64,000 bases of DNA, from assembly GCA_964020155.1 (NCBI GenBank), contig OZ026551.1, forward strand, positions 615,001-679,000, written 5' to 3'. Shown here in pieces: positions 1 through 64,000 of the stretch; position 1 is the first letter of the stretch, and each line of letters starts with the position of its first letter. Source of the stretch: Chondrilla cf. caribensis (taxonomy: Eukaryota; Porifera; Demospongiae; Chondrillida; Chondrillidae). Made by a program: the position numbers and the translations under genes. Under the pieces are notes generated by a model, which did not search any database, was not told the DNA's origin, and worked only from the letters and a program-made list of their open reading frames with translations.

Positions 1-606
1 GAGGTCCTACTGTACACACACTAGTAGAGGTCCTACTGTACACACACTAGTAGAGGTCCTACTGTACACACACTAGTAGAGGCCCTAATGTACACACACT
101 AGTAGAGGTCCTACTGTACACACACTAGTAGAGGTCCTACTGTACACACACTAGTAGAGGTCCTACTGTACACACACTAGTGGAGGTCCTACTGTACACA
201 CACTATTAGAGGTCCTACTGTACACACACTAGTAGAGGTCCCACTGTACACACACTAGTAGAGGTCCTACTGTACACACACTAGTAGAGGTCCCACTGTA
301 CACACACTAGTAGAGGTCCTACTGTACACACACTAGTAGAGGTCCTACTGTACACATACTAGTAGAGGTCCTACTGTACACACACTAGTAGAGGTCCTAC
401 TGTACACACACTAGTAGAGGTCCTACTGTACACACACTAGTAGAGGTCCTACTGTACACATACTAGTAGAGGTCCTACTGTACACATACTAGTAGAGGTC
501 CTACTGTACACACACTAGTAGAGGTCCTACTGTACACACACTAGTAGAGGTCCCACTGTACACACACCAGTAGAGGTCCTACTGTACACACACTAGTGGA
601 GGTCCT
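1..606. repeat. 26-bp minisatellite, about 23 copies
   Basis: Head-to-tail copies of a 26-bp unit beginning GAGGTCCTACTGTACACAC and ending in CTAGTA, with scattered single-base variants (TACT/CACT, ACACAC/ACATAC). The array is cut by the left window edge and stops abruptly near 606. No spacers and no coding potential. Confidence 0.95.
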
Positions 607-707
607 TTAGTATAATATATAGTATTACTGTACAGTACATAATAATACATGTCAACATTGATTTCATTCATTACTACCAGTCAAAGTGGAGTATTGGGAA
701 CACTCAC

Positions 708-800
708 TTCAAGCAGAGACTGACAGGAATGAACAGCAGAGTTCTTCCAAATGTCACATTGTTGGCTGTGAAGATATTCAATGTACGGCCAAAAATGTTA
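708..800 (-). CDS. possible internal exon of an unidentified minus-strand gene
   Basis: Read on the minus strand, a frame ending in NIFTANNVTFGRTLLFIPVS and a few further residues runs up to a good donor (GAA|GTGAGT) at 708/707. The pattern N-x-x-T-x-x-R-x-x-L-x-P is reminiscent of the start of membrane CDP-alcohol phosphotransferases, but this is only a resemblance. The upstream boundary is uncertain because the frame meets a stop near 860. Any downstream exons would lie beyond the left edge of the window. It could be chance. Confidence 0.22.
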
Positions 801-2294
801 AATTTCCTTGGAATTTTGGCCACCAGGGGAGATAGGGATTTTTGCAGTGGTGTGTACACTATCAGGTCATAACCAGCCATCTAAAAGGGGAAGAAAAATG
901 CCGGGGAATTATGAAGGAGGCAGATGAACAAAACACAGCTTGTGTGATTGAGGGGGATAATGAACTTTGGGTATAGACCCTATGTTTCTCCTACTAAACC
1001 ACCTTATGAAGTCATGATCATGGCTACAGCAATTATTCTGACATACTTTTGAATGTCAGTAAAGGTGGACATCAGGAAGTCTGCCCTAGTTCCATCTGCC
1101 TGTTTCGACAGCCCCTATGAACGTAGATTATGAATCGGCAACTTGCAGATATATATTACAATTAATAAGATAATCCAATTCATTGAAAATTGAAGGTCTT
1201 CATCATTTTGATTTGAAGCCATGGAAAACCTTCTGTGATGTAACCACACTCCAGGGAAACTGGACCAAGAGATATCTTCCAGCCGACTATACACACACCA
1301 AGTGAGTGACTGAGATTGAAATAACTACCATGTATAGTGACTGAGATTGAAATAACTACCATGTATAGTATGTGTTTCAACACTTTCCTTGTTTGTAACA
1401 GGGCATGAACCTGTCAGTCTGTGTCAGTCCACCCTGCATGGGTCTAGACTACATCACAGAAGGCTTTCCATGGCTTCGAATCACAATGATAAAGACCTTC
1501 AATTTTCAGGGGATAAATTTCCTCTTAGAGGGACACTTATTATCACTTCTATAATAATTATGGATAAAAATGAATACAAAATCAAAATCAATCAAAACAC
1601 TACAATTTCTGAATCATGCAGCAAATACCACCACAAATTGATTTGATGAACCTTTTGATGTCATATTTACCCTGAACTATTTTCACTTCCATTATTATGT
1701 CATTGAGGACATGATATAACCATAGACACTACATAACCTTCCACAACAAAGACACAGTGAATAGTATAGGCCTACAGGGTCACTTTGAATGCAGTCATAT
1801 ATGGCAAACCTATTTTATTTCTTTTCGATTCTGAATCACTACCAATTCAAAATTATCGTGTTAATGAAGTCAGTACTTCGAAGGAAAATTTGAGAAGCGT
1901 CTTGTGTGCTACTGACTAATATGGACGGACACATAATGACACGCAAACGCTGTGATATCAAAATTAATTCTAATAAGAATATGGCAAGGCGCCGCGCTCG
2001 GTCCCTTTCGAACGTTCGCACAGCCTTGGACGGAGCGTGGACGGGACGCTGCTAGTCCTTGCGGAGGTAACGAGTCGCAAGTGTCTACTACGACTAAAAT
2101 GTACTGTTCTTCATCTCAATCGTCAAAATGAGTCTGTCTTTGTTGCCGTGATTTAGTAACGATTTATATGCGGTTGTAGATCAATGTATCATGATGTTTT
2201 ATTGTATACATTATTATGTATCCAGCGAGCGTTGTTCGTACGATGTTCGGCCGCTGAACGACTCAGCCACAAAAAATGCGCTGAAAGAACTTAC

Positions 2295-2369
2295 CAAACC
2301 CTCCAACATCCACTGAATGAGCCCAAATATGCTCACAACCGCAGACTGTGGCCATCCGAACGTCGCCAT
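2295..2369 (-). CDS. possible first coding exon of a minus-strand gene
   Basis: An ATG at 2369 (minus) opens a 25-codon stretch, MATFGWPQSAVVSIFGLIQW plus five residues, which looks like a short hydrophobic N-terminus. It ends exactly at a consensus donor (TTG|GTAAGT) at 2295/2294, in phase 0. The exon lies in the GC-richer, promoter-like part of the left flank, about 250 bp downstream of a TGACGTCA site on this strand. It may be exon 1 of the same gene as the candidate exon at 708-800. The product is not recognised. Confidence 0.35.
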
Positions 2370-2640
2370 CGGGAATCTTCTAGCGGGCCCTACAGCTAGA
2401 TATGCACGAAAATTATTCAGCGCCAAGACAAAGGTTTTTATAGCCGGCGACCACGGAGTAGACAAACGCACCAGGGCGGCTCTGACGACGCAGTGGCCGG
2501 GGCCTTTATAACATGCGCACCGTGTACGGTAGATTACTGGAGGGTATCCGGAGATTACCGCTTCGGTTGGGCGAGTGTAGTTTAAGCGCTCTGTAGTAAA
2601 CGCCCTTCAAGTTCTGACGTCATGTTGGGACTGAATGTAA
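2370..2640 (-). promoter_or_regulatory. GC-richer promoter-like region with CRE site
   Basis: Compared with the AT-rich surroundings this stretch has many CpGs and holds a perfect palindromic TGACGTCA (CRE/ATF) at 2615-2622. It sits just upstream of the putative minus-strand first exon (2295-2369). The promoter role is inferred from composition, motif and position only. Confidence 0.35.
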
Positions 2641-4070
2641 TCTATTAACAGGTTCGCTCGAAGAAGCTTCTCAATTACAGTTACCCACCACAACAAACGC
2701 AATCGCCTCCTTTGTCCGGCTTCTAACCATTTACACCAATTTGGTTGATATCGCGAGATTTTAATGGGAAGATCTCATCAACATTCCTTAGCATCATTGA
2801 CCTAGCTCCCTCGCCTCCTGACAAGAGATGCCAAACAAGACTACAGCCATACCAGAACTACGGTAAAGTTCCCAAGGCCTCTACAACATCCATTGCCATA
2901 GAAATGGCATCATTACATCATTGCAATTTCATATTATACTGCACAAAGCCCTGTCAAACTGCAGCTGGAAATGTCTTTAACCCAGAGGCTATTATGCTAG
3001 CCCCCCCAGAAGTATCATATAAAGCTTCCGAGCATTCAGCTGATGCAACTTTTGATGTTTACGACATCAAAAGGTGCTATACAGGTGAAGACATGGGCAG
3101 TCTTGCAGCATAATATTATCCACTCACTCTCAGGACTTCATTATTATAAGACATACTGACACTAGTGCTCATGTCTTGAACATGAAGTACATATCTCATC
3201 ACCGTCCAAATATGGAATTATGTTGGTGTGTCTAATGTAGCAATAATAATAACCTAGGTACGTAGATTCTATTAGTCTTACTAGTTACTTTTCAGACTCT
3301 GACTTTTCCCTATGTGTCAACCAAGTGAAAAGTGCGCAAATCAAGGATGGAAAACTACATCAGGCTGGCAAATACAGATCCCATGGTGTTACAGGTAGCA
3401 CTTGTTCCAACTACACACTACATGCTATAGACATACGTATGAACAATACAACTCGATATAACACATCCATCTTCACTTCCTTCCAATGATTACAATTTTG
3501 AACTAGATACACTTTGTTCTTTCAACACCTCCACATTGTTGGATGGTAGACATAGAATGCTGTTCCCTCTACAACCTGGTATAAGACATCCACCTTCACC
3601 TGATGGACTACATGACTGATGTGTAATGGAAGGAGTGTGGAATGGAAGGAATGTGGGATTTGGTGTTTTGCTAACTGTCAGCAGTGATTAATCTGACCCC
3701 TTCGTTCTAATTCATCATTTACGTATGTACTATAGAACCACACAATTGAGATCACCCATGGAATTGAAGTACCTAACAATTGAGACCACCTATGGGACCA
3801 GTTGAAGTACAGTAGAACCTCACAATTGAGACCACCTATGGGACCAGTTGAAGTACAGTAGAACCTCACAATTGAGACCACCTGTGGGACCAGTAGAAGT
3901 ACTGTACATATGTACATGCAATCTTGAACATCAATGAATACCAATGTGGTCCATTATATTAACGGTATGTACCCTTTTGGTGGGGACTACATGCATGTTA
4001 TACATGTGGGGACACGACATGCATAGCAACAAACATACACATGTATGTACGTAAGTACAGAAATCATTGT
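2641..4070. other. region without a recognised gene
   Basis: A 122-codon plus-strand open frame at 2745-3113 has no recognisable domain and is not counted as a gene. At about 3733-3905 there are roughly 3.5 copies of a 46-bp tandem repeat containing ACAGTAGAACCTCACAATTG, which resembles the ends of the CAGTGRAACCTC inverted-repeat elements found elsewhere in the window. Nothing else is evident up to the WEE1 stop codon. Confidence 0.6.
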
Positions 4071-5993
4071 TCAGAACACACTACTGCTAAATCTAGTCAA
4101 TCTTTTCCTAGGGTGCTCGACAACATTATCTTGCTGGCGTGAGAGTTCCCTAAAAGAAGGTGAAATACATGATATACGTATGTGTAAAGTGAATACCAGT
4201 ATGCTTATGTGCTGGCATGCATGCATCTGCACTCCTACAACTTCAAAATACAGTAGAAAAGCGTTAACTAAAATATGTACGTATGTATGAGGGACCCACA
4301 AAATTGGTTCTTTTTATCAGATGTTCTACTTACGTATCACAATTTCTTACTACATACACACTACTACAATAGACCAATCAATGCTTGGAAGTGGTTTGTA
4401 TTGGGCAACAATTTGTCTTAATGCTTTACTACTGTACATAATGAACTATGTATGTATGTAGGTACGTACGTGAATACATACACACGTACTTCTGTAGAGA
4501 CATATTAATCATCTTTTCCAACTGCAACTCTTTCTGTAACTCCGCCTGTAGCAACAAAGAGAAGATGAAGTCAACAATCTCGTCATAATTGCACCTTATC
4601 ACATGTCAACCATGTATATGCATATGTGCAAACATACGTACGTAGGTTCACTCACTTTGGACTTTTCTTCCTCAGACGATAACAGGTGATGTGAGAGGAG
4701 GTCGCTGGAGGTTGGCCTCATTTTGGGATCCGGATGAACCATGGTCTACTCGTGGGGTGGGGGGTGAGGAGGAGGAGGACACAACTGACAGTCAGACACA
4801 ACACATGCGATATTATTACAAAATTCACAACTATGTACGTAGCTGAATCGTCGGCTCCATGGGCAGGCAACCCAGTGTAAAGTAGTCAGGACAGTTTGAA
4901 GTTGTCGGAACATGAACTAATGATGATAGTAGGGCCTACTTGCTCACCAATGACATCGCCACAGAAGCAAGCGGTGACCATCATTACCATGAATTGTAGG
5001 AGAAATGAGTACGTACAAATTCAGCACATTGAAATGCATGTGTAGGATAGGTTTGTAATTCACCTGCTCTGACGCACCCACTGTAACAGAAGTGGGCTTC
5101 TCAGAGTACAGAAACACGTCATCCTCATTCAGAGTAATTTCGACCCATGGGGTACACCCTCTGGTACGTACGTACCTCGGTTGTAACCACTGAACTTTTG
5201 ACTATACCTATGTACGTACATGCACAGACCTCGCATACTCACTTGTAATAGGTGGTTGAAGGCAGGAGACACGAACGGTAGGGAACCTAGATGGCCGTCT
5301 CTACATGGTGGATGGGGAGACACAGGAAATGTACATAAAACGTACATGGAAATGTAATAAACAAATGGCCAAATGGCTGGATTAGTCCCCCCGAATGGTC
5401 CACACAAGGGAAACAGATAACGTGGAAATCCACAACCATTCTGTGAAATACACCCTTACTAGATATGTGAGTACGTATATACACATGCCTTTGGTTATAT
5501 GCACCCAATACATGTACGTGCGTACATACTACATATGTACGTATATATGCCTATACATGCACACACCTGATAGAATGCCAGTGATCTCCATTCTTTGGTA
5601 AGGCTTGCAATGAACCCTAGAGAGTTGTGAATTGGGAAGAATGTAAGATCCTTGTAATCACACACAGACGTGCACACATACACACCCACCCCCCCACACA
5701 CCACACTATGGTACGTATATAATAATATACACAATTACTCACAGCAGTGTAGACAGTGAGTCCAAGAGAAAATATGTCAGCTTTGACCAGTTCTTGGTAG
5801 TTCTACAAATACACAATACAAGATGAGTGTAATACTGATATTACATGTACACAACACAACATGAGTGTAATACTTATATTACATGCTCATAACACAACAC
5901 AATAGTTTCACAAAATTGTAGTGGCTTGATGAGACCATCGGACCGTGTTTGATCGGGGACCATGGCCAAGGTCTGGTCTATGGTGATTGAACA

Positions 5994-6039
<46 letters not shown>

Positions 6040-6453
6040 TATTGAGAAGTTCTCTCGGTAGAAATCTACAGTCTCCTTCTTCCACTACCGGGTTACTCAC
6101 TGAGGTCACATGGCCCATGTCACCTGATGAAATCAAAGGGAGAACACATTACAACCACACTTACGTACATACATTGTACGTATACACATATGTACATAAG
6201 TACATTCATACGCCTTGCTTACCTATCTTGTATGTTGTAAGTGCACTTGTGTCTGCTGGTCCATTTTCATACCTCGAGTCCTCGGGAGTACAGCATATCC
6301 CACTGTCCGACTGATTGATGAAGGTACTGTTGTCGTGGTGACAGAGAAAGATGTTCTCCGGCTTGATGTCCAAATGTACGAGACGCTTTGAATGTATGTG
6401 CTGCAGTCCCTGTCAGGGGGTAGCAATACGTACTTATATGTGAGGCATAATGA

Positions 6454-6496
<43 letters not shown>

Positions 6497-9304
6497 TGTT
6501 TGCATGAAGATATGGAGCAGTGCTTAGATGTACGTATGAAACCATCAGATCAAAGTTACCTACGTATGTACCTTGGCAATCTGCTTCATCAAATGCAATA
6601 ATTCTCGCTCTGCCATCCGAACATTCTTAGCCTTGCATTCCAGCAGTTTGTCTGCCAAGTTCCCGCCATTACAGAACTCATTCTGAATGATCATGTGATT
6701 GTCTTCTGCCCACGCACTGAAGTACCTTACAATATACTCGTGTGACCCGATCACAGCATGTGCATACACCTCACGTAGAGCAGCAGCTCTGTGTGGGAGG
6801 GGCAGGTGGGAGGGGCACAAGTACGTACGTAGCAATGCCCATAATATTATAATATTGTAGTGAAACATACATTTGTACACTGAACAATAATAGGAAGTTG
6901 GAGTGGTTATGCTACTTATGTAACAGTGTGTACAACCACAGTGATAGTGGTACAATATGTAGTTGGTGAGCAGTATACGTACGTACGTATATACGTATGT
7001 AGTAAGTAAGTACGTATATACACAAATAGTATGTATCTGTGAATGCTGTATGTACAATGTATGAAAACAAATGGAATTTGTAGTCAAAATGCAATACCCA
7101 CACATACATACGTATGTACAAACGAACACACACCCACACTCACTCATCAGCAGATCCTGCTACAGGTTTACGAGACTTCTTCACAGCATAAGTACACCCA
7201 TCTAAGTATGCATGAGCAAACAAAAAATTAACATCCCTATGTGTTCATTTTGATATGTACGTACATACATACGTACGTACGTACCTAACCGATTAATACA
7301 CTTGTATACCGTTCCAAACTGCCCGGAACCAATTTTGGAGACTTCGTGGAACTCAGCATTGTAGCGAGATATGTTATTCTCCTTCAGTGCAAGGCCCTGA
7401 GGTACACATATAGATAACAATATCACATTATACGTAGATACGTATGTACAAACGAACATAAAATATGTATGTGCGTATGCGATGTGAACAATTGAGTACA
7501 TTCGTGAGTGTACATGCTTCTCCAGTGATTCTATGGGGGGAGGAGGTACCATAGATACTGTATACAGTATCTATGGAGGTACGTAGGGGGAAGCGATCCC
7601 TCTGATCACTCTTCTGAAATAAACTTAGATACATACATACGTATGTACATACATATATGGTAACACGACAAACATAACAAATATCTTCGTTGAAAACAGT
7701 GATGACCTTATTGTCTACTATTCAAGAATATTGTGATTGGCAATATCCTCCACAGTCAACTATTGTGCAAGATTCAGAATATCGTCTGATACTACTCCAT
7801 ACACAGTATCAACATCAGAATACAGTGGAACCTCTCTATTAAAGACACTTTGGGACCATAAGTTTAGTCCTTATTGCAGAGGTTTTCTCTATTCAGGTCA
7901 TTTCATACACTACAGTACTACACTGGGACATAGAATGGTGTCCTTATTACAGAAGTTTCAACATTTCAGAGGTTTGCAATAGAGAGTTTCCACTGTATAG
8001 GGCAATCACAATTGCCACTTTGATTGTAAGGTTCCATACTATACACATAGGCTTAATCTGTGCCACACTCAGGATGCTGGTTTCAATTGGAATTCCAATA
8101 CATGTAGTACGTACGTGTGTACTTATGTACGTACACTAGGTACTAATGCACGCCAACCTTCTTGGAGCGAGGACGAGGGAACGTGCCACCACCTTGCTTG
8201 GCACTTGTTCTGCTCTTGGACTGCAGCTCCTGTGGCGTGAAGGGGTTGATGTTGGTTCCTCTGGACTTCTTCCTCCTCAGCAGGGTGGCACTGTGACTGA
8301 CAGCACTGCTCTGCCCCTCGGACACCTCCAGCAGGAAGGACAGTCGACTCTTCGACGTCTTGCACTGTACGTATGTGAACAGGAAGGAAGATGTTGGGGA
8401 GTTGAATACAGTAGGCTCAGTTACACCAAAGTGTTGATGCATTTTCAAGTTGATAACTGGTTGATGCATTAATGTGTAAATGTGTTAAAGCAATCATGTG
8501 ATCAGTTCTATAATCCACATATGGAGGTGGCCTATGATGTATATACGTACGTACATACGTATGCACTACCTTTTGCAAAATTTTCAAGGTAGAGGTTATA
8601 AATACGTATGTACCATTTAGAAATTGTACCTCTTACTCTGAAACGCATGGAACGACATTATAGCGAATTGTCAGCACAAATACATATAACATGTAACGTA
8701 CGTACATCTCTTCTTCATACCCCCCAATGCATACAAACACCCACACACCCACACACACCTGGGAGAACAAATCCCCTGGACTCTGCTGGAGGCTGGAACG
8801 CCTGATGATGGATTTTGGCGTGTGTGGAGTGTCGAAAAGATGCAACTGTTGGAGACCCGTGTTGATGGGGGAGGAGCCATCACTCCAATCCTTGGACACG
8901 CAGCGGGATTGTTTCGGTGGAGGAGACATGAACATATCCTCTGTATCCGACGTGTCCAAGGCTCTTCTTCTCCTATTGCTCATCCCCTCGTCCGTCTTAC
9001 AAGGTGTTGCCAGCTGCAGGTCCCACTCCATCCCCGAGGTCTCGTTCAAAGGTGTGCATATTGGGCTTTCGTCCAAATCGAACTGTGACATCAAATTCCC
9101 ACTCAATCCTCGCGCCGTGCTGGTCAAAATAGTACTCTCGGGACGTCCCTTACAATCTTCAGGATCGCTGTCATCTTCTTCGTCATCAAACAGCTTTTTC
9201 TTCAACAAAATCTCCTCTGAACAAGCGGCTACAAAATCTTCATCTACGGGTCCTTGAATCATGGATTGGCACGTTAATTGCTGAAAGTCTTTCTTAAGAG
9301 CCAT
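4071..9304 (-). CDS. WEE1: WEE1-type CDK-inhibitory kinase, 13 exons
   Basis: Exons on the minus strand: 9304-8759, 8364-8158, 7396-7285, 7201-7144, 6788-6572, 6409-6223, 6123-6038, 5802-5743, 5616-5567, 5300-5243, 4745-4656, 4545-4490, 4149-4071. Every junction is GT-AG and in phase, giving 601 residues (human WEE1 has 646). The N-terminal half is low-complexity and acidic, with the family motif NINPFTP in exon 2. The kinase domain starts near residue 268: glycine loop GSGQFGTV (274-281), ATP lysine in YAVK (K296), [23 protein letters not shown], catalytic VHLDIKPEN (D394, K396, N399) and DMG (444-446; human DLG). The tail keeps the family's basic end, with [12 protein letters not shown] last. 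The family phosphorylates the inhibitory tyrosine of CDK1 in the nucleus and so delays mitosis. An additional small exon between 8158 and 7396 cannot be excluded but is not needed for phase. Confidence 0.95.
5997..6038. repeat. (CA)n microsatellite abutting a WEE1 splice donor
   Basis: An uninterrupted CA run of about 21 units. On the WEE1 (minus) strand it is (GT)n and starts directly after the AAT AAT codons that end exon 7, so the exon 7 donor is the first GT of the microsatellite. Confidence 0.95.
6458..6494. repeat. (GT)n microsatellite in WEE1 intron
   Basis: About 18 GT units on the plus strand, inside the WEE1 intron between the exons at 6788-6572 and 6409-6223. Confidence 0.9.
7821..7997. 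mobile_element. short TIR element (CAGTGGAACCTC family) in WEE1 intron
   Basis: 177 bp with inverted ends: TACAGTGGAACCTCTCTATT on the left, and the reverse complement of TACAGTGGAAACTCTCTATT on the right, flanked by TA. There is no coding capacity. TA flanks and CAGTGRAACCTC ends are typical of pogo/Tigger-like MITEs; that assignment is inference. Confidence 0.75.
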
Positions 9305-9676
9305 CTTGCGTCATTATAGAGTACTTATAGCTGAAAGAGAATAACCAAAAGAGTTGTTAACTGAAACTACAATTCATCACAAAAGTGATTGCGAGATTTT
9401 ATCAAGTTTGCAAACAAGATATTCACACCTACACAAGTAGTCTAAGGCTATCGAATAAAGAATTTACTCCTCACATTTCGTTAACTTGAAATTTTGATCT
9501 AGAGGACGGGTAGAATTGCAATGAATGCTTCGTACGATTAATTTCTTTCTTGGAGCGCTCAGGCTTGGGCTACTGTTTGCGCGCCGTCCCTTCAAACAGA
9601 AAACGTCATCGAATGACGTCACCGCACCACACTGAGCAGATGCCGATGAGCGCAGTCACACGTGGTGTGTTATAAA
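9305..9676. promoter_or_regulatory. probable bidirectional WEE1/RIOK1 promoter
   Basis: Only 372 bp separate the divergent start codons of WEE1 (9304, minus) and RIOK1 (9677, plus). The half next to RIOK1 is GC-richer and holds an E2F-like TTTGCGCGCC at 9576-9585 and a perfect CRE palindrome TGACGTCA at 9614-9621. No other gene fits between. That the interval drives both genes is inferred from geometry and motifs. Confidence 0.6.
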
Positions 9677-12600
9677 ATGGCCGCTTTTCTTGTACCGGGA
9701 CAATTTGACGACGCCGAGGAGTTTCAGGTGCCCTGTACGGCCGAATTGAGCGTCAAAGGGAACGAATATAAAATTACTGATAAAAAGGAATGGGATAAAG
9801 CTGATAATGAAGAAGAGGAATATGAGGACGACTCAGAAGACAGCGATGACTGGAATTGGGACGAACAAACATCGGACTTTACAAAAAAGTATAATGCTGC
9901 AAGGTTCGTGTTACGAGCGATACCCATAAAATGCATATCGCCATTATGAATCTGCGAGCGGTGTACAAATGAGGTTGTTTAGGGTGAAGCGATTGTACTT
10001 GATAACCTTGAGCCATAAACCCTCATTGTCAACACTAACTCTTAACTTTTGATTCAAACCGGTCCGTGTCCACTCCCTAGATGGTTGGTTCTGCATTTAC
10101 AGAGCCATGTCCATAGCTGGATATAAACTACATCAAAAGACTCTCAAGAATCTCTTGTCCTTCTAAACCCTTAACCACTTCAATTTAAAACTGTTACTGT
10201 TACATACTGGGTGCCTGTCAGAATAGCCAGTGGCTAAAGGCTCCCCAGTCCAAATAAGTTACCTCTGATACGCCTGTTGAGTATGTCAGTACTTATCATT
10301 GAAATGCTATTTTGTTTGACCTGTCACGCACTACAGGAGTGGACAGGTACAACCCAATGTTCAGAAAACGACAGCAACGTCGACGACTTCTGGACATCAG
10401 CAGCTCCAACCTCTGGACAAGGCCCTGAAGAAGTTTGAGAAGCACATTGAGCTCGGACAATATGAGGGTCCTGGTAAACTGCAGAATAGGGCCATTTCGA
10501 CACTGATCCAGACGAACAAGAAACTGGAGGCACAGCGGATCCGTGTTAAAGACAAGTCCGATCGTGCAACCATCGAGCAAGTCCTGGATCCAAGAACCAG
10601 AATGATTTTGTTCAAGCTTCTGAGTAGGTCAGCCATTCTGTGTACATGTATGCATGTACATGTATGCATGTACATGTATGCGTGTACATGTATGCGTGTA
10701 CATGTATGTGTGTACATGTATGTGTGTACATGTATGTGTGTACATGCATTGTGTGTACATGTATGTATTATATACATGCAATGTGTGTACATGTATTGTG
10801 TGTACATGCATTGTGTGTATATGTACATATGTGCATACATGCAGTGTGTGTGCATTTATTTTGTCCACATGTACGTGTGTACATGTATTGTACAGAACAC
10901 TGTATACACTGTACATTTACATGTTTCATCTGTACATGTATTTGTGTATAATATTGTACATGTACTATGTATAATGTGTCCACACATACACTTTATATTC
11001 CTTACTAGTAACGAGGTTGTACAGTGAATTCTCGTTAATCCGCCACCACTTTATACACCAAACCTTTCAATTGGCCACAATTTTTCAATACAAAAATAAT
11101 GTACAAGTACCAAATAATATCCAGTTAATCTGCTAAACCCGTTAATCCACCATATTCTTTGAAAACGAATTGCAGCGGATTAACAAGTATTCACTGTACT
11201 AAGACAACCCGTAGAGGTGCATACCACACTCTATCAAGGTTTAACTGTAGCTGTACATGTGTGTGTATAATATTGTTTATGTACTATGTATTATGTATCA
11301 ACACACACAATTTATATTTGTTACTGGTTGTACTAAGACCACCACATTGAGTCTATAGAGGTGAATACCACACTCTATCAAAAAGGTACTGTGAAATGCA
11401 GCTTTAATGGTTGTTGTTTGTCCACGCTGCCACCCTGATCTCACGGCGATAACAGGACACATGTATCTACATACATTTGTGTACTTGTGTAAACTTCCTG
11501 ACATACCTACACACGTGTTTGGAGTTGTCTCGAAGACCAGAGAATGGCCAAGATAAGACGGAAAAGCCAAGCAACTCTGCCTCATATTCGCCACTACTCC
11601 TACTGTGGGAAAGAATACCACTTTATCACTAAAGATGGGAGCTTTATTGAAAGGTTTCTTTGTCCAATTTGCCAGGAGATTCTCCATGAACCAGTTCAAA
11701 CCAGTTGTGGACACCTGTTTTGTAGAAGATGTTTACAAAGTGGTCCAATGTTGAACTGTCTTTCTTGTCAAAAAAAATTGAAAGAAGAACCAAGAAGGGA
11801 CAAGTTTAATGAAAGGGAGATCAGAAACTTGATAGTTAAATGTCAGAACGGCTCCAGAGGGTGTGAGTGGGAGGGAGAACTAGGTAATGTTGAGTCCCAT
11901 CAAAATGGTGTCTGTGGATACCAATTGGTGCAGTGTGGCAACAAGTGTGGAGCAGAGATCGAGAGGAGAGAAGTTGAGAAGCACAAGAAAGACCACTGTG
12001 AACTGAGAAGGTACAAGTGTCCTTATTGTTCGTTGCATCGGGATACATACAAGAAAATAACAAGTGAACACTTCAAAGAATGTGCTGGTTTTCCTCTTGA
12101 CTGTCCCAACAACTGTGGAAAGAAGAGAATTGAGAAAAGAGAAATGTCATTTCATCTTTGTGCATGTCCAAAAGAAGTGGTTCCATGTAGGTACCAGTCC
12201 CTTGGGTGTAGAGTGAGGTTACCGCGGAAACAGATGAAGGACCATCTCAAAGACAAGGATACACACCTGGACATTGCCATGACAACTACATTAGAATTAG
12301 TGGCCAAACTAAACGAAGTAGAATACGAACACAGTGTGACTAAAATGGCCGTCAGCAACTTGGAGAAGCAGGTTGATGCTCTCCTCAAGAAGACATCCAC
12401 TAAAGTAGAGCTCCCTCCTCCTGTACCTCCTTCCAAACCTTGGTTGGAGGAAGACCTGTTCCCTCGCTATCCTCCTTGTACACTGAGGGTGGAACTAGAT
12501 GAAGAAAGATCTGGTGTTAGTCCTCACTTCTTCTCCCATCCTGGAGGGTACAAGCTGAAATTGAATGTGAATGGCCTGATTTACTACATCTCTGCTGTTG

Positions 12601-14509
12601 ACGAACCTTGTAATTATCCGTTGAAATGGCCGATCAGTGTGTTGTTGAATTTTACAATCTTGAATCAGGAGAAAGACAAGGATCACCTGAAGGAGACGTA
12701 CGAAGAAGCGTTGGATCCAAAAAAGTGCTACGAACACACTTTCTTAGCATTTGAATTCTCCCGCAAGTACACGAGAGATGGCAGCATGTACATCAGAATA
12801 GACAGTGTGGATGTTCACTTCTAGTGTTTGTAAACAAGTTGTGTTGATATTTTTGAAGTAGACAGAATTATAATCATTTGTATCTGGTATATTAGATCAC
12901 GTTTGTGTGTGTGTGTGTGTGCGCACGTGTGTGTGTGTACATGTGTAGAATTCACTGTTAATGCCATGTTCACTATCAGATGTACTTATGTACTTATCAA
13001 GTGTGTGTAGCCTTTACCACCGTGTATGAGATAGTATGCTGTATGTAATAGCTACTCAATGTGCACACAAGCGTAATGAATTTACTGACTCGCAAGTGTA
13101 TGGCAACTTGTTCAGCAATAATTGATCTACAGAGCTTGTGTTGAACATACATACTTACTGGTCAGGCCTTCATAGTGTCTGAATGAGTGTACCTGGAATT
13201 TGCTTTCAAAGAATATAGTGAATTAACGAGATTGACAGATTAACTGGATATTCATTGGTACTTGTATATTATATTGGTACTGGGAAATTGTGGTGGATTA
13301 AAATGTTTGGCAGATAAAGCGGTGGTGGATTAACGAGAACTCACTGTATGTATATATTCCCACTTCTACAGAACATTAGCATTAATAATAATAATGTAAT
13401 CATTATGTATACTATGAATATCATTATCTGACACAAACTGCTGCTGTTATGTATACACTGTATTATGTATTGTCCACTATCTTCTCTCCTTCAACTGAGG
13501 TTAACGTACAGTGAAACCTCGCTAATCCGACACCTGTATAATCCAACATTCTCTCTAATCTGACCATTATATGAGGTACAGTCACCATACATAAGTATGG
13601 TAAGAGCCACTCCATAATCCGACAACCTCCTAATCCAACATTATTCTCAGGTCCCATTGAGTGTCAGATTAGAGAGGTTTCACTGTACATGTATGATGCT
13701 ATATGCTATGAATATCTTTATCTCACACCTACAAATCATGGTGTGCAGTATGTTGTGTGATATGGCTTCCTCCCACTCTCTCCTACAGAGGATTTATACA
13801 GAACATTAATGGATGTATCAGTACTGGAAAGGAAGCCAACGTATACCATGCCACTGGTAGGGATGGGGACGTGGCGATCAAGGTCTACAAGACCTCCATC
13901 TTGGTCTTCAAGGATCGAGATCGCTACGTGTCCGGGGAGTTTAGATTCCGTCACGGGTACTCTCGGCACAATCCTCGCAAGATGGTCCGTCTGTGGGCGG
14001 AGAAAGAGATGAGGAACCTCAACCGCCTCCACACTAATGGTATTCATTGCCCAGAGCCCCTCCTCCTACGAAGTCATGTGCTTGTAATGAGATTCATAGG
14101 CACAGACGGCTGGCCTGCTCCAAGACTGAAAGACGTCCAGCTGTCCGAGAGTAAAGCACGGGAATTGTACACGGAGTGCATCACTATGGTGCGAGACATG
14201 TACATGATGGCTCGGCTGGTACATGCAGACCTCAGTGAATACAATATTCTGTACAATGGCGGCCATATTTGTTTCATCGATGTATCGCAGTCTGTTGAAC
14301 ACGATCATCCTAATGCCCTAGAGTTCCTCCGCAAAGACTGTGTCAATGTGACCGAGTTCTTTCGTAAGAACGGTGTTTCTGTGATGAGCATACGTGAATT
14401 GTTTGATTTCATCACTGATAGCACCATCAATGATGAGAACATCAGTGACTATTTGGAAAAAGCCATGAAAGTTGCTGTTGAGAGGACCACCAGTGTATCC
14501 ACTGATATA

Positions 14510-14576
<67 letters not shown>

Positions 14577-14681
14577 ATGTGCATGTCACTGTGTGTGTGT
14601 GTGTGCGTGTGTGTGTGTGCGTGTGAGTGTGTGTGTGCATGTCACTGTGTGTGTGTGTGTGTGTGTGTGCATGTGCATGTC

Positions 14682-14728
<47 letters not shown>

Positions 14729-15441
14729 GCGTGTGTGTGTGTGCGTGTGAGTGTGTGTGTGCATGTCACTGTGTGTGTGTGCTTGCGTACGTGTGTAATG
14801 TGTGCTGTACTGTGTATTGTACTTTATTAGTATGTGTACACACCATACTCCTGAGTATCAATGTATCCTATTGTATGTACTGTGCATCTTCTGGCATACT
14901 ACAGGTGAGTGAAGAGGTGTTCAAACGAGTGTTCATCCCGAGAACTCTTGACGAAGTTGTCACCTATGAACGAGATGCCGACATGGTTGCTAAGGGACGG
15001 GGAGAGGACCTTGCCTACCAGACTGTAACTGGGATGAAGGCAGACCTTACTGGTCCCTCCCACACACCCAAACTATTACATAATTCTCAAGAGGACAACA
15101 CCTCGAAAGAACCTGTTATTATGACATCACAACAGGAAGATCACTGTATTGAACAGGAACTTGTTCTTGGACAGGAAGTAGATGATGATGAAACAGGAAG
15201 TAGAAGTGATGACACCAATAGCAACATTTCCAGTGAAAGTGAGGATGACAGCAGTGAGAAAAGTGGAAGTGACAATGGTGAGACTGGTGATAGGGATGTA
15301 AGGAGAGCTGAAGAACGCAAGGCTCACAAGAAGACAGTGAAGGAGGCAAACAGAGAGAGGAGAAAGAATAAGATTCCCAAACATGTCAAGAAAAGAAAGG
15401 AGAAGATTGGTCGAATGAAGGGGAGGGCAAAGGGGAAATGA
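9677..15441 (+). CDS. RIOK1: RIO kinase 1 (atypical serine kinase/ATPase of 40S maturation), 4 exons
   Basis: Exons: 9677-9903, 10337-10627, 13789-14512, 14905-15441; phases 2, 2 and 0 all join, giving 592 residues (human 568). The start is the ATG at 9677 ([12 protein letters not shown]). The N-terminus is acidic (DEEDDSED-like). A conserved block [17 protein letters not shown] precedes the RIO domain. RIO motifs: STGKEANVY (184-192) in place of a glycine loop, ATP lysine K204 in VAIKVYKTS, catalytic HADLSEYN (D320, N325) and metal-binding [12 protein letters not shown] (D337). The tail ends in basic [12 protein letters not shown], a likely nuclear/rRNA-binding stretch. The family acts in the cytoplasm on late pre-40S particles. 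Intron 2 (10628-13788) contains a whole TRAF-like gene. The exon 3 donor lies at the start of a long GT microsatellite. Confidence 0.95.
10628..10985. repeat. 14-bp minisatellite, decaying
   Basis: Copies of TGTACATGTATGYG with growing divergence to the right, at the beginning of RIOK1 intron 2. The long overlapping open frames on both strands (poly Cys/Met/Tyr/Val) are products of the repeat and not genes. Confidence 0.9.
11020..11198. mobile_element. short TIR element (CAGTGAA..CTCGTTAATC family)
   Basis: About 179 bp with inverted ends TACAGTGAATTCTCGTTAAT and, on the right, the reverse complement of TACAGTGAATACTTGTTAAT; TA flanks. Non-coding, in RIOK1 intron 2 upstream of the nested TRAF-like gene. 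Confidence 0.75.
11544..12824 (+). CDS. TRAF-like protein A (RING/zf-TRAF/MATH), nested in RIOK1 intron 2
   Basis: Intronless, 426 residues. RING finger with C40, C43, C55, H57, C60, C63, C72, C75 (CPIC...CGHLFCRRC...CLSC), then about five CCHC TRAF-type zinc fingers (about 95-243), a coiled coil, a proline linker ([10 protein letters not shown]) and a MATH/TRAF-C domain (about 300-426; [17 protein letters not shown]). By family, a cytoplasmic adaptor and probable E3 ubiquitin ligase downstream of receptors. It is the most divergent of the thirteen copies: it has its own N-terminus, ends DVHF rather than DVQ, lacks the array's flanking blocks and lacks the overlapping uORF. Yet about 105 nt of its first zinc-finger region differ by only one base from most array copies, which suggests gene conversion. 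It is transcribed in the same direction as its host gene, within an intron. Confidence 0.9.
   Translation: MAKIRRKSQATLPHIRHYSYCGKEYHFITKDGSFIERFLCPICQEILHEPVQTSCGHLFCRRCLQSGPMLNCLSCQKKLKEEPRRDKFNEREIRNLIVKCQNGSRGCEWEGELGNVESHQNGVCGYQLVQCGNKCGAEIERREVEKHKKDHCELRRYKCPYCSLHRDTYKKITSEHFKECAGFPLDCPNNCGKKRIEKREMSFHLCACPKEVVPCRYQSLGCRVRLPRKQMKDHLKDKDTHLDIAMTTTLELVAKLNEVEYEHSVTKMAVSNLEKQVDALLKKTSTKVELPPPVPPSKPWLEEDLFPRYPPCTLRVELDEERSGVSPHFFSHPGGYKLKLNVNGLIYYISAVDEPCNYPLKWPISVLLNFTILNQEKDKDHLKETYEEALDPKKCYEHTFLAFEFSRKYTRDGSMYIRIDSVDVHF
13214..13347. mobile_element. partial TIR element related to the 11020-11198 copy
   Basis: Left ATAGTGAATTAACGAG and right TTAACGAGAACTCACTGTAT are an imperfect inverted pair, with internal sequence (ACTGGATATTCATTGGTACT) shared with the copy at 63348-63543. 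Left end appears truncated. Confidence 0.55.
13507..13687. mobile_element. short TIR element (CAGTGAAACCTC family)
   Basis: 181 bp with inverted ends TACAGTGAAACCTCGCTAAT and, on the right, the reverse complement of TACAGTGAAACCTCTCTAAT; flanked by TA. Non-coding, about 100 bp upstream of RIOK1 exon 3. Confidence 0.8.
14513..14786. repeat. long interrupted (GT)n microsatellite starting at the RIOK1 exon 3 donor
   Basis: A pure GT run of about 30 units is followed by GT blocks broken by CATGTCACT and GCGTGTGAGT. The first GT, at 14513, is the intron 3 donor (CAA|GTGTGT). Long Val/Cys open frames here are artefacts of the repeat; retained intron would shift the RIOK1 frame. Confidence 0.95.
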
Positions 15442-15559
15442 TAACATGATTTGAGATATTGTTATTTAATTTTGTTATAATTGAGAATTTTTAATTGCTG
15501 GTCACCACCGCCTCTCTAATGTCAATGTGAGACTAACATATGAAACAACTTCGTATGTG

Positions 15560-15905
15560 CATGGCCCGTTAGTACACACTCCTGGTTGGTACACACTCCT
15601 GGTTAGTACATACTCCTGGTTAGTACACACTCCTGGTTGGTACACACTCCTGGTTAGTACACACTCCTGGTTGGTACACACTCCTGGTTAGTACACACTC
15701 CTGGTTAGTACACACTCCTGGTTGGTACACACTCCTGGTTGGTACACACTCCTGGTTAGTACACACTCCTGGTTGGTACACACTCCTGGTTAGTACACAC
15801 TCCTGGTTAGTACACACTCCTGGTTGGTACACACTTCTGGTTGGTACACACTCCTGGTTAGTACACACTACTGGTTAGTACACACTCCTGGTTAGTACAC
15901 ACACT
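15560..15905. repeat. 18-bp minisatellite, about 19 copies
   Basis: Tandem GTACACACTCCTGGTTRG units, downstream of RIOK1. A minus-strand open frame reading CTNQECVPTRSVYQPGV is a repeat artefact. Confidence 0.95.
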
Positions 15906-16169
15906 TCACTCAGTCCCTAGCTCATGTACACAATGTAAACCAGTACTAATACTCAGTACCGTGGATAAGAAGTACAGATTTACATAGTGCATGTCTCATT
16001 CAAGGTACTAAGTCAGTTACACTGTACGAATATGCATATGTACATGTATATTACTGGTATGATTAGTGAGCTCGGTAATAATGATATTCACGACCTAACC
16101 TAATTATCTCAATATGGAGTGAGGGGCGTGTTTGTGAGCATATCCTCACGCCCACCCACATGTTCAGAA

Positions 16170-17336
16170 ATGGCCTCAAGACGTACCAGACGTAACCTTA
16201 AAACTCCAGTAGTAGTTGTTATTCTAAAGCACTCTTATTGCAGTGAAGAATACCAGTTTATTAGTAAAGATAAGAGTTTAGTGGAGAAGTACTTGTGTCC
16301 AATTTGTCACGAGATACTTCATGAACCAGTTCAGACCAGTTGTGGACACCTGTTTTGTGGGAAATGTTTGAAGGGAGTACAATCGAAGAACTGTCCTTCT
16401 TGTCGAGCAGAGTTCGTTAGAGAACCGATTGAAGACAAGTTCAATGAAAGGGAGATCAGAAACTTGATGGTTAAATGTCAGAACGGTTCCAGAGGGTGTG
16501 AGTGGGAGGGAGAACTAGGTAATGTTGAGTCCCATCAAAATGGTGTCTGTGGATACCAGTTGGTGCAGTGTGGCAACAAGTGTGGAGCAGAGATGGAGAG
16601 GAGAGAGGTTGAGAAGCACAAGAAAGACCACTGTGAACTGAGATGGTATGAGTGTCCTTATTGTCTGTTGCATTGGGATACATACAAGAAAGTAACAAGT
16701 GAACACTTCAAAGAATGTGATAAGTTTCCTCTTGAGTGTCCCAACAACTGTGGAAAGGAGAGAATTAGAAGAGTAGACATGTCATCTCATCTTGCTCTAT
16801 GTCCAGAAGAAGTGGTTCCATGTAAGTACCAGTCACTTGGGTGTGAGGTGAGGTTACTACGGAAAGAGATGGATGAACATTTAAGAGACAAGGAGACACA
16901 TCTGGACCTTGCCCTGGCAACTACATCAGAACTAGTTGCCAAACTAAACAAAGTAGAATCTGAATACAGCGTGACTAAAGTGGTCGTCAGCAACTTAGAG
17001 AAGCAGATGAGGGCAGTCCTCAAGAAGACATCCACTGAAGTAGAGCTCTCTCCTTCTGAAACTTCTGAAACAGATGAAGGACCATCTCAAAGACATGGAT
17101 ACACACCTGGAATATCTCAAATATATGGATACACACCTGGACCATCTCAAATATATGGATACACACCTGGACTATCTCAAATATATGGATACACACCTGG
17201 ACCATCTCAAAGACATGGATACACACCTAGACCATCTCAAAGACATGGATACACACCTGGACCATCTCAAAGACATGGATACACACCTGGACCATCTCAA
17301 AGACATGGATACACACCTGGACCATCTCAAAGATAA
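16170..17336 (+). CDS. TRAF-like protein B, MATH-less, with C-terminal 10-residue repeats
   Basis: Intronless, 388 residues from the ATG in strong context (AGAAATGG). RING (CPIC...CGHLFCGKC...CPSC), about five TRAF zinc fingers and the first part of the coiled coil (to KKTSTEVEL) match the array. Then the proline linker and the whole MATH domain are missing. In their place, after ETSETDE, come about eight copies of (G/R)PSQRHGYTP / GxSQIYGYTP and a stop. The repeat DNA derives from the segment that encodes [11 protein letters not shown] in other paralogues, joined in a different frame by unequal recombination. That original frame stays open from 17074 to 17460 and could encode 128 residues (DHLKDMDTHL repeats, then a coiled-coil tail). 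After the repeats the sequence jumps straight to the usual 3' block. It could act as a MATH-less dominant or regulatory TRAF, or be a decaying copy. Confidence 0.8.
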   Translation: MASRRTRRNLKTPVVVVILKHSYCSEEYQFISKDKSLVEKYLCPICHEILHEPVQTSCGHLFCGKCLKGVQSKNCPSCRAEFVREPIEDKFNEREIRNLMVKCQNGSRGCEWEGELGNVESHQNGVCGYQLVQCGNKCGAEMERREVEKHKKDHCELRWYECPYCLLHWDTYKKVTSEHFKECDKFPLECPNNCGKERIRRVDMSSHLALCPEEVVPCKYQSLGCEVRLLRKEMDEHLRDKETHLDLALATTSELVAKLNKVESEYSVTKVVVSNLEKQMRAVLKKTSTEVELSPSETSETDEGPSQRHGYTPGISQIYGYTPGPSQIYGYTPGLSQIYGYTPGPSQRHGYTPRPSQRHGYTPGPSQRHGYTPGPSQRHGYTPGPSQR

Positions 17337-17345
17337 GGATACACA
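17086..17345 (+). repeat. 30-bp exonic minisatellite open in two frames
   Basis: Nine copies of a 30-bp unit (GACCATCTCAAAGACATGGA followed by TACACACCTG). The gene's frame reads GPSQRHGYTP; the shifted frame reads DHLKDMDTHL. Both are stop-free through the array. AGACATGG and ATATATGG unit variants alternate. Confidence 0.95.
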
Positions 17346-17411
17346 CCTGGACATTGCCATGGCAACTACATCAGAACTAGCGGCCAAACTAAACAAAGTA
17401 GAATCTGAATA

Positions 17412-18284
17412 CATGTCCAATAGTGCACGTATACACTATCATGTATGTACAGTTGACTGACCATGAGTAGTATATTGTGTGTACTATAATAACACCATGC
17501 ATATCACAAACTAGTGACAATGTAATACAATAGTTGGACTACATATTACACCAATGTTACCGTACTTACTCTTATCACAGGCTGTATATTATATTGGAAC
17601 ATTATGCTAATGTATCTCATTATAACATGTACGTAGTTAGGCCTTAATTTGTATGCATATGTGTATGTACACTATTGATTTAAACCTGTATTGTTGACTG
17701 TTGTAATAATTGCAGTCTCTGTACAATTATAATTATTGATATATATTATTATCTTTCTCACACAAATGAATTCCAACCATGAATAATACATGTGGAGGTA
17801 GTGTAACATTTCCATAATCCACTGAATTACAATTTTACATAATATACTGAGGATGTATGGGGTCATTACACACAACATACACATACATACGTAATACTAT
17901 ATTATACATATACAACTGCATAATATACGTACTATGTAATAATAATACTATATTATACATAAAAATATATTATACATTTTCAATTGTCTGCGAATTATTG
18001 TTATATAGAGTATATAATATAATAATATAGTGTACATTAATTTACATATTGCAGAGCTGTAATGTACATGTATGGCAGGAGACACATCACAGGACATTCT
18101 ACAACACATCCGTCCAGGAGATATTTATACGACCTATTGAGGAGGACCTCTAACAATAATCTAAATAAATCTAACAATTTATTTATCATAGCATTCTGAA
18201 TTTACGTATATTCGACACAATCATTCCCCAATTCAAACACATTACAAATTGGCTATCAATCACATGCTAATCATGTGACAATGT
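17412..18284. other. conserved TRAF 3' block then AT-rich spacer
   Basis: From the remnant CCAATAGTGCACGTATACAC onward, about 340 bp are nearly identical behind every array gene (for example 22562-22860, 29099-29400, 35219-35560, 39063-39410, 51504-51850, 55647-55990, 62612-62960), so it is probably 3' UTR. The copies behind genes D and I lack about 180 bp. No canonical AATAAA is obvious in it. The rest is AT-rich and holds no gene. Confidence 0.7.
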
Positions 18285-18341
18285 TTACACATGAGCAATG
18301 GTGACTTCCACCTCCACACCAGGTTCGATGCTGATGGATGT
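18285..18341 (-). pseudogene. RPS20: isolated RPS20 last exon (fragment)
   Basis: An acceptor (TTTCAG) followed by TSISIEPGVEVEVTIA and a stop on the minus strand is the last exon of ribosomal protein uS10/RPS20, whose normal end is ADA. This copy ends AHV. No upstream exon 3 lies between it and the next exon 4 copy at 18943, so it cannot form a gene. Confidence 0.85.
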
Positions 18342-18886
18342 CTGAAATCAATTAAGGATGTAAACAAAAGCACATAAACAAACATCAACAAATGCACACT
18401 TAACAAGAGATGTACATATTATCAGTTCGTGAACTGTACTCAGTTGATGTATCATTATCAACATTATCCCATGACACAACACACTAAAATGTACTGTCTA
18501 TGTAATCCCTTATCCCTAATTCACAGATTTTATTTTCACAGATGTTAGGCCAACTTCGAAATCTGGAAAAAGTTTGTCCAGTGAAAATTTCCCACTCTAC
18601 GGTAGGACCAACTGGTCCAGCCGAATGTCCTCAGAATAGGCAGTGATGGTGTTACTGTACACACTGTTACAACCTGCTCTAAACTATCATCATGTAACAT
18701 GGCTACCTGTACACCAATGTTGGCTGGACTATTCTATCGTAACATCGCTATGTTGGGGGATTTTGTAGAAATCTAACAATTTATTCATCATAGCATTCCT
18801 AATTTAAGTATATTCAACACAATCATTCCCCAATTCAAATACATTACATATTGGCTATCCATCACATACTAATCATGTGACAATGT

Positions 18887-19468
18887 TTACGCATCAGCAA
18901 TGGTAACTTCCACCTCCACACCAGGTTCGATGCTGATGGATGTCTGAAATCAATTAAGGATGTAAACAAAAGCAAACAGGTAAACATCAACAAATTCACA
19001 CTTAACAACAGATGTACATATATTATCAGCTGGTGAACTGTACTCGATCGATGTATCATTATCGACATATCCCATGACAACAACACACAAAATGTATTGT
19101 ACAACACTACGTATGCACACTCTACAGCACTGTACTGTACAACAACGTACTGTACAACAGTCTACTGTGTAAACATGTACTGTACAATACTATACTGTGT
19201 TCTGTACTGTACAAATGTACACACTTCACAACAATGCATTGTAGTCCACAGCACACACAAGAGGATACAATCTTCTTGACGGTCTCGGCCGGGCTGTGCA
19301 GGTCAATCACCCTCTTGTGGATCCTCATCTCGAAGCGGTCCCAAGTCTTGGATCCCTCACCACAGGGGGTCTTCCTCATGGTGATCTTCAGGATCTTCGT
19401 TGGCATTCTGATTGGTCCCTTCACTCGGAGGTGCTCCTCTTTGGCACTCCGGATCAGGTCAGCACAGA
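18887..19468 (-). pseudogene. RPS20: RPS20 (uS10) exons 3 and 4, N-terminal exons absent
   Basis: Exon 3 (19468-19269) encodes [20 protein letters not shown] through [17 protein letters not shown] to ETVKKI, 66 codons, intact, with an acceptor TTTAG and a donor ATT|GTATCC. Exon 4 (18943-18887) encodes TSISIEPGVEVEVTIADA and a stop. Phases and exon boundaries match vertebrate RPS20 as I know it. The preceding exons (IHRIRITLTSR region and start) are not found in the 1.8 kb to the next TRAF gene. A functional head in a place not recognised cannot be fully excluded, but as seen this is a headless genomic copy that kept its intron, so it is not a retrocopy. Confidence 0.8.
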
Positions 19469-20493
19469 CTAAATGAGGCAAAATGACAAAAAGTGAATAC
19501 ACCAGAAAAAAACTGTTCATACTTGAAAAGATGCTGTTACTGTAAATGCATATCAATACAATAACATAATATTCCCATTCCAATTTGCTACAAGTGTGCA
19601 TTTTCTCATTCCCATTTGGTACAAACTTGACAAGATTGTCCCATTTTCTATAAACACTAGAACAAATTCTTTTTTTCCATTTAATACAAACTAAGAGTAA
19701 GTCCCCATTCCAACTTTACACAAGTTAACAATGTCCCCACTTCAATTTGCTATAAACACCAGAATAAGTTCCTGTTAACCATTCTGTACAAACAGTTGTA
19801 CATGAGTGGCCTACGTACATAGAGTACCAGGTCATCAGCCCTCCGTATGTGGCCCATAACGGAGAGTATCGAAGAAACAATGCTAAGTAAATTTTATATA
19901 GCTCATGGGAGAGGGGGCGTGTCAACTTGATATTTTTTACCAGATCTAGCTGTGGACATGAATTAATTCCTATTTCCATATGTGTCCTGTAACCAGAGCT
20001 ACATTCGGAGGTGCTTAGTATTTTTTCCATGTATGGGAGAGTATAGGAGAGAAAACATTAAGGACCTTTTTGTATAGCTCATGGGGGAGGGGGCGTGTCA
20101 ACTTGAACTTTTCACCAGACCTAGCTGGGGACGTGGATTAACATAACAAACAACTCCGTATCCCATCTCTGTACATGGCCCGTAACCCTAACTATATAAC
20201 CCCAGCTACATTGTGCTCAGTATTTCCCATAGTAGAGTGGGTGTATCAAGCCAATATTTGATCTGGACCTAGCTTAGATCTGACAATAATTACTAAAACA
20301 TTCCCCATCTCTGTAATAGGCCTGTAACACAAGCTATGTACATTCAGAGGTGCTTAATATACTTGCAGTGTATTATGGGAGAGAATGAGGGGGAAATGTT
20401 TCACACCTCCTGGTGTAGCTCATGGCAGAGGGAGCATAGTAATACACATGTACATCCACTACTTTTGAGGTTGTACAGAACCTGCATGTGGTG
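19469..20493. other. array spacer with dispersed ~200-bp repeats
   Basis: No gene. Contains several diverged copies of a roughly 200-bp sequence marked by TAGCTCATGGGAGAGGGGGC and GTGTCAACTTGA. The same sequence recurs in every inter-TRAF spacer (near 22900, 26470, 31480, 37400, 41800, 44830 and 48330). Confidence 0.7.
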
Positions 20494-20811
20494 ACTGTGA
20501 TGTACATGTTGTAGAGCTGTGATGTACATGTTGTACAGCCATGATGTACATGTTGTGGAGCTGTGATGTACATGTTTTACAGCTGTGGAGCTGTGATGTA
20601 CATGTTTTACAGCCGTGATGTACATGTTGTACAGCTGTGATGTACATGTTGTAGAGCTGTGATGTACATGTTGTACAAATGTGATGTACATGTTGTACAG
20701 ATGTGATGTACATGTTATACTGCTGTGATGTACATGTTGTACAGATGTGATGTACATGTTGTACTGCCATGATGTGCATATTGTACAGATGTGATGTACA
20801 TGTTGTAGAGT
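20494..20811. repeat. 22-bp minisatellite upstream of TRAF-like C
   Basis: Tandem 22-bp units built on GATGTACATGTTGTACAGC with variable CTG/CCG/ATG linkers. Three turns equal 66 bp, so all minus-strand frames stay open; the resulting His/Cys/Thr-rich open frames are artefacts. Confidence 0.9.
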
Positions 20812-21169
20812 GGTGTACTTGAGGTTGTACAGAACCTTTATGTGGTGTCCGTCAAGATGAAATCATTTTCATGGACGGTCACCACAGCCTCCCAGTGTCC
20901 ACATGACACACAGTAACTCAAACACACATGACATGTACACCCTCTGCATGTGCTATGGAGCTGGTGGGGACCATTGAGATGAGATAATCAATTATTGATG
21001 CTCACCACAAGACACTAGAGCTGTGTTCATGTGTATCCATACAACTTATAATGACAGGTACATGTATGAAGTGGGGAACTAAAGGTGATGTACATGTACA
21101 GCTAGCGACAAGGTCACATTTCTGAAAACTGCAGTGTTGTGTCATAAAGTATTATTGGTATGTTTAGTT

Positions 21170-21267
21170 CAGTCCTAATGATATTCATGACTTAACCCGA
21201 TTATCTTAATATGGAGTGATGGGGCGTGTCTGTGAGCATATTGACACGCCCACCCACATGTTCAGAA
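21170..21267 (+). promoter_or_regulatory. conserved 5' block of the TRAF array
   Basis: Sequence of the type TAATGATATTCATGACTTAA, TAATTATCTTAATATGGAGTG, GGGCGTGTCTGTGAGCATAT, CACCCACATGTTCAGAA immediately precedes the start codon. Equivalent blocks lie at 16078-16169, 24086-24183, 27697-27795, 32604-32702, 37703-37762 (shortened), 43081-43178, 45953-46050, 50102-50203 and 61222-61319. It contains a two-codon ATG-GRR-TGA and an 11-codon uORF overlapping the main start. Core promoter plus leader is the likely role. Confidence 0.6.
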
Positions 21268-22563
21268 ATGGCTTCAAGAGGTACCAGTCCTAGCCTTAAC
21301 ACTCCAGTAGTACCTGCTATTCTAAAGTACTCTTATTGCAGCAAAGAATACCAGTTTATTAGTAATGATAAGAGTTTTGTTGAAAGGTATCTGTGTCCAA
21401 TTTGTCATGAAATACTCTACAGACCAGTTCAAACCAGTTGTGGACACCTGTTTTGTGGGAGATGTTTGAGAAGAGCACGATCGAAGAACTGTCCTTCTTG
21501 TCGAGCAGAGTTTGAAGAAGAACCAAGAAGGGACAAGTTCCATGAAAGGGAGACCAGAAACTTGATAGTTAAATGTCAGAACGGCTACAGAGGGTGTGAG
21601 TGGGAGGGAGAACTAGGTAATGTTGAGTCCCATCAAAATGGTGTCTGTGGATACCAGTTGGTGCAGTGTGGCAACAAGTGTGGAGCAGAGATGGAGAGGA
21701 GAGAGGTTGAGAAGCACAAGAAAGACCACTGTGAACTGAGATTGTACAAGTGTCCTTATTGTCGGTGTTGGGATACATACAAGAAAGTAACAAGTGAACA
21801 CTTCAAAGAATGCCCTTTTTTTCCTCTTGACTGTCCCAACAACTGTGGAAAGAAGGGAATAAGAAGAGTAGACATATCATCTCATCTCGCTCTATGTCCA
21901 GAGGAAGTGCTTCCATGTAGGTACCAGTCCCTCGGGTGTAAGGTTAGGTTACCACGGAAACACATGAAGGACCATCTCAAAGAAAAGGACACACACCTGG
22001 ACATTGCCATGGCAACTACATCAGAACTAGTGACTGAACTAAACAAAGTAAAATCTGAACACAGTGTGAATAAAATGGCTGTCTGTAACTTGGAGAAGCA
22101 GATGAGGGCAGTCCTCAAGAAGACATCCACTCAAGTAGAGCTCCCTCCTCTTGTACCTCCTTCCAAACCTTGGTTGAAGGAAGACCTGTTCCCTCGCTAT
22201 TCTCCTTGTACACTGAGGGTGGGACTAGATAAGAATGGATATGGTGTCAGTCCTCACTTCTTCTCCCATCCTGGAGGGTACAGATTGGAGTTGAGGGCAG
22301 TTAGGAGATTAAGTCAATATGACATTGCTCCAGTCGATCATCCAGACAACTACCCACTAAAATGGCCTATTAAAATCACAGTCGAGTTTGTCTTCTTGAA
22401 TCAGGAGGAGGACAAGGATCATATCCATAGGAAGTGTTCAAGGGAAATCATTTCTCCGAAACACATTGTATGGCCCAACTACTGGTCACTAGAGACACTA
22501 CCACCAGGGTTTATCAAAGACAACAGTCTCCATATTAAAATAACCAGCGTTGATATCCAATAG
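21268..22563 (+). CDS. TRAF-like protein C (RING/zf-TRAF/coiled coil/MATH)
   Basis: Intronless, 431 residues. The start is the ATG in AGAAATGG; the upstream in-frame extension has only GTG codons and is rejected. RING (CPICHEIL, CGHLFCGRC, CPSC), about five CCHC TRAF zinc fingers (about 100-245), coiled coil (about 250-290), linker PPLVPPSKPW, and a MATH domain to the end ([40 protein letters not shown]). Variable loops read RCW in finger 3, RAVRRLSQYDIA in the first MATH loop and HIVWPNYWSLETLP in the second. By family it would trimerise through the coiled coil and bind receptor tails via MATH. The protein is identical to that of the gene at 43179-44474. Confidence 0.92.
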   Translation: MASRGTSPSLNTPVVPAILKYSYCSKEYQFISNDKSFVERYLCPICHEILYRPVQTSCGHLFCGRCLRRARSKNCPSCRAEFEEEPRRDKFHERETRNLIVKCQNGYRGCEWEGELGNVESHQNGVCGYQLVQCGNKCGAEMERREVEKHKKDHCELRLYKCPYCRCWDTYKKVTSEHFKECPFFPLDCPNNCGKKGIRRVDISSHLALCPEEVLPCRYQSLGCKVRLPRKHMKDHLKEKDTHLDIAMATTSELVTELNKVKSEHSVNKMAVCNLEKQMRAVLKKTSTQVELPPLVPPSKPWLKEDLFPRYSPCTLRVGLDKNGYGVSPHFFSHPGGYRLELRAVRRLSQYDIAPVDHPDNYPLKWPIKITVEFVFLNQEEDKDHIHRKCSREIISPKHIVWPNYWSLETLPPGFIKDNSLHIKITSVDIQ

Positions 22564-23350
22564 TGCACGTATATACTATCATGTATGTACAGTTGACTGA
22601 CCATGAGTAGTATATTGTGTGTACTATAATAACACCATTCATATCACAAACTAGTGACAATGTAATACAATAGTTGGACTACATATTACACCAATGTTAC
22701 TGTACTTACTCTTATCACAGGCTGTATATTATATTGGAACAGTATGCTAATGTATCTCATTGTAGCTTGTATGCTTATGGGTACATATACACTATTGGTT
22801 TAAACCTGTATTGTTGACTTTAAATTTAAATTTGTAATAATTGTAGTCTCTGTACAATTATAATTATTGGTACTTAATTTTTTCCATGTATGGGAGAATA
22901 TAGGAGAAATAAAATGCTAAGCACCTTTTTGTATAGCTCATGGGAGAGGGGGCGTGTCAACTTGAACTTTTCACCAGACCTGGTTGAGGACATGAACTAA
23001 CATATCAACCAATTCCCATCACCGTACGTAGCCCGTAACCCTAACTGTATAACCCCAGCTACATTGCTGCTCAGCATTTCCCATAGTAGAAGAGTGGGTG
23101 TGCATGTCAAGCCAATATTTGATCTGGACCTAGCTAAGGTCTGACCCTAATTTCTAAAACATTCCCCATCTCTGTAATAGGCCTGTAACCCTAGCTACGT
23201 ACATTCAGAGGTGGTTAATATATTTGCAATGTATTATGGGAGAGAATGAGGGGGAAATGTTACACACCTCCTGATGTAGCTCATGGCAGAGGAGGCATAG
23301 TGATACACATGTACATACACCACTCTTGAGGTTGTACAGAACCTGCATGT
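22564..23350. other. 3' block and spacer without RPS20 remnant
   Basis: Conserved TRAF 3' block to about 22860, then directly the dispersed spacer repeat (TAGCTCATGGGAGAGGGGGC at 22936). The RPS20-bearing part of the unit is missing here, as it is in the duplicate at 44475-45261. Confidence 0.7.
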
Positions 23351-23736
23351 GGTGACTGTGATGTACATGTTGTAGAGCTGTGATGTACAATGTCATGTTG
23401 TGGAACTGTGATGTACATGATGTAGAGCTGTGATGTACATGTTGTACAGCTGTGATGTACATGTTGTACAGCCGTGATGTACATGTTGTAGTGCTGTGTT
23501 GTACATGCTGTACAGATGTGATGTACATGTTGTACAGCTGTGATGTACATGTTGTACAGCCGTGATGTACATGTTGTACAGCTGTGATGTACATGTTGTA
23601 CAGCCGTGATGTACATGTTGTAGTGCTGTGTTGTACATGCTGTACAGCTGTGATGTACATGTTGTACAGCCGTGATGTACATGTTGTACAGATGTGATGT
23701 ACATGTTGTACAGGTGTGATGTACATGTTGTGGAGT
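23351..23736. repeat. 22-bp minisatellite upstream of TRAF-like D
   Basis: About 17 units of the GATGTACATGTTGTACAGC family, two units longer than the duplicate array at 45262-45603. One internal block carries the variant TGTTGTACATGCTGTACAG twice. Confidence 0.9.
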
Positions 23737-24173
23737 GGTGTACTTCAGGTTGTACAGAACCTTCATGTGGTAACTGTCAAGATGAAATCATTTTATGGAC
23801 AGTCACCACAGCCTCCCAGTGTCCACATGACACACAGTAACTCAAACACACATGACATGTACACCCTCTGCATGTGCTATGGAGCTGGTGGGGACCATTG
23901 AGATGAAATTATCATTTATTGACGCTCACCACAAGACACTAGAGCTGTGTTCATGTGTATCCATACAACTTATAACGACAGTACATGTATGAAGTGGGAA
24001 CTAAAGGTGATGTACAGCTAGAGACCAGGTCACATTTCTGAAAACTGCAGTGTTGTGTCATATCGTAGTATTGGTATGTTTAGTTCAGTCCTAATGATAT
24101 TCATGACTTAAACTAATTATCTTAATATGGAGTGAGGGGGCGTGTCTATGAGCATATAGTCATGCCCACCCAC

Positions 24174-24209
24174 ATGTTCAGAAATGGCCTCAAGAGATAC
24201 CAGACGTAG
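24174..24209 (+). promoter_or_regulatory. conserved overlapping uORF at the TRAF start
   Basis: ATG at 24174, ten bases before the main ATG, in weak context, encodes MFRNGLKRYQT and then stops inside the main coding region in another frame. The same out-of-frame ATG and a stop at the same codon are present at all array copies (for example before 16170, 21268, 27796, 32703, 37763, 50204, 54278, 58360 and 61320) but not at the RIOK1-nested copy. It could permit leaky-scanning control. Confidence 0.55.
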
Positions 24210-25488
24210 CCTTAACACTCCAGTAGTGCCTGTTATCCTAAAGTACTCTTATTGTAGCGAAGAATACCAGTTTATCACCCATGTTGAGAGTTTTGTTGAA
24301 AGGTATCTGTGTCCAATTTGTCAAGAGATACTCTACAAACCAGTTCAAACCAGTTGTGGACACCTGTTTTGTGAGAGGTGTTTGAAGAGAGTACGATTGA
24401 TAAACTGTCCTTCTTGTCGAGAAGAGTTCGTTAGAGAACCGATTGAAGACAAGTTCAATGAAAGGGAGATCAGAAATTTGATACTTAAATGTCAGAACAG
24501 CTCCAGAGGGTGTGAGTGGGAGGGAGAACTAGGTAATGTTGAGTCCCATCAAAATGGTGTGTGTGGATACCAGTTGGTGCAGTGTGGCAACAAGTGTGGA
24601 GCAGAGATTGAGAGGAGAGAGGTTGAGAAGCACAAGAAAGACCACTGTGAACTGAGAATGTACTGGTGTCCTTATTGTCCTATTTTTTCCGATTATAAGG
24701 ATACATACAAGAAAGTAACAAGTGAGCACTTCAAAGCATGTGCTTATTTTCCTCTTGACTGTCCCAACAACTGTGGAAGGAAGGGAATTAGCAGAGGAGG
24801 CATGTCATCTCATCTCGCTTTATGTCCAGAAGAAGTGGTTCCATGTAGGTACAAGTCCCTCGGGTGTAAGGTGAGGTTACCACGGAAACAGATGGGGGAC
24901 CATCTCAAAGACAAGGATACACACCTGGACATTGCCATGGCAACTACATCGGAACTAGTGAATAGGTTAAATAAAGTAGAATCTGAACACAGTGTGAGCA
25001 TCAGCAACTTGGAGAAGCAGGTTGATGCTCTCCTCAAGAAGACATCCACTGAAGTAGACCTCCCTCCTCCTGTACCTCCTTCCAAACCTTGGTTGAAGGA
25101 AGACCTGTTCCCTCGCTATCCTCCTTGTATATTGAGGGTGGAACTAGACAAGGACAGACGTGGTAGTGTTACTCCTCAATTCTTCTCCCATCCTGGAGGG
25201 TACAGACTGAAGTTGTGGGTAGGTAACTGTATAGATTATTCTGTCATTGATCCAGTTGATCATCCAGACAACTACCCATTAAAATGGCCTATTGAAATCA
25301 CAGTCAACTATGTCATCTTGAATCCGGAGGAGGACAAGGATCATGACCATAGGAAGTGTACAAGGGAAATCACTTCTCCAAAAGACACTGAGCCCATCTA
25401 TGATTATGACCTGTATGGGGATCTACCACCATGGTATATTGAAGACGACAGTCTCTATATCAAAATAACCAGCATTGATGTGCAATAG
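24184..25488 (+). CDS. TRAF-like protein D (RING/zf-TRAF/coiled coil/MATH)
   Basis: Intronless, 434 residues. RING ligands C43, C46, C58, H60, C63, C66, C75, C78. Zinc-finger cysteines and histidines run from C103/C110/H122/C127 through C134/C138/H150/C155, C162/C165/H182/C186 and C193/C197/H210/C214 to C221/C228/H240. Coiled coil about 250-290, proline linker 293-303, MATH 305-434. Finger 3 has an expanded loop (CPYC then PIFSDYK before DTYKK). The MATH loops are WVGNCIDYSVID and DTEPIYDYDLYGDLP, notably acidic and Tyr-rich. Protein identical to that of the gene at 46051-47355. Probable cytoplasmic receptor-proximal adaptor/E3 by family. Confidence 0.92.
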   Translation: MASRDTRRSLNTPVVPVILKYSYCSEEYQFITHVESFVERYLCPICQEILYKPVQTSCGHLFCERCLKRVRLINCPSCREEFVREPIEDKFNEREIRNLILKCQNSSRGCEWEGELGNVESHQNGVCGYQLVQCGNKCGAEIERREVEKHKKDHCELRMYWCPYCPIFSDYKDTYKKVTSEHFKACAYFPLDCPNNCGRKGISRGGMSSHLALCPEEVVPCRYKSLGCKVRLPRKQMGDHLKDKDTHLDIAMATTSELVNRLNKVESEHSVSISNLEKQVDALLKKTSTEVDLPPPVPPSKPWLKEDLFPRYPPCILRVELDKDRRGSVTPQFFSHPGGYRLKLWVGNCIDYSVIDPVDHPDNYPLKWPIEITVNYVILNPEEDKDHDHRKCTREITSPKDTEPIYDYDLYGDLPPWYIEDDSLYIKITSIDVQ

Positions 25489-26209
25489 TGTACGTATACA
25501 CTATCATGTATGTACAGTTGACTGACCATGAGTAGTATATTGTGTGTACTATAATAACACCATGCATATGTGTACGTACACTATTGATTTAAACCTGTAT
25601 TGTTGACTTTTGTAATAATTGCGGTTTCTGTACAATTATAATTATTGATATTATTATCTTTCTCACACAAATGAATTCCAAGCATGAGTAATACATGTGA
25701 GGTAGTGTAACATGTCCATAATCCACTGAATTACAATTTTACATAATATACTGAGGATGCATGCGGTCATTATACACGACATACACATACATATTATACT
25801 ATATATTATGTACACACAATTGCATAATATGCATACTTATGTACATAATTCGTATAATATATATAAACATATAATATAAATTATACATTTTCAATTGTCA
25901 GTGAATCATTGTTATATAGAGCTAGTATATAGTATTGTACATCAATATATGTGTAGAGCTGTACTGTACGTACATGTACGGAATGAAACACACCACACCA
26001 CATTGGCAGTGATGCTGTTACAACCTACACTGAACTATGGTCATGTAACATTGGTACACGTACACCAATGTTGGCTGGATAATTCTATGGTAACATTGCT
26101 CCCTTGTGGGAGTTTTGGTGAACATTCTACAATTTATTCATCACAGCATTCCCCAAATTGAACACATTACATATTGGCTATCAATCACATGCTAATCATG
26201 TGACAATGT
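25489..26209. other. shortened 3' block and AT-rich spacer
   Basis: The 3' block jumps from ACACCATGCATAT straight to GTGTACGTACAC, deleting about 180 bp kept in the other copies; the deletion joins two CATAT-containing sites. No gene follows before the RPS20 fragment. Confidence 0.65.
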
Positions 26210-26270
26210 TTACACATCAGCAATGGTGACTTCCATGCACCTCCACACCGGGTTCGATGCTGATGGATGT
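26210..26270 (-). pseudogene. RPS20: RPS20 last-exon fragment with 4-bp insertion
   Basis: Matches the TSISIEPGVEVEVTIAD exon on the minus strand, but TGCA is inserted (CTTCCATGCACCTCC), which shifts the frame. No exon 3 accompanies it. Confidence 0.85.
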
Positions 26271-27102
26271 CTGAATCAATTAATTAAGGATGTAAACAAA
26301 AGCAAACAAGTAAACATCAACAAATTCATACTCAACAAGAGATGTACATATTATCAGCTAGTGAGCTGTATTTGATCGATGTATGTTGCAATACAGTCCA
26401 CAATGAGTGGTGGAAGCAGTGTAGTGTTGCTTTGTATTTTTTAATGTATAAGAGAGTATGGGAGAAATATGCTAAGCACCTTTTTGTATAGCTCATTGGA
26501 GAGGTGTCAACTTGATATTTTCACCAGACCTAGCTGGGGACATGAACTAACTTATGAAAGAATTTTCATCTTCATATGTGGTCCGTTTATAACTCTAGCT
26601 ACGTTCCGAGGTACTTAAATGTATGGCAGAGTATAGGAGAAAATATGCAAAGCATCTTTTTGTATAGCTCTTGGGAGAGGGACTGTGTCTGCTTGGTATT
26701 TTACCAGACCTAGCTGAGGATGTGGACTAACATATGAAGCAACTCCAATCTCTGTACATGGTGCGTTAGCCCAGCTGCATTTGGAGGTGCTTACTATTTC
26801 CAATGTATGTAAGAGAATAAGGAGGAAATGTTAAGCACCATTTGACATAGCTCATGGTAGAGGGGGTGTGTCAAGCCAATATTTGATCTGGATCTATGTA
26901 GCTTAGGTCTAACACTAATTTCTAAACTATTCCCTTTAACCCCAGCTATGTACATTCAGATTTGCATGAAATGTTTGCAAAGTACTACGGTGGAGAATGA
27001 AGGGGAAATGTTACACACCTCCTGGTGTAGCTCATTGCAGAGGGAGCATAGTAATACACATGTGCATACACCACTCTTGAGGTTGTACAGAACTAGCATG
27101 TG
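26271..27102. other. array spacer
   Basis: Dispersed ~200-bp spacer repeats (around 26440-26820) and no gene. The near-identity with the right duplicate falls off from about 26723. Confidence 0.65.
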
Positions 27103-27350
27103 GTGACTGTGATGTACATGTTGTACAACCGTGATGTACATGTTGTAGAGCTGTGATGTACATATTGTACAGATATGATGTACATGTTGTACAGCTGTGA
27201 TATACAAGTTGTATACAGCTGTGATGTTGTAGAGCTGTAATGTACATGTTGTACAGCTGTGATGCACAAGTTGTACAGCCGTGATGTACATGTTGTACAG
27301 GTGTGATGTACATGTTGTACAGCCGTGATGTACATGTTGTAGAGTGATGT
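27103..27350. repeat. 22-bp minisatellite upstream of TRAF-like E
   Basis: About 11 units of the GATGTACATGTTGTACAGC family, with one shortened unit near 27225. Confidence 0.9.
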
Positions 27351-27795
27351 ACTTGAGGTTGTACAGAACATGCATGTGGTGACTGTCAAGATGAAATCAT
27401 TTTTATGGACGGTCACCACAGCCTCCCAGTGTCCACATGACACACAGTAACTCAAATACACATGACATGTACACCCTCTGCATGTGCTATGGAGCTGGTG
27501 GGGACCATTGAGATGAAATTATCATTTATTGACGCTCACCACAAGACACTAGAGCTGTGTTCATGTGTATCCATACAACTTATAATGACAGGTACATGTA
27601 TGAAGTGGGGAACTAAAGGGGATGTACAGCTAGAGACCAGGTCACATTTCTGAAAACTGTAGTGTTGTGTCATATAGTATTATTGGGGTGTTTAGTTCAG
27701 TCCTAATGATATTCATGACTTAACCTAATTATCTTAATATGGAATGAGGGGGTGTGTCTGTGAGCATATTGACACACCCACCCACATGTTCAGAA

Positions 27796-29100
27796 ATGGC
27801 CTCCAGAGATACCAGACGTAGCCTTAACACTCCAGTAGTGCCTGTTATTCTAAAGTACTCTTATTGCAGCAAAGAATACCAGTTTATCACTCATGTTAAG
27901 AGTTTAGTGGAAAGGTATCTGTGTTCAATTTGTCAAGAGATACTTTGTGAACCAGTTCAAACCAGTTGTGGACACCTGTTTTGTGGGAGGTGTTTGAAGA
28001 GAGTGCGATCAAAGAACTGTCCTTCTTGTCGAGCAAAGTTTGAAGAAGAACCAAGAAGAGACAAGTTCCATGAAAGGGAGATCAGAAACTTGATAGTTAA
28101 ATGTCAGAACAGCTCCAGAGGGTGTGAGTGGGAGGGAGAACTAGGTAATGTTGAGTCCCATCAAAATGGTGTCTGTGGATACCAGTTGGTGCAGTGTGGC
28201 AACAAGTGTGGAGCAGAGATCGAAAGGAGAGAGGTTGAGAAGCATGAGGAGGACCACTGTGAACTGAGAATGTATGAGTGTCCTTATTGTCGGCCGTATG
28301 GGGGATCATATAAGGATAAGGATACATACAAGAAAGTAACAAGTGAACACTTCAAAAAGTGCTTTTATTTTCCTCTTGACTGTCCCAACAACTGTGGAGA
28401 GAAGGAAATAATCAGATTATACATGTCATCTCATCTTTGTGCATGTCCAGAAGAAGTGGTTCCATGTAGGTACCAGTCCCTTGGGTGTAAGGTGAGGTTA
28501 CCACGGAAACACATGGAGGACCATCTCAAAGACAAGGACACACACCTGGACATTGCCATGGCAACTACATCAGAATTAGTGGCTAAACTAAACGAAGTAG
28601 AATCTGAACACAGTGAGGCGATAAGCACCTTACAGAAGCAGATGAGGGCAGTCCTCGAGAAGACATCCACTAAAGTACTGCTCCCTCCTCCTGTACCTCC
28701 TTCCAAACCTTGGTTGAAGGAAGACCTGTTCGTTCGCTATCCTCCTTGTACACTGAGAGTGGAAGGAGAGGAGGGCAGATTTTCTGATAGTCTTCACTTT
28801 TTCTCCCATCCTGGAGGGTACAGACTGGTGTTACGGACATTTACACAAATAGGTAAAATTCACATTGTTCCAGTCGATCATCCAGACAACTACTCACTAA
28901 AATGGCCTATCGAAATGACTATCAACCTTCTCGTCTTAAATCAGGAGGAGGACAAGGGTCATTACCGTGGGAAGGATTCAAGAGAAATCACTGATCCAAG
29001 AGACAGAGGCTCGAAGATATTCTATCGTTTTACACCATTACCAGGATTTATCAAAGACAACACTCTCTTTATTAAAATAACCAGAGTTGATGTCCAATAG
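27796..29100 (+). CDS. TRAF-like protein E (RING/zf-TRAF/coiled coil/MATH)
   Basis: Intronless, 434 residues, start at the ATG of AGAAATGG. RING with CSIC in place of CPIC but all eight ligands present. Five TRAF zinc fingers; finger 3 carries the longest loop of the array (CPYC, RPYGGSYKDK, DTYKK). The coiled-coil region includes STLQKQMRAVLEKTST. In MATH the first variable loop is RTFTQIGKIHIV and the second is DRGSKIFYRFTPLPG; the strand before them reads VEGEEGRFSDSLHFF where other copies have VELDKDxxGVSPHFF. Family role as adaptor/E3 is inferred. Confidence 0.92.
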   Translation: MASRDTRRSLNTPVVPVILKYSYCSKEYQFITHVKSLVERYLCSICQEILCEPVQTSCGHLFCGRCLKRVRSKNCPSCRAKFEEEPRRDKFHEREIRNLIVKCQNSSRGCEWEGELGNVESHQNGVCGYQLVQCGNKCGAEIERREVEKHEEDHCELRMYECPYCRPYGGSYKDKDTYKKVTSEHFKKCFYFPLDCPNNCGEKEIIRLYMSSHLCACPEEVVPCRYQSLGCKVRLPRKHMEDHLKDKDTHLDIAMATTSELVAKLNEVESEHSEAISTLQKQMRAVLEKTSTKVLLPPPVPPSKPWLKEDLFVRYPPCTLRVEGEEGRFSDSLHFFSHPGGYRLVLRTFTQIGKIHIVPVDHPDNYSLKWPIEMTINLLVLNQEEDKGHYRGKDSREITDPRDRGSKIFYRFTPLPGFIKDNTLFIKITRVDVQ

Positions 29101-29409
29101 TGCACGTATACACTATCATGTATGTACAGTTGACTGACCATGAGTATAGTATATTGTGTGTACTATAATAACACCATGCATATCACAAACTAGTGACAAT
29201 GTAATACAATAGTTGGACTACATATTACACCAATGTTACTGTACTTACTCTTATCACAGGATGTATATTATATTGGAACATTATGCTAATGTATCTCATT
29301 ATAACATGTAGTTAGTATGCATATGTGTACGTACACTATTGATTTAAACCTGTATTGTTGACTTTTGTAATAATTACAGTCTCTGTACATAATTATTGCT
29401 ATTTTTGTA

Positions 29410-29860
29410 TGGTTGTGGTTAACATCAAAGGAAAAAGTGTGCATTGTTTTTTTTTGTAATTGCACACTTTTTATCCTTTTCAACTACAAGTGTGCTCGAT
29501 TAGTAATTGTCAGCTTTATGTGCCCATGCTATCATAACAATCTGAATCATTGTAACATTTGTGTTTATTCTGAAGGAGATGAATCTCTGGATTGGCGAAA
29601 AAATTAACAGACTTGCTCGGTTTCATGGTTCTGATGCACCGCTGAATTGCTATTAAAAGAACATGAAGGGTTTTCGGAGATTAAGTCGTCGCGCCATCTT
29701 ATTCCCTTGCCTCCGTCACAAATGAACCAAGCCAATACACAAAAGTGGCTTCATTTTCAGTCATTAGCTATAGCACGTTTTCAGGGCACTTCGCTTGAGG
29801 CTTGTGTTTATTCCATTCTTCAACCCATGCAGTGAAGGTTTTGAGACCATACAATGTAGA
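29410..29860. other. unique insert behind TRAF-like E
   Basis: Sequence absent from the other 3' regions. It starts near a small hairpin (AAAAAGTGTGCA at 29431-29442 pairing with TGCACACTTTTT at 29460-29471) and carries a 62-codon open frame at 29647-29835 (MNQANTQKWLHFQSLAIARF within it) that is not recognised. After about 29850 the sequence resumes the array pattern (TAGTGTAACATGTCTATAAT). A transposon or captured fragment is possible. Confidence 0.45.
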
Positions 29861-30169
29861 TAGTGTAACATGTCTATAATCCACTGATAAACAACTACAA
29901 TTTTACATAATATACTGAGGCTGCATTGTGTCATTATACACAACATGCACATACATATTTAATACTATTATATCATACATACACAACTACATAATATATG
30001 TATATACTATGTATTGTTACATAGAGCTTATATAATGTTTTCATAATATGATTGTAGTGCACATTAATATACAGGTAGTAGAGCTGTGATGTACATGTAT
30101 GGCAGGAGACACATCACAGGACATTCTACAACACATCCGTCCAGGAGGTATAGATACAACCTAGTAGAG

Positions 30170-30200
30170 GAGGACCTACATAGGATCAACTGGTCCAGCT
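30170..30200. other. empty insertion site of the CTGTATAG MITE
   Basis: Here the unit reads CCTACATAGGATCAACTGG without interruption. In the homologous places at 35912, 40348 and 52067 an inverted-repeat element of about 170-190 bp sits at this TA. Confidence 0.75.
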
Positions 30201-30465
30201 GAATGTCCTCAGAATAGACAGTGATGGTGTTACTGTACACACTGTTACAACCTGCTGTAAACTATCGTCATGTAACATGGCTACCTGTACACCAATGTTG
30301 GCTGGATTATTCTATCCTAACATTGCTCTGTTGGGGGAATTTTGTAGAAATCTGACAATTTATCCATCACAGCATTCTGAATTTACGTGTATTCAACACA
30401 ATCATTCCCCAATTCAAATACATTACAAATTGGCCATCAATCACATGCGAATCATGTGACAATGT

Positions 30466-31045
30466 TTACGCATCAGCAATGGTGACTTCCACCTCCATAC
30501 CAGGTTTAATGCTGATGGATGCCTGAAATAAATTAAGGATGTAAACAAAAGCAAACAATTAAACGTCAATGAATTCACACTCAACAGGAGATGTATACAT
30601 ATCAGCTGGTGAACCGTACTCGGTTGATGTATCATTATCGACACTATCCCACGACGACAACACACTAAAGTGTACTGTACAACACATGTATGCACACTCT
30701 ACAGCACTGTACTGTACAACAAAGTACTGTACAACAGTCTACTGTGTAAACGTGTACTGTACAATACTATACTGTGTTCTGTACTGTACAAATGCACACA
30801 CTTCACAACAATGTATTGTAGTCCGCAGCACACACAAGAGGATACAATCTTCTTGACGGTCTCGGCCGGGCTGTGCAGGTCAATCACCCTCTTGTGGATC
30901 CTCATCTCGAAGCGGTCCCAAGTCTTGGATCCCTCACCGCAGGGGGTCTTCCTCATGGTGATCTTCAGGATCTTTGTTGGCATTCTGATTGGTCCCTTCA
31001 CTCGGAGGTGCTCCTCTTTGGCACTTCGGATCAGGTCAGCACAGA
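30466..31045 (-). pseudogene. RPS20: RPS20 exons 3 and 4, N-terminal exons absent
   Basis: Exon 3 (31045-30846) is intact and encodes the same 66 residues as the copy at 19468-19269, with only about three base differences. Exon 4 (30522-30466) reads ASISIKPGMEVEVTIADA and a stop: Thr to Ala, Glu to Lys and Val to Met against the consensus. No exon for the RPS20 N-terminus was found up to the next TRAF gene. Confidence 0.8.
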
Positions 31046-32115
31046 CTAATTGAGAGAAAATGACGAAAAGTGAATGTGTCAGCAAAAAACTGCTCGTACT
31101 TGAAAAGATGTTGTTACTGTGTATGTATATCAATACAATAACATAATATTCCCATTCCAATTTGCTACAAGTGAGCATTTTCTCATTCCCATTTGGTACA
31201 AACTTGACAAAATTGTCCCATTTTCTATAAACACCAGAACAAATTCCCTTTTTCCATTCAATACAAACTAAAAGTAAGTCCCCATTCCAACTTTACACAA
31301 GTTAATAATGTCCCCACTTCAATTTGCTATAAACACCAGAATAAGTTCCTGTTAACCATTTAGTGCAAACAGCTGTAAATGAGTGTCTTACATGAGGAGT
31401 ATCCCGTCATCAGCACTCCGTATGTGGCCCATAACCATAGCTACATTTGGAGGTGCTTAACATTTTTAATGTATGGGAGAGTATAGGAGAGAAAACGTTA
31501 AGCACCTTTTTGAATAGCTCATGGGGGAGGGAGCGTGTCAACTTGATATTTTAGACAGAAATAGTTGAGAACATGAGCTAACATATAAAACATTTCCCAT
31601 CTCCGCATGTGGCCTGTAACCATAGTTACATTTGGAGGTGCTTAATACTTTTCCATGTATGGGAGAATATAGGATAGAAAATACTAAGCACCTTTTTGTA
31701 TAGCTCATGGAAGAGGGGGCGTGTCAACTCAAACTTTTCACCAGACCTGGCTGAGGACATGAACTAACATATGAAACAACTCTGATCTCCGTACATGGCC
31801 CGTAACCCTAACCGTAACCCCAGCTACATTGGTGCTCAGTATTTCCCATAGTATAGTGGGTGTGTCAAACCACTATTTGATCTGTATCTAGCTTAGGTCT
31901 GATACTAATTTCTAAAACATCCCCCATCGCTGTAATAGGCCTGTAACCCCAGCTATGTACATTCAGAGGTGGTTAATATAATATTTGCAATGTATTATGG
32001 GAGAGAATGAGGGGGAAATGTTACACACCTCCTGGTGTAGCTCATGGCAGAGGGGGTATAGTAATACACATGTACATACATGCACCACTCTTGAGGTTGT
32101 ACAGAACCTACATGT
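31046..32115. other. array spacer with dispersed repeats
   Basis: Two or three diverged copies of the TAGCTCATGGGGGAGG spacer repeat (near 31510 and 31700) and no gene. Confidence 0.65.
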
Positions 32116-32254
32116 GGTGACTGTAATGTTCATGTTGTACAGCCGTGATGTACATGTTGTACAGATGTGATGTACATGTTGTACAGATGTGATGTACATG
32201 TTGTACAGCTGTGATGTACATGTTGTACAGATGTGATGTACATGTTGTAGAGTG
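32116..32254. repeat. 22-bp minisatellite upstream of TRAF-like F
   Basis: About six units of the GATGTACATGTTGTACAGC family, among the shortest of these arrays. Confidence 0.9.
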
Positions 32255-32702
32255 GTGTACTTGAGGTTGCACAGAACCTGCATGTGGTGACTGTAAAGAT
32301 GAAATCATTTCCATGGACGGTCACCACAGCCTCCCAGTGTCCACATGACACACAGAAACTCAAATACACATGACATGTACACCCTCTGCATGTGCTATGG
32401 AGCTGGTGGGGACCATTGAGATGAAATTATCATTTATTGATGCTCACCACAAGACACTAGAGCTGTGTTCATGTGTATCCATACAACTTATAATGACAGG
32501 TACATGTATGAAGTGGGGAACTAAAGGTGATGTACAGCTAGAGACCAGGTCACATTTCTGAAAACTGTAGTGTTGTGTCATATAGTAGTATTGGTATGTT
32601 TAGTTCAGTCCTAATGATATTCATGACTTAACCTAATTATCTTAATATGGGGTGAGGGTGTGTGTCTGTGAGCACTAGTCACACCCACCCACATGTTCAG
32701 AA

Positions 32703-35220
32703 ATGGCCTACAGAACTACCAGACGTAGAATTCGAAGTAGACCAGTAGTGCCTAAACCTATAGCAGTGCCTTTTTTTCCAAAGTACTCTTATTGCAGCAA
32801 AGAATACCAGTTTATTGATAAAGATGAGAGTTTTATTGTAAGGTTTCTGTGTCCGATTTGTCAAGAAATACTTCATGAACCAGTTCAAACCAGTTGTGGA
32901 TACCTGTTTTGTGGGAGATGCTTGAAAAGTGCGCAATCGAAGAACTGTCCTTCTTGTCGAATAGAGTTTGAAGAAGAACCGAGAAGGGACAAGTTTCATG
33001 AAAGGGAGATCAGAAACTTGATAGTTAAATGTCAGAACGGCTCCAGAGGGTGTGAGTGGGAGGGAGAACTAGGTAATGTTGAGTCCCATCAAAATGGTGT
33101 CTGTGGATACCAGTTGGTGCAGTGTGGCAACAAGTGTGGAGCAGAGATGGAGAGGAGAGAGGTTGAGAAGCACAAGAAAGACCACTGTGAACTGAGAATG
33201 TACAGGTGTCCTCATTGCTCGTGTCGGGAGACATACAAGAAAGTAACAAGTGAGCACTTCAAAGAATGTGCTGGTTTTCCTCTTGACTGTCCCAACAACT
33301 GTGGAGAGAAGGAAATTAAGAGAGAGAACATGTCATCTCATCTCGCTCTATGTCCAGAAGAAATGGTTCCATGTAAGTATCAGTCTGTTGGGTGTAAGGT
33401 TAGGTTACCACGGAAACAGATGGATGAACATCTAAGAGACAAGGATACACATCTGGACAAAGCCATGGCAACAACATCAGAACTAGTGACTAAACTAAAC
33501 AAAGTAGAATTTGAACACAGTGTGAACATCAGCACCAAGAAGCCAGAAGCAGGTTGATGCTCTCCTCAAAAAGATATCCACTGAGGGAGAGCTCTCTCCT
33601 CCTGTACCTCCTTCCAAACCTTGGTTGAAGGAAGACCTGTTCCCTCGCTATCCTCCTTGTACACTGAGGGTGGAGCTAGACAAGGACAGACGTGGTGTTA
33701 GTCCTCACTTCTTCTCCCATCCTGGAGGGTACAGACTGGAGTTGCAGACAGGTCTATACATAAGTCATAATTACATTGCCCCAGTTGATCATCCAGACAA
33801 CAATGCATGAAAAATGCCTGGTAATATCACACGCATGTGGAACATGTCCCTTTACACTTGTATGGCTTCCACCAGAGTGAAAATTTTACCGACATATTTC
33901 CTTGCGAATCTCCATAATAGTTCCTCTAAGTGGGGCGATGGTACATTCATACGATAGAGTATTTTCTAAGCTTCATTTTGATATAAAGATTTTCTCTGTA
34001 ACTTTTAATAACACGAAGATCAGTCGATCGATGTACGCCATATAAAATATTATAAATTTATCGATCGGGTCTCGGAAAACCGGTTGACGATAATAATTCA
34101 GGCATCTATCAATAGACTAGGTGATTTTCAAAAACTTGTGTTTGCTAGATTTCTATAGCACAAGTAGATTTTGAGAAATTCGGATTTAAGTGTGATTACG
34201 AAGAGACGTGCCGAATAAACACGTCAATATCTTTTCGGAAAAAGCACACATAAATTTCTAGCAAACAGAAAAGATGGAAATTTATGTATGCTTACCTATA
34301 AAGTCGACGCCGATGTCCTTGCTCGTCTTTGACGGACCCAGTTCATCATTAAAACAACATCTCCGAAGATCTCAAGCGAGAGCCGTAAGTCACACGAATG
34401 TCATGTGACTATGTGGGTTACGTCATCATCTCGCCAAAATGAAGTGTTATCGGAATAATATCTTTGATCGTTTTGATGCCTTTTCGGCCCAATCGAATGT
34501 TCTTTTCAAGTCGAAATATCTCGAAAGATTGCATTGATAGGATTCTTTGATCGTTGCGGAACCAAAGATAATTTGGAATTATAACGGAACACCAAAGACA
34601 ATCGAGGTACGCAACGACGTTTGTTGGAATTTGATCTTATATCAATTTTATTTCATCATTTTATCACTATTGTGCACTTCTGATACATAAAATGACTAAA
34701 ATTACTCCGTTACTGATCATAAATTTATTTCAATAGCGCCGTTGCTTCCCTTAAAAGGTTCCAATCGGTATACGCAGTGGAGTAAAAATTCAATCCTTTG
34801 ATTTGAACCTCCAGTAGAGGGTTTTAATCGAAGGAGATAAGAATTAAAGTGATATGATAATGTCTAATGTATATTACTCTTGCTACGTGCTCCGATCTTC
34901 GATTAGGTACGATCGATTTTCTTGCGTAATCACTCGATCAAATCACATGCGCGTCATGTGACAAAGGGATCTTAGGCTACACTAAGGCGTTAATACCATC
35001 CTATTAACGCTTAGTGCGGAAAGTGGACATGTTCCACATGCGCAGTCAACTATGTTGTCTTGAATCAGGAGGAGGACAAGGATCATGTCCATTACAAGGA
35101 TCCAAGGCAACTTACTTCTCCTCAAGACACTGAGTTCTGCTTCCTAAATGAGGCACTACCACCAAGGTTTATCAAAGACGGCAGTCTCTATATCAAAATA
35201 ACCAGTGTTGATGTCCAATA
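32703..35220 (+). pseudogene. TRAF-like F pseudogene, split by a 1.2-kb element
   Basis: An open frame of 284 codons (32703-33557) encodes RING and zinc fingers and then breaks in the coiled coil (the ISNLEKQ region is replaced by ISTKKPEAG and a stop). In another frame MATH sequence resumes ([30 protein letters not shown]) but ends at a TGA near 33810. An inverted-repeat element occupies 33832-35042, and the last MATH segment continues at 35043-35220. The RING has CGYLFC where all others have CGHLFC, losing a zinc-binding histidine. Loss of function is clear for the full-length product; a truncated RING/zinc-finger protein could still be made. Confidence 0.9.
33832..35042. mobile_element. 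1.2-kb non-coding TIR element inside TRAF-like F
   Basis: Perfect 18-bp inverted ends CGCATGTGGAACATGTCC and its reverse complement, flanked on both sides by CA, which occurs once (ATCACAGTCAAC) in intact paralogues. No transposase frame is visible. Interior carries further inverted bits such as TGTTTGCTAGA. Confidence 0.85.
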
Positions 35221-35911
35221 GTGCACGTATACACTATCATGTATGTACAGTTGACTGACCATGAGTAGTATATTGTGTGTACTCTAATAACACCATGCAT
35301 ATCACAAACTAGTGACAATGTAATACAATAGTTGGACTACATATTACACCAATGTTACTGTACTTACTCTTATCACAGGCTGTATATTATATTGGAACAT
35401 TATGCTAATGTATCTCATTATAACATGTAGTTAAGCCTTAATTTGTACGCATATGTGTACATACACTATTGGTTTAAACCTGTATTGTTGCCTTTGTAAT
35501 AATTGTGGTCTCTATGGAATTATAATTGATATTGATTTCTCCTATATATATTATACTGAGGCTGCATTGTGTCATTATACACAACATACACATACATATG
35601 TAATACTATGTAATATGCATGCACAACTGCATAATATACAACATACTACGCGTGGGTGCCACTTTGAATAGCCTATGGCTAATGGTTCCCACGTTAAATA
35701 AGAATACCTGATACGTATATCTATATATAAATTTACATTTATTTACATTTTCAATTGTCTGCAAATTATTGTTTTATAGAGTAATATATTGTACATTAAT
35801 ATACAGGTAGTAGAGCTGTAATGTACATGTATGGCAGGAGACACATCACAGGACATTCTACAACACATCTGTCCAGGAGGTATTTATACAACCTATAGAG
35901 GAGGACCTACA

Positions 35912-36102
35912 TACTGTATAGTGGTAAGTTCTCGCAGATGGCTCCAAAAATGAAAATTCACATATAAACTTTTCGCGGATGCTGGCCACAGTCACGTGAT
36001 AGAATGAGATTGCCTAATTCACAGATTTTATTTTCACGGATGTTAGGCCAACTGCGAAATCTGGAAAAATTTAGTCCAGTGAAAATTTCCCGATATACAG
36101 TA
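35912..36102. mobile_element. MITE of the CTGTATAG/CCGTATAG family
   Basis: Ends TACTGTATAGTGGTAAG and CCCGATATACAGTA form inverted termini; inserted at the TA of CCTACATA...GGACCAACTGG, a site that is empty at 30170-30200. Interior ATGAAAATTCACAT and TGTTAGGCCAACTG is shared with the copy at 40348. Confidence 0.75.
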
Positions 36103-36385
36103 GGACCAACTGGTCCAGCTGAATGTCCTCAGAATAGGCAGTGATGGTGTTATTGTACACACTGTTACAACCTGCTCTAAACTATTGTCATGTAACATGG
36201 CTACCTGTATACCAATGTTGGCTGGATTGTTCTATCGTAACATTGCTCTGTTGGGGGAATTTTGTAGAAATCTAACAATTTATCCATCACAGCATTCCGA
36301 ATTTAAGTATATTCAACACAATCATTCCCCAATTCCAATACATTACAAGTTGGCTATCAATCACATGCTAATCATGTGACAATGT

Positions 36386-36442
36386 TTATGCATCAGCAAT
36401 GGTGACTTCCACCTCCACACCGGGTTCGATGCTGATGGATGT
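36386..36442 (-). pseudogene. RPS20: isolated RPS20 last exon
   Basis: 57-bp exon 4 with acceptor and an intact TSISIEPGVEVEVTIADA-type reading (last codon GCA), but exon 3 is missing; a hAT-like fragment begins where it would be expected. Confidence 0.85.
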
Positions 36443-36656
36443 CTGAAATCAATTAAGGATGTGAACAAAAGCACAAAAGCAAAACATCAACAAATGCACA
36501 CATAACAAGAGATGCACATATCAGCTGGTGAGCTGTACTCAGTTGATGTATCATTATTGACATTATCCCACGACAACAACACACTAAAATGTACTGTACA
36601 ACACATATATGCACACTCTACAGAACTGTACTGTACAACACATGTATGCACACTCT

Positions 36657-37125
36657 ACACAGTGCTCGAAATTACGTTCAGACACCGGACATTTTCCGGA
36701 CAATTTCCGGAAATGTCCGGATATATTCATTTTGTCCCGGCAAAATGTCCGCACAACATAAGCGTGGTTTGCAGTCGAGCTCAGTAATCGATCTAGACGC
36801 ATCTTGCAGTGATCCGCCGACCAAGAAACGTTCTTTGTAGAAGAAAACGGTAGAGAAATGGATGAACGAAATGGAGAACGACAAAGAACTCTACTACCTC
36901 CGTTTGGCTCAAGTTCGAGACGGCAGCTGAAGATCACGACCATGTGGCTACACTCAAGTGCGCCGTCCGTTCTCGGTTTAAGGAAAGGCTCCAGCTGATG
37001 AGGAACTACAGACCCACGTTGATCGAAGGATTGATTGTTGATAAAACAATAAAATTTATAGAATTCGCAATTTGCACGTTTTGGCATTCGTTGTGTTTCT
37101 ACTAGGCTTTATATTACATGAATTG
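36657..37125 (+). mobile_element. degenerate hAT-like N-terminal fragment
   Basis: Begins CAGTGCTCGAAATTACG, a hAT-type CAGTG end, followed by tandem TCCGG/CCGGACA motifs. Broken frames then read MSAQHKRGLQSSSV, SDPPTKKRSL, stop, KKTVEKWMNEMENDKELYYL. This resembles the N-terminus of hAT-derived zinc-finger proteins; the assignment is tentative. Confidence 0.45.
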
Positions 37126-37702
37126 TCGTGTTAAGGATTGATTGTTGAAGCATAGACTCTCTAAACTACGTAACCGTTTAGAGTGTCTATGGTTGAAGAA
37201 ACGATACTTTTTTGTTGAAATTTGCACATCTGATCGTGTACGTATAAGCACCTCCTTAATAGAAGAACCTTCTGCCTCTCACTTGGTCCAGACCTACGTA
37301 TATAGCTTATGTCTGAAAATGAATCCTGGAACAATCCCCATCTTCATATGAGGCCTGTCTACCTAACTACATTTGGAGGTGTTTAGTATTTCCAATGTAT
37401 ACAGAGAGTATAGGGACGGGGAATATTAAGCACCGTTTGGCACAGCTCATAGTAGAGGGGTGGTATCAAGCTGATATTTCATCCAGACATAGCTTAGGTC
37501 TGAAAGTAATTTTCCAAACACTCCCCATCTCTGTAAGAGCCCTGTAACCCTTGCTATGCATTATGAAGGTGGACAATACATATTAAAGTCTTGAAGGTTC
37601 CAGAAAAGGAAGTTAGAAATCAATAAATAACACTTAATAAGAGTTATTCACTTAATGATAATCTCAAGGTGATAGCGTAGACAACACTACTAGATTACAT
37701 CT
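37126..37702. other. spacer upstream of TRAF-like G
   Basis: Diverged spacer repeat near 37360-37560; no 22-bp minisatellite, and only the proximal part of the conserved 5' block (from TAATATGGAGTG at 37703). Confidence 0.6.
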
Positions 37703-37762
37703 AATATGGAGTGAAGGGGTGTGTCTGTGAGGATAATGTCATGCCCATCCACATGTTCAGAA

Positions 37763-39064
37763 ATGGTCTCAAGAGATACCAGACGTAGCCTTAACACTCC
37801 AGTAGTGCCTGTTATTCTAAAGTACTCTTATTGTAGCAAAGAATATCAGTTTATTAGTAATGATAGGAGTTTAATGGAAAGGTTTCTGTGTCCAATTTGT
37901 CAAGAGATACTTTATGAACCAGTTCAAACCAGTTGCGGACACCTGTTTTGTGGGAAGTGTTTGGAGAAAGTACGGTCGAAGAACTGTCCTTCTTGTCGAG
38001 AAGAGTTCGTTAGAGAACCGATTGAAGACAAGTTCAATGAAAGGGAGATCAAAAACTTGATGGTTGAATGTCAGAACAGCTCCAGAGGGTGTGAGTGGGA
38101 GGGAGAACTAGGTAATGTTGAGTCCCATCAAAATGGTGTCTGTGGATACCAGTTGGTGCAGTGTGGCAACAAGTGTGGAGCAGAGATGGAGAGGAGAGAG
38201 GTTGAGAAGCACAAGAAAGACCACTGTGAACTGAGAATGTACAAGTGTCCTTATTGTTATCAGCATAAGGATACATACAAGAAAGTAACAAGTGAACACT
38301 TCAAAGAATGTGATAGGTTTCCTCTTGACTGTCCCAACAACTGTCGAGTGAAGAGAATTGAGAGAGAAGACATGTCATCTCATCTCGCTCTATGTCCAGA
38401 GGAAGTGGTTCCATGTAGGTATCAGTCCCTCGGGTGCAAGGCGAGTTTACCACGGAAACTGATGGAGTACCACATCAGAGACAAGGACACACATCTGGAC
38501 ATTGCCATGGCAACTACATTGGAACTAGTGACTGAACTAAACATAGTAAAATCTGAACACAGTGTGACTAAAATGGCCATCAGCAACTTGGAGAAGCAGG
38601 TTGATGCTCTTCTCAAGAAGACATCCACTGAAGTAGAGCTCCCTCCTCCTGTACCTCCTTCCAAACCTTGGTTGAAGGAAGACCTGTTCCCTCGCTATCC
38701 TCCTTGTACACTGAGGGTGGAACTAGACAAGGAAGGATATGGTGTTAGTCCTCACTTCTTCTCCCATCCTGGAGGGTATAGACTGGAGTTGTGTGCAAAT
38801 ATACATAATGATCTTTCTGACATTAATCCAGTTGATCATCCAGACAACTACCCACTAAAATGGCCTATTAAAATCACAATCGACTATGTCATCTTGAATC
38901 AGGAGGAGGACAAGGATCATGGCCATTACATATATTCAAGGGAAATCACTTCTCCAAAAACCATTAAGTCCTCCTATGATGATGATTGGGATCTAGATCC
39001 ACCACCAAGGTTTATCAAAGACAACAGCGTCTTTATTAAAATAATCAGTGTTGATGTCCAATAG
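37763..39064 (+). CDS. TRAF-like protein G (RING/zf-TRAF/coiled coil/MATH)
   Basis: Intronless, 433 residues, starting MVSRDTRRSL at the ATG in AGAAATGG. RING complete ([21 protein letters not shown]). TRAF zinc fingers with finger 3 loop YQHK and, in finger 4, CPNNCRVKRIE where others have CPNNCGxK. Coiled coil with a Val-Asp-Ala-Leu-Leu heptad ([12 protein letters not shown]). MATH variable loops CANIHNDLSDIN and TIKSSYDDDWDLDPPP. The upstream leader is only partly conserved and no minisatellite lies near, so its regulation may differ from the other copies. Confidence 0.92.
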   Translation: MVSRDTRRSLNTPVVPVILKYSYCSKEYQFISNDRSLMERFLCPICQEILYEPVQTSCGHLFCGKCLEKVRSKNCPSCREEFVREPIEDKFNEREIKNLMVECQNSSRGCEWEGELGNVESHQNGVCGYQLVQCGNKCGAEMERREVEKHKKDHCELRMYKCPYCYQHKDTYKKVTSEHFKECDRFPLDCPNNCRVKRIEREDMSSHLALCPEEVVPCRYQSLGCKASLPRKLMEYHIRDKDTHLDIAMATTLELVTELNIVKSEHSVTKMAISNLEKQVDALLKKTSTEVELPPPVPPSKPWLKEDLFPRYPPCTLRVELDKEGYGVSPHFFSHPGGYRLELCANIHNDLSDINPVDHPDNYPLKWPIKITIDYVILNQEEDKDHGHYIYSREITSPKTIKSSYDDDWDLDPPPRFIKDNSVFIKIISVDVQ

Positions 39065-39589
39065 TGCACGTATACACTATCATGTATGTACAGTTGACTG
39101 ACCATGAGTAGTATATTGTGTGTACTATAATAACACCATGCATATCACAAACTAGTGAATATGTAATACAATAGTTGGACTACATATTACACCATTGTTA
39201 CTGTACTTACCCTTATCACAGGCTGTATATTATATTGGACCATTATGCTAATGTATCTCGTTATAACATGTACTTAAACCTTAATTTATATGCATATGTG
39301 TACATACACTATTGGTTTAAACCTGTATTGTTGACTTTTGTAATAATTGCAGTCTCTGTACAATTATAATTATTGCTATTATTATCTTTCTCACACAAAT
39401 GACTTCCAAGCATGAATAATACATGTGGAGGTGATGTAACATTTCCATAATCCACTGAATTACAATTGTACATAATATACTGAGGATGCATTGTGTCATT
39501 ATACACAACATACACATAGTATTACTATTAATATAATACACAACTGCATAATATACATACTACGTATATTTTATATGTAAACAAAGAAA

Positions 39590-40140
39590 AATGTAATGTT
39601 CGGACATCGGCCATTTGCCGTGCCAAATGTCACATAGCTGTACCAGACCCCATGTATGTGGAAAAATGTCTGGACAATAGCGGCTGAACATCAATATTTT
39701 GTTAATCAAAGTAGTAACTCCCGAGATGGTAGTACTCATTCCAAATCAAGTGCAAAGAAGAGACTAGTCACTTAATGCATTCAAAAAGTGGCAGAGGCAG
39801 TATGACAAGGACTACGATACTATTATGTGGCTCCGTCGCAAAAAATCCAAAGAAAAATCAAAGGAAGACAGTTCACTAGTTGCCTCTATTTGGTGTCAAG
39901 TTTGTTTAACGTTGAAGATATCTGTGGATTAAAGAACTTTTCAAGTGCTTGGACTGAAGGATCTCAAAACCATAAAATAAGCAATGTTTTGGATCACGTG
40001 CGTACAGATGAACATAAGGCAGCCATGTTAGTAATTTAAAAGTTGATTATATTCTGTAAATTTATTCAGTGTCATTTCCTACTATGTCCGGTCATTATTG
40101 AAAATGACTGGACATAATGTCAGGTGATACAGAAAAAGTT
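39590..40140 (+). mobile_element. degenerate hAT-like zinc-finger fragment
   Basis: Broken frames read FKKWQRQYDKDYDTIMWL, SLVASIWCQVC, then after a frameshift EDICGLKNFSSAWTEGSQNH, KISNVLDHVRTDEHKAAM. CxxC plus HxxxxxH spacing is that of the CCHH domain at the N-terminus of hAT-derived proteins. Flanks contain GTCCGG/GGACAT motifs like the fragment at 36657-37125, so both may come from one family. Non-functional. Confidence 0.5.
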
Positions 40141-40347
40141 ATATTTTCTCTGATAAATATATTTATACATTTTCAATTGTCCCCAAATTATTATAATATT
40201 ATAGAGTAATATATAATATTGTGCATTAATATACAGGTAGTAGAGCTGTAATGTACATGTACGGCAGGACACATATCACAGGACATTCTACAACACATCC
40301 GTCCAGGAGGTACGTATATATGTTCGACCTATAGAGGAGGACCTACA

Positions 40348-40533
40348 TACTGTATAGTGGGAAATTTTTGCAGGACAAAATTTTCACGGATGGTCCAAAA
40401 ATGAAAATTTGCAGATAAAATTATCACAAATGTTGTCGCATGATAGAACAACGAGAATGCCTAATTCGTGGTTTTTATTTTCGCAGATGTTAGGCCAACT
40501 GCAAAATCTGCAAACGTTTCCCGCTATACGGTA
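40348..40533. mobile_element. MITE of the CTGTATAG/CCGTATAG family
   Basis: Ends TACTGTATAGTGGGAAA and TTTCCCGCTATACGGTA are inverted repeats; inserted at the same unit position as the copies at 35912 and 52067. Confidence 0.8.
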
Positions 40534-40802
40534 GGAACAACTGGTCCAGCTGAATGTCCTAAGAATAGGCAGTGATGGTGTTACTGTACACAATGTTACA
40601 ACCTGCTCTAAACTATCGCCATGTAACATGGTTACCTGTACACCAATTCTATTCTAACATTGCTCTGTTGGGGGAGTTTGGTAGAAATCTAACAATTTAT
40701 TCATCATAGCATTCCGAGTTTACGTATATTCAACACAATCATTCCCCAATTCAAATACATTACATATTGGCTATCAATCACATGCTAATCATGTGACAAT
40801 GT

Positions 40803-41379
40803 TTACGCATCAGCAATGGTGACTTCCACCTCAACACCAGGTTCGATGCTGATGGATGTCTGAAATCAATTAAGGATGTAAACAAAAGCAAACAAGTAAA
40901 CATCAACAAATTCACACTCAACAAGAGATGTACATATCAGCTTGTGAGCTGTACTCGGTTGATGTATCATTATCGACATTATCCCAAGACAACAACACAC
41001 TAAAATGTACTGTACAACACATGTATGCACACTCTACAGAACTGTACTGTACAGCAACATATTGTACAACAGTCTACTGTGTAAACGTGTACTGTACAAT
41101 ACTATACTGTGTTCTGTACTGTATAAATGTACACACTTCAAAACAATGCATTGTAGCCCGCAGCACACACAAGAGGATACAATCTTCTTGACGGTCTCGG
41201 CCGGGCTGTGCAGGTCAATCACCCTCTTGTGGATCCTCATCTCGAAGCGGTCCCAAGTCTTGGATCCCTCACCACAGGGGGTCTTCCTCATGGTGATCTT
41301 CAGGATCTTCGTTGGCATTCTGATTGGTCCCTTCACTCGGAGGTGCTCCTCTTGGCACTTCGGATCAGGTCAGCACAGA
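40803..41379 (-). pseudogene. RPS20: RPS20 exons 3 and 4 with frameshift
   Basis: Exon 4 (40859-40803) is intact. Exon 3 (41379-41181) is 199 instead of 200 bp: CTCTTTGGC has become CTCTTGGC, shifting the frame after CADLIRSA. The right end of this exon marks the left edge of the 7.3-kb duplicated block. Confidence 0.85.
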
Positions 41380-42404
41380 CTAAATGAGGCAAAATGACAA
41401 AAAGTGAATACACCAGAAAAAAACTGTTCATACTTGAAAAGATGCTGTTACTGTAAATGCATATCAATACAATAACATAATATTCCCATTCCAATTTGCT
41501 ACAAGTGTGCATTTTCTCATTCCCATTTGGTACAAACTTGACAAGATTGTCCCATTTTCTATAAACACTAGAACAAATTCTTTTTTTCCATTTAATACAA
41601 ACTAAGAGTAAGTCCCCATTCCAACTTTACACAAGTTAACAATGTCCCCACTTCAATTTGCTATAAACACCAGAATAAGTTCCTGTTAACCATTCTGTAC
41701 AAACAGTTGTACATGAGTGGCCTACGTACATAGAGTACCAGGTCATCAGCCCTCCGTATGTGGCCCATAACGGAGAGTATCGAAGAAACAATGCTAAGTA
41801 AATTTTATATAGCTCATGGGAGAGGGGGCGTGTCAACTTGATATTTTTTACCAGATCTAGCTGTGGACATGAATTAATTCCTATTTCCATATGTGTCCTG
41901 TAACCAGAGCTACATTCGGAGGTGCTTAGTATTTTTTCCATGTATGGGAGAGTATAGGAGAGAAAACATTAAGGACCTTTTTGTATAGCTCATGGGGGAG
42001 GGGGCGTGTCAACTTGAACTTTTCACCAGACCTAGCTGGGGACGTGGATTAACATAACAAACAACTCCGTATCCCATCTCTGTACATGGCCCGTAACCCT
42101 AACTATATAACCCCAGCTACATTGTGCTCAGTATTTCCCATAGTAGAGTGGGTGTATCAAGCCAATATTTGATCTGGACCTAGCTTAGATCTGACAATAA
42201 TTACTAAAACATTCCCCATCTCTGTAATAGGCCTGTAACACAAGCTATGTACATTCAGAGGTGCTTAATATACTTGCAGTGTATTATGGGAGAGAATGAG
42301 GGGGAAATGTTTCACACCTCCTGGTGTAGCTCATGGCAGAGGGAGCATAGTAATACACATGTACATCCACTACTTTTGAGGTTGTACAGAACCTGCATGT
42401 GGTG

Positions 42405-42722
42405 ACTGTGATGTACATGTTGTAGAGCTGTGATGTACATGTTGTACAGCCATGATGTACATGTTGTGGAGCTGTGATGTACATGTTTTACAGCTGTGGA
42501 GCTGTGATGTACATGTTTTACAGCCGTGATGTACATGTTGTACAGCTGTGATGTACATGTTGTAGAGCTGTGATGTACATGTTGTACAAATGTGATGTAC
42601 ATGTTGTACAGATGTGATGTACATGTTATACTGCTGTGATGTACATGTTGTACAGATGTGATGTACATGTTGTACTGCCATGATGTGCATATTGTACAGA
42701 TGTGATGTACATGTTGTAGAGT
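42405..42722. repeat. 22-bp minisatellite upstream of TRAF-like H
   Basis: Identical to the array at 20494-20811. Confidence 0.9.
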
Positions 42723-43178
42723 GGTGTACTTGAGGTTGTACAGAACCTTTATGTGGTGTCCGTCAAGATGAAATCATTTTCATGGACGGTCACCACAGCC
42801 TCCCAGTGTCCACATGACACACAGTAACTCAAACACACATGACATGTACACCCTCTGCATGTGCTATGGAGCTGGTGGGGACCATTGAGATGAGATAATC
42901 AATTATTGATGCTCACCACAAGACACTAGAGCTGTGTTCATGTGTATCCATACAACTTATAATGACAGGTACATGTATGAAGTGGGGAACTAAAGGTGAT
43001 GTACATGTACAGCTAGCGACAAGGTCACATTTCTGAAAACTGCAGTGTTGTGTCATAAAGTATTATTGGTATGTTTAGTTCAGTCCTAATGATATTCATG
43101 ACTTAACCCGATTATCTTAATATGGAGTGATGGGGCGTGTCTGTGAGCATATTGACACGCCCACCCACATGTTCAGAA

Positions 43179-44474
43179 ATGGCTTCAAGAGGTACCAGTC
43201 CTAGCCTTAACACTCCAGTAGTACCTGCTATTCTAAAGTACTCTTATTGCAGCAAAGAATACCAGTTTATTAGTAATGATAAGAGTTTTGTTGAAAGGTA
43301 TCTGTGTCCAATTTGTCATGAAATACTCTACAGACCAGTTCAAACCAGTTGTGGACACCTGTTTTGTGGGAGATGTTTGAGAAGAGCACGATCGAAGAAC
43401 TGTCCTTCTTGTCGAGCAGAGTTTGAAGAAGAACCAAGAAGGGACAAGTTCCATGAAAGGGAGACCAGAAACTTGATAGTTAAATGTCAGAACGGCTACA
43501 GAGGGTGTGAGTGGGAGGGAGAACTAGGTAATGTTGAGTCCCATCAAAATGGTGTCTGTGGATACCAGTTGGTGCAGTGTGGCAACAAGTGTGGAGCAGA
43601 GATGGAGAGGAGAGAGGTTGAGAAGCACAAGAAAGACCACTGTGAACTGAGATTGTACAAGTGTCCTTATTGTCGGTGTTGGGATACATACAAGAAAGTA
43701 ACAAGTGAACACTTCAAAGAATGCCCTTTTTTTCCTCTTGACTGTCCCAACAACTGTGGAAAGAAGGGAATAAGAAGAGTAGACATATCATCTCATCTCG
43801 CTCTATGTCCAGAGGAAGTGCTTCCATGTAGGTACCAGTCCCTCGGGTGTAAGGTTAGGTTACCACGGAAACACATGAAGGACCATCTCAAAGAAAAGGA
43901 CACACACCTGGACATTGCCATGGCAACTACATCAGAACTAGTGACTGAACTAAACAAAGTAAAATCTGAACACAGTGTGAATAAAATGGCTGTCTGTAAC
44001 TTGGAGAAGCAGATGAGGGCAGTCCTCAAGAAGACATCCACTCAAGTAGAGCTCCCTCCTCTTGTACCTCCTTCCAAACCTTGGTTGAAGGAAGACCTGT
44101 TCCCTCGCTATTCTCCTTGTACACTGAGGGTGGGACTAGATAAGAATGGATATGGTGTCAGTCCTCACTTCTTCTCCCATCCTGGAGGGTACAGATTGGA
44201 GTTGAGGGCAGTTAGGAGATTAAGTCAATATGACATTGCTCCAGTCGATCATCCAGACAACTACCCACTAAAATGGCCTATTAAAATCACAGTCGAGTTT
44301 GTCTTCTTGAATCAGGAGGAGGACAAGGATCATATCCATAGGAAGTGTTCAAGGGAAATCATTTCTCCGAAACACATTGTATGGCCCAACTACTGGTCAC
44401 TAGAGACACTACCACCAGGGTTTATCAAAGACAACAGTCTCCATATTAAAATAACCAGCGTTGATATCCAATAG
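43179..44474 (+). CDS. TRAF-like protein H, identical duplicate of C
   Basis: 431 residues, same protein as the gene at 21268-22563, with the same leader, uORF and 3' block. It lies in the right copy of the segmental duplication. With no coding differences it cannot yet differ in binding specificity; its effect would be dosage. If the duplication is an assembly artefact, it is the other allele of C. Confidence 0.9.
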   Translation: MASRGTSPSLNTPVVPAILKYSYCSKEYQFISNDKSFVERYLCPICHEILYRPVQTSCGHLFCGRCLRRARSKNCPSCRAEFEEEPRRDKFHERETRNLIVKCQNGYRGCEWEGELGNVESHQNGVCGYQLVQCGNKCGAEMERREVEKHKKDHCELRLYKCPYCRCWDTYKKVTSEHFKECPFFPLDCPNNCGKKGIRRVDISSHLALCPEEVLPCRYQSLGCKVRLPRKHMKDHLKEKDTHLDIAMATTSELVTELNKVKSEHSVNKMAVCNLEKQMRAVLKKTSTQVELPPLVPPSKPWLKEDLFPRYSPCTLRVGLDKNGYGVSPHFFSHPGGYRLELRAVRRLSQYDIAPVDHPDNYPLKWPIKITVEFVFLNQEEDKDHIHRKCSREIISPKHIVWPNYWSLETLPPGFIKDNSLHIKITSVDIQ

Positions 44475-45261
44475 TGCACGTATATACTATCATGTATGTA
44501 CAGTTGACTGACCATGAGTAGTATATTGTGTGTACTATAATAACACCATTCATATCACAAACTAGTGACAATGTAATACAATAGTTGGACTACATATTAC
44601 ACCAATGTTACTGTACTTACTCTTATCACAGGCTGTATATTATATTGGAACAGTATGCTAATGTATCTCATTGTAGCTTGTATGCTTATGGGTACATATA
44701 CACTATTGGTTTAAACCTGTATTGTTGACTTTAAATTTAAATTTGTAATAATTGTAGTCTCTGTACAATTATAATTATTGGTACTTAATTTTTTCCATGT
44801 ATGGGAGAATATAGGAGAAATAAAATGCTAAGCACCTTTTTGTATAGCTCATGGGAGAGGGGGCGTGTCAACTTGAACTTTTCACCAGACCTGGTTGAGG
44901 ACATGAACTAACATATCAACCAATTCCCATCACCGTACGTAGCCCGTAACCCTAACTGTATAACCCCAGCTACATTGCTGCTCAGCATTTCCCATAGTAG
45001 AAGAGTGGGTGTGCATGTCAAGCCAATATTTGATCTGGACCTAGCTAAGGTCTGACCCTAATTTCTAAAACATTCCCCATCTCTGTAATAGGCCTGTAAC
45101 CCTAGCTACGTACATTCAGAGGTGGTTAATATATTTGCAATGTATTATGGGAGAGAATGAGGGGGAAATGTTACACACCTCCTGATGTAGCTCATGGCAG
45201 AGGAGGCATAGTGATACACATGTACATACACCACTCTTGAGGTTGTACAGAACCTGCATGT

Positions 45262-45603
45262 GGTGACTGTGATGTACATGTTGTAGAGCTGTGATGTACA
45301 ATGTCATGTTGTGGAACTGTGATGTACATGATGTAGAGCTGTGATGTACATGTTGTACAGCTGTGATGTACATGTTGTACAGCCGTGATGTACATGTTGT
45401 AGTGCTGTGTTGTACATGCTGTACAGATGTGATGTACATGTTGTACAGCTGTGATGTACATGTTGTACAGCCGTGATGTACATGTTGTAGTGCTGTGTTG
45501 TACATGCTGTACAGCTGTGATGTACATGTTGTACAGCCGTGATGTACATGTTGTACAGATGTGATGTACATGTTGTACAGGTGTGATGTACATGTTGTGG
45601 AGT
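45262..45603. repeat. 22-bp minisatellite upstream of TRAF-like I
   Basis: As at 23351-23736 but two units (44 bp) shorter, the main length difference between the two duplicated blocks. Confidence 0.9.
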
Positions 45604-46050
45604 GGTGTACTTCAGGTTGTACAGAACCTTCATGTGGTAACTGTCAAGATGAAATCATTTTATGGACAGTCACCACAGCCTCCCAGTGTCCACATGACAC
45701 ACAGTAACTCAAACACACATGACATGTACACCCTCTGCATGTGCTATGGAGCTGGTGGGGACCATTGAGATGAAATTATCATTTATTGACGCTCACCACA
45801 AGACACTAGAGCTGTGTTCATGTGTATCCATACAACTTATAACGACAGTACATGTATGAAGTGGGAACTAAAGGTGATGTACAGCTAGAGACCAGGTCAC
45901 ATTTCTGAAAACTGTAGTGTTGTGTCATATCGTAGTATTGGTATGTTTAGTTCAGTCCTAATGATATTCATGACTTAAACTAATTATCTTAATATGGAGT
46001 GAGGGGGCGTGTCTATGAGCATATAGTCATGCCCACCCACATGTTCAGAA

Positions 46051-47355
46051 ATGGCCTCAAGAGATACCAGACGTAGCCTTAACACTCCAGTAGTGCCTGT
46101 TATCCTAAAGTACTCTTATTGTAGCGAAGAATACCAGTTTATCACCCATGTTGAGAGTTTTGTTGAAAGGTATCTGTGTCCAATTTGTCAAGAGATACTC
46201 TACAAACCAGTTCAAACCAGTTGTGGACACCTGTTTTGTGAGAGGTGTTTGAAGAGAGTACGATTGATAAACTGTCCTTCTTGTCGAGAAGAGTTCGTTA
46301 GAGAACCGATTGAAGACAAGTTCAATGAAAGGGAGATCAGAAATTTGATACTTAAATGTCAGAACAGCTCCAGAGGGTGTGAGTGGGAGGGAGAACTAGG
46401 TAATGTTGAGTCCCATCAAAATGGTGTGTGTGGATACCAGTTGGTGCAGTGTGGCAACAAGTGTGGAGCAGAGATTGAGAGGAGAGAGGTTGAGAAGCAC
46501 AAGAAAGACCACTGTGAACTGAGAATGTACTGGTGTCCTTATTGTCCTATTTTTTCCGATTATAAGGATACATACAAGAAAGTAACAAGTGAGCACTTCA
46601 AAGCATGTGCTTATTTTCCTCTTGACTGTCCCAACAACTGTGGAAGGAAGGGAATTAGCAGAGGAGGCATGTCATCTCATCTCGCTTTATGTCCAGAAGA
46701 AGTGGTTCCATGTAGGTACAAGTCCCTCGGGTGTAAGGTGAGGTTACCACGGAAACAGATGGGGGACCATCTCAAAGACAAGGATACACACCTGGACATT
46801 GCCATGGCAACTACATCGGAACTAGTGAATAGGTTAAATAAAGTAGAATCTGAACACAGTGTGAGCATCAGCAACTTGGAGAAGCAGGTTGATGCTCTCC
46901 TCAAGAAGACATCCACTGAAGTAGACCTCCCTCCTCCTGTACCTCCTTCCAAACCTTGGTTGAAGGAAGACCTGTTCCCTCGCTATCCTCCTTGTATATT
47001 GAGGGTGGAACTAGACAAGGACAGACGTGGTAGTGTTACTCCTCAATTCTTCTCCCATCCTGGAGGGTACAGACTGAAGTTGTGGGTAGGTAACTGTATA
47101 GATTATTCTGTCATTGATCCAGTTGATCATCCAGACAACTACCCATTAAAATGGCCTATTGAAATCACAGTCAACTATGTCATCTTGAATCCGGAGGAGG
47201 ACAAGGATCATGACCATAGGAAGTGTACAAGGGAAATCACTTCTCCAAAAGACACTGAGCCCATCTATGATTATGACCTGTATGGGGATCTACCACCATG
47301 GTATATTGAAGACGACAGTCTCTATATCAAAATAACCAGCATTGATGTGCAATAG
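46051..47355 (+). CDS. TRAF-like protein I, identical duplicate of D
   Basis: 434 residues, same protein as the gene at 24184-25488, including the expanded finger 3 loop and the acidic second MATH loop. The shortened 3' block is also shared, so the 180-bp loss preceded the duplication. Confidence 0.9.
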   Translation: MASRDTRRSLNTPVVPVILKYSYCSEEYQFITHVESFVERYLCPICQEILYKPVQTSCGHLFCERCLKRVRLINCPSCREEFVREPIEDKFNEREIRNLILKCQNSSRGCEWEGELGNVESHQNGVCGYQLVQCGNKCGAEIERREVEKHKKDHCELRMYWCPYCPIFSDYKDTYKKVTSEHFKACAYFPLDCPNNCGRKGISRGGMSSHLALCPEEVVPCRYKSLGCKVRLPRKQMGDHLKDKDTHLDIAMATTSELVNRLNKVESEHSVSISNLEKQVDALLKKTSTEVDLPPPVPPSKPWLKEDLFPRYPPCILRVELDKDRRGSVTPQFFSHPGGYRLKLWVGNCIDYSVIDPVDHPDNYPLKWPIEITVNYVILNPEEDKDHDHRKCTREITSPKDTEPIYDYDLYGDLPPWYIEDDSLYIKITSIDVQ

Positions 47356-48076
47356 TGTACGTATACACTATCATGTATGTACAGTTGACTGACCATGAGT
47401 AGTATATTGTGTGTACTATAATAACACCATGCATATGTGTACGTACACTATTGATTTAAACCTGTATTGTTGACTTTTGTAATAATTGCGGTTTCTGTAC
47501 AATTATAATTATTGATATTATTATCTTTCTCACACAAATGAATTCCAAGCATGAGTAATACATGTGAGGTAGTGTAACATGTCCATAATCCACTGAATTA
47601 CAATTTTACATAATATACTGAGGATGCATGCGGTCATTATACACGACATACACATACATATTATACTATATATTATGTACACACAATTGCATAATATGCA
47701 TACTTATGTACATAATTCGTATAATATATATAAACATATAATATAAATTATACATTTTCAATTGTCAGTGAATCATTGTTATATAGAGCTAGTATATAGT
47801 ATTGTACATCAATATATGTGTAGAGCTGTACTGTACGTACATGTACGGAATGAAACACACCACACCACATTGGCAGTGATGCTGTTACAACCTACACTGA
47901 ACTATGGTCATGTAACATTGGTACACGTACACCAATGTTGGCTGGATAATTCTATGGTAACATTGCTCCCTTGTGGGAGTTTTGGTGAACATTCTACAAT
48001 TTATTCATCACAGCATTCCCCAAATTGAACACATTACATATTGGCTATCAATCACATGCTAATCATGTGACAATGT

Positions 48077-48137
48077 TTACACATCAGCAATGGTGACTTC
48101 CATGCACCTCCACACCGGGTTCGATGCTGATGGATGT
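48077..48137 (-). pseudogene. RPS20: RPS20 last-exon fragment with 4-bp insertion (duplicate)
   Basis: Duplicate of 26210-26270 with the same TGCA insertion; no exon 3. Confidence 0.85.
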
Positions 48138-48969
48138 CTGAATCAATTAATTAAGGATGTAAACAAAAGCAAACAAGTAAACATCAACAAATTCATACTC
48201 AACAAGAGATGTACATATTATCAGCTAGTGAGCTGTATTTGATCGATGTATGTTGCAATACAGTCCACAATGAGTGGTGGAAGCAGTGTAGTGTTGCTTT
48301 GTATTTTTTAATGTATAAGAGAGTATGGGAGAAATATGCTAAGCACCTTTTTGTATAGCTCATTGGAGAGGTGTCAACTTGATATTTTCACCAGACCTAG
48401 CTGGGGACATGAACTAACTTATGAAAGAATTTTCATCTTCATATGTGGTCCGTTTATAACTCTAGCTACGTTCCGAGGTACTTAAATGTATGGCAGAGTA
48501 TAGGAGAAAATATGCAAAGCATCTTTTTGTATAGCTCTTGGGAGAGGGACTGTGTCTGCTTGGTATTTTACCAGACCTAGCTGAGGATGTGAACCAACAT
48601 ATGAAACAACTCCAATCTCTGTACATGGTGCGTTAGCCCAGCTGCATTTGGAGGTGCTTACTATTTCCAATGTTTGGAAGAGAATAAGGAGGAAATGTTA
48701 AGCACCATTTGACATAGCTCATGGTAGAGAGGGTGTGTCAAGCCAATATTTGATCTGGATCTATGTAGCTTAGGTCTAACACTAATTTCTAAACTATTCC
48801 CTTTAACCCCAGCTATGTACATTCAGATTTGCATGAAATGTTTGCAAAGTACTACGGTGGAGAATGAAGGGGAAATGTTACACACCTCCTGGTGTAGCTC
48901 ATTGCAGAGGGAGCATAGTAATACACATGTGCATACACCACTCTTGAGGTTGTACAGAACTAGCATGTG

Positions 48970-49235
48970 GTGACTGTGATGTACATGTTGTACAACCGTG
49001 ATGTACATGTTGTAGAGCTGTGATGTACATATTGTACAGATATGATGTACATGTTACAGCTGTGATATACAAGTTGTATACAGCTGTGATGTTGTAGAGC
49101 TGTAATGTACATGTTGTACAGCTGTGATGTACAAGTTGTACAGGTGTGATGTACATATTGTACAGCCATGATGTACATGTTGTACAGGTGTGATGTACAT
49201 GTTGTACAGCCGTGATGTACATGTTGTAGAGTGAT
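48970..49235. repeat. 22-bp minisatellite upstream of TRAF-like J
   Basis: About 12 units of the GATGTACATGTTGTACAGC family, homologous to 27103-27350 but with different unit order and number. Confidence 0.9.
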
Positions 49236-49601
49236 GTACTTGAGGTTGTACAGAACATGCATGTGGTGACTGTCAAGATGAAATCATTTTCATGGACGGT
49301 CACCACAGCCTCCCAGTGTCCACATGACACACAGTAACTCAAATACACATGACATGTACACCCTCTGCATGTGCTATGGAGCTGGTGGGGACCATTGAGA
49401 TGATATTATCATTTATTGACGCTCACCACAAGACACTAGAGCTGTGTTCATGTGTATCCATACAACTTATAATGACAGGTACATGTATGAAGTGGGGAAC
49501 TAAAGGTGATGTACAGCTAGAGACCAGGTCACATTTCTGAAAACTGTAGTGTTGTGTCATATATTTATCATATATTATGTCATATATTATTGGTATGTTT
49601 A

Positions 49602-50099
49602 TACCCTGTTCATGTTGAGTAGACGCAGAAGTAAAATTATGCGTGATGTACGAAAGTGCATTATGCAATTCTGAACCGCATCATGTGTAAAATGAACTGA
49701 TAAGATTCGGCCTGCGATAAAGTTATTTCTCTACGATTCGTCGTTTCGTTTTGTTTGTTTCATCCTTTTATTTGTCGACTTCTGCCATGCCTGGACGAGG
49801 AAAGCGATTGAATAGCACGGCAAAGAACATCCTTTGAAGAGTACACAATTATTCATATTTGAATTTAAGCAGCGCCTGATGACCGGGTGAATTTTGCGCA
49901 AGTTACTTCCGCAACTTTCCTATGCTGATGCATGGGAAAGCTGGTTCACCCGTTTCCTGACCTCTTAGAGCCTTATGGTGCATATTGCCGAGTCTGGAAA
50001 GAGGAGAGGAAATTGATGACGCTTTAACCGTATTCATAGGCCAAAGTATGCACGAGTTATTCATGCCAATCTAGAGGTCAGCTCAACGTGAACAGGGTA
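49602..50099. mobile_element. 498-bp MITE in the leader region of TRAF-like J
   Basis: Inverted ends TACCCTGTTCATGTTGAG and, on the right, the reverse complement of TACCCTGTTCACGTTGAG (one mismatch). A TA on each side corresponds to the single TA of the uninterrupted GGTATGTTTAGTTCAG in the other copies. Non-coding. The TA duplication fits a Tc1/mariner-type mobiliser. Confidence 0.9.
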
Positions 50100-50203
50100 T
50101 AGTTCAGTCCTAATGATATTCACGACTTAACCTAATTATCTTAATATGGAGTGAAAGGGGTGTGTCTGTGAGCATATTATCACACCCACCCACATGTTCA
50201 GAA

Positions 50204-51505
50204 ATGGCCTCAAGAGATACCAGTCGTAGCCGTAAGACTCCAGTAGTGCCTGTTATCCTAAAGTACTCTTATTGCAGCAAAGAATACCAGTTTATTAGTA
50301 AAGATAAGAGTTTTGTTGAAAGGTTTCTGTGTCCAATTTGTCAAGAGATACTTTATGAACCAGCTCAAACCAGTTGTGGACACCTGTTTTGTGGGAGGTG
50401 TTTGAGAAGAATACGATCAAAGAACTGTCCTTCGTGTCGAGCAAAGTTTGTTAGAGAACCACTTGAAGACAAGTTCAATGAAAGGGAGATCAGAAACTTG
50501 ATAGTTAAATGTCAGAACAGCTCCAGAGGGTGTGAGTGGGAGGGAGAACTAGGTAATGTTGAGTCCCATCAAAATGGTGTCTGTGGATACCAGTTGGTGC
50601 AGTGTGGCAACAAGTGTGGAGCAGAGATCAAGAGGAAAGAGGTTGAGGAGCATGAGGAGGACCACTGTGAACTGAGAATGTACAAGTGTCCTTATTGTTG
50701 GTGGCATAGGGATACATACAAGAAAGTAACAAGTGAACACTTCAAAGAATGTGCTTATTTTCCTCTTGACTGTCCCAACAACTGTGGAAAGAAGAGAATT
50801 GAGAAAAGAGACATGTCATCTCATCTCGCTATATGTCCAGAAGAAGTGATTCCATGTAGGTACCAGTCCCTCGGGTGTAAGGTGAGGTTACCACGGAAAA
50901 GCATAGAGGACCATCTCAAAAACAAGGAACAAACAAACACACACCTGGACATTGCCATGGTAACTACATCAGAACTAGTGGCTAAACTGAAAAAAGTAGA
51001 ATATGAAAACATTGTGACTAAAATAGCCATCAGGAACTTGGAGAAGCAGGTTGATGCTCTCCTCAAGAAGACATCCACTGAAGTAGAGCTCCCTCCTTTT
51101 GTACCTCCTTCCAAACCTTGGTTGATGGAAGACCTGTTCCCTTGCTATCCTCCTTGTACACTGAGGGTGGAACTAAACGAGTACAGATATGGTGTTACTC
51201 CTCACTTCTTCTCCCATCCTGGAGGGTACAGACTGGAGTTATGGACAGGTATAAATGCAAATTGCATTAATCCAGTCGATCATCCAGACAACTACCCATT
51301 AAAATGGCCTATCATAATCACAATCAAGGCTGCCTTCTTGAATCCGGAGGAGGAAAAAGATCATGTCCATAAGGAGTATTCTAGGATAATCACTTCTCCA
51401 AAAAACATCTGCCAGTTCTTCTTCTTGTCGTCTGAAATACCACCATCAAGGTTTATCAAAGACAACAGTGCCTACATTAAAATAGTCAGCGTTGATGTCC
51501 AATAG
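50204..51505 (+). CDS. TRAF-like protein J (RING/zf-TRAF/coiled coil/MATH)
   Basis: Intronless, 433 residues, start ATG in AGAAATGG. RING complete ([21 protein letters not shown]). Finger 3 loop WWHR. The last-finger/coiled-coil junction has an insertion (NKEQTNTHLDIAM against [11 protein letters not shown]). Linker [23 protein letters not shown] variable loops WTGINANCIN (short) and NICQFFFLSSEIPPS (strongly hydrophobic). A 498-bp MITE sits 105 bp upstream of the start codon, in front of the conserved 5' block, and separates it from the minisatellite, which could change its expression. Confidence 0.92.
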   Translation: MASRDTSRSRKTPVVPVILKYSYCSKEYQFISKDKSFVERFLCPICQEILYEPAQTSCGHLFCGRCLRRIRSKNCPSCRAKFVREPLEDKFNEREIRNLIVKCQNSSRGCEWEGELGNVESHQNGVCGYQLVQCGNKCGAEIKRKEVEEHEEDHCELRMYKCPYCWWHRDTYKKVTSEHFKECAYFPLDCPNNCGKKRIEKRDMSSHLAICPEEVIPCRYQSLGCKVRLPRKSIEDHLKNKEQTNTHLDIAMVTTSELVAKLKKVEYENIVTKIAIRNLEKQVDALLKKTSTEVELPPFVPPSKPWLMEDLFPCYPPCTLRVELNEYRYGVTPHFFSHPGGYRLELWTGINANCINPVDHPDNYPLKWPIIITIKAAFLNPEEEKDHVHKEYSRIITSPKNICQFFFLSSEIPPSRFIKDNSAYIKIVSVDVQ

Positions 51506-52066
51506 TGCACGTATACACTATCATGTATGTACAGTTGACTGACCATGAGTAGTATATTGTGTGTACTATAATAACACCATGCATATCACAAACTAGTGAC
51601 AATGTAATACAATAGTTGGACTACATATTACACCAATGTTACTGTACTTACTCTTATCACAGGCTGTATATTATATTGGAACATTATGCTAATGTATCTC
51701 ATTGTAACATGTAGTTAAGCCTTAATTTGTATGCATATGTGTACGTACACTATTGGTTTAAACCTGTATTGTTGACTTTTGTAATAATTGCAGTCTCTGT
51801 ACAATTATAATTATTGCTATTATTATCTTTCTCACACAAATGAATTCCAAGCATGAATAATACATGTGGAGGTAGTCTAACATTTCCATGATCCACTGAC
51901 TTACAATTGTACATAATATACTGAGGATGCATTGTGTCATTATATTATACACAGCATATTATATGCACAATACGTACATATGTAATACTGGACACATCAC
52001 AGGACATTCCACAACACATCTGTCCAGGTGGTATTTATACGACCTATAGAGGAAGACGTACGTACA

Positions 52067-52239
52067 TACCATATAGCGGTAAATTTTTGTGGCTCCAAAA
52101 ATGAAAATTCATGGATAAAATTCCCACAGATGCTGGCCATAGTCATGTGATAGAACAACGAGAATGCATAATTCATGAATTTGGCCAGCAACGAAACCTA
52201 CAAAAATTTTGTCCTGCGAAAATTTCCCGCTATACAGTA
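52067..52239. mobile_element. MITE of the CTGTATAG/CCGTATAG family
   Basis: Ends TACCATATAGCGGTAAAT and TTTCCCGCTATACAGTA, flanked by the same GACCAACTGG context as the copies at 35912 and 40348. Confidence 0.75.
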
Positions 52240-52522
52240 AGACCAACTGGTGTAGCTGAATGTCCTCAGAGTAGGCAGTGTTGGTGTTACTGTACACATT
52301 GTTACAACCTGCACTAAACTATTGTTATGTAACATGGCTACCTTTACACCAGTGTTGGCTGGATTATTCTATCCTAACATTGCTCTGTTGAGGGAATTTT
52401 GTAGAAATCTTGCAATTTATTCATCACAACATTCTGAATTTACATATATTCAATGCAATCATACCCCAATTCAAATACATTACAAATTGGCTATCAATCA
52501 CATGCTAATCATGTGACAATGT

Positions 52523-53252
52523 TTACGCATCAGCAATGGTGACTTCTACCTCCACATCAGGTTCGATGCTGATGGATGTCTGAAATCAATTAAGGATGTA
52601 AAAAAAGCAAACACGTAAACATAAACAAATTCACATTTAACAAGAGATGTACATATCAGCTGGTGAGCTGTACTCAATCGATGTATCATTATCGACATTA
52701 TCCCACGACCACACCACCATAAAATGTACTGTACAACACATGTATGCACACTCTACAGCACTGTACTGTACAACACACGTATGCACACTCTACAACACTG
52801 TACTGTACAACACATGTATGCACACTCTACAGCACTGTACTGTACAACACATGTATGCACACTCTACAGCACTGTACTGTACAACACATGTATGCACACT
52901 CTACAGCACTGTACTGTACAACAACGTACTGTACAACAGTCTACTGTGTAAACATGTACTGTACAATACTATACTGTGTTCTGTACTGTACTGTAGAAAT
53001 GTACACACTTCACAACAATGCATTGTAGTCCACAGCACACACAAGAGGATACAATCTTCTTGACGGTCTCAGCCGGGCTGTGCAGGTCAATCACCCTCTT
53101 GTGGATCCTCATCTCGAAGCGGTCCCAAGTCTTGGATCCCTCACCGCAGGGGGTCTTCCTCATGGTGATCTTCAGGATCTTCGTTGGCATTCTGATTGGT
53201 CCCTTCACTCGGAGGTGCTCCTCTTTGGCACTTCGGATCAGGTCAACACAGA
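52523..53252 (-). pseudogene. RPS20: RPS20 exons 3 and 4, N-terminal exons absent
   Basis: Exon 3 (53252-53053) is intact with one change (CADLIRS to CVDLIRS). Exon 4 (52579-52523) is open with Gly to Asp in IEPDVEVEV. The intron between them carries a 37-bp tandem repeat. No N-terminal exon is found. Confidence 0.8.
52736..52922. repeat. 37-bp tandem repeat, about five copies
   Basis: Units made of CATGTATGCACACTCTACAG followed by CACTGTACTGTACAACA, within the RPS20 intron remnant. Other array copies have a single unit here. Confidence 0.9.
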
Positions 53253-53696
53253 CTAAATGAGAGAAAATGACGAAAAGTGAATGTGCCAGCAAAAAACTGT
53301 TGATCCTTGAAAGATGTTGTTACCGTATATGCACATTAATACAATAACGTATCTCACTTATCCTCCTTGTACTCAAAAGGTGCATGGAGCTAAACAACAG
53401 CTACTCTAGTATCAATTAACCTTTACACCTTCTCTTATCCTGTATTGTATTATACTAGCTGAATTACCTGTCTGTAAACGTGTCATGAAAATGGCGCTTT
53501 TCAAGTACGGCGGCGGATAGTACGGTTTCGTTTGAATTCTGGAAGAAAGGCCTAAAACAAAACGCCAACCCCCTTAGGACACTTCACGGGTGCCGCTGCA
53601 TGAGGAGGATTGGAGAGTTTGAGGTCGATCACGTGCAAACTGAAGGAGGAGTTTGCAAACAAACAAACAGAGAATCCTTGCATTATAGTAGGGTTA
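53253..53696. other. spacer with GC-richer stretch
   Basis: A short GC-richer piece at 53480-53640 (GGCGCTTTTCAAGTACGGCG; CGGGTGCCGCTGCATGAGGA) is unlike the neighbouring spacer and not shared with other units. No convincing exon was recognised on either strand. Confidence 0.4.
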
Positions 53697-53886
53697 CATT
53701 GTATTGTATTGTATTGTATTGTATTGTATTGGAAGAAAAAAAAAATTGTTCTGTACTGTACTGTACTGTACTGTAGGGCACTATATATAGTGTACTGTAG
53801 TGTACTGTACTGTGGTGTACTGATACTGTACTCTATAGTGTGGTGTACTGTACTGTACTCTAGTGTAGTGTGGTGCACTACACTGT
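53697..53886. repeat. pentamer microsatellites (TATTG)n and (TACTG)n
   Basis: Runs of TATTG at 53697-53731 and of TACTG derivatives from 53750; a related (TGTACTG)-rich stretch lies at 57760-57967. Confidence 0.9.
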
Positions 53887-53972
53887 ACAAATAACCTGAC
53901 TGGTAGATATAGTACAATGTTCATAGTAATAATTATGAACATTGTACAACATCTACCAGTCAGGTTATTTGT
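53887..53972. other. long near-perfect hairpin
   Basis: Two 39-bp arms starting ACAAATAACCTGACTGGTAG and ending AATGTTCATA pair with only two mismatches around an 8-base loop GTAATAAT. A decayed copy is at 57969-58055. Could be a small MITE or a small-RNA-type hairpin. Confidence 0.8.
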
Positions 53973-54199
53973 GAGGTCTTCTATAACGATTATCATGCAA
54001 TGACGTGTGTATATCTACTAGTGTGTTTACTGCATACATACCTTAATGTAAGGTTCAGTTCACAGCAAGGAGTGTAGTGAGACTCATAGTTTATACAGGT
54101 ACACAAATAACTTAGTGGGAGAGTACCATCAATTAACCACAAACCACTCACATGTTAGAACATGATTGCTGTTAGTTCTCCTGAGCATTCCTAATGTGG

Positions 54200-54256
54200 T
54201 GAAGAATACCAGTTTAGTTGTAGAGAAGAGAGTTTTGTGGAAAGGTTTCTGTGTCA
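54200..54256 (+). pseudogene. remnant of a TRAF-like coding sequence in the leader of K
   Basis: GTGAAGAATACCAGTTTAGT, then AAGAGAGTTTTGTGGAAAGG and TTTCTGTGTC match the SKEYQFISKDKSFVERFLC coding segment of the array genes. It is followed directly by the last 20 bases of a normal leader. An earlier TRAF copy was evidently fused to the 5' end of this one. Confidence 0.75.
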
Positions 54257-54277
54257 CGACAGCCCACATGTTCAGAA

Positions 54278-55648
54278 ATGGCCTCAAGAGATACCAGTCG
54301 TAGCCTTAACACTCCAGTAGTACCTGTTATTCTAAAGTACTCTTATTGCAGCAAAGAATACCAGTTTATCACTCATGTTGAGAGTTTTGTGGAGAGGTAT
54401 CTGTGTCCAATTTGTCAAGAGATACTTTATGAGCCAGTTCAAACCAGTTGTGGACACCTGTTTTGTAAAAAGTGTTTGAAGGGAGTACAATCAAAGAACT
54501 GTCCTTCTTGTCGAGCAGAGTTTGAAGAAGATCCAAGAAGAGACAAGTTCCATGAAAGGGAGATCAGAAACTTGATAGTTAAATGTCAGAACAGCTCAAG
54601 AGGGTGTGAGTGGGAGGGAGAACTAGGTAATGTTGAGTCCCATCAAAATGATGTCTGTGGATACCAGTTGGTGCAGTGCGGTAACAAGTGTGGAGCAGAG
54701 ATAGAGAGGAGAGAGGTTGAGAAGCACAAGAAAGACCACTGTGAACTGAGAATGTACAAGTGTCCTTATTGTCCTATTTTCTCCATTTATAAGGTTACAT
54801 ACAAGAAAGTAACAAGTGAACACTTCAAAGAATGTGCTGGTTTTCCTCTTGACTGTCCCAACAACTGTGGAAAGAAGGGAATTAGGAGAGGAGACATGTC
54901 ATCTCATCTTTGTGCATGTCCAGAAGAAGTGGTTCCATGTAGGTACCAGTCCCTTGGGTGTAAAGTGAGGTTACCACGGAAACACATGGAGGACCATCTC
55001 AAAAACAAGGACACACACCTGGACATTGCCATGGCAACTACATCAGAATTAGTGGCTAAATTTAATATCTTGGAGAAGCAGGTTGATGCTCTCCTCAAGA
55101 AGACATCCACTAAAGTAGAGCTCCCTCCTCCTGTACCTCCTTCCAAACCTTGGTTGAAGGAAGACCTGTTCCCCCGCTATCCTCCTTGTACACTGAGGGT
55201 GGATGTAGAGGAGGGCAGTTTTTGTGATAGTCCTCACTTCTTCTCCCATCCTGGAGGGTACAGACTGGAGTTGAGGATATGTAGTTTTTGTATTTACATT
55301 AATCCAGTCGATCATCCAGACAACTACCCACTAAAATGGCCTATCGAAATCTCAGTCAACTATGTCCTCTTGAATCAGGAGGAGGACAAGGATCATCTCT
55401 ATGGGAAGCATTCAAGAGGAATCACTTCCCCAAAAGACATCATTCTGTTACCACCACCAAGGTTTATCAAAGACAACAGTCTCTATATCGACAAGGATCA
55501 TGACCATAGGAAGTGTTTGAGGGAAATCACTTCTCCAGAAGACATCTGGTCCCTCTACAATACCCATAATATGTATGGGAAACTACCACCAAGGTTTATC
55601 AAAGACAACAGTCTCTGCGTCCTAATACTCAACGTTTACGTCCAATAG
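54278..55648 (+). CDS. TRAF-like protein K with duplicated C-terminal MATH cassette
   Basis: Intronless, 456 residues, about 22 longer than its paralogues. RING ([21 protein letters not shown]), zinc fingers with the long finger 3 loop PIFSIYKV, and a shortened coiled coil (about 10 residues lost, [14 protein letters not shown]). The MATH end is duplicated: DKDHLYGKHSRGITSPKDII...RFIKDNSLYI (from residue about 370) is followed by DKDHDHRKCLREITSPEDIW...RFIKDNSLCVLILNVYVQ (from about 405). The second copy carries a different variable loop, so two loop variants sit in one protein. The usual 5' block is replaced by a chimeric leader. Folding of such a MATH is uncertain. Confidence 0.85.
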   Translation: MASRDTSRSLNTPVVPVILKYSYCSKEYQFITHVESFVERYLCPICQEILYEPVQTSCGHLFCKKCLKGVQSKNCPSCRAEFEEDPRRDKFHEREIRNLIVKCQNSSRGCEWEGELGNVESHQNDVCGYQLVQCGNKCGAEIERREVEKHKKDHCELRMYKCPYCPIFSIYKVTYKKVTSEHFKECAGFPLDCPNNCGKKGIRRGDMSSHLCACPEEVVPCRYQSLGCKVRLPRKHMEDHLKNKDTHLDIAMATTSELVAKFNILEKQVDALLKKTSTKVELPPPVPPSKPWLKEDLFPRYPPCTLRVDVEEGSFCDSPHFFSHPGGYRLELRICSFCIYINPVDHPDNYPLKWPIEISVNYVLLNQEEDKDHLYGKHSRGITSPKDIILLPPPRFIKDNSLYIDKDHDHRKCLREITSPEDIWSLYNTHNMYGKLPPRFIKDNSLCVLILNVYVQ

Positions 55649-56523
55649 TGCATGTATACACTATCATGTATGTACAGTTGACTGACCATGAGTAGTATAT
55701 TGTGTGTACTGTAATAACACCATGCATATCACAAACTAGTGACAATGTAATACAATAGTTGGACTACATATTACACCAATGTTACTGTACTTACTCTTAT
55801 CACAGGCTGTATATTATATTGGAACATTATGCTAATGTATCTCTTTATAACATGTAGTTAAGCCTTAATTTGTATGCATATGTGTACGTACACTATTGGT
55901 TTAAACCTGTATTGTTGACTTTTGTAATAATTGCAGTCTCTGTACAATTATAATCATTGCTATTATTATCTTTCTCACACAAATGAATTCCAACCATGAA
56001 TAATACATGTGGAGGTGATTTGACATGTCCATAATCCACTGAATTGCAATTTTACATATTCCGAGGATGGTGTGATTATACACAACATATTATAGTACAT
56101 ATTATACCATATATTATGCATACACAATTGCATAATATAATATGTATATACTTACATCCATAATACGTATATATGATATATATTGTACATTTTCAATTGT
56201 CAGTGAATCATTGTTATATAGAGCTAGTATATAGTATTGTACATCAATTTATATGTGTAGAGCTGTACTGTACATGTATAGAATGAAACACACCACACCA
56301 CATTGGCAGTGATGCTGTTACAACCTACACGCACTGAACTATGGTCATGTAACATTGGTACATATACACCAATGTTGGTCGGATAATTCTATCCTAACAT
56401 TGCTCCCTTGGGGGAATTTTGGTGAACATTCTGCAATTTATTCATCACAGCATTCCCAATTTGAACATATTATATACATATCACATATTGGCTTTCAATC
56501 ACATTCTATTCATGTGACAATGT

Positions 56524-57327
56524 TTACGCATCAGCTATGGTGACTTCCACCTCCACACCGGGTTCGATGCTGATGGGTGTTTGAAATCAATTAAGGATGT
56601 AAACAAAAGCAAACAAGTAAACACAAACAAATTCACACTCAACAAGGAATGTATGTACATATCAGCTGGTGAGCTGTACTCGATCTATGTATGCTGCAAT
56701 ACAGTCCACGAGTGGAAGCAGTGTAGTATTGAATAGTCTCATACTTGTATGTTTTCCTGTGTGTGTTCATGTGTTCCATGTAAGCCGGCTGTTTTGAGCT
56801 GTTTGTGAAATGTGTATAAACATGGGAAATATCAGCTGAAAATGAGACAAAGTACTGGGGTGTGTCAGTAGAGAAGGTCCCTCAGTAGCGATCTCATGCA
56901 GAGTGATGGTTCTACATCATCCCAAGACACAACACACTAAAATTAAATGTACAGTACAACACATGTATGTACACTCTACAGCACTGTACTGTACAACAAC
57001 GTACTGTACAACAGTCTACTGTGTAAACATGTACTGTACAATACTATACTGTGTTCTGTACTGTACTGTACAAATGTACACACTTCACAACAATGCATTG
57101 TAGTCCGCAGCACACACAAGAGGATACAATCTTCTTGACGGTCTCGGCCGGGCTGTGCAGGTCAATCACCCTCTTGTGGATCCTCATCTCGAAGCGGTCC
57201 CAAGTCTTGGATCCCTCACCACAGGGCGTCTTCCTCATGGTGATCTTCAGGATCTTCGTTGGCATTCTGATTGGTCCCTTCACTCAGAGGTACTCATCTT
57301 TGGCACTTCGGATCAGGTCAGCACAGA
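56524..57327 (-). pseudogene. RPS20: RPS20 exons 3 and 4, decayed
   Basis: Exon 3 (57327-57128) has a CGA-to-TGA stop after SAKDEYL. Exon 4 (56580-56524) has lost its acceptor (TTTCAG to TTTCAA) and reads TPISIEPGVEVEVTIADA. Clearly dead. Confidence 0.9.
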
Positions 57328-57548
57328 CTAAATGAGAGAAAATGATGAAAAGTGAATACACCAGCAAAACCTGTTCATCCTTGAAAAGATGTTGTTACTT
57401 TATGCATGTACATAAATACAATAACATATCTCACTTATTTTGCTTGTACTCCAAAGGTGGAGCTAAACAACAGCTACTCTGGTGTCAACTTCTCTCATTC
57501 TGTATTGTACTGTGTTGTACTTTATTGTATTGTAGCGTACTACGTATA

Positions 57549-57759
57549 TACCGTATAGCGGGAAACTTTGGCGAGGTTTTTAATTTGGCGAATTGGCGAT
57601 TTTACGGAAAATCACCAAATTTAAAATCCGCCATATTTTATTCTGACGTAATCTGACGATCCTGGAATTTGTCATGCCGCCAAATTTAAAACTCGCCAAT
57701 TCGTTCCGGGGACTGATTCGCCAAATTTAATGCTAGCCAAAGTTTCCCGCTATACGGTA
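57549..57759. mobile_element. MITE, best-preserved CCGTATAGCGGG copy
   Basis: Perfect inverted ends of at least 24 bp starting TACCGTATAGCGGGAAACTT; 211 bp; TA on both sides (57547-57548 and 57760-57761). Interior has several CCAAATTTAAA/GGCGAATT pieces in opposite orientation. Confidence 0.9.
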
Positions 57760-57968
57760 TAGTGTACTGTACTGTAGTGTACTGTAGTGTACTGTACTGC
57801 AGTGTACTGTACTGTAGTGTAGTGTGCTGTATTATACTGTACTGCACTGTACTGTACTGTAACGTACTATAGTGTAATACACTGTACTGTGGTGTACTGT
57901 ACTGTGGTGTACTGTACTGTACTGCACTGATACTGTACTCTCGTGTAGGGTGGTGTACTGTACTGTAC

Positions 57969-58055
57969 AAATAACCTGACTGGTAGATATAGTACAATGT
58001 TCATAGTAATAATTATGAACCTTTTGCTACATCTACCAGTCAAGTTATTTGTGAA
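57969..58055. other. decayed copy of the 53887 hairpin
   Basis: Left arm identical to 53887-53925; right arm has several changes (GAACCTTTTGCTAC, CAAGTTATTTGT), so pairing is reduced. Confidence 0.75.
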
Positions 58056-58280
58056 GTCTTCAATAACGATTATCATGTAATGACGTGTGTGTATATCTAC
58101 TAGTGTGTTTACTGCATACATACATTAATGTAAGGTTCAGTTCACAGCAAGGAGTATAAGGAGACTCATAGTTTATACAGGTACACAAATAACTTAGTGG
58201 GAGAGTCTCATCAATTAACCACAAACCACTCACATGTTAGAACATGATTGCTGTTAGTTCTCCCAAGCATTCCTAATGTG

Positions 58281-58336
58281 GTGAAGAAAACCAGTTTAGT
58301 TGTAAAGAAGAGAGTTTTGTGGAAAGGTTTCTGTGT
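58281..58336 (+). pseudogene. remnant of a TRAF-like coding sequence in the leader of L
   Basis: Same fused RING-upstream coding remnant as at 54200-54256, with small differences, so genes K and L share this rearranged 5' end. Confidence 0.7.
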
Positions 58337-58359
58337 CACACCCACTCACATGTACAGAA

Positions 58360-59496
58360 ATGGCCTCAAGAGATACCAGTCGTAGCCTTAACACTCCAGT
58401 AGTGCCTGTTATCCTAAAGTACTCTTATTGCAGCAAAGAATACCAGTTTATTAGTAAAGATAAGAGTTTAGTGGAGAGGTACTTGTGTCCAATTTGTCAA
58501 GAGATACTTTGTGAACCAGTTCAAACCAGTTGTGGACACCTGTTTTGTAAAAAGTGTTTGAAGGGAGTACAATCAAAGAACTGTCCTTCTTGTCGAGCAG
58601 AGTTTGAAGAAGAACCAAGAAGGGACAAATTCAATGAAAGGGAGATCAGAAACTTGATAGTTAAATGTCAGAACAGCTCAAGGGGGTGTGAGTGGGAGGG
58701 AGAACTAGGTAATGTTGAGTCCCATCAAAATGGTGTCTGTGGATACCAGTTGGTGCAGTGTGGCAACAAGTGTGGAGCAGAGATGGAGAGGAGAGAGGTT
58801 GAGAAGCACAAGAAAGACCACTGTGAACTGAGATGGTATGAGTGTCCTTATTGTTTGTTGCATTGGGATACATACAAGAAAGTAACAAGTGAACACTTCA
58901 AAGAATGTGATAAGTTTCCTCTTGACTGTCCCAACAACTGTGGAAAGACGAGAATTAGAAGAGTAGACATATCATCTCATCTCGCTCTATGTCCAGAAGA
59001 AGTGGTTCCATGTAAGTACCAGTCCCTCGGGTGTGAGGTGAGGTTACTGCGGAAACAGATGGATGAACATTTAAGAGATAAGGAGACACATCTGGACCTT
59101 GCCCTGGCAACTACATCAGAACTAGTTGCCAAACTAAACAAGGTAGAATCTGAACACAGTGTGACTAAAGTGGCCATCAGCAACTTGGAGAAACAGATGA
59201 GGGCAGTCCTCAAGAAGACATCCACTGAAGTAGAGGTCTCTCCTCCTGAAACTTCTGAAACAGATGATGGACCATCTCAAAGACATGGATACACACCTGG
59301 ATCATCTCAAAGACATGGCTACACACCTGGACCATCTCAAATATATGGATACACACCTGGACCATCTCAAATACATGGATACACACCTGGACTATCTCAA
59401 ATATATGGATACACACCTGGACTATCTCAAATATATGGATACACACCTGGATCATCTCAAAGACATGGATACACACCTGGATCTTCTCAAAGATAA
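58360..59496 (+). CDS. TRAF-like protein L, MATH-less, with C-terminal 10-residue repeats
   Basis: Intronless, 378 residues. RING, TRAF zinc fingers (finger 3 loop LLHW as in gene B) and coiled coil, then ETSETDD and about seven copies of GxSQRHGYTP / GxSQIYGYTP before the stop. MATH is absent. The shifted frame (59264-59626) stays open as DHLKDMDTHL repeats. B and L thus share one rearrangement but differ in repeat number and order; L has the K-type chimeric leader while B has the normal 5' block. After the repeats, coiled-coil coding DNA runs straight into GTTGATGTCCAATAG, which shows a clean deletion of the MATH segment. Confidence 0.8.
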   Translation: MASRDTSRSLNTPVVPVILKYSYCSKEYQFISKDKSLVERYLCPICQEILCEPVQTSCGHLFCKKCLKGVQSKNCPSCRAEFEEEPRRDKFNEREIRNLIVKCQNSSRGCEWEGELGNVESHQNGVCGYQLVQCGNKCGAEMERREVEKHKKDHCELRWYECPYCLLHWDTYKKVTSEHFKECDKFPLDCPNNCGKTRIRRVDISSHLALCPEEVVPCKYQSLGCEVRLLRKQMDEHLRDKETHLDLALATTSELVAKLNKVESEHSVTKVAISNLEKQMRAVLKKTSTEVEVSPPETSETDDGPSQRHGYTPGSSQRHGYTPGPSQIYGYTPGPSQIHGYTPGLSQIYGYTPGLSQIYGYTPGSSQRHGYTPGSSQR

Positions 59497-59510
59497 GCAT
59501 ACACACCTGG
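59264..59510 (+). repeat. 30-bp exonic minisatellite of TRAF-like L
   Basis: Eight copies of the same 30-bp unit as at 17086-17345, again stop-free in two frames. Confidence 0.95.
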
Positions 59511-60134
59511 ACATTGCCATGGCAACTACATCAGAACTAGTGGCCAAACTAAACAAAGTAGAATCTGAATACATGTTGATGTCCAATAGTGCACATATAC
59601 ACTATCATGTATGTACAGTTGACTGACCACGAGTAGTATATTGTGTGTACTATAATAACACCATGCATATCACAAACTAGTGACAATGTAATACAATAGT
59701 TGGACTACATATTACACCAATGTTACTGTACTTACTCTTATCACAGGCTGTATATTATATTGGAACATTATGCTAATGTATCTCATTATAACATGTAGTT
59801 AAGCCTTAATTTGTATGCATGTGTACGTACACTATTGTTTTAAATTTGCATTGTTGACTTTTGTAATAATAGCAGTCTCTGTACAATTATAATTATTGCT
59901 ATTATTATCTTTCTCACACAAATAAATTATTATAATTATTGCTGTTATCATCTTTCTCACATAAATGAATTCCAAGCATGAATAATACATGTGAAGGTGA
60001 TGTAACATTTTGTAAACTGCTGAATTATAATGCAATTTATTAATTACTTTGTATAATATAATAATAATACTGAGAATGGCAATTATACAGGATATACACA
60101 TGTACTACACTACATATTATACATACACAACCAC

Positions 60135-60420
60135 TGTATATATAGCCGGAAAGATTGGCAGGGGATTTATTTTGGCGATTTGTCGATTTTTGAATCTAAC
60201 GCCAAATTAAAATCCGTTGAAGTACAGCTCAGAAACGCATATATTATAGCCTTATAATTATGACGTAATCGTTTCTTCATTTATTTCTATCATATTCACA
60301 GGCTATGAATATAATTATAATCCACTGGAAGACAATTGCACAAAATGAGAACTGCCAAAGTCTAAATTAGCCTCAAATCACCAATAATATTCTTCTTGCC
60401 AATATTTCCTGCTATACTGT
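60135..60420. mobile_element. diverged MITE of the CCGTATAG family
   Basis: Left ACTGTATATATAGCCGGAAA and right GCCAATATTTCCTGCTATAC are imperfect inverted ends; interior contains GGCGATTT and CCAAATTA pieces as in 57549-57759. Confidence 0.6.
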
Positions 60421-60513
60421 ATATATTTATGTAATAATCTATATATTATAATTGTACAATTTTTAATAGTCAGTGTATTGTTGTTATTGTGCACACATGT
60501 ACGAGTATGTTAC

Positions 60514-60865
60514 TGTGATGTACATGTTATACGGCTGTGATGTATATGTTGTGCAGCTGTGATGTACATAATGTACAGTTGTGTTGTACATGTTGTAGAG
60601 CCGTGATGTAAAAGTTGTGGAGCTGTGATGTACATGTTGTACAGCTGTGATGCACATGTTGTAGAGCTGTGATGTACATGTTGTAGAGCCGTGATGTACA
60701 AGTTGTGGAGCTGTGATGTACATGTTGTACAGCTGTGATGTACATGTTGTAGAGCTGTGATGTACATGCTGTACAGCCTTGATGTACATGTTGTACAGGT
60801 GTGATGTACATGTTGTACAGGTGTGATGTACATGTTGTAGGGCTGTGATGTACATGCTGTAGAGT
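60514..60865. repeat. 22-bp minisatellite upstream of TRAF-like M
   Basis: About 16 units of the GATGTACATGTTGTACAGC family with more internal variants (AAGTTGTGGAGC). Confidence 0.9.
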
Positions 60866-61319
60866 GGTGTACTTGAGGCTGTACAGAACCTTGCTTCATG
60901 TGGTGACAGTCAAGATGAAATCATTCTTATGGACGGTCACCACAGCCTCCCAGTGTCCACATGACACACAGTAACTCAAATACACACGACATGTACACCC
61001 TCTGCATGTGCTATGGAGCTGGTGGGGACCATATTGAGATGAAATTATCATTTATTGACGCTCACCACAAGACACTAGAGCTGTGTTCATGTGTATCCAT
61101 ACGACTTATAATGACAGGTACATGTATGAAGTGGGGAACTAAAGGTGATGTACAGCTAGAGACCAGGTCACATTTCTGAAAACTGTAGTGTTGTGTCATA
61201 TAGTATTATTGGTATGTTAGTGCAGTCCTAATCATATTCATGACTTAACCTAATTATCTTAATATGGGGTGAGGGGTGTGTCTGTGAGCATATCATCATG
61301 CCCACCCACATGTTCAGAA

Positions 61320-62612
61320 ATGGCCTCAAGAGGTACCAGTCGTAGCCTTAACACTCCAGTAGTGCCTGTTATTCTAAAGTACTCTTATTGCAGCAAAGAA
61401 TACCAGTTTATTAGTAAAGATAAGAGTTTAGTGGAGAGGTACCTGTGTCCAATTTGTCAAGAGATACTTTATAAGCCACTTCAAACCAGTTGTGGCCACC
61501 TGTTTTGTGGGAAGTGTTTGAAAAGAGTGCAATCGAAGAACTGTCCTTCTTGTCGAGCAGAGTTCGTTAGAGAACCGATTGAAGACAGATTTAATGAAAG
61601 GGAGATCAGAAACGTGATAGTTAAATGTCAGAACAGCTCCAGAGGGTGTGAGTGGGAGGGAGAACTAGGTAATGTTGAGTCCCATCAAAATGGTGTCTGT
61701 GGATACCAGTTGGTGCAGTGTGGCAACAAGTGTGGAGCAGAAGTCGAGAGGAGAGAGGTTGAGGAGCATGAGGAGGACCACTGTGAACTGAGAAGGTACC
61801 TGTGTCTTTATTGTCAATGGCATGAGGATACATACAAGAAAGTAACAAGTGAACACTTCAAAGAATGTTATTATTTTCCTCTTGACTGTCCCAACAACTG
61901 TGGAAAGAAGAGAATTAGAAGAAGAGACATGTCATCTCATCTTTGTGCATGTCCAGAAGAAGTGGTTCCATGTAGGTACCAATCCCTCGGGTGTAAGGTG
62001 AGGTTACCACGGAAACAGATGGAGGACCATCTCAAAAACAAGGACACACACCTGGACATTGCCATGGCAACCACATCGGAACTAGTGACTAAACTAAACA
62101 AAGTAGAATCTGAACACAGTGTGTGCATCAGCAACTTGGAGAAGCAGATGAGGGCAGTCCTCAAGAAGACATCCACTAAAGTAGAGCTCCCTCCTCCTGT
62201 ACTTCCTTCCAAACCTTGGTTAAAGGAAGACCTGTTCCCTCGCTATCCTCCTTGCACACTGAAGGTGGAACTAGACAAGGACATATGTGGTGTTAGTCCT
62301 CACTTCTTCTCCCATCCCGGAGGGTACAGACTTGAGTTGCTGATAGATAGTTATGGCCTTTACATTGATCCAGTCGATCATCCAGACAACTACCCACTAA
62401 AATGGCCTATTGAAATCACCGTCAACTATATCATCTTGAATCAAAAGGAGGACAAGGATCATGTCCACGAGAAGTATTCAAGGGAAATCACTTCTCCAAA
62501 ACACACCATCCGGTCCATCCCCATGCTGTTTGAGTCAGGTAAGAGACCACCAGTAAGGTTCATCAAAAATAACAGTCTCTATATCAAAATAGACAGCATT
62601 CTTCTCCAATAA
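61320..62612 (+). CDS. TRAF-like protein M (RING/zf-TRAF/coiled coil/MATH)
   Basis: Intronless, 430 residues, start ATG in AGAAATGG. RING complete ([21 protein letters not shown]). Finger 3 reads CLYCQWHEDTYKK, with Pro to Leu between the cysteines. Coiled coil with SNLEKQMRAVLKKTST. MATH has variable loops LIDSYGLYID and HTIRSIPMLFESGKRPP, and an altered last strand (IKIDSILLQ rather than ITSVDVQ). The 3' block follows. Last complete array member before the window edge. Confidence 0.92.
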   Translation: MASRGTSRSLNTPVVPVILKYSYCSKEYQFISKDKSLVERYLCPICQEILYKPLQTSCGHLFCGKCLKRVQSKNCPSCRAEFVREPIEDRFNEREIRNVIVKCQNSSRGCEWEGELGNVESHQNGVCGYQLVQCGNKCGAEVERREVEEHEEDHCELRRYLCLYCQWHEDTYKKVTSEHFKECYYFPLDCPNNCGKKRIRRRDMSSHLCACPEEVVPCRYQSLGCKVRLPRKQMEDHLKNKDTHLDIAMATTSELVTKLNKVESEHSVCISNLEKQMRAVLKKTSTKVELPPPVLPSKPWLKEDLFPRYPPCTLKVELDKDICGVSPHFFSHPGGYRLELLIDSYGLYIDPVDHPDNYPLKWPIEITVNYIILNQKEDKDHVHEKYSREITSPKHTIRSIPMLFESGKRPPVRFIKNNSLYIKIDSILLQ

Positions 62613-63087
62613 CGTATACACTATCATGTATGTAGAGTTGACTGACCATGAGTAGTATATTGTGTGTACTATAATAACACCATGCATATCACAAACTAGT
62701 GACAATGTAATACAATAGTTGGACTACATATTACACCAATGTTACCGTACTTACTCTTATCACAGGCTGTATATTATATTGGAACATTATGCTAATGTAT
62801 CTCATTATAACATGTACGTAGTTAGGCCTTAATTTGTATGCATATGTGTATGTACACTATTGATTTAAACCTGTATTGTTGACTTTTGTAATAATTGCAG
62901 TCTCTGTACAATTATAATTATTGCTATTATTATCTTTCTCACACAAATGAATTCCAAGCATGAACAACACATGTGGAGAGAATGTGAAATTTGATAATTC
63001 ACTGAATTGCAATACAATTTATTTTTGCATAATATAATATATTATATGCTGAGGATGGCGATTATACAGGACATACACATATAATAC

Positions 63088-63327
63088 TACCGTATATCCG
63101 GAAATATTGGCAGTCATAAAATTTGGCAATATTAATATGCCCGAAATTTGACCCAATGCCTTAATTAATGGCAGAAGTTAAATTTGGCAGTTTGCCAGAA
63201 TGAGTGTTGATAACGTTAAAATTTGGCACCGCATGATAGCTGTTGACGAATATTAATTTTGCAGTAGCGTCTGTGACCACCAAATTGCCAAATTTAATTC
63301 ACTGTCAATATCCCCGGATATACGGTA
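63088..63327. mobile_element. MITE of the CCGTATAT family
   Basis: 240 bp with inverted ends TACCGTATATCCGGAAATAT and, on the right, the reverse complement of TACCGTATATCCGGGGATAT; CCAAATTT-rich interior. Confidence 0.85.
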
Positions 63328-63347
63328 TTATATTATTATACTATATA

Positions 63348-63543
63348 TACAGTGAAAACTCATTAATCTGCCACAATATTAATTCGTTTTCAAATAATAT
63401 TATGGTGGATTAGCAAGTTTGGTGGACTAACTGGATATTCATTGGTACTTGTACACTATAGCTAGCAGTACTGGGAAATTGTGGCAGATTAATAGATTTT
63501 GTGGATAAAGTGGTATCTAGCAGATCAACAAGAGTTCACTGTT
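63348..63543. mobile_element. short TIR element (CAGTGAAAACTCATTAATC family)
   Basis: Ends TACAGTGAAAACTCATTAAT and AACAAGAGTTCACTG are inverted; interior shares ACTGGATATTCATTGGTACTT with 13214-13347. Confidence 0.7.
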
Positions 63544-63876
63544 ATACATATACAACTATGTAGTGGTTAAGACATGGGCATGAGGGCATTATGACATATA
63601 AAATACCAAGTCCCAAGGGCGAGTGTATTTTATGTCATACCGCCCGAGTGTCCATGTCTTAACCAGTATAGCATCCGTTGCTAATGCTTTATACTGTTGC
63701 TAGTGCTTTATAACATAATAAAATTGCTGTATAATAGTACTGTTTCTATGGTAACGGATGCTATATAATATATATTACTTGTGATATTTACTATGTAATA
63801 TTCTATATTATATTTTGTACATTTTTCAATTGTCAGTGAATTGTTGCTATTGTGCACACCTGTACGAGTATGTTAC

Positions 63877-64000
63877 TGTGATGTACATGCTGTACAACTG
63901 TGATGTACATGTTGTAGAGTGGTGTACTTGAGGTTGTACAGAACCTGCATGTGGTGACTGTCAAGATGAAATCATTTTTATGGACGGTCACCACAGCCTC
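63877..64000. other. start of a further array unit
   Basis: Two 22-bp minisatellite units (63877-63922), then GTGGTGTACTTGAGGTTGTA and TGGACGGTCACCACAGCCTC, the sequence that elsewhere lies 300-450 bp upstream of a TRAF start. Another TRAF-like gene is therefore expected just beyond the window. Confidence 0.75.

Follow-up and report, generated by a model that had tools for sequence, protein, structure and literature searches.

Thirteen uninterrupted ORFs with a RING and TRAF-type zinc fingers, all on the + strand, were found in an ORF survey of the window (the whole 64-kb stretch of DNA analysed), and one further ORF of the family lies just beyond the window end. A C-terminal MATH domain is encoded by ten of the thirteen, two of which are recent duplicates. 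A first, sequence-only reading of this DNA had placed the tandem array at 16170-62612, an interval that holds for the other copies but leaves copy A outside.

Copy A: 11544..12824, + strand, RING-ZnF-MATH ORF, 426 aa.
Copy B: 16170..17336, + strand, RING-ZnF-coil ORF, 388 aa; out-of-frame 30-bp minisatellite (17079-17352) in place of MATH.
Copy C: 21268..22563, + strand, RING-ZnF-MATH ORF, 431 aa.
Copy D: 24184..25488, + strand, RING-ZnF-MATH ORF, 434 aa.
Copy E: 27796..29100, + strand, RING-ZnF-MATH ORF, 434 aa.
Copy F: 32703..33557, + strand, truncated RING-ZnF ORF, 284 aa.
Copy G: 37763..39064, + strand, RING-ZnF-MATH ORF.
Copy H: 43179..44474, + strand, nucleotide-identical to copy C across the ORF.
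Copy I: 46051..47355, + strand, nucleotide-identical to copy D across the ORF.
Copy J: 50204..51505, + strand, RING-ZnF-MATH ORF, 433 aa.
Copy K: 54278..55648, + strand, RING-ZnF-MATH ORF, 456 aa; loop 3 segment internally duplicated.
Copy L: 58360..59496, + strand, RING-ZnF-coil ORF, 378 aa; out-of-frame 30-bp minisatellite (59268-59512) in place of MATH.
Copy M: 61320..62612, + strand, RING-ZnF-MATH ORF, 430 aa.
Segmental duplication, first copy: 18588..27676, + strand, contains C and D; partner 40517-49563.
Segmental duplication, second copy: 40517..49563, + strand, contains H and I.

As their ORFs are nucleotide-identical to those of C and D, H and I add no diversity. The core of the segmental duplication (~19.5-26.5 kb) carries a single mismatch and three indel events over ~6.9 kb aligned, a near-identity that would also fit an assembly artefact in part of the array, i.e. 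double placement of a haplotype or of a collapsed repeat. Such an artefact is nevertheless improbable: the ends of the repeat diverge (22/398 and 19/493 bases differ in the first two 500-bp bins), other copy pairs are ~8-16% different among the matches listed, and only H and I would be affected. Intact MATH is missing in B, F and L. In B and L the reading frame enters the minisatellite, and in F, where the RING His is replaced by Tyr, an early stop is followed by a degenerate remnant (33493-33831) with four stops. These three copies out of 13, together with the duplicated tail of K, could be taken to mean that most of the array is turning into pseudogenes and that the loop differences described below are debris. 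However, full frames are retained in 10/13 copies, dN/dS over the RING and pre-RING segment is 0.25-0.33, and even the truncated B and L show a pN of 0.047 versus a pS of 0.140 (codons 1-313), which makes decay of the array highly improbable.

Profile searches placed at least one RING family over the cut-off in all ten copies scanned, and TRAF-type zinc fingers (PF02176) likewise in 10/10, at 60-80 bits (cut-off 27). Neither B-box nor B30.2, nor any BTB domain, was listed for these ten copies at E 0.1. The TRAF-C (MATH) fold by which the TRAF family is recognised is present, and a low-confidence structure model of copy C predicts helices at residues 240-264 and 269-286, which may or may not represent a trimerising TRAF-N coiled coil. 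Vertebrate TRAF1-6 (RING, zinc fingers, coiled coil, TRAF-C/MATH) have the same domain order and MATH fold, and the RING-zinc finger part is related in sequence to TRAF6 and TRAF5. Unlike the vertebrate genes, the array consists of uninterrupted ORFs that lie in tandem and are homogenised by conversion.

Three loops vary between copies in both sequence and length while the adjoining DNA is nearly constant. This had been the central observation of the earlier reading and is confirmed, every loop string quoted there being present in the DNA. The positions in copy C are as follows.

Loop 1 of copy C: 21763..21771, + strand, RCW, in zinc finger 3 beyond the CPYC knuckle.
Loop 2 of copy C: 22294..22329, + strand, RAVRRLSQYDIA; starts where TRAF2 has R393.
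Loop 3 of copy C: 22462..22509, + strand, HIVWPNYWSLETLPPG; aligned from TRAF2 S454 on, with TRAF2 S467-C469 in a deletion.

Loop 1 is located in zinc finger 3, outside MATH, and reads SLHR (A), RCW (C), PIFSDYK (D), RPYGGSYKDK (E), YQHK (G), WWHR (J) and QWHE (M). The idea that it is fully independent of MATH was dropped, since it correlates with MATH strands 1-3. The mean pairwise nucleotide difference among nine copies, gaps counted, is 0.41 in loop 1, 0.53 in loop 2 and 0.63 in loop 3. By the same measure it is 0.07-0.17 for the N-terminus plus RING, the linker with zinc fingers 1-2, zinc fingers 3-4, MATH strands 1-3 and codons 405-435, with the coil (0.30) and codons 436-448 (0.32) intermediate. 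Zinc fingers 3-4 hold further variable sites (ECxxFPLDC; CGKKxIxRxxM), and so does the loop joining the first two MATH strands (ELDKxxxG). The description of the framework as almost invariant is accurate for zinc fingers 1-2 (dN 0.03, dS 0.10-0.12), but too strong for the RING (dN 0.09-0.11, dS 0.27-0.34) and for zinc fingers 3-4.

The origin of this constancy is indicated by two relatives, X1 and X2, found ~140 kb from the array. Over codons 49–240, from the RING into zinc finger 4, they match the array at ~84–98%, loop 1 excepted, while outside this segment, MATH included, synonymous divergence is mostly saturated. Judged from this jump in identity against saturated synonymous sites elsewhere, the similarity over codons 49–240 is gene conversion, and purifying selection alone is ruled out as the source of the constant framework. 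Since conversion homogenises the segment, even with X1/X2 whose MATH is saturated, the single signalling output that had been read off the framework does not follow from its constancy alone.

The strongest case for selection concerns loop 2. A codon model, with loop boundaries set post hoc, gives ω ~4–6. Averages by region likewise put dN above dS, and so do three of four hand-picked window pairs. Across five hand-picked independent pairs the replacement rate of loop 2 lies above that of the flanks (p 4e-24), as does its synonymous rate (p 0.03); in a blind scan the signal is only nominal and fails multiple-test correction. For loops 1 and 3, dS is raised together with dN and ω is not above 1 in the codon model with dS free; codons 436-448 are not significant in the codon model (p 0.18). 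The elevated dN/dS anticipated for the loops is thus seen in loop 2 and not in loops 1 and 3, and on these sequence comparisons positive selection is suggested for loop 2 only, more weakly after the blind scan and the independent pairs. Loop 2 is also hypervariable in the distant pair X1/X2 and at the equivalent site of a separate TRAF cluster with homogenised MATH; a third TRAF set examined is without loop 2 hypervariability. In C8 group S, RING-ZnF1 is homogenised and loop 3 variable, with pN < pS throughout MATH.

These data bear directly on whether the loops are simply tolerant surface segments that drift neutrally under relaxed constraint, conspicuous only because conversion erases divergence in their flanks. 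The behaviour of loops 1 and 3 is consistent with drift, as is the raised synonymous rate of loop 2, and both the PHI test and the decay of four-gamete signal indicate frequent short-tract exchange. Conversely, drift accounts poorly for dN > dS in loop 2, seen in the codon model and the window pairs, and for variability of the same loop at the homologous position of an unrelated cluster, where TRAF2 makes contact with receptors. Relaxed constraint is thus considered rather unlikely. The proposed diversification of binding gains from the dN excess of loop 2, from the recurrence of its hypervariability in an independent pair and a second cluster, and from the alignment of loops 2 and 3 with TRAF2 receptor contacts. 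Loop 1 is not part of the binding face of MATH.

To locate the loops on TRAF2, sequences were aligned via intermediates from the same genome, and the full-length structure model was left aside. Loop 2 falls at TRAF2 hot spot 3 (R393/Y395) in this alignment and loop 3 aligns with the serine finger region, so that the correspondence with TRAF2 receptor contacts suggested earlier for loop 3 applies to loop 2 as well. In TRAF2 the loop 2 position makes receptor contacts, and the positions of loops 2 and 3 line the peptide groove. The residues that mark the receptor-binding subtype (TRAF1/2/3/5: R393, Y395, S453-455, F456, C469) are not conserved as a set in the array: among the eight copies listed, none keeps Y395, S453-455, F456 or C469, Arg occupies the 393 position in three (C, E and N), and array copies have lost the stretch that holds S467-C469. 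R393, Y395 and C469 are retained by three TRAFs of the same genome (L001, L005, L006). With most canonical hot-spot residues changed or lost in the array copies, nothing points to TNF-receptor-type ligands.

In combination, we propose, with a probability of about 0.6, that the locus carries a conversion-maintained tandem family of TRAF-kind RING E3 ligases whose loops form a germline-encoded intracellular recognition set, most likely for defence or symbiont discrimination. Unequal exchange and segmental duplication would create and destroy copies, and short-tract gene conversion holds the RING-zinc finger module alike, reaching the relatives ~140 kb off. Homogenisation bypasses the loops, which diverge: loops 2 and 3 do so at TRAF2 groove positions, and there is divergence at the tips of zinc fingers 3-4. 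Going by the anatomy of the proteins, the RING and zinc fingers 1-2 would provide a common ubiquitin output, and the loops of each copy would determine the partner or target captured.

Alternatively, the copies could be ordinary substrate-specific ubiquitin ligases whose targets belong to the animal itself (in development, housekeeping or reproduction), duplicated without any role towards microbes or non-self. The intact RING and zinc fingers agree with this, as does the expanded planarian TRAF/MATH set, for which the available text raises roles in signalling and regeneration (PMC6109357). Copy turnover, near-identical duplicates, truncated copies and groove-loop diversification would, however, be more typical of conflict genes, and in a sponge eight TRAFs, which may or may not belong to the array family, are described as transiently activated by native symbionts (PMC13372038, available text). 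An own-protein role is on balance unlikely. A recognition set as proposed above would make the array a concrete locus at which to test how simple animals distinguish microbes or cells.

TRAFs are usually regarded as conserved relays downstream of receptors; the proposed recognition set, if real, would make the adaptor the seat of specificity, in an animal probably without adaptive immunity. The animal is probably a sponge. A silicatein-like active site was not seen among 13 of the 30 cysteine-peptidase loci retrieved, SRCR yielded 150 scored matches out of 662 candidates, and Neur_chan_LBD yielded none, its control being silent as well. Tentatively, and with some doubt, this animal's clustered TRAF ligases might together be a combinatorial germline repertoire, with conversion swapping and homogenising whole modules, RING-ZnF for one family and the MATH scaffold for another, hypervariable cassettes such as the zinc finger 3 loop and the MATH groove loops re-mixed between copies, and specificity residing in the TRAFs and not in surface receptors.

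No paper on hypervariable-loop TRAF arrays was found in the open-access literature searched. Lineage-specific increases in TRAF or MATH genes are reported for planarian and oyster, hypervariable loops and module-wise conversion not being described in the available parts of these accounts (PMC6109357, PMC4346834). C. elegans MATH-BTB proteins are Cullin adaptors with a BTB domain and are not known to have a RING or TRAF fingers of their own, whereas RING and TRAF fingers are found in the array proteins. The C. elegans MATH-BTB (bath) family is expanded, described in the text available as positively selected in its substrate-binding domain, and MATH genes are induced there by Orsay virus and microsporidia (PMC4334554, PMC5392922). 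The finTRIM/TRIM5alpha genes form a large duplicated RING E3 family with recognition-domain loops under positive selection, according to the available text (PMC2657112), the main text of which is without the term gene conversion. Teleost finTRIM and primate TRIM5alpha thus share with the array a RING E3, a duplicated family and variable recognition-domain loops, but carry B30.2 and B-boxes where the array has MATH and TRAF fingers. The array is best read as comparable to finTRIM and nematode MATH-BTB, as a ligase family with diversified ligand specificity, and would then be their TRAF counterpart.

In the genome assembly examined (137 Mb, 37 contigs), a RING and TRAF zinc fingers (ZnF) are common to 13 uninterrupted plus-strand ORFs (A to M) in the window (C6:615001-679000), and in 10 of them a short coil and a MATH domain follow; the neighbours there are an exon of a protein kinase and a kinase of the RIO1 family. 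Copies H and I repeat C and D with zero nucleotide changes within a segmental duplication, copy F is a shortened ORF, and in B and L the frame enters a 30-bp minisatellite and the MATH domain is lost. Since replacements in B and L are more constrained than silent sites (pN 0.047 vs pS 0.140, codons 1-313), these may be working truncated forms. In copy K, a tandem duplication around loop 3 places two versions of that loop in one protein.

Array members and relatives (C3 and C6 are contigs, C6 being that of the window)
16170-17336, plus strand: copy B, MATH-less
54278-55648, plus strand: copy K
58360-59496, plus strand: copy L, MATH-less
C6:679373, past the window end: copy N, fourteenth array member
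C6, about 140 kb from the array, opposite strand: relatives X1 and X2
C3: relative Y3

Genome-wide, the protein search returned at least 111 matches (97 of 149 candidates scored), the zf-TRAF profile at least 151 (150 of 241 candidates scored) and the MATH profile PF21355 85, all being matches and not gene counts; clusters of them lie on contigs C5, C6, C7 and C8. Over 20 RING-zf-TRAF places are clustered at C5:5.588-5.716 Mb, where none of the PF21355 MATH matches listed falls. SRCR domains gave at least 150 scored matches of 662 candidates, and tandem clusters of them occur on several contigs, including C6, C10, C12 and C16. The repertoire of TRAF and SRCR domains may point to an animal, and within the animals to a sponge.

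The array MATH domains are absent from the genome-wide PF21355 match list. In the Pfam scan, which took in 10 of the 13 copies, MATH scores were under the cut-off in 7/7 MATH-bearing copies scanned, and no MATH match was found for copy J. A predicted model of copy C residues 285-431 (pLDDT 72, pTM 0.64) was used for a Foldseek search, where rows 1-39 were TRAF, USP7 or SPOP entries (for six, the title says only E3-ligase ligand); in the VIA listing, 48 of 50 rows were titled TRAF, USP7, meprin, SPOP or SIAH and the other two were E3-ligase ligand entries. The MATH fold is accepted as established; close homology to any single TRAF is not.

Region-by-region comparison of nine copies gave dN 0.03 and dS 0.12 in ZnF1-2, and 0.11 and 0.34 in the RING. 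The values were 0.31 and 0.40 for the segment with loop 1, 0.88 and 0.44 for loop 2 (0.85 and 0.21 with A and K left out), and 0.97 and 0.99 for loop 3. The constant framework with hypervariable loops described in the sequence-only reading is real, and as an evolutionary pattern it is well supported. In the DNA itself, loop 1 is preceded by an 18-base stretch that is the same in 12 copies, and is bordered on the other side by the nearly unchanged GATACATACAAGAAAGTAACAAGTGAA.

Selection was examined with a codon model using region trees, the region boundaries being set after the alignment was seen. With dS free, omega in loop 2 exceeded 1 (p = 3.4e-4, or 7.5e-6 when A was left out) and reached 6.4 (nine copies); with dS tied to the flanks it was 4.2-5.0. 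Hand-chosen ZnF3-4 columns also gave omega above 1 (p = 0.002). The same model gave no significant excess for codons 436-448 (p = 0.18), loop 1 (six chosen columns, p = 0.16; entire segment, p = 0.77) or loop 3 with dS free (p = 0.45, 0.37). In this model the elevated dN/dS anticipated for the loops was seen in loop 2 and not in loops 1 and 3, where omega is inseparable from 1, in part since differences in length leave the alignment arbitrary. In a blind scan of eight copies over 104 overlapping windows, six windows had omega above 1 with a nominal p below 0.05 (three at loop 2, two at the loop between the first two MATH strands, one at the MATH start); after correction, 0/104 did. In five hand-picked pairs, pN and pS were 0.40 and 0.30 in loop 2 vs 0.07 and 0.14 in the flanks; replacements exceeded those of the flanks (p = 4e-24), and pN and pS inside loop 2 did not differ significantly (p = 0.18). 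Taken together, the codon-model, blind-scan and pair results reveal strong diversification of loop 2, probably driven by selection.

The constancy of the framework could in principle reflect conservation alone. Synonymous divergence between X1 and the array is saturated in the N-terminus, the coil and most of MATH, yet dS drops to 0.15 in ZnF1-2, and codons 106-145 are 98% identical. Over codons 126-165, identity to the array is 0.90-0.98 for X1 vs 0.60-0.61 for Y3, and because Y3 is so much less alike over the same codons, conservation is insufficient for the likeness of X1 and is ruled out as the sole cause. The simplest cause is ectopic gene conversion or some equivalent transfer of modules. 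For both sets of array copies PHI reached significance (p = 0.001), and the proportion of incompatible site pairs climbed from 0.37 (12 copies) or 0.18 (seven copies) within 15 bp to roughly 0.5 or higher at distances over 30 bp. Loop 1 distances were unlinked to those of loop 2 (r = -0.11) and correlated with those of MATH strands 1-3 (r = 0.60, p = 0.002); loops 2 and 3 were correlated with each other (r = 0.65). Copies D and K have near-identical loop 1 and different loops 2 and 3, and the SLHR form of loop 1 is common to A and X1 despite very different MATH domains.

Between X1 and X2, identity is 100% for codons 346-370, 97% for codons 405-435 and 92% in the loop 3 block, but 64% in loop 2 and 79% in loop 1. 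In one TRAF gene set on contig C8 (group Q, six genes), pS is mostly 0.3-0.8 in RING-ZnF and mostly 0.0-0.25 in the MATH scaffold, a mirror of the array, and at the counterparts of loops 2 and 3 pN is about equal to or above pS (without a significance test). In a second (group S, seven genes), homogenisation covers RING-ZnF1, loop 3 varies, and pN above pS was not found in MATH. As judged from these comparisons, module-wise homogenisation is present in all three sets, within them or relative to the array; two of them also have the loop 2 pattern.

An exon of ribosomal protein S20 (rpS20) has six matches scattered among the TRAF genes, all on the strand opposite to theirs and five of them stop-free; outside this locus, the only match among those listed genome-wide lies on C21 and has a stop. 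The exon seems to have been duplicated along with the TRAF units. Of the 12 TRAF copies in the scanned stretch, 8 (C, D, E, F, H, I, J and M) have a 22-bp minisatellite (CTGTGATGTACATGTTGTACAG) within about 1 kb on their upstream side, and this repeat may promote unequal exchange.

Repeats and rpS20 exon matches between the TRAF genes
19263-19469, minus strand: rpS20 exon match (PF00338)
30840-31046, minus strand: rpS20 exon match (PF00338)
41175-41357, minus strand: rpS20 exon match (PF00338)
53047-53253, minus strand: rpS20 exon match (PF00338)
57122-57328, minus strand: rpS20 exon match (PF00338)
C6:682179, opposite strand to the TRAF genes: rpS20 exon match (PF00338)
About 20497, 23356, 27107, 32122, 42408, 45267, 48974 and 60513: 22-bp minisatellite

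The loops were placed on TRAF2 by an alignment via three same-genome TRAFs that keep R393, Y395 and C469 (L001, L005 and L006), a placement weak by sequence (E 0.065). Loop 2 starts at the R393 position, and loop 3 starts at S454, one residue after S453, and includes a deletion at S467-C469. In TRAF2, R393 and Y395 are described as contacting the acidic residue of the motif, with F410, L432, F447, F456 and C469 forming hot spot 1 and S453-455 hot spot 2 (PMC6125299). In this alignment loops 2 and 3 fall at receptor-contact positions; loop 1, on alignment with TRAF6, lies in ZnF3, past the CPYC knuckle and outside MATH. Y395, S453-455, F456 and C469 are retained in none of the eight array copies listed, and three of the eight have Arg at the R393 position; because the hot-spot residues are mostly gone, the array copies should not bind the classical TRAF motif.

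Architecture, conversion and loop variation are established, and a mode of action can be proposed in which the RING and ZnF1-2 would recruit a ubiquitin-conjugating enzyme as in TRAF6, the MATH domain and the ZnF3-4 tips would choose partners, and the whole array would be a supply of recognition ligases. We infer an immune role from this arrangement. Eight sponge TRAFs are reported to be transiently activated by native bacteria (PMC13372038), which is compatible with a recognition role, the link to the family of the array being putative. Precedents are the loops of finTRIM (PMC2657112) and the MATH-BTB proteins of C. elegans (PMC4334554, PMC5392922).
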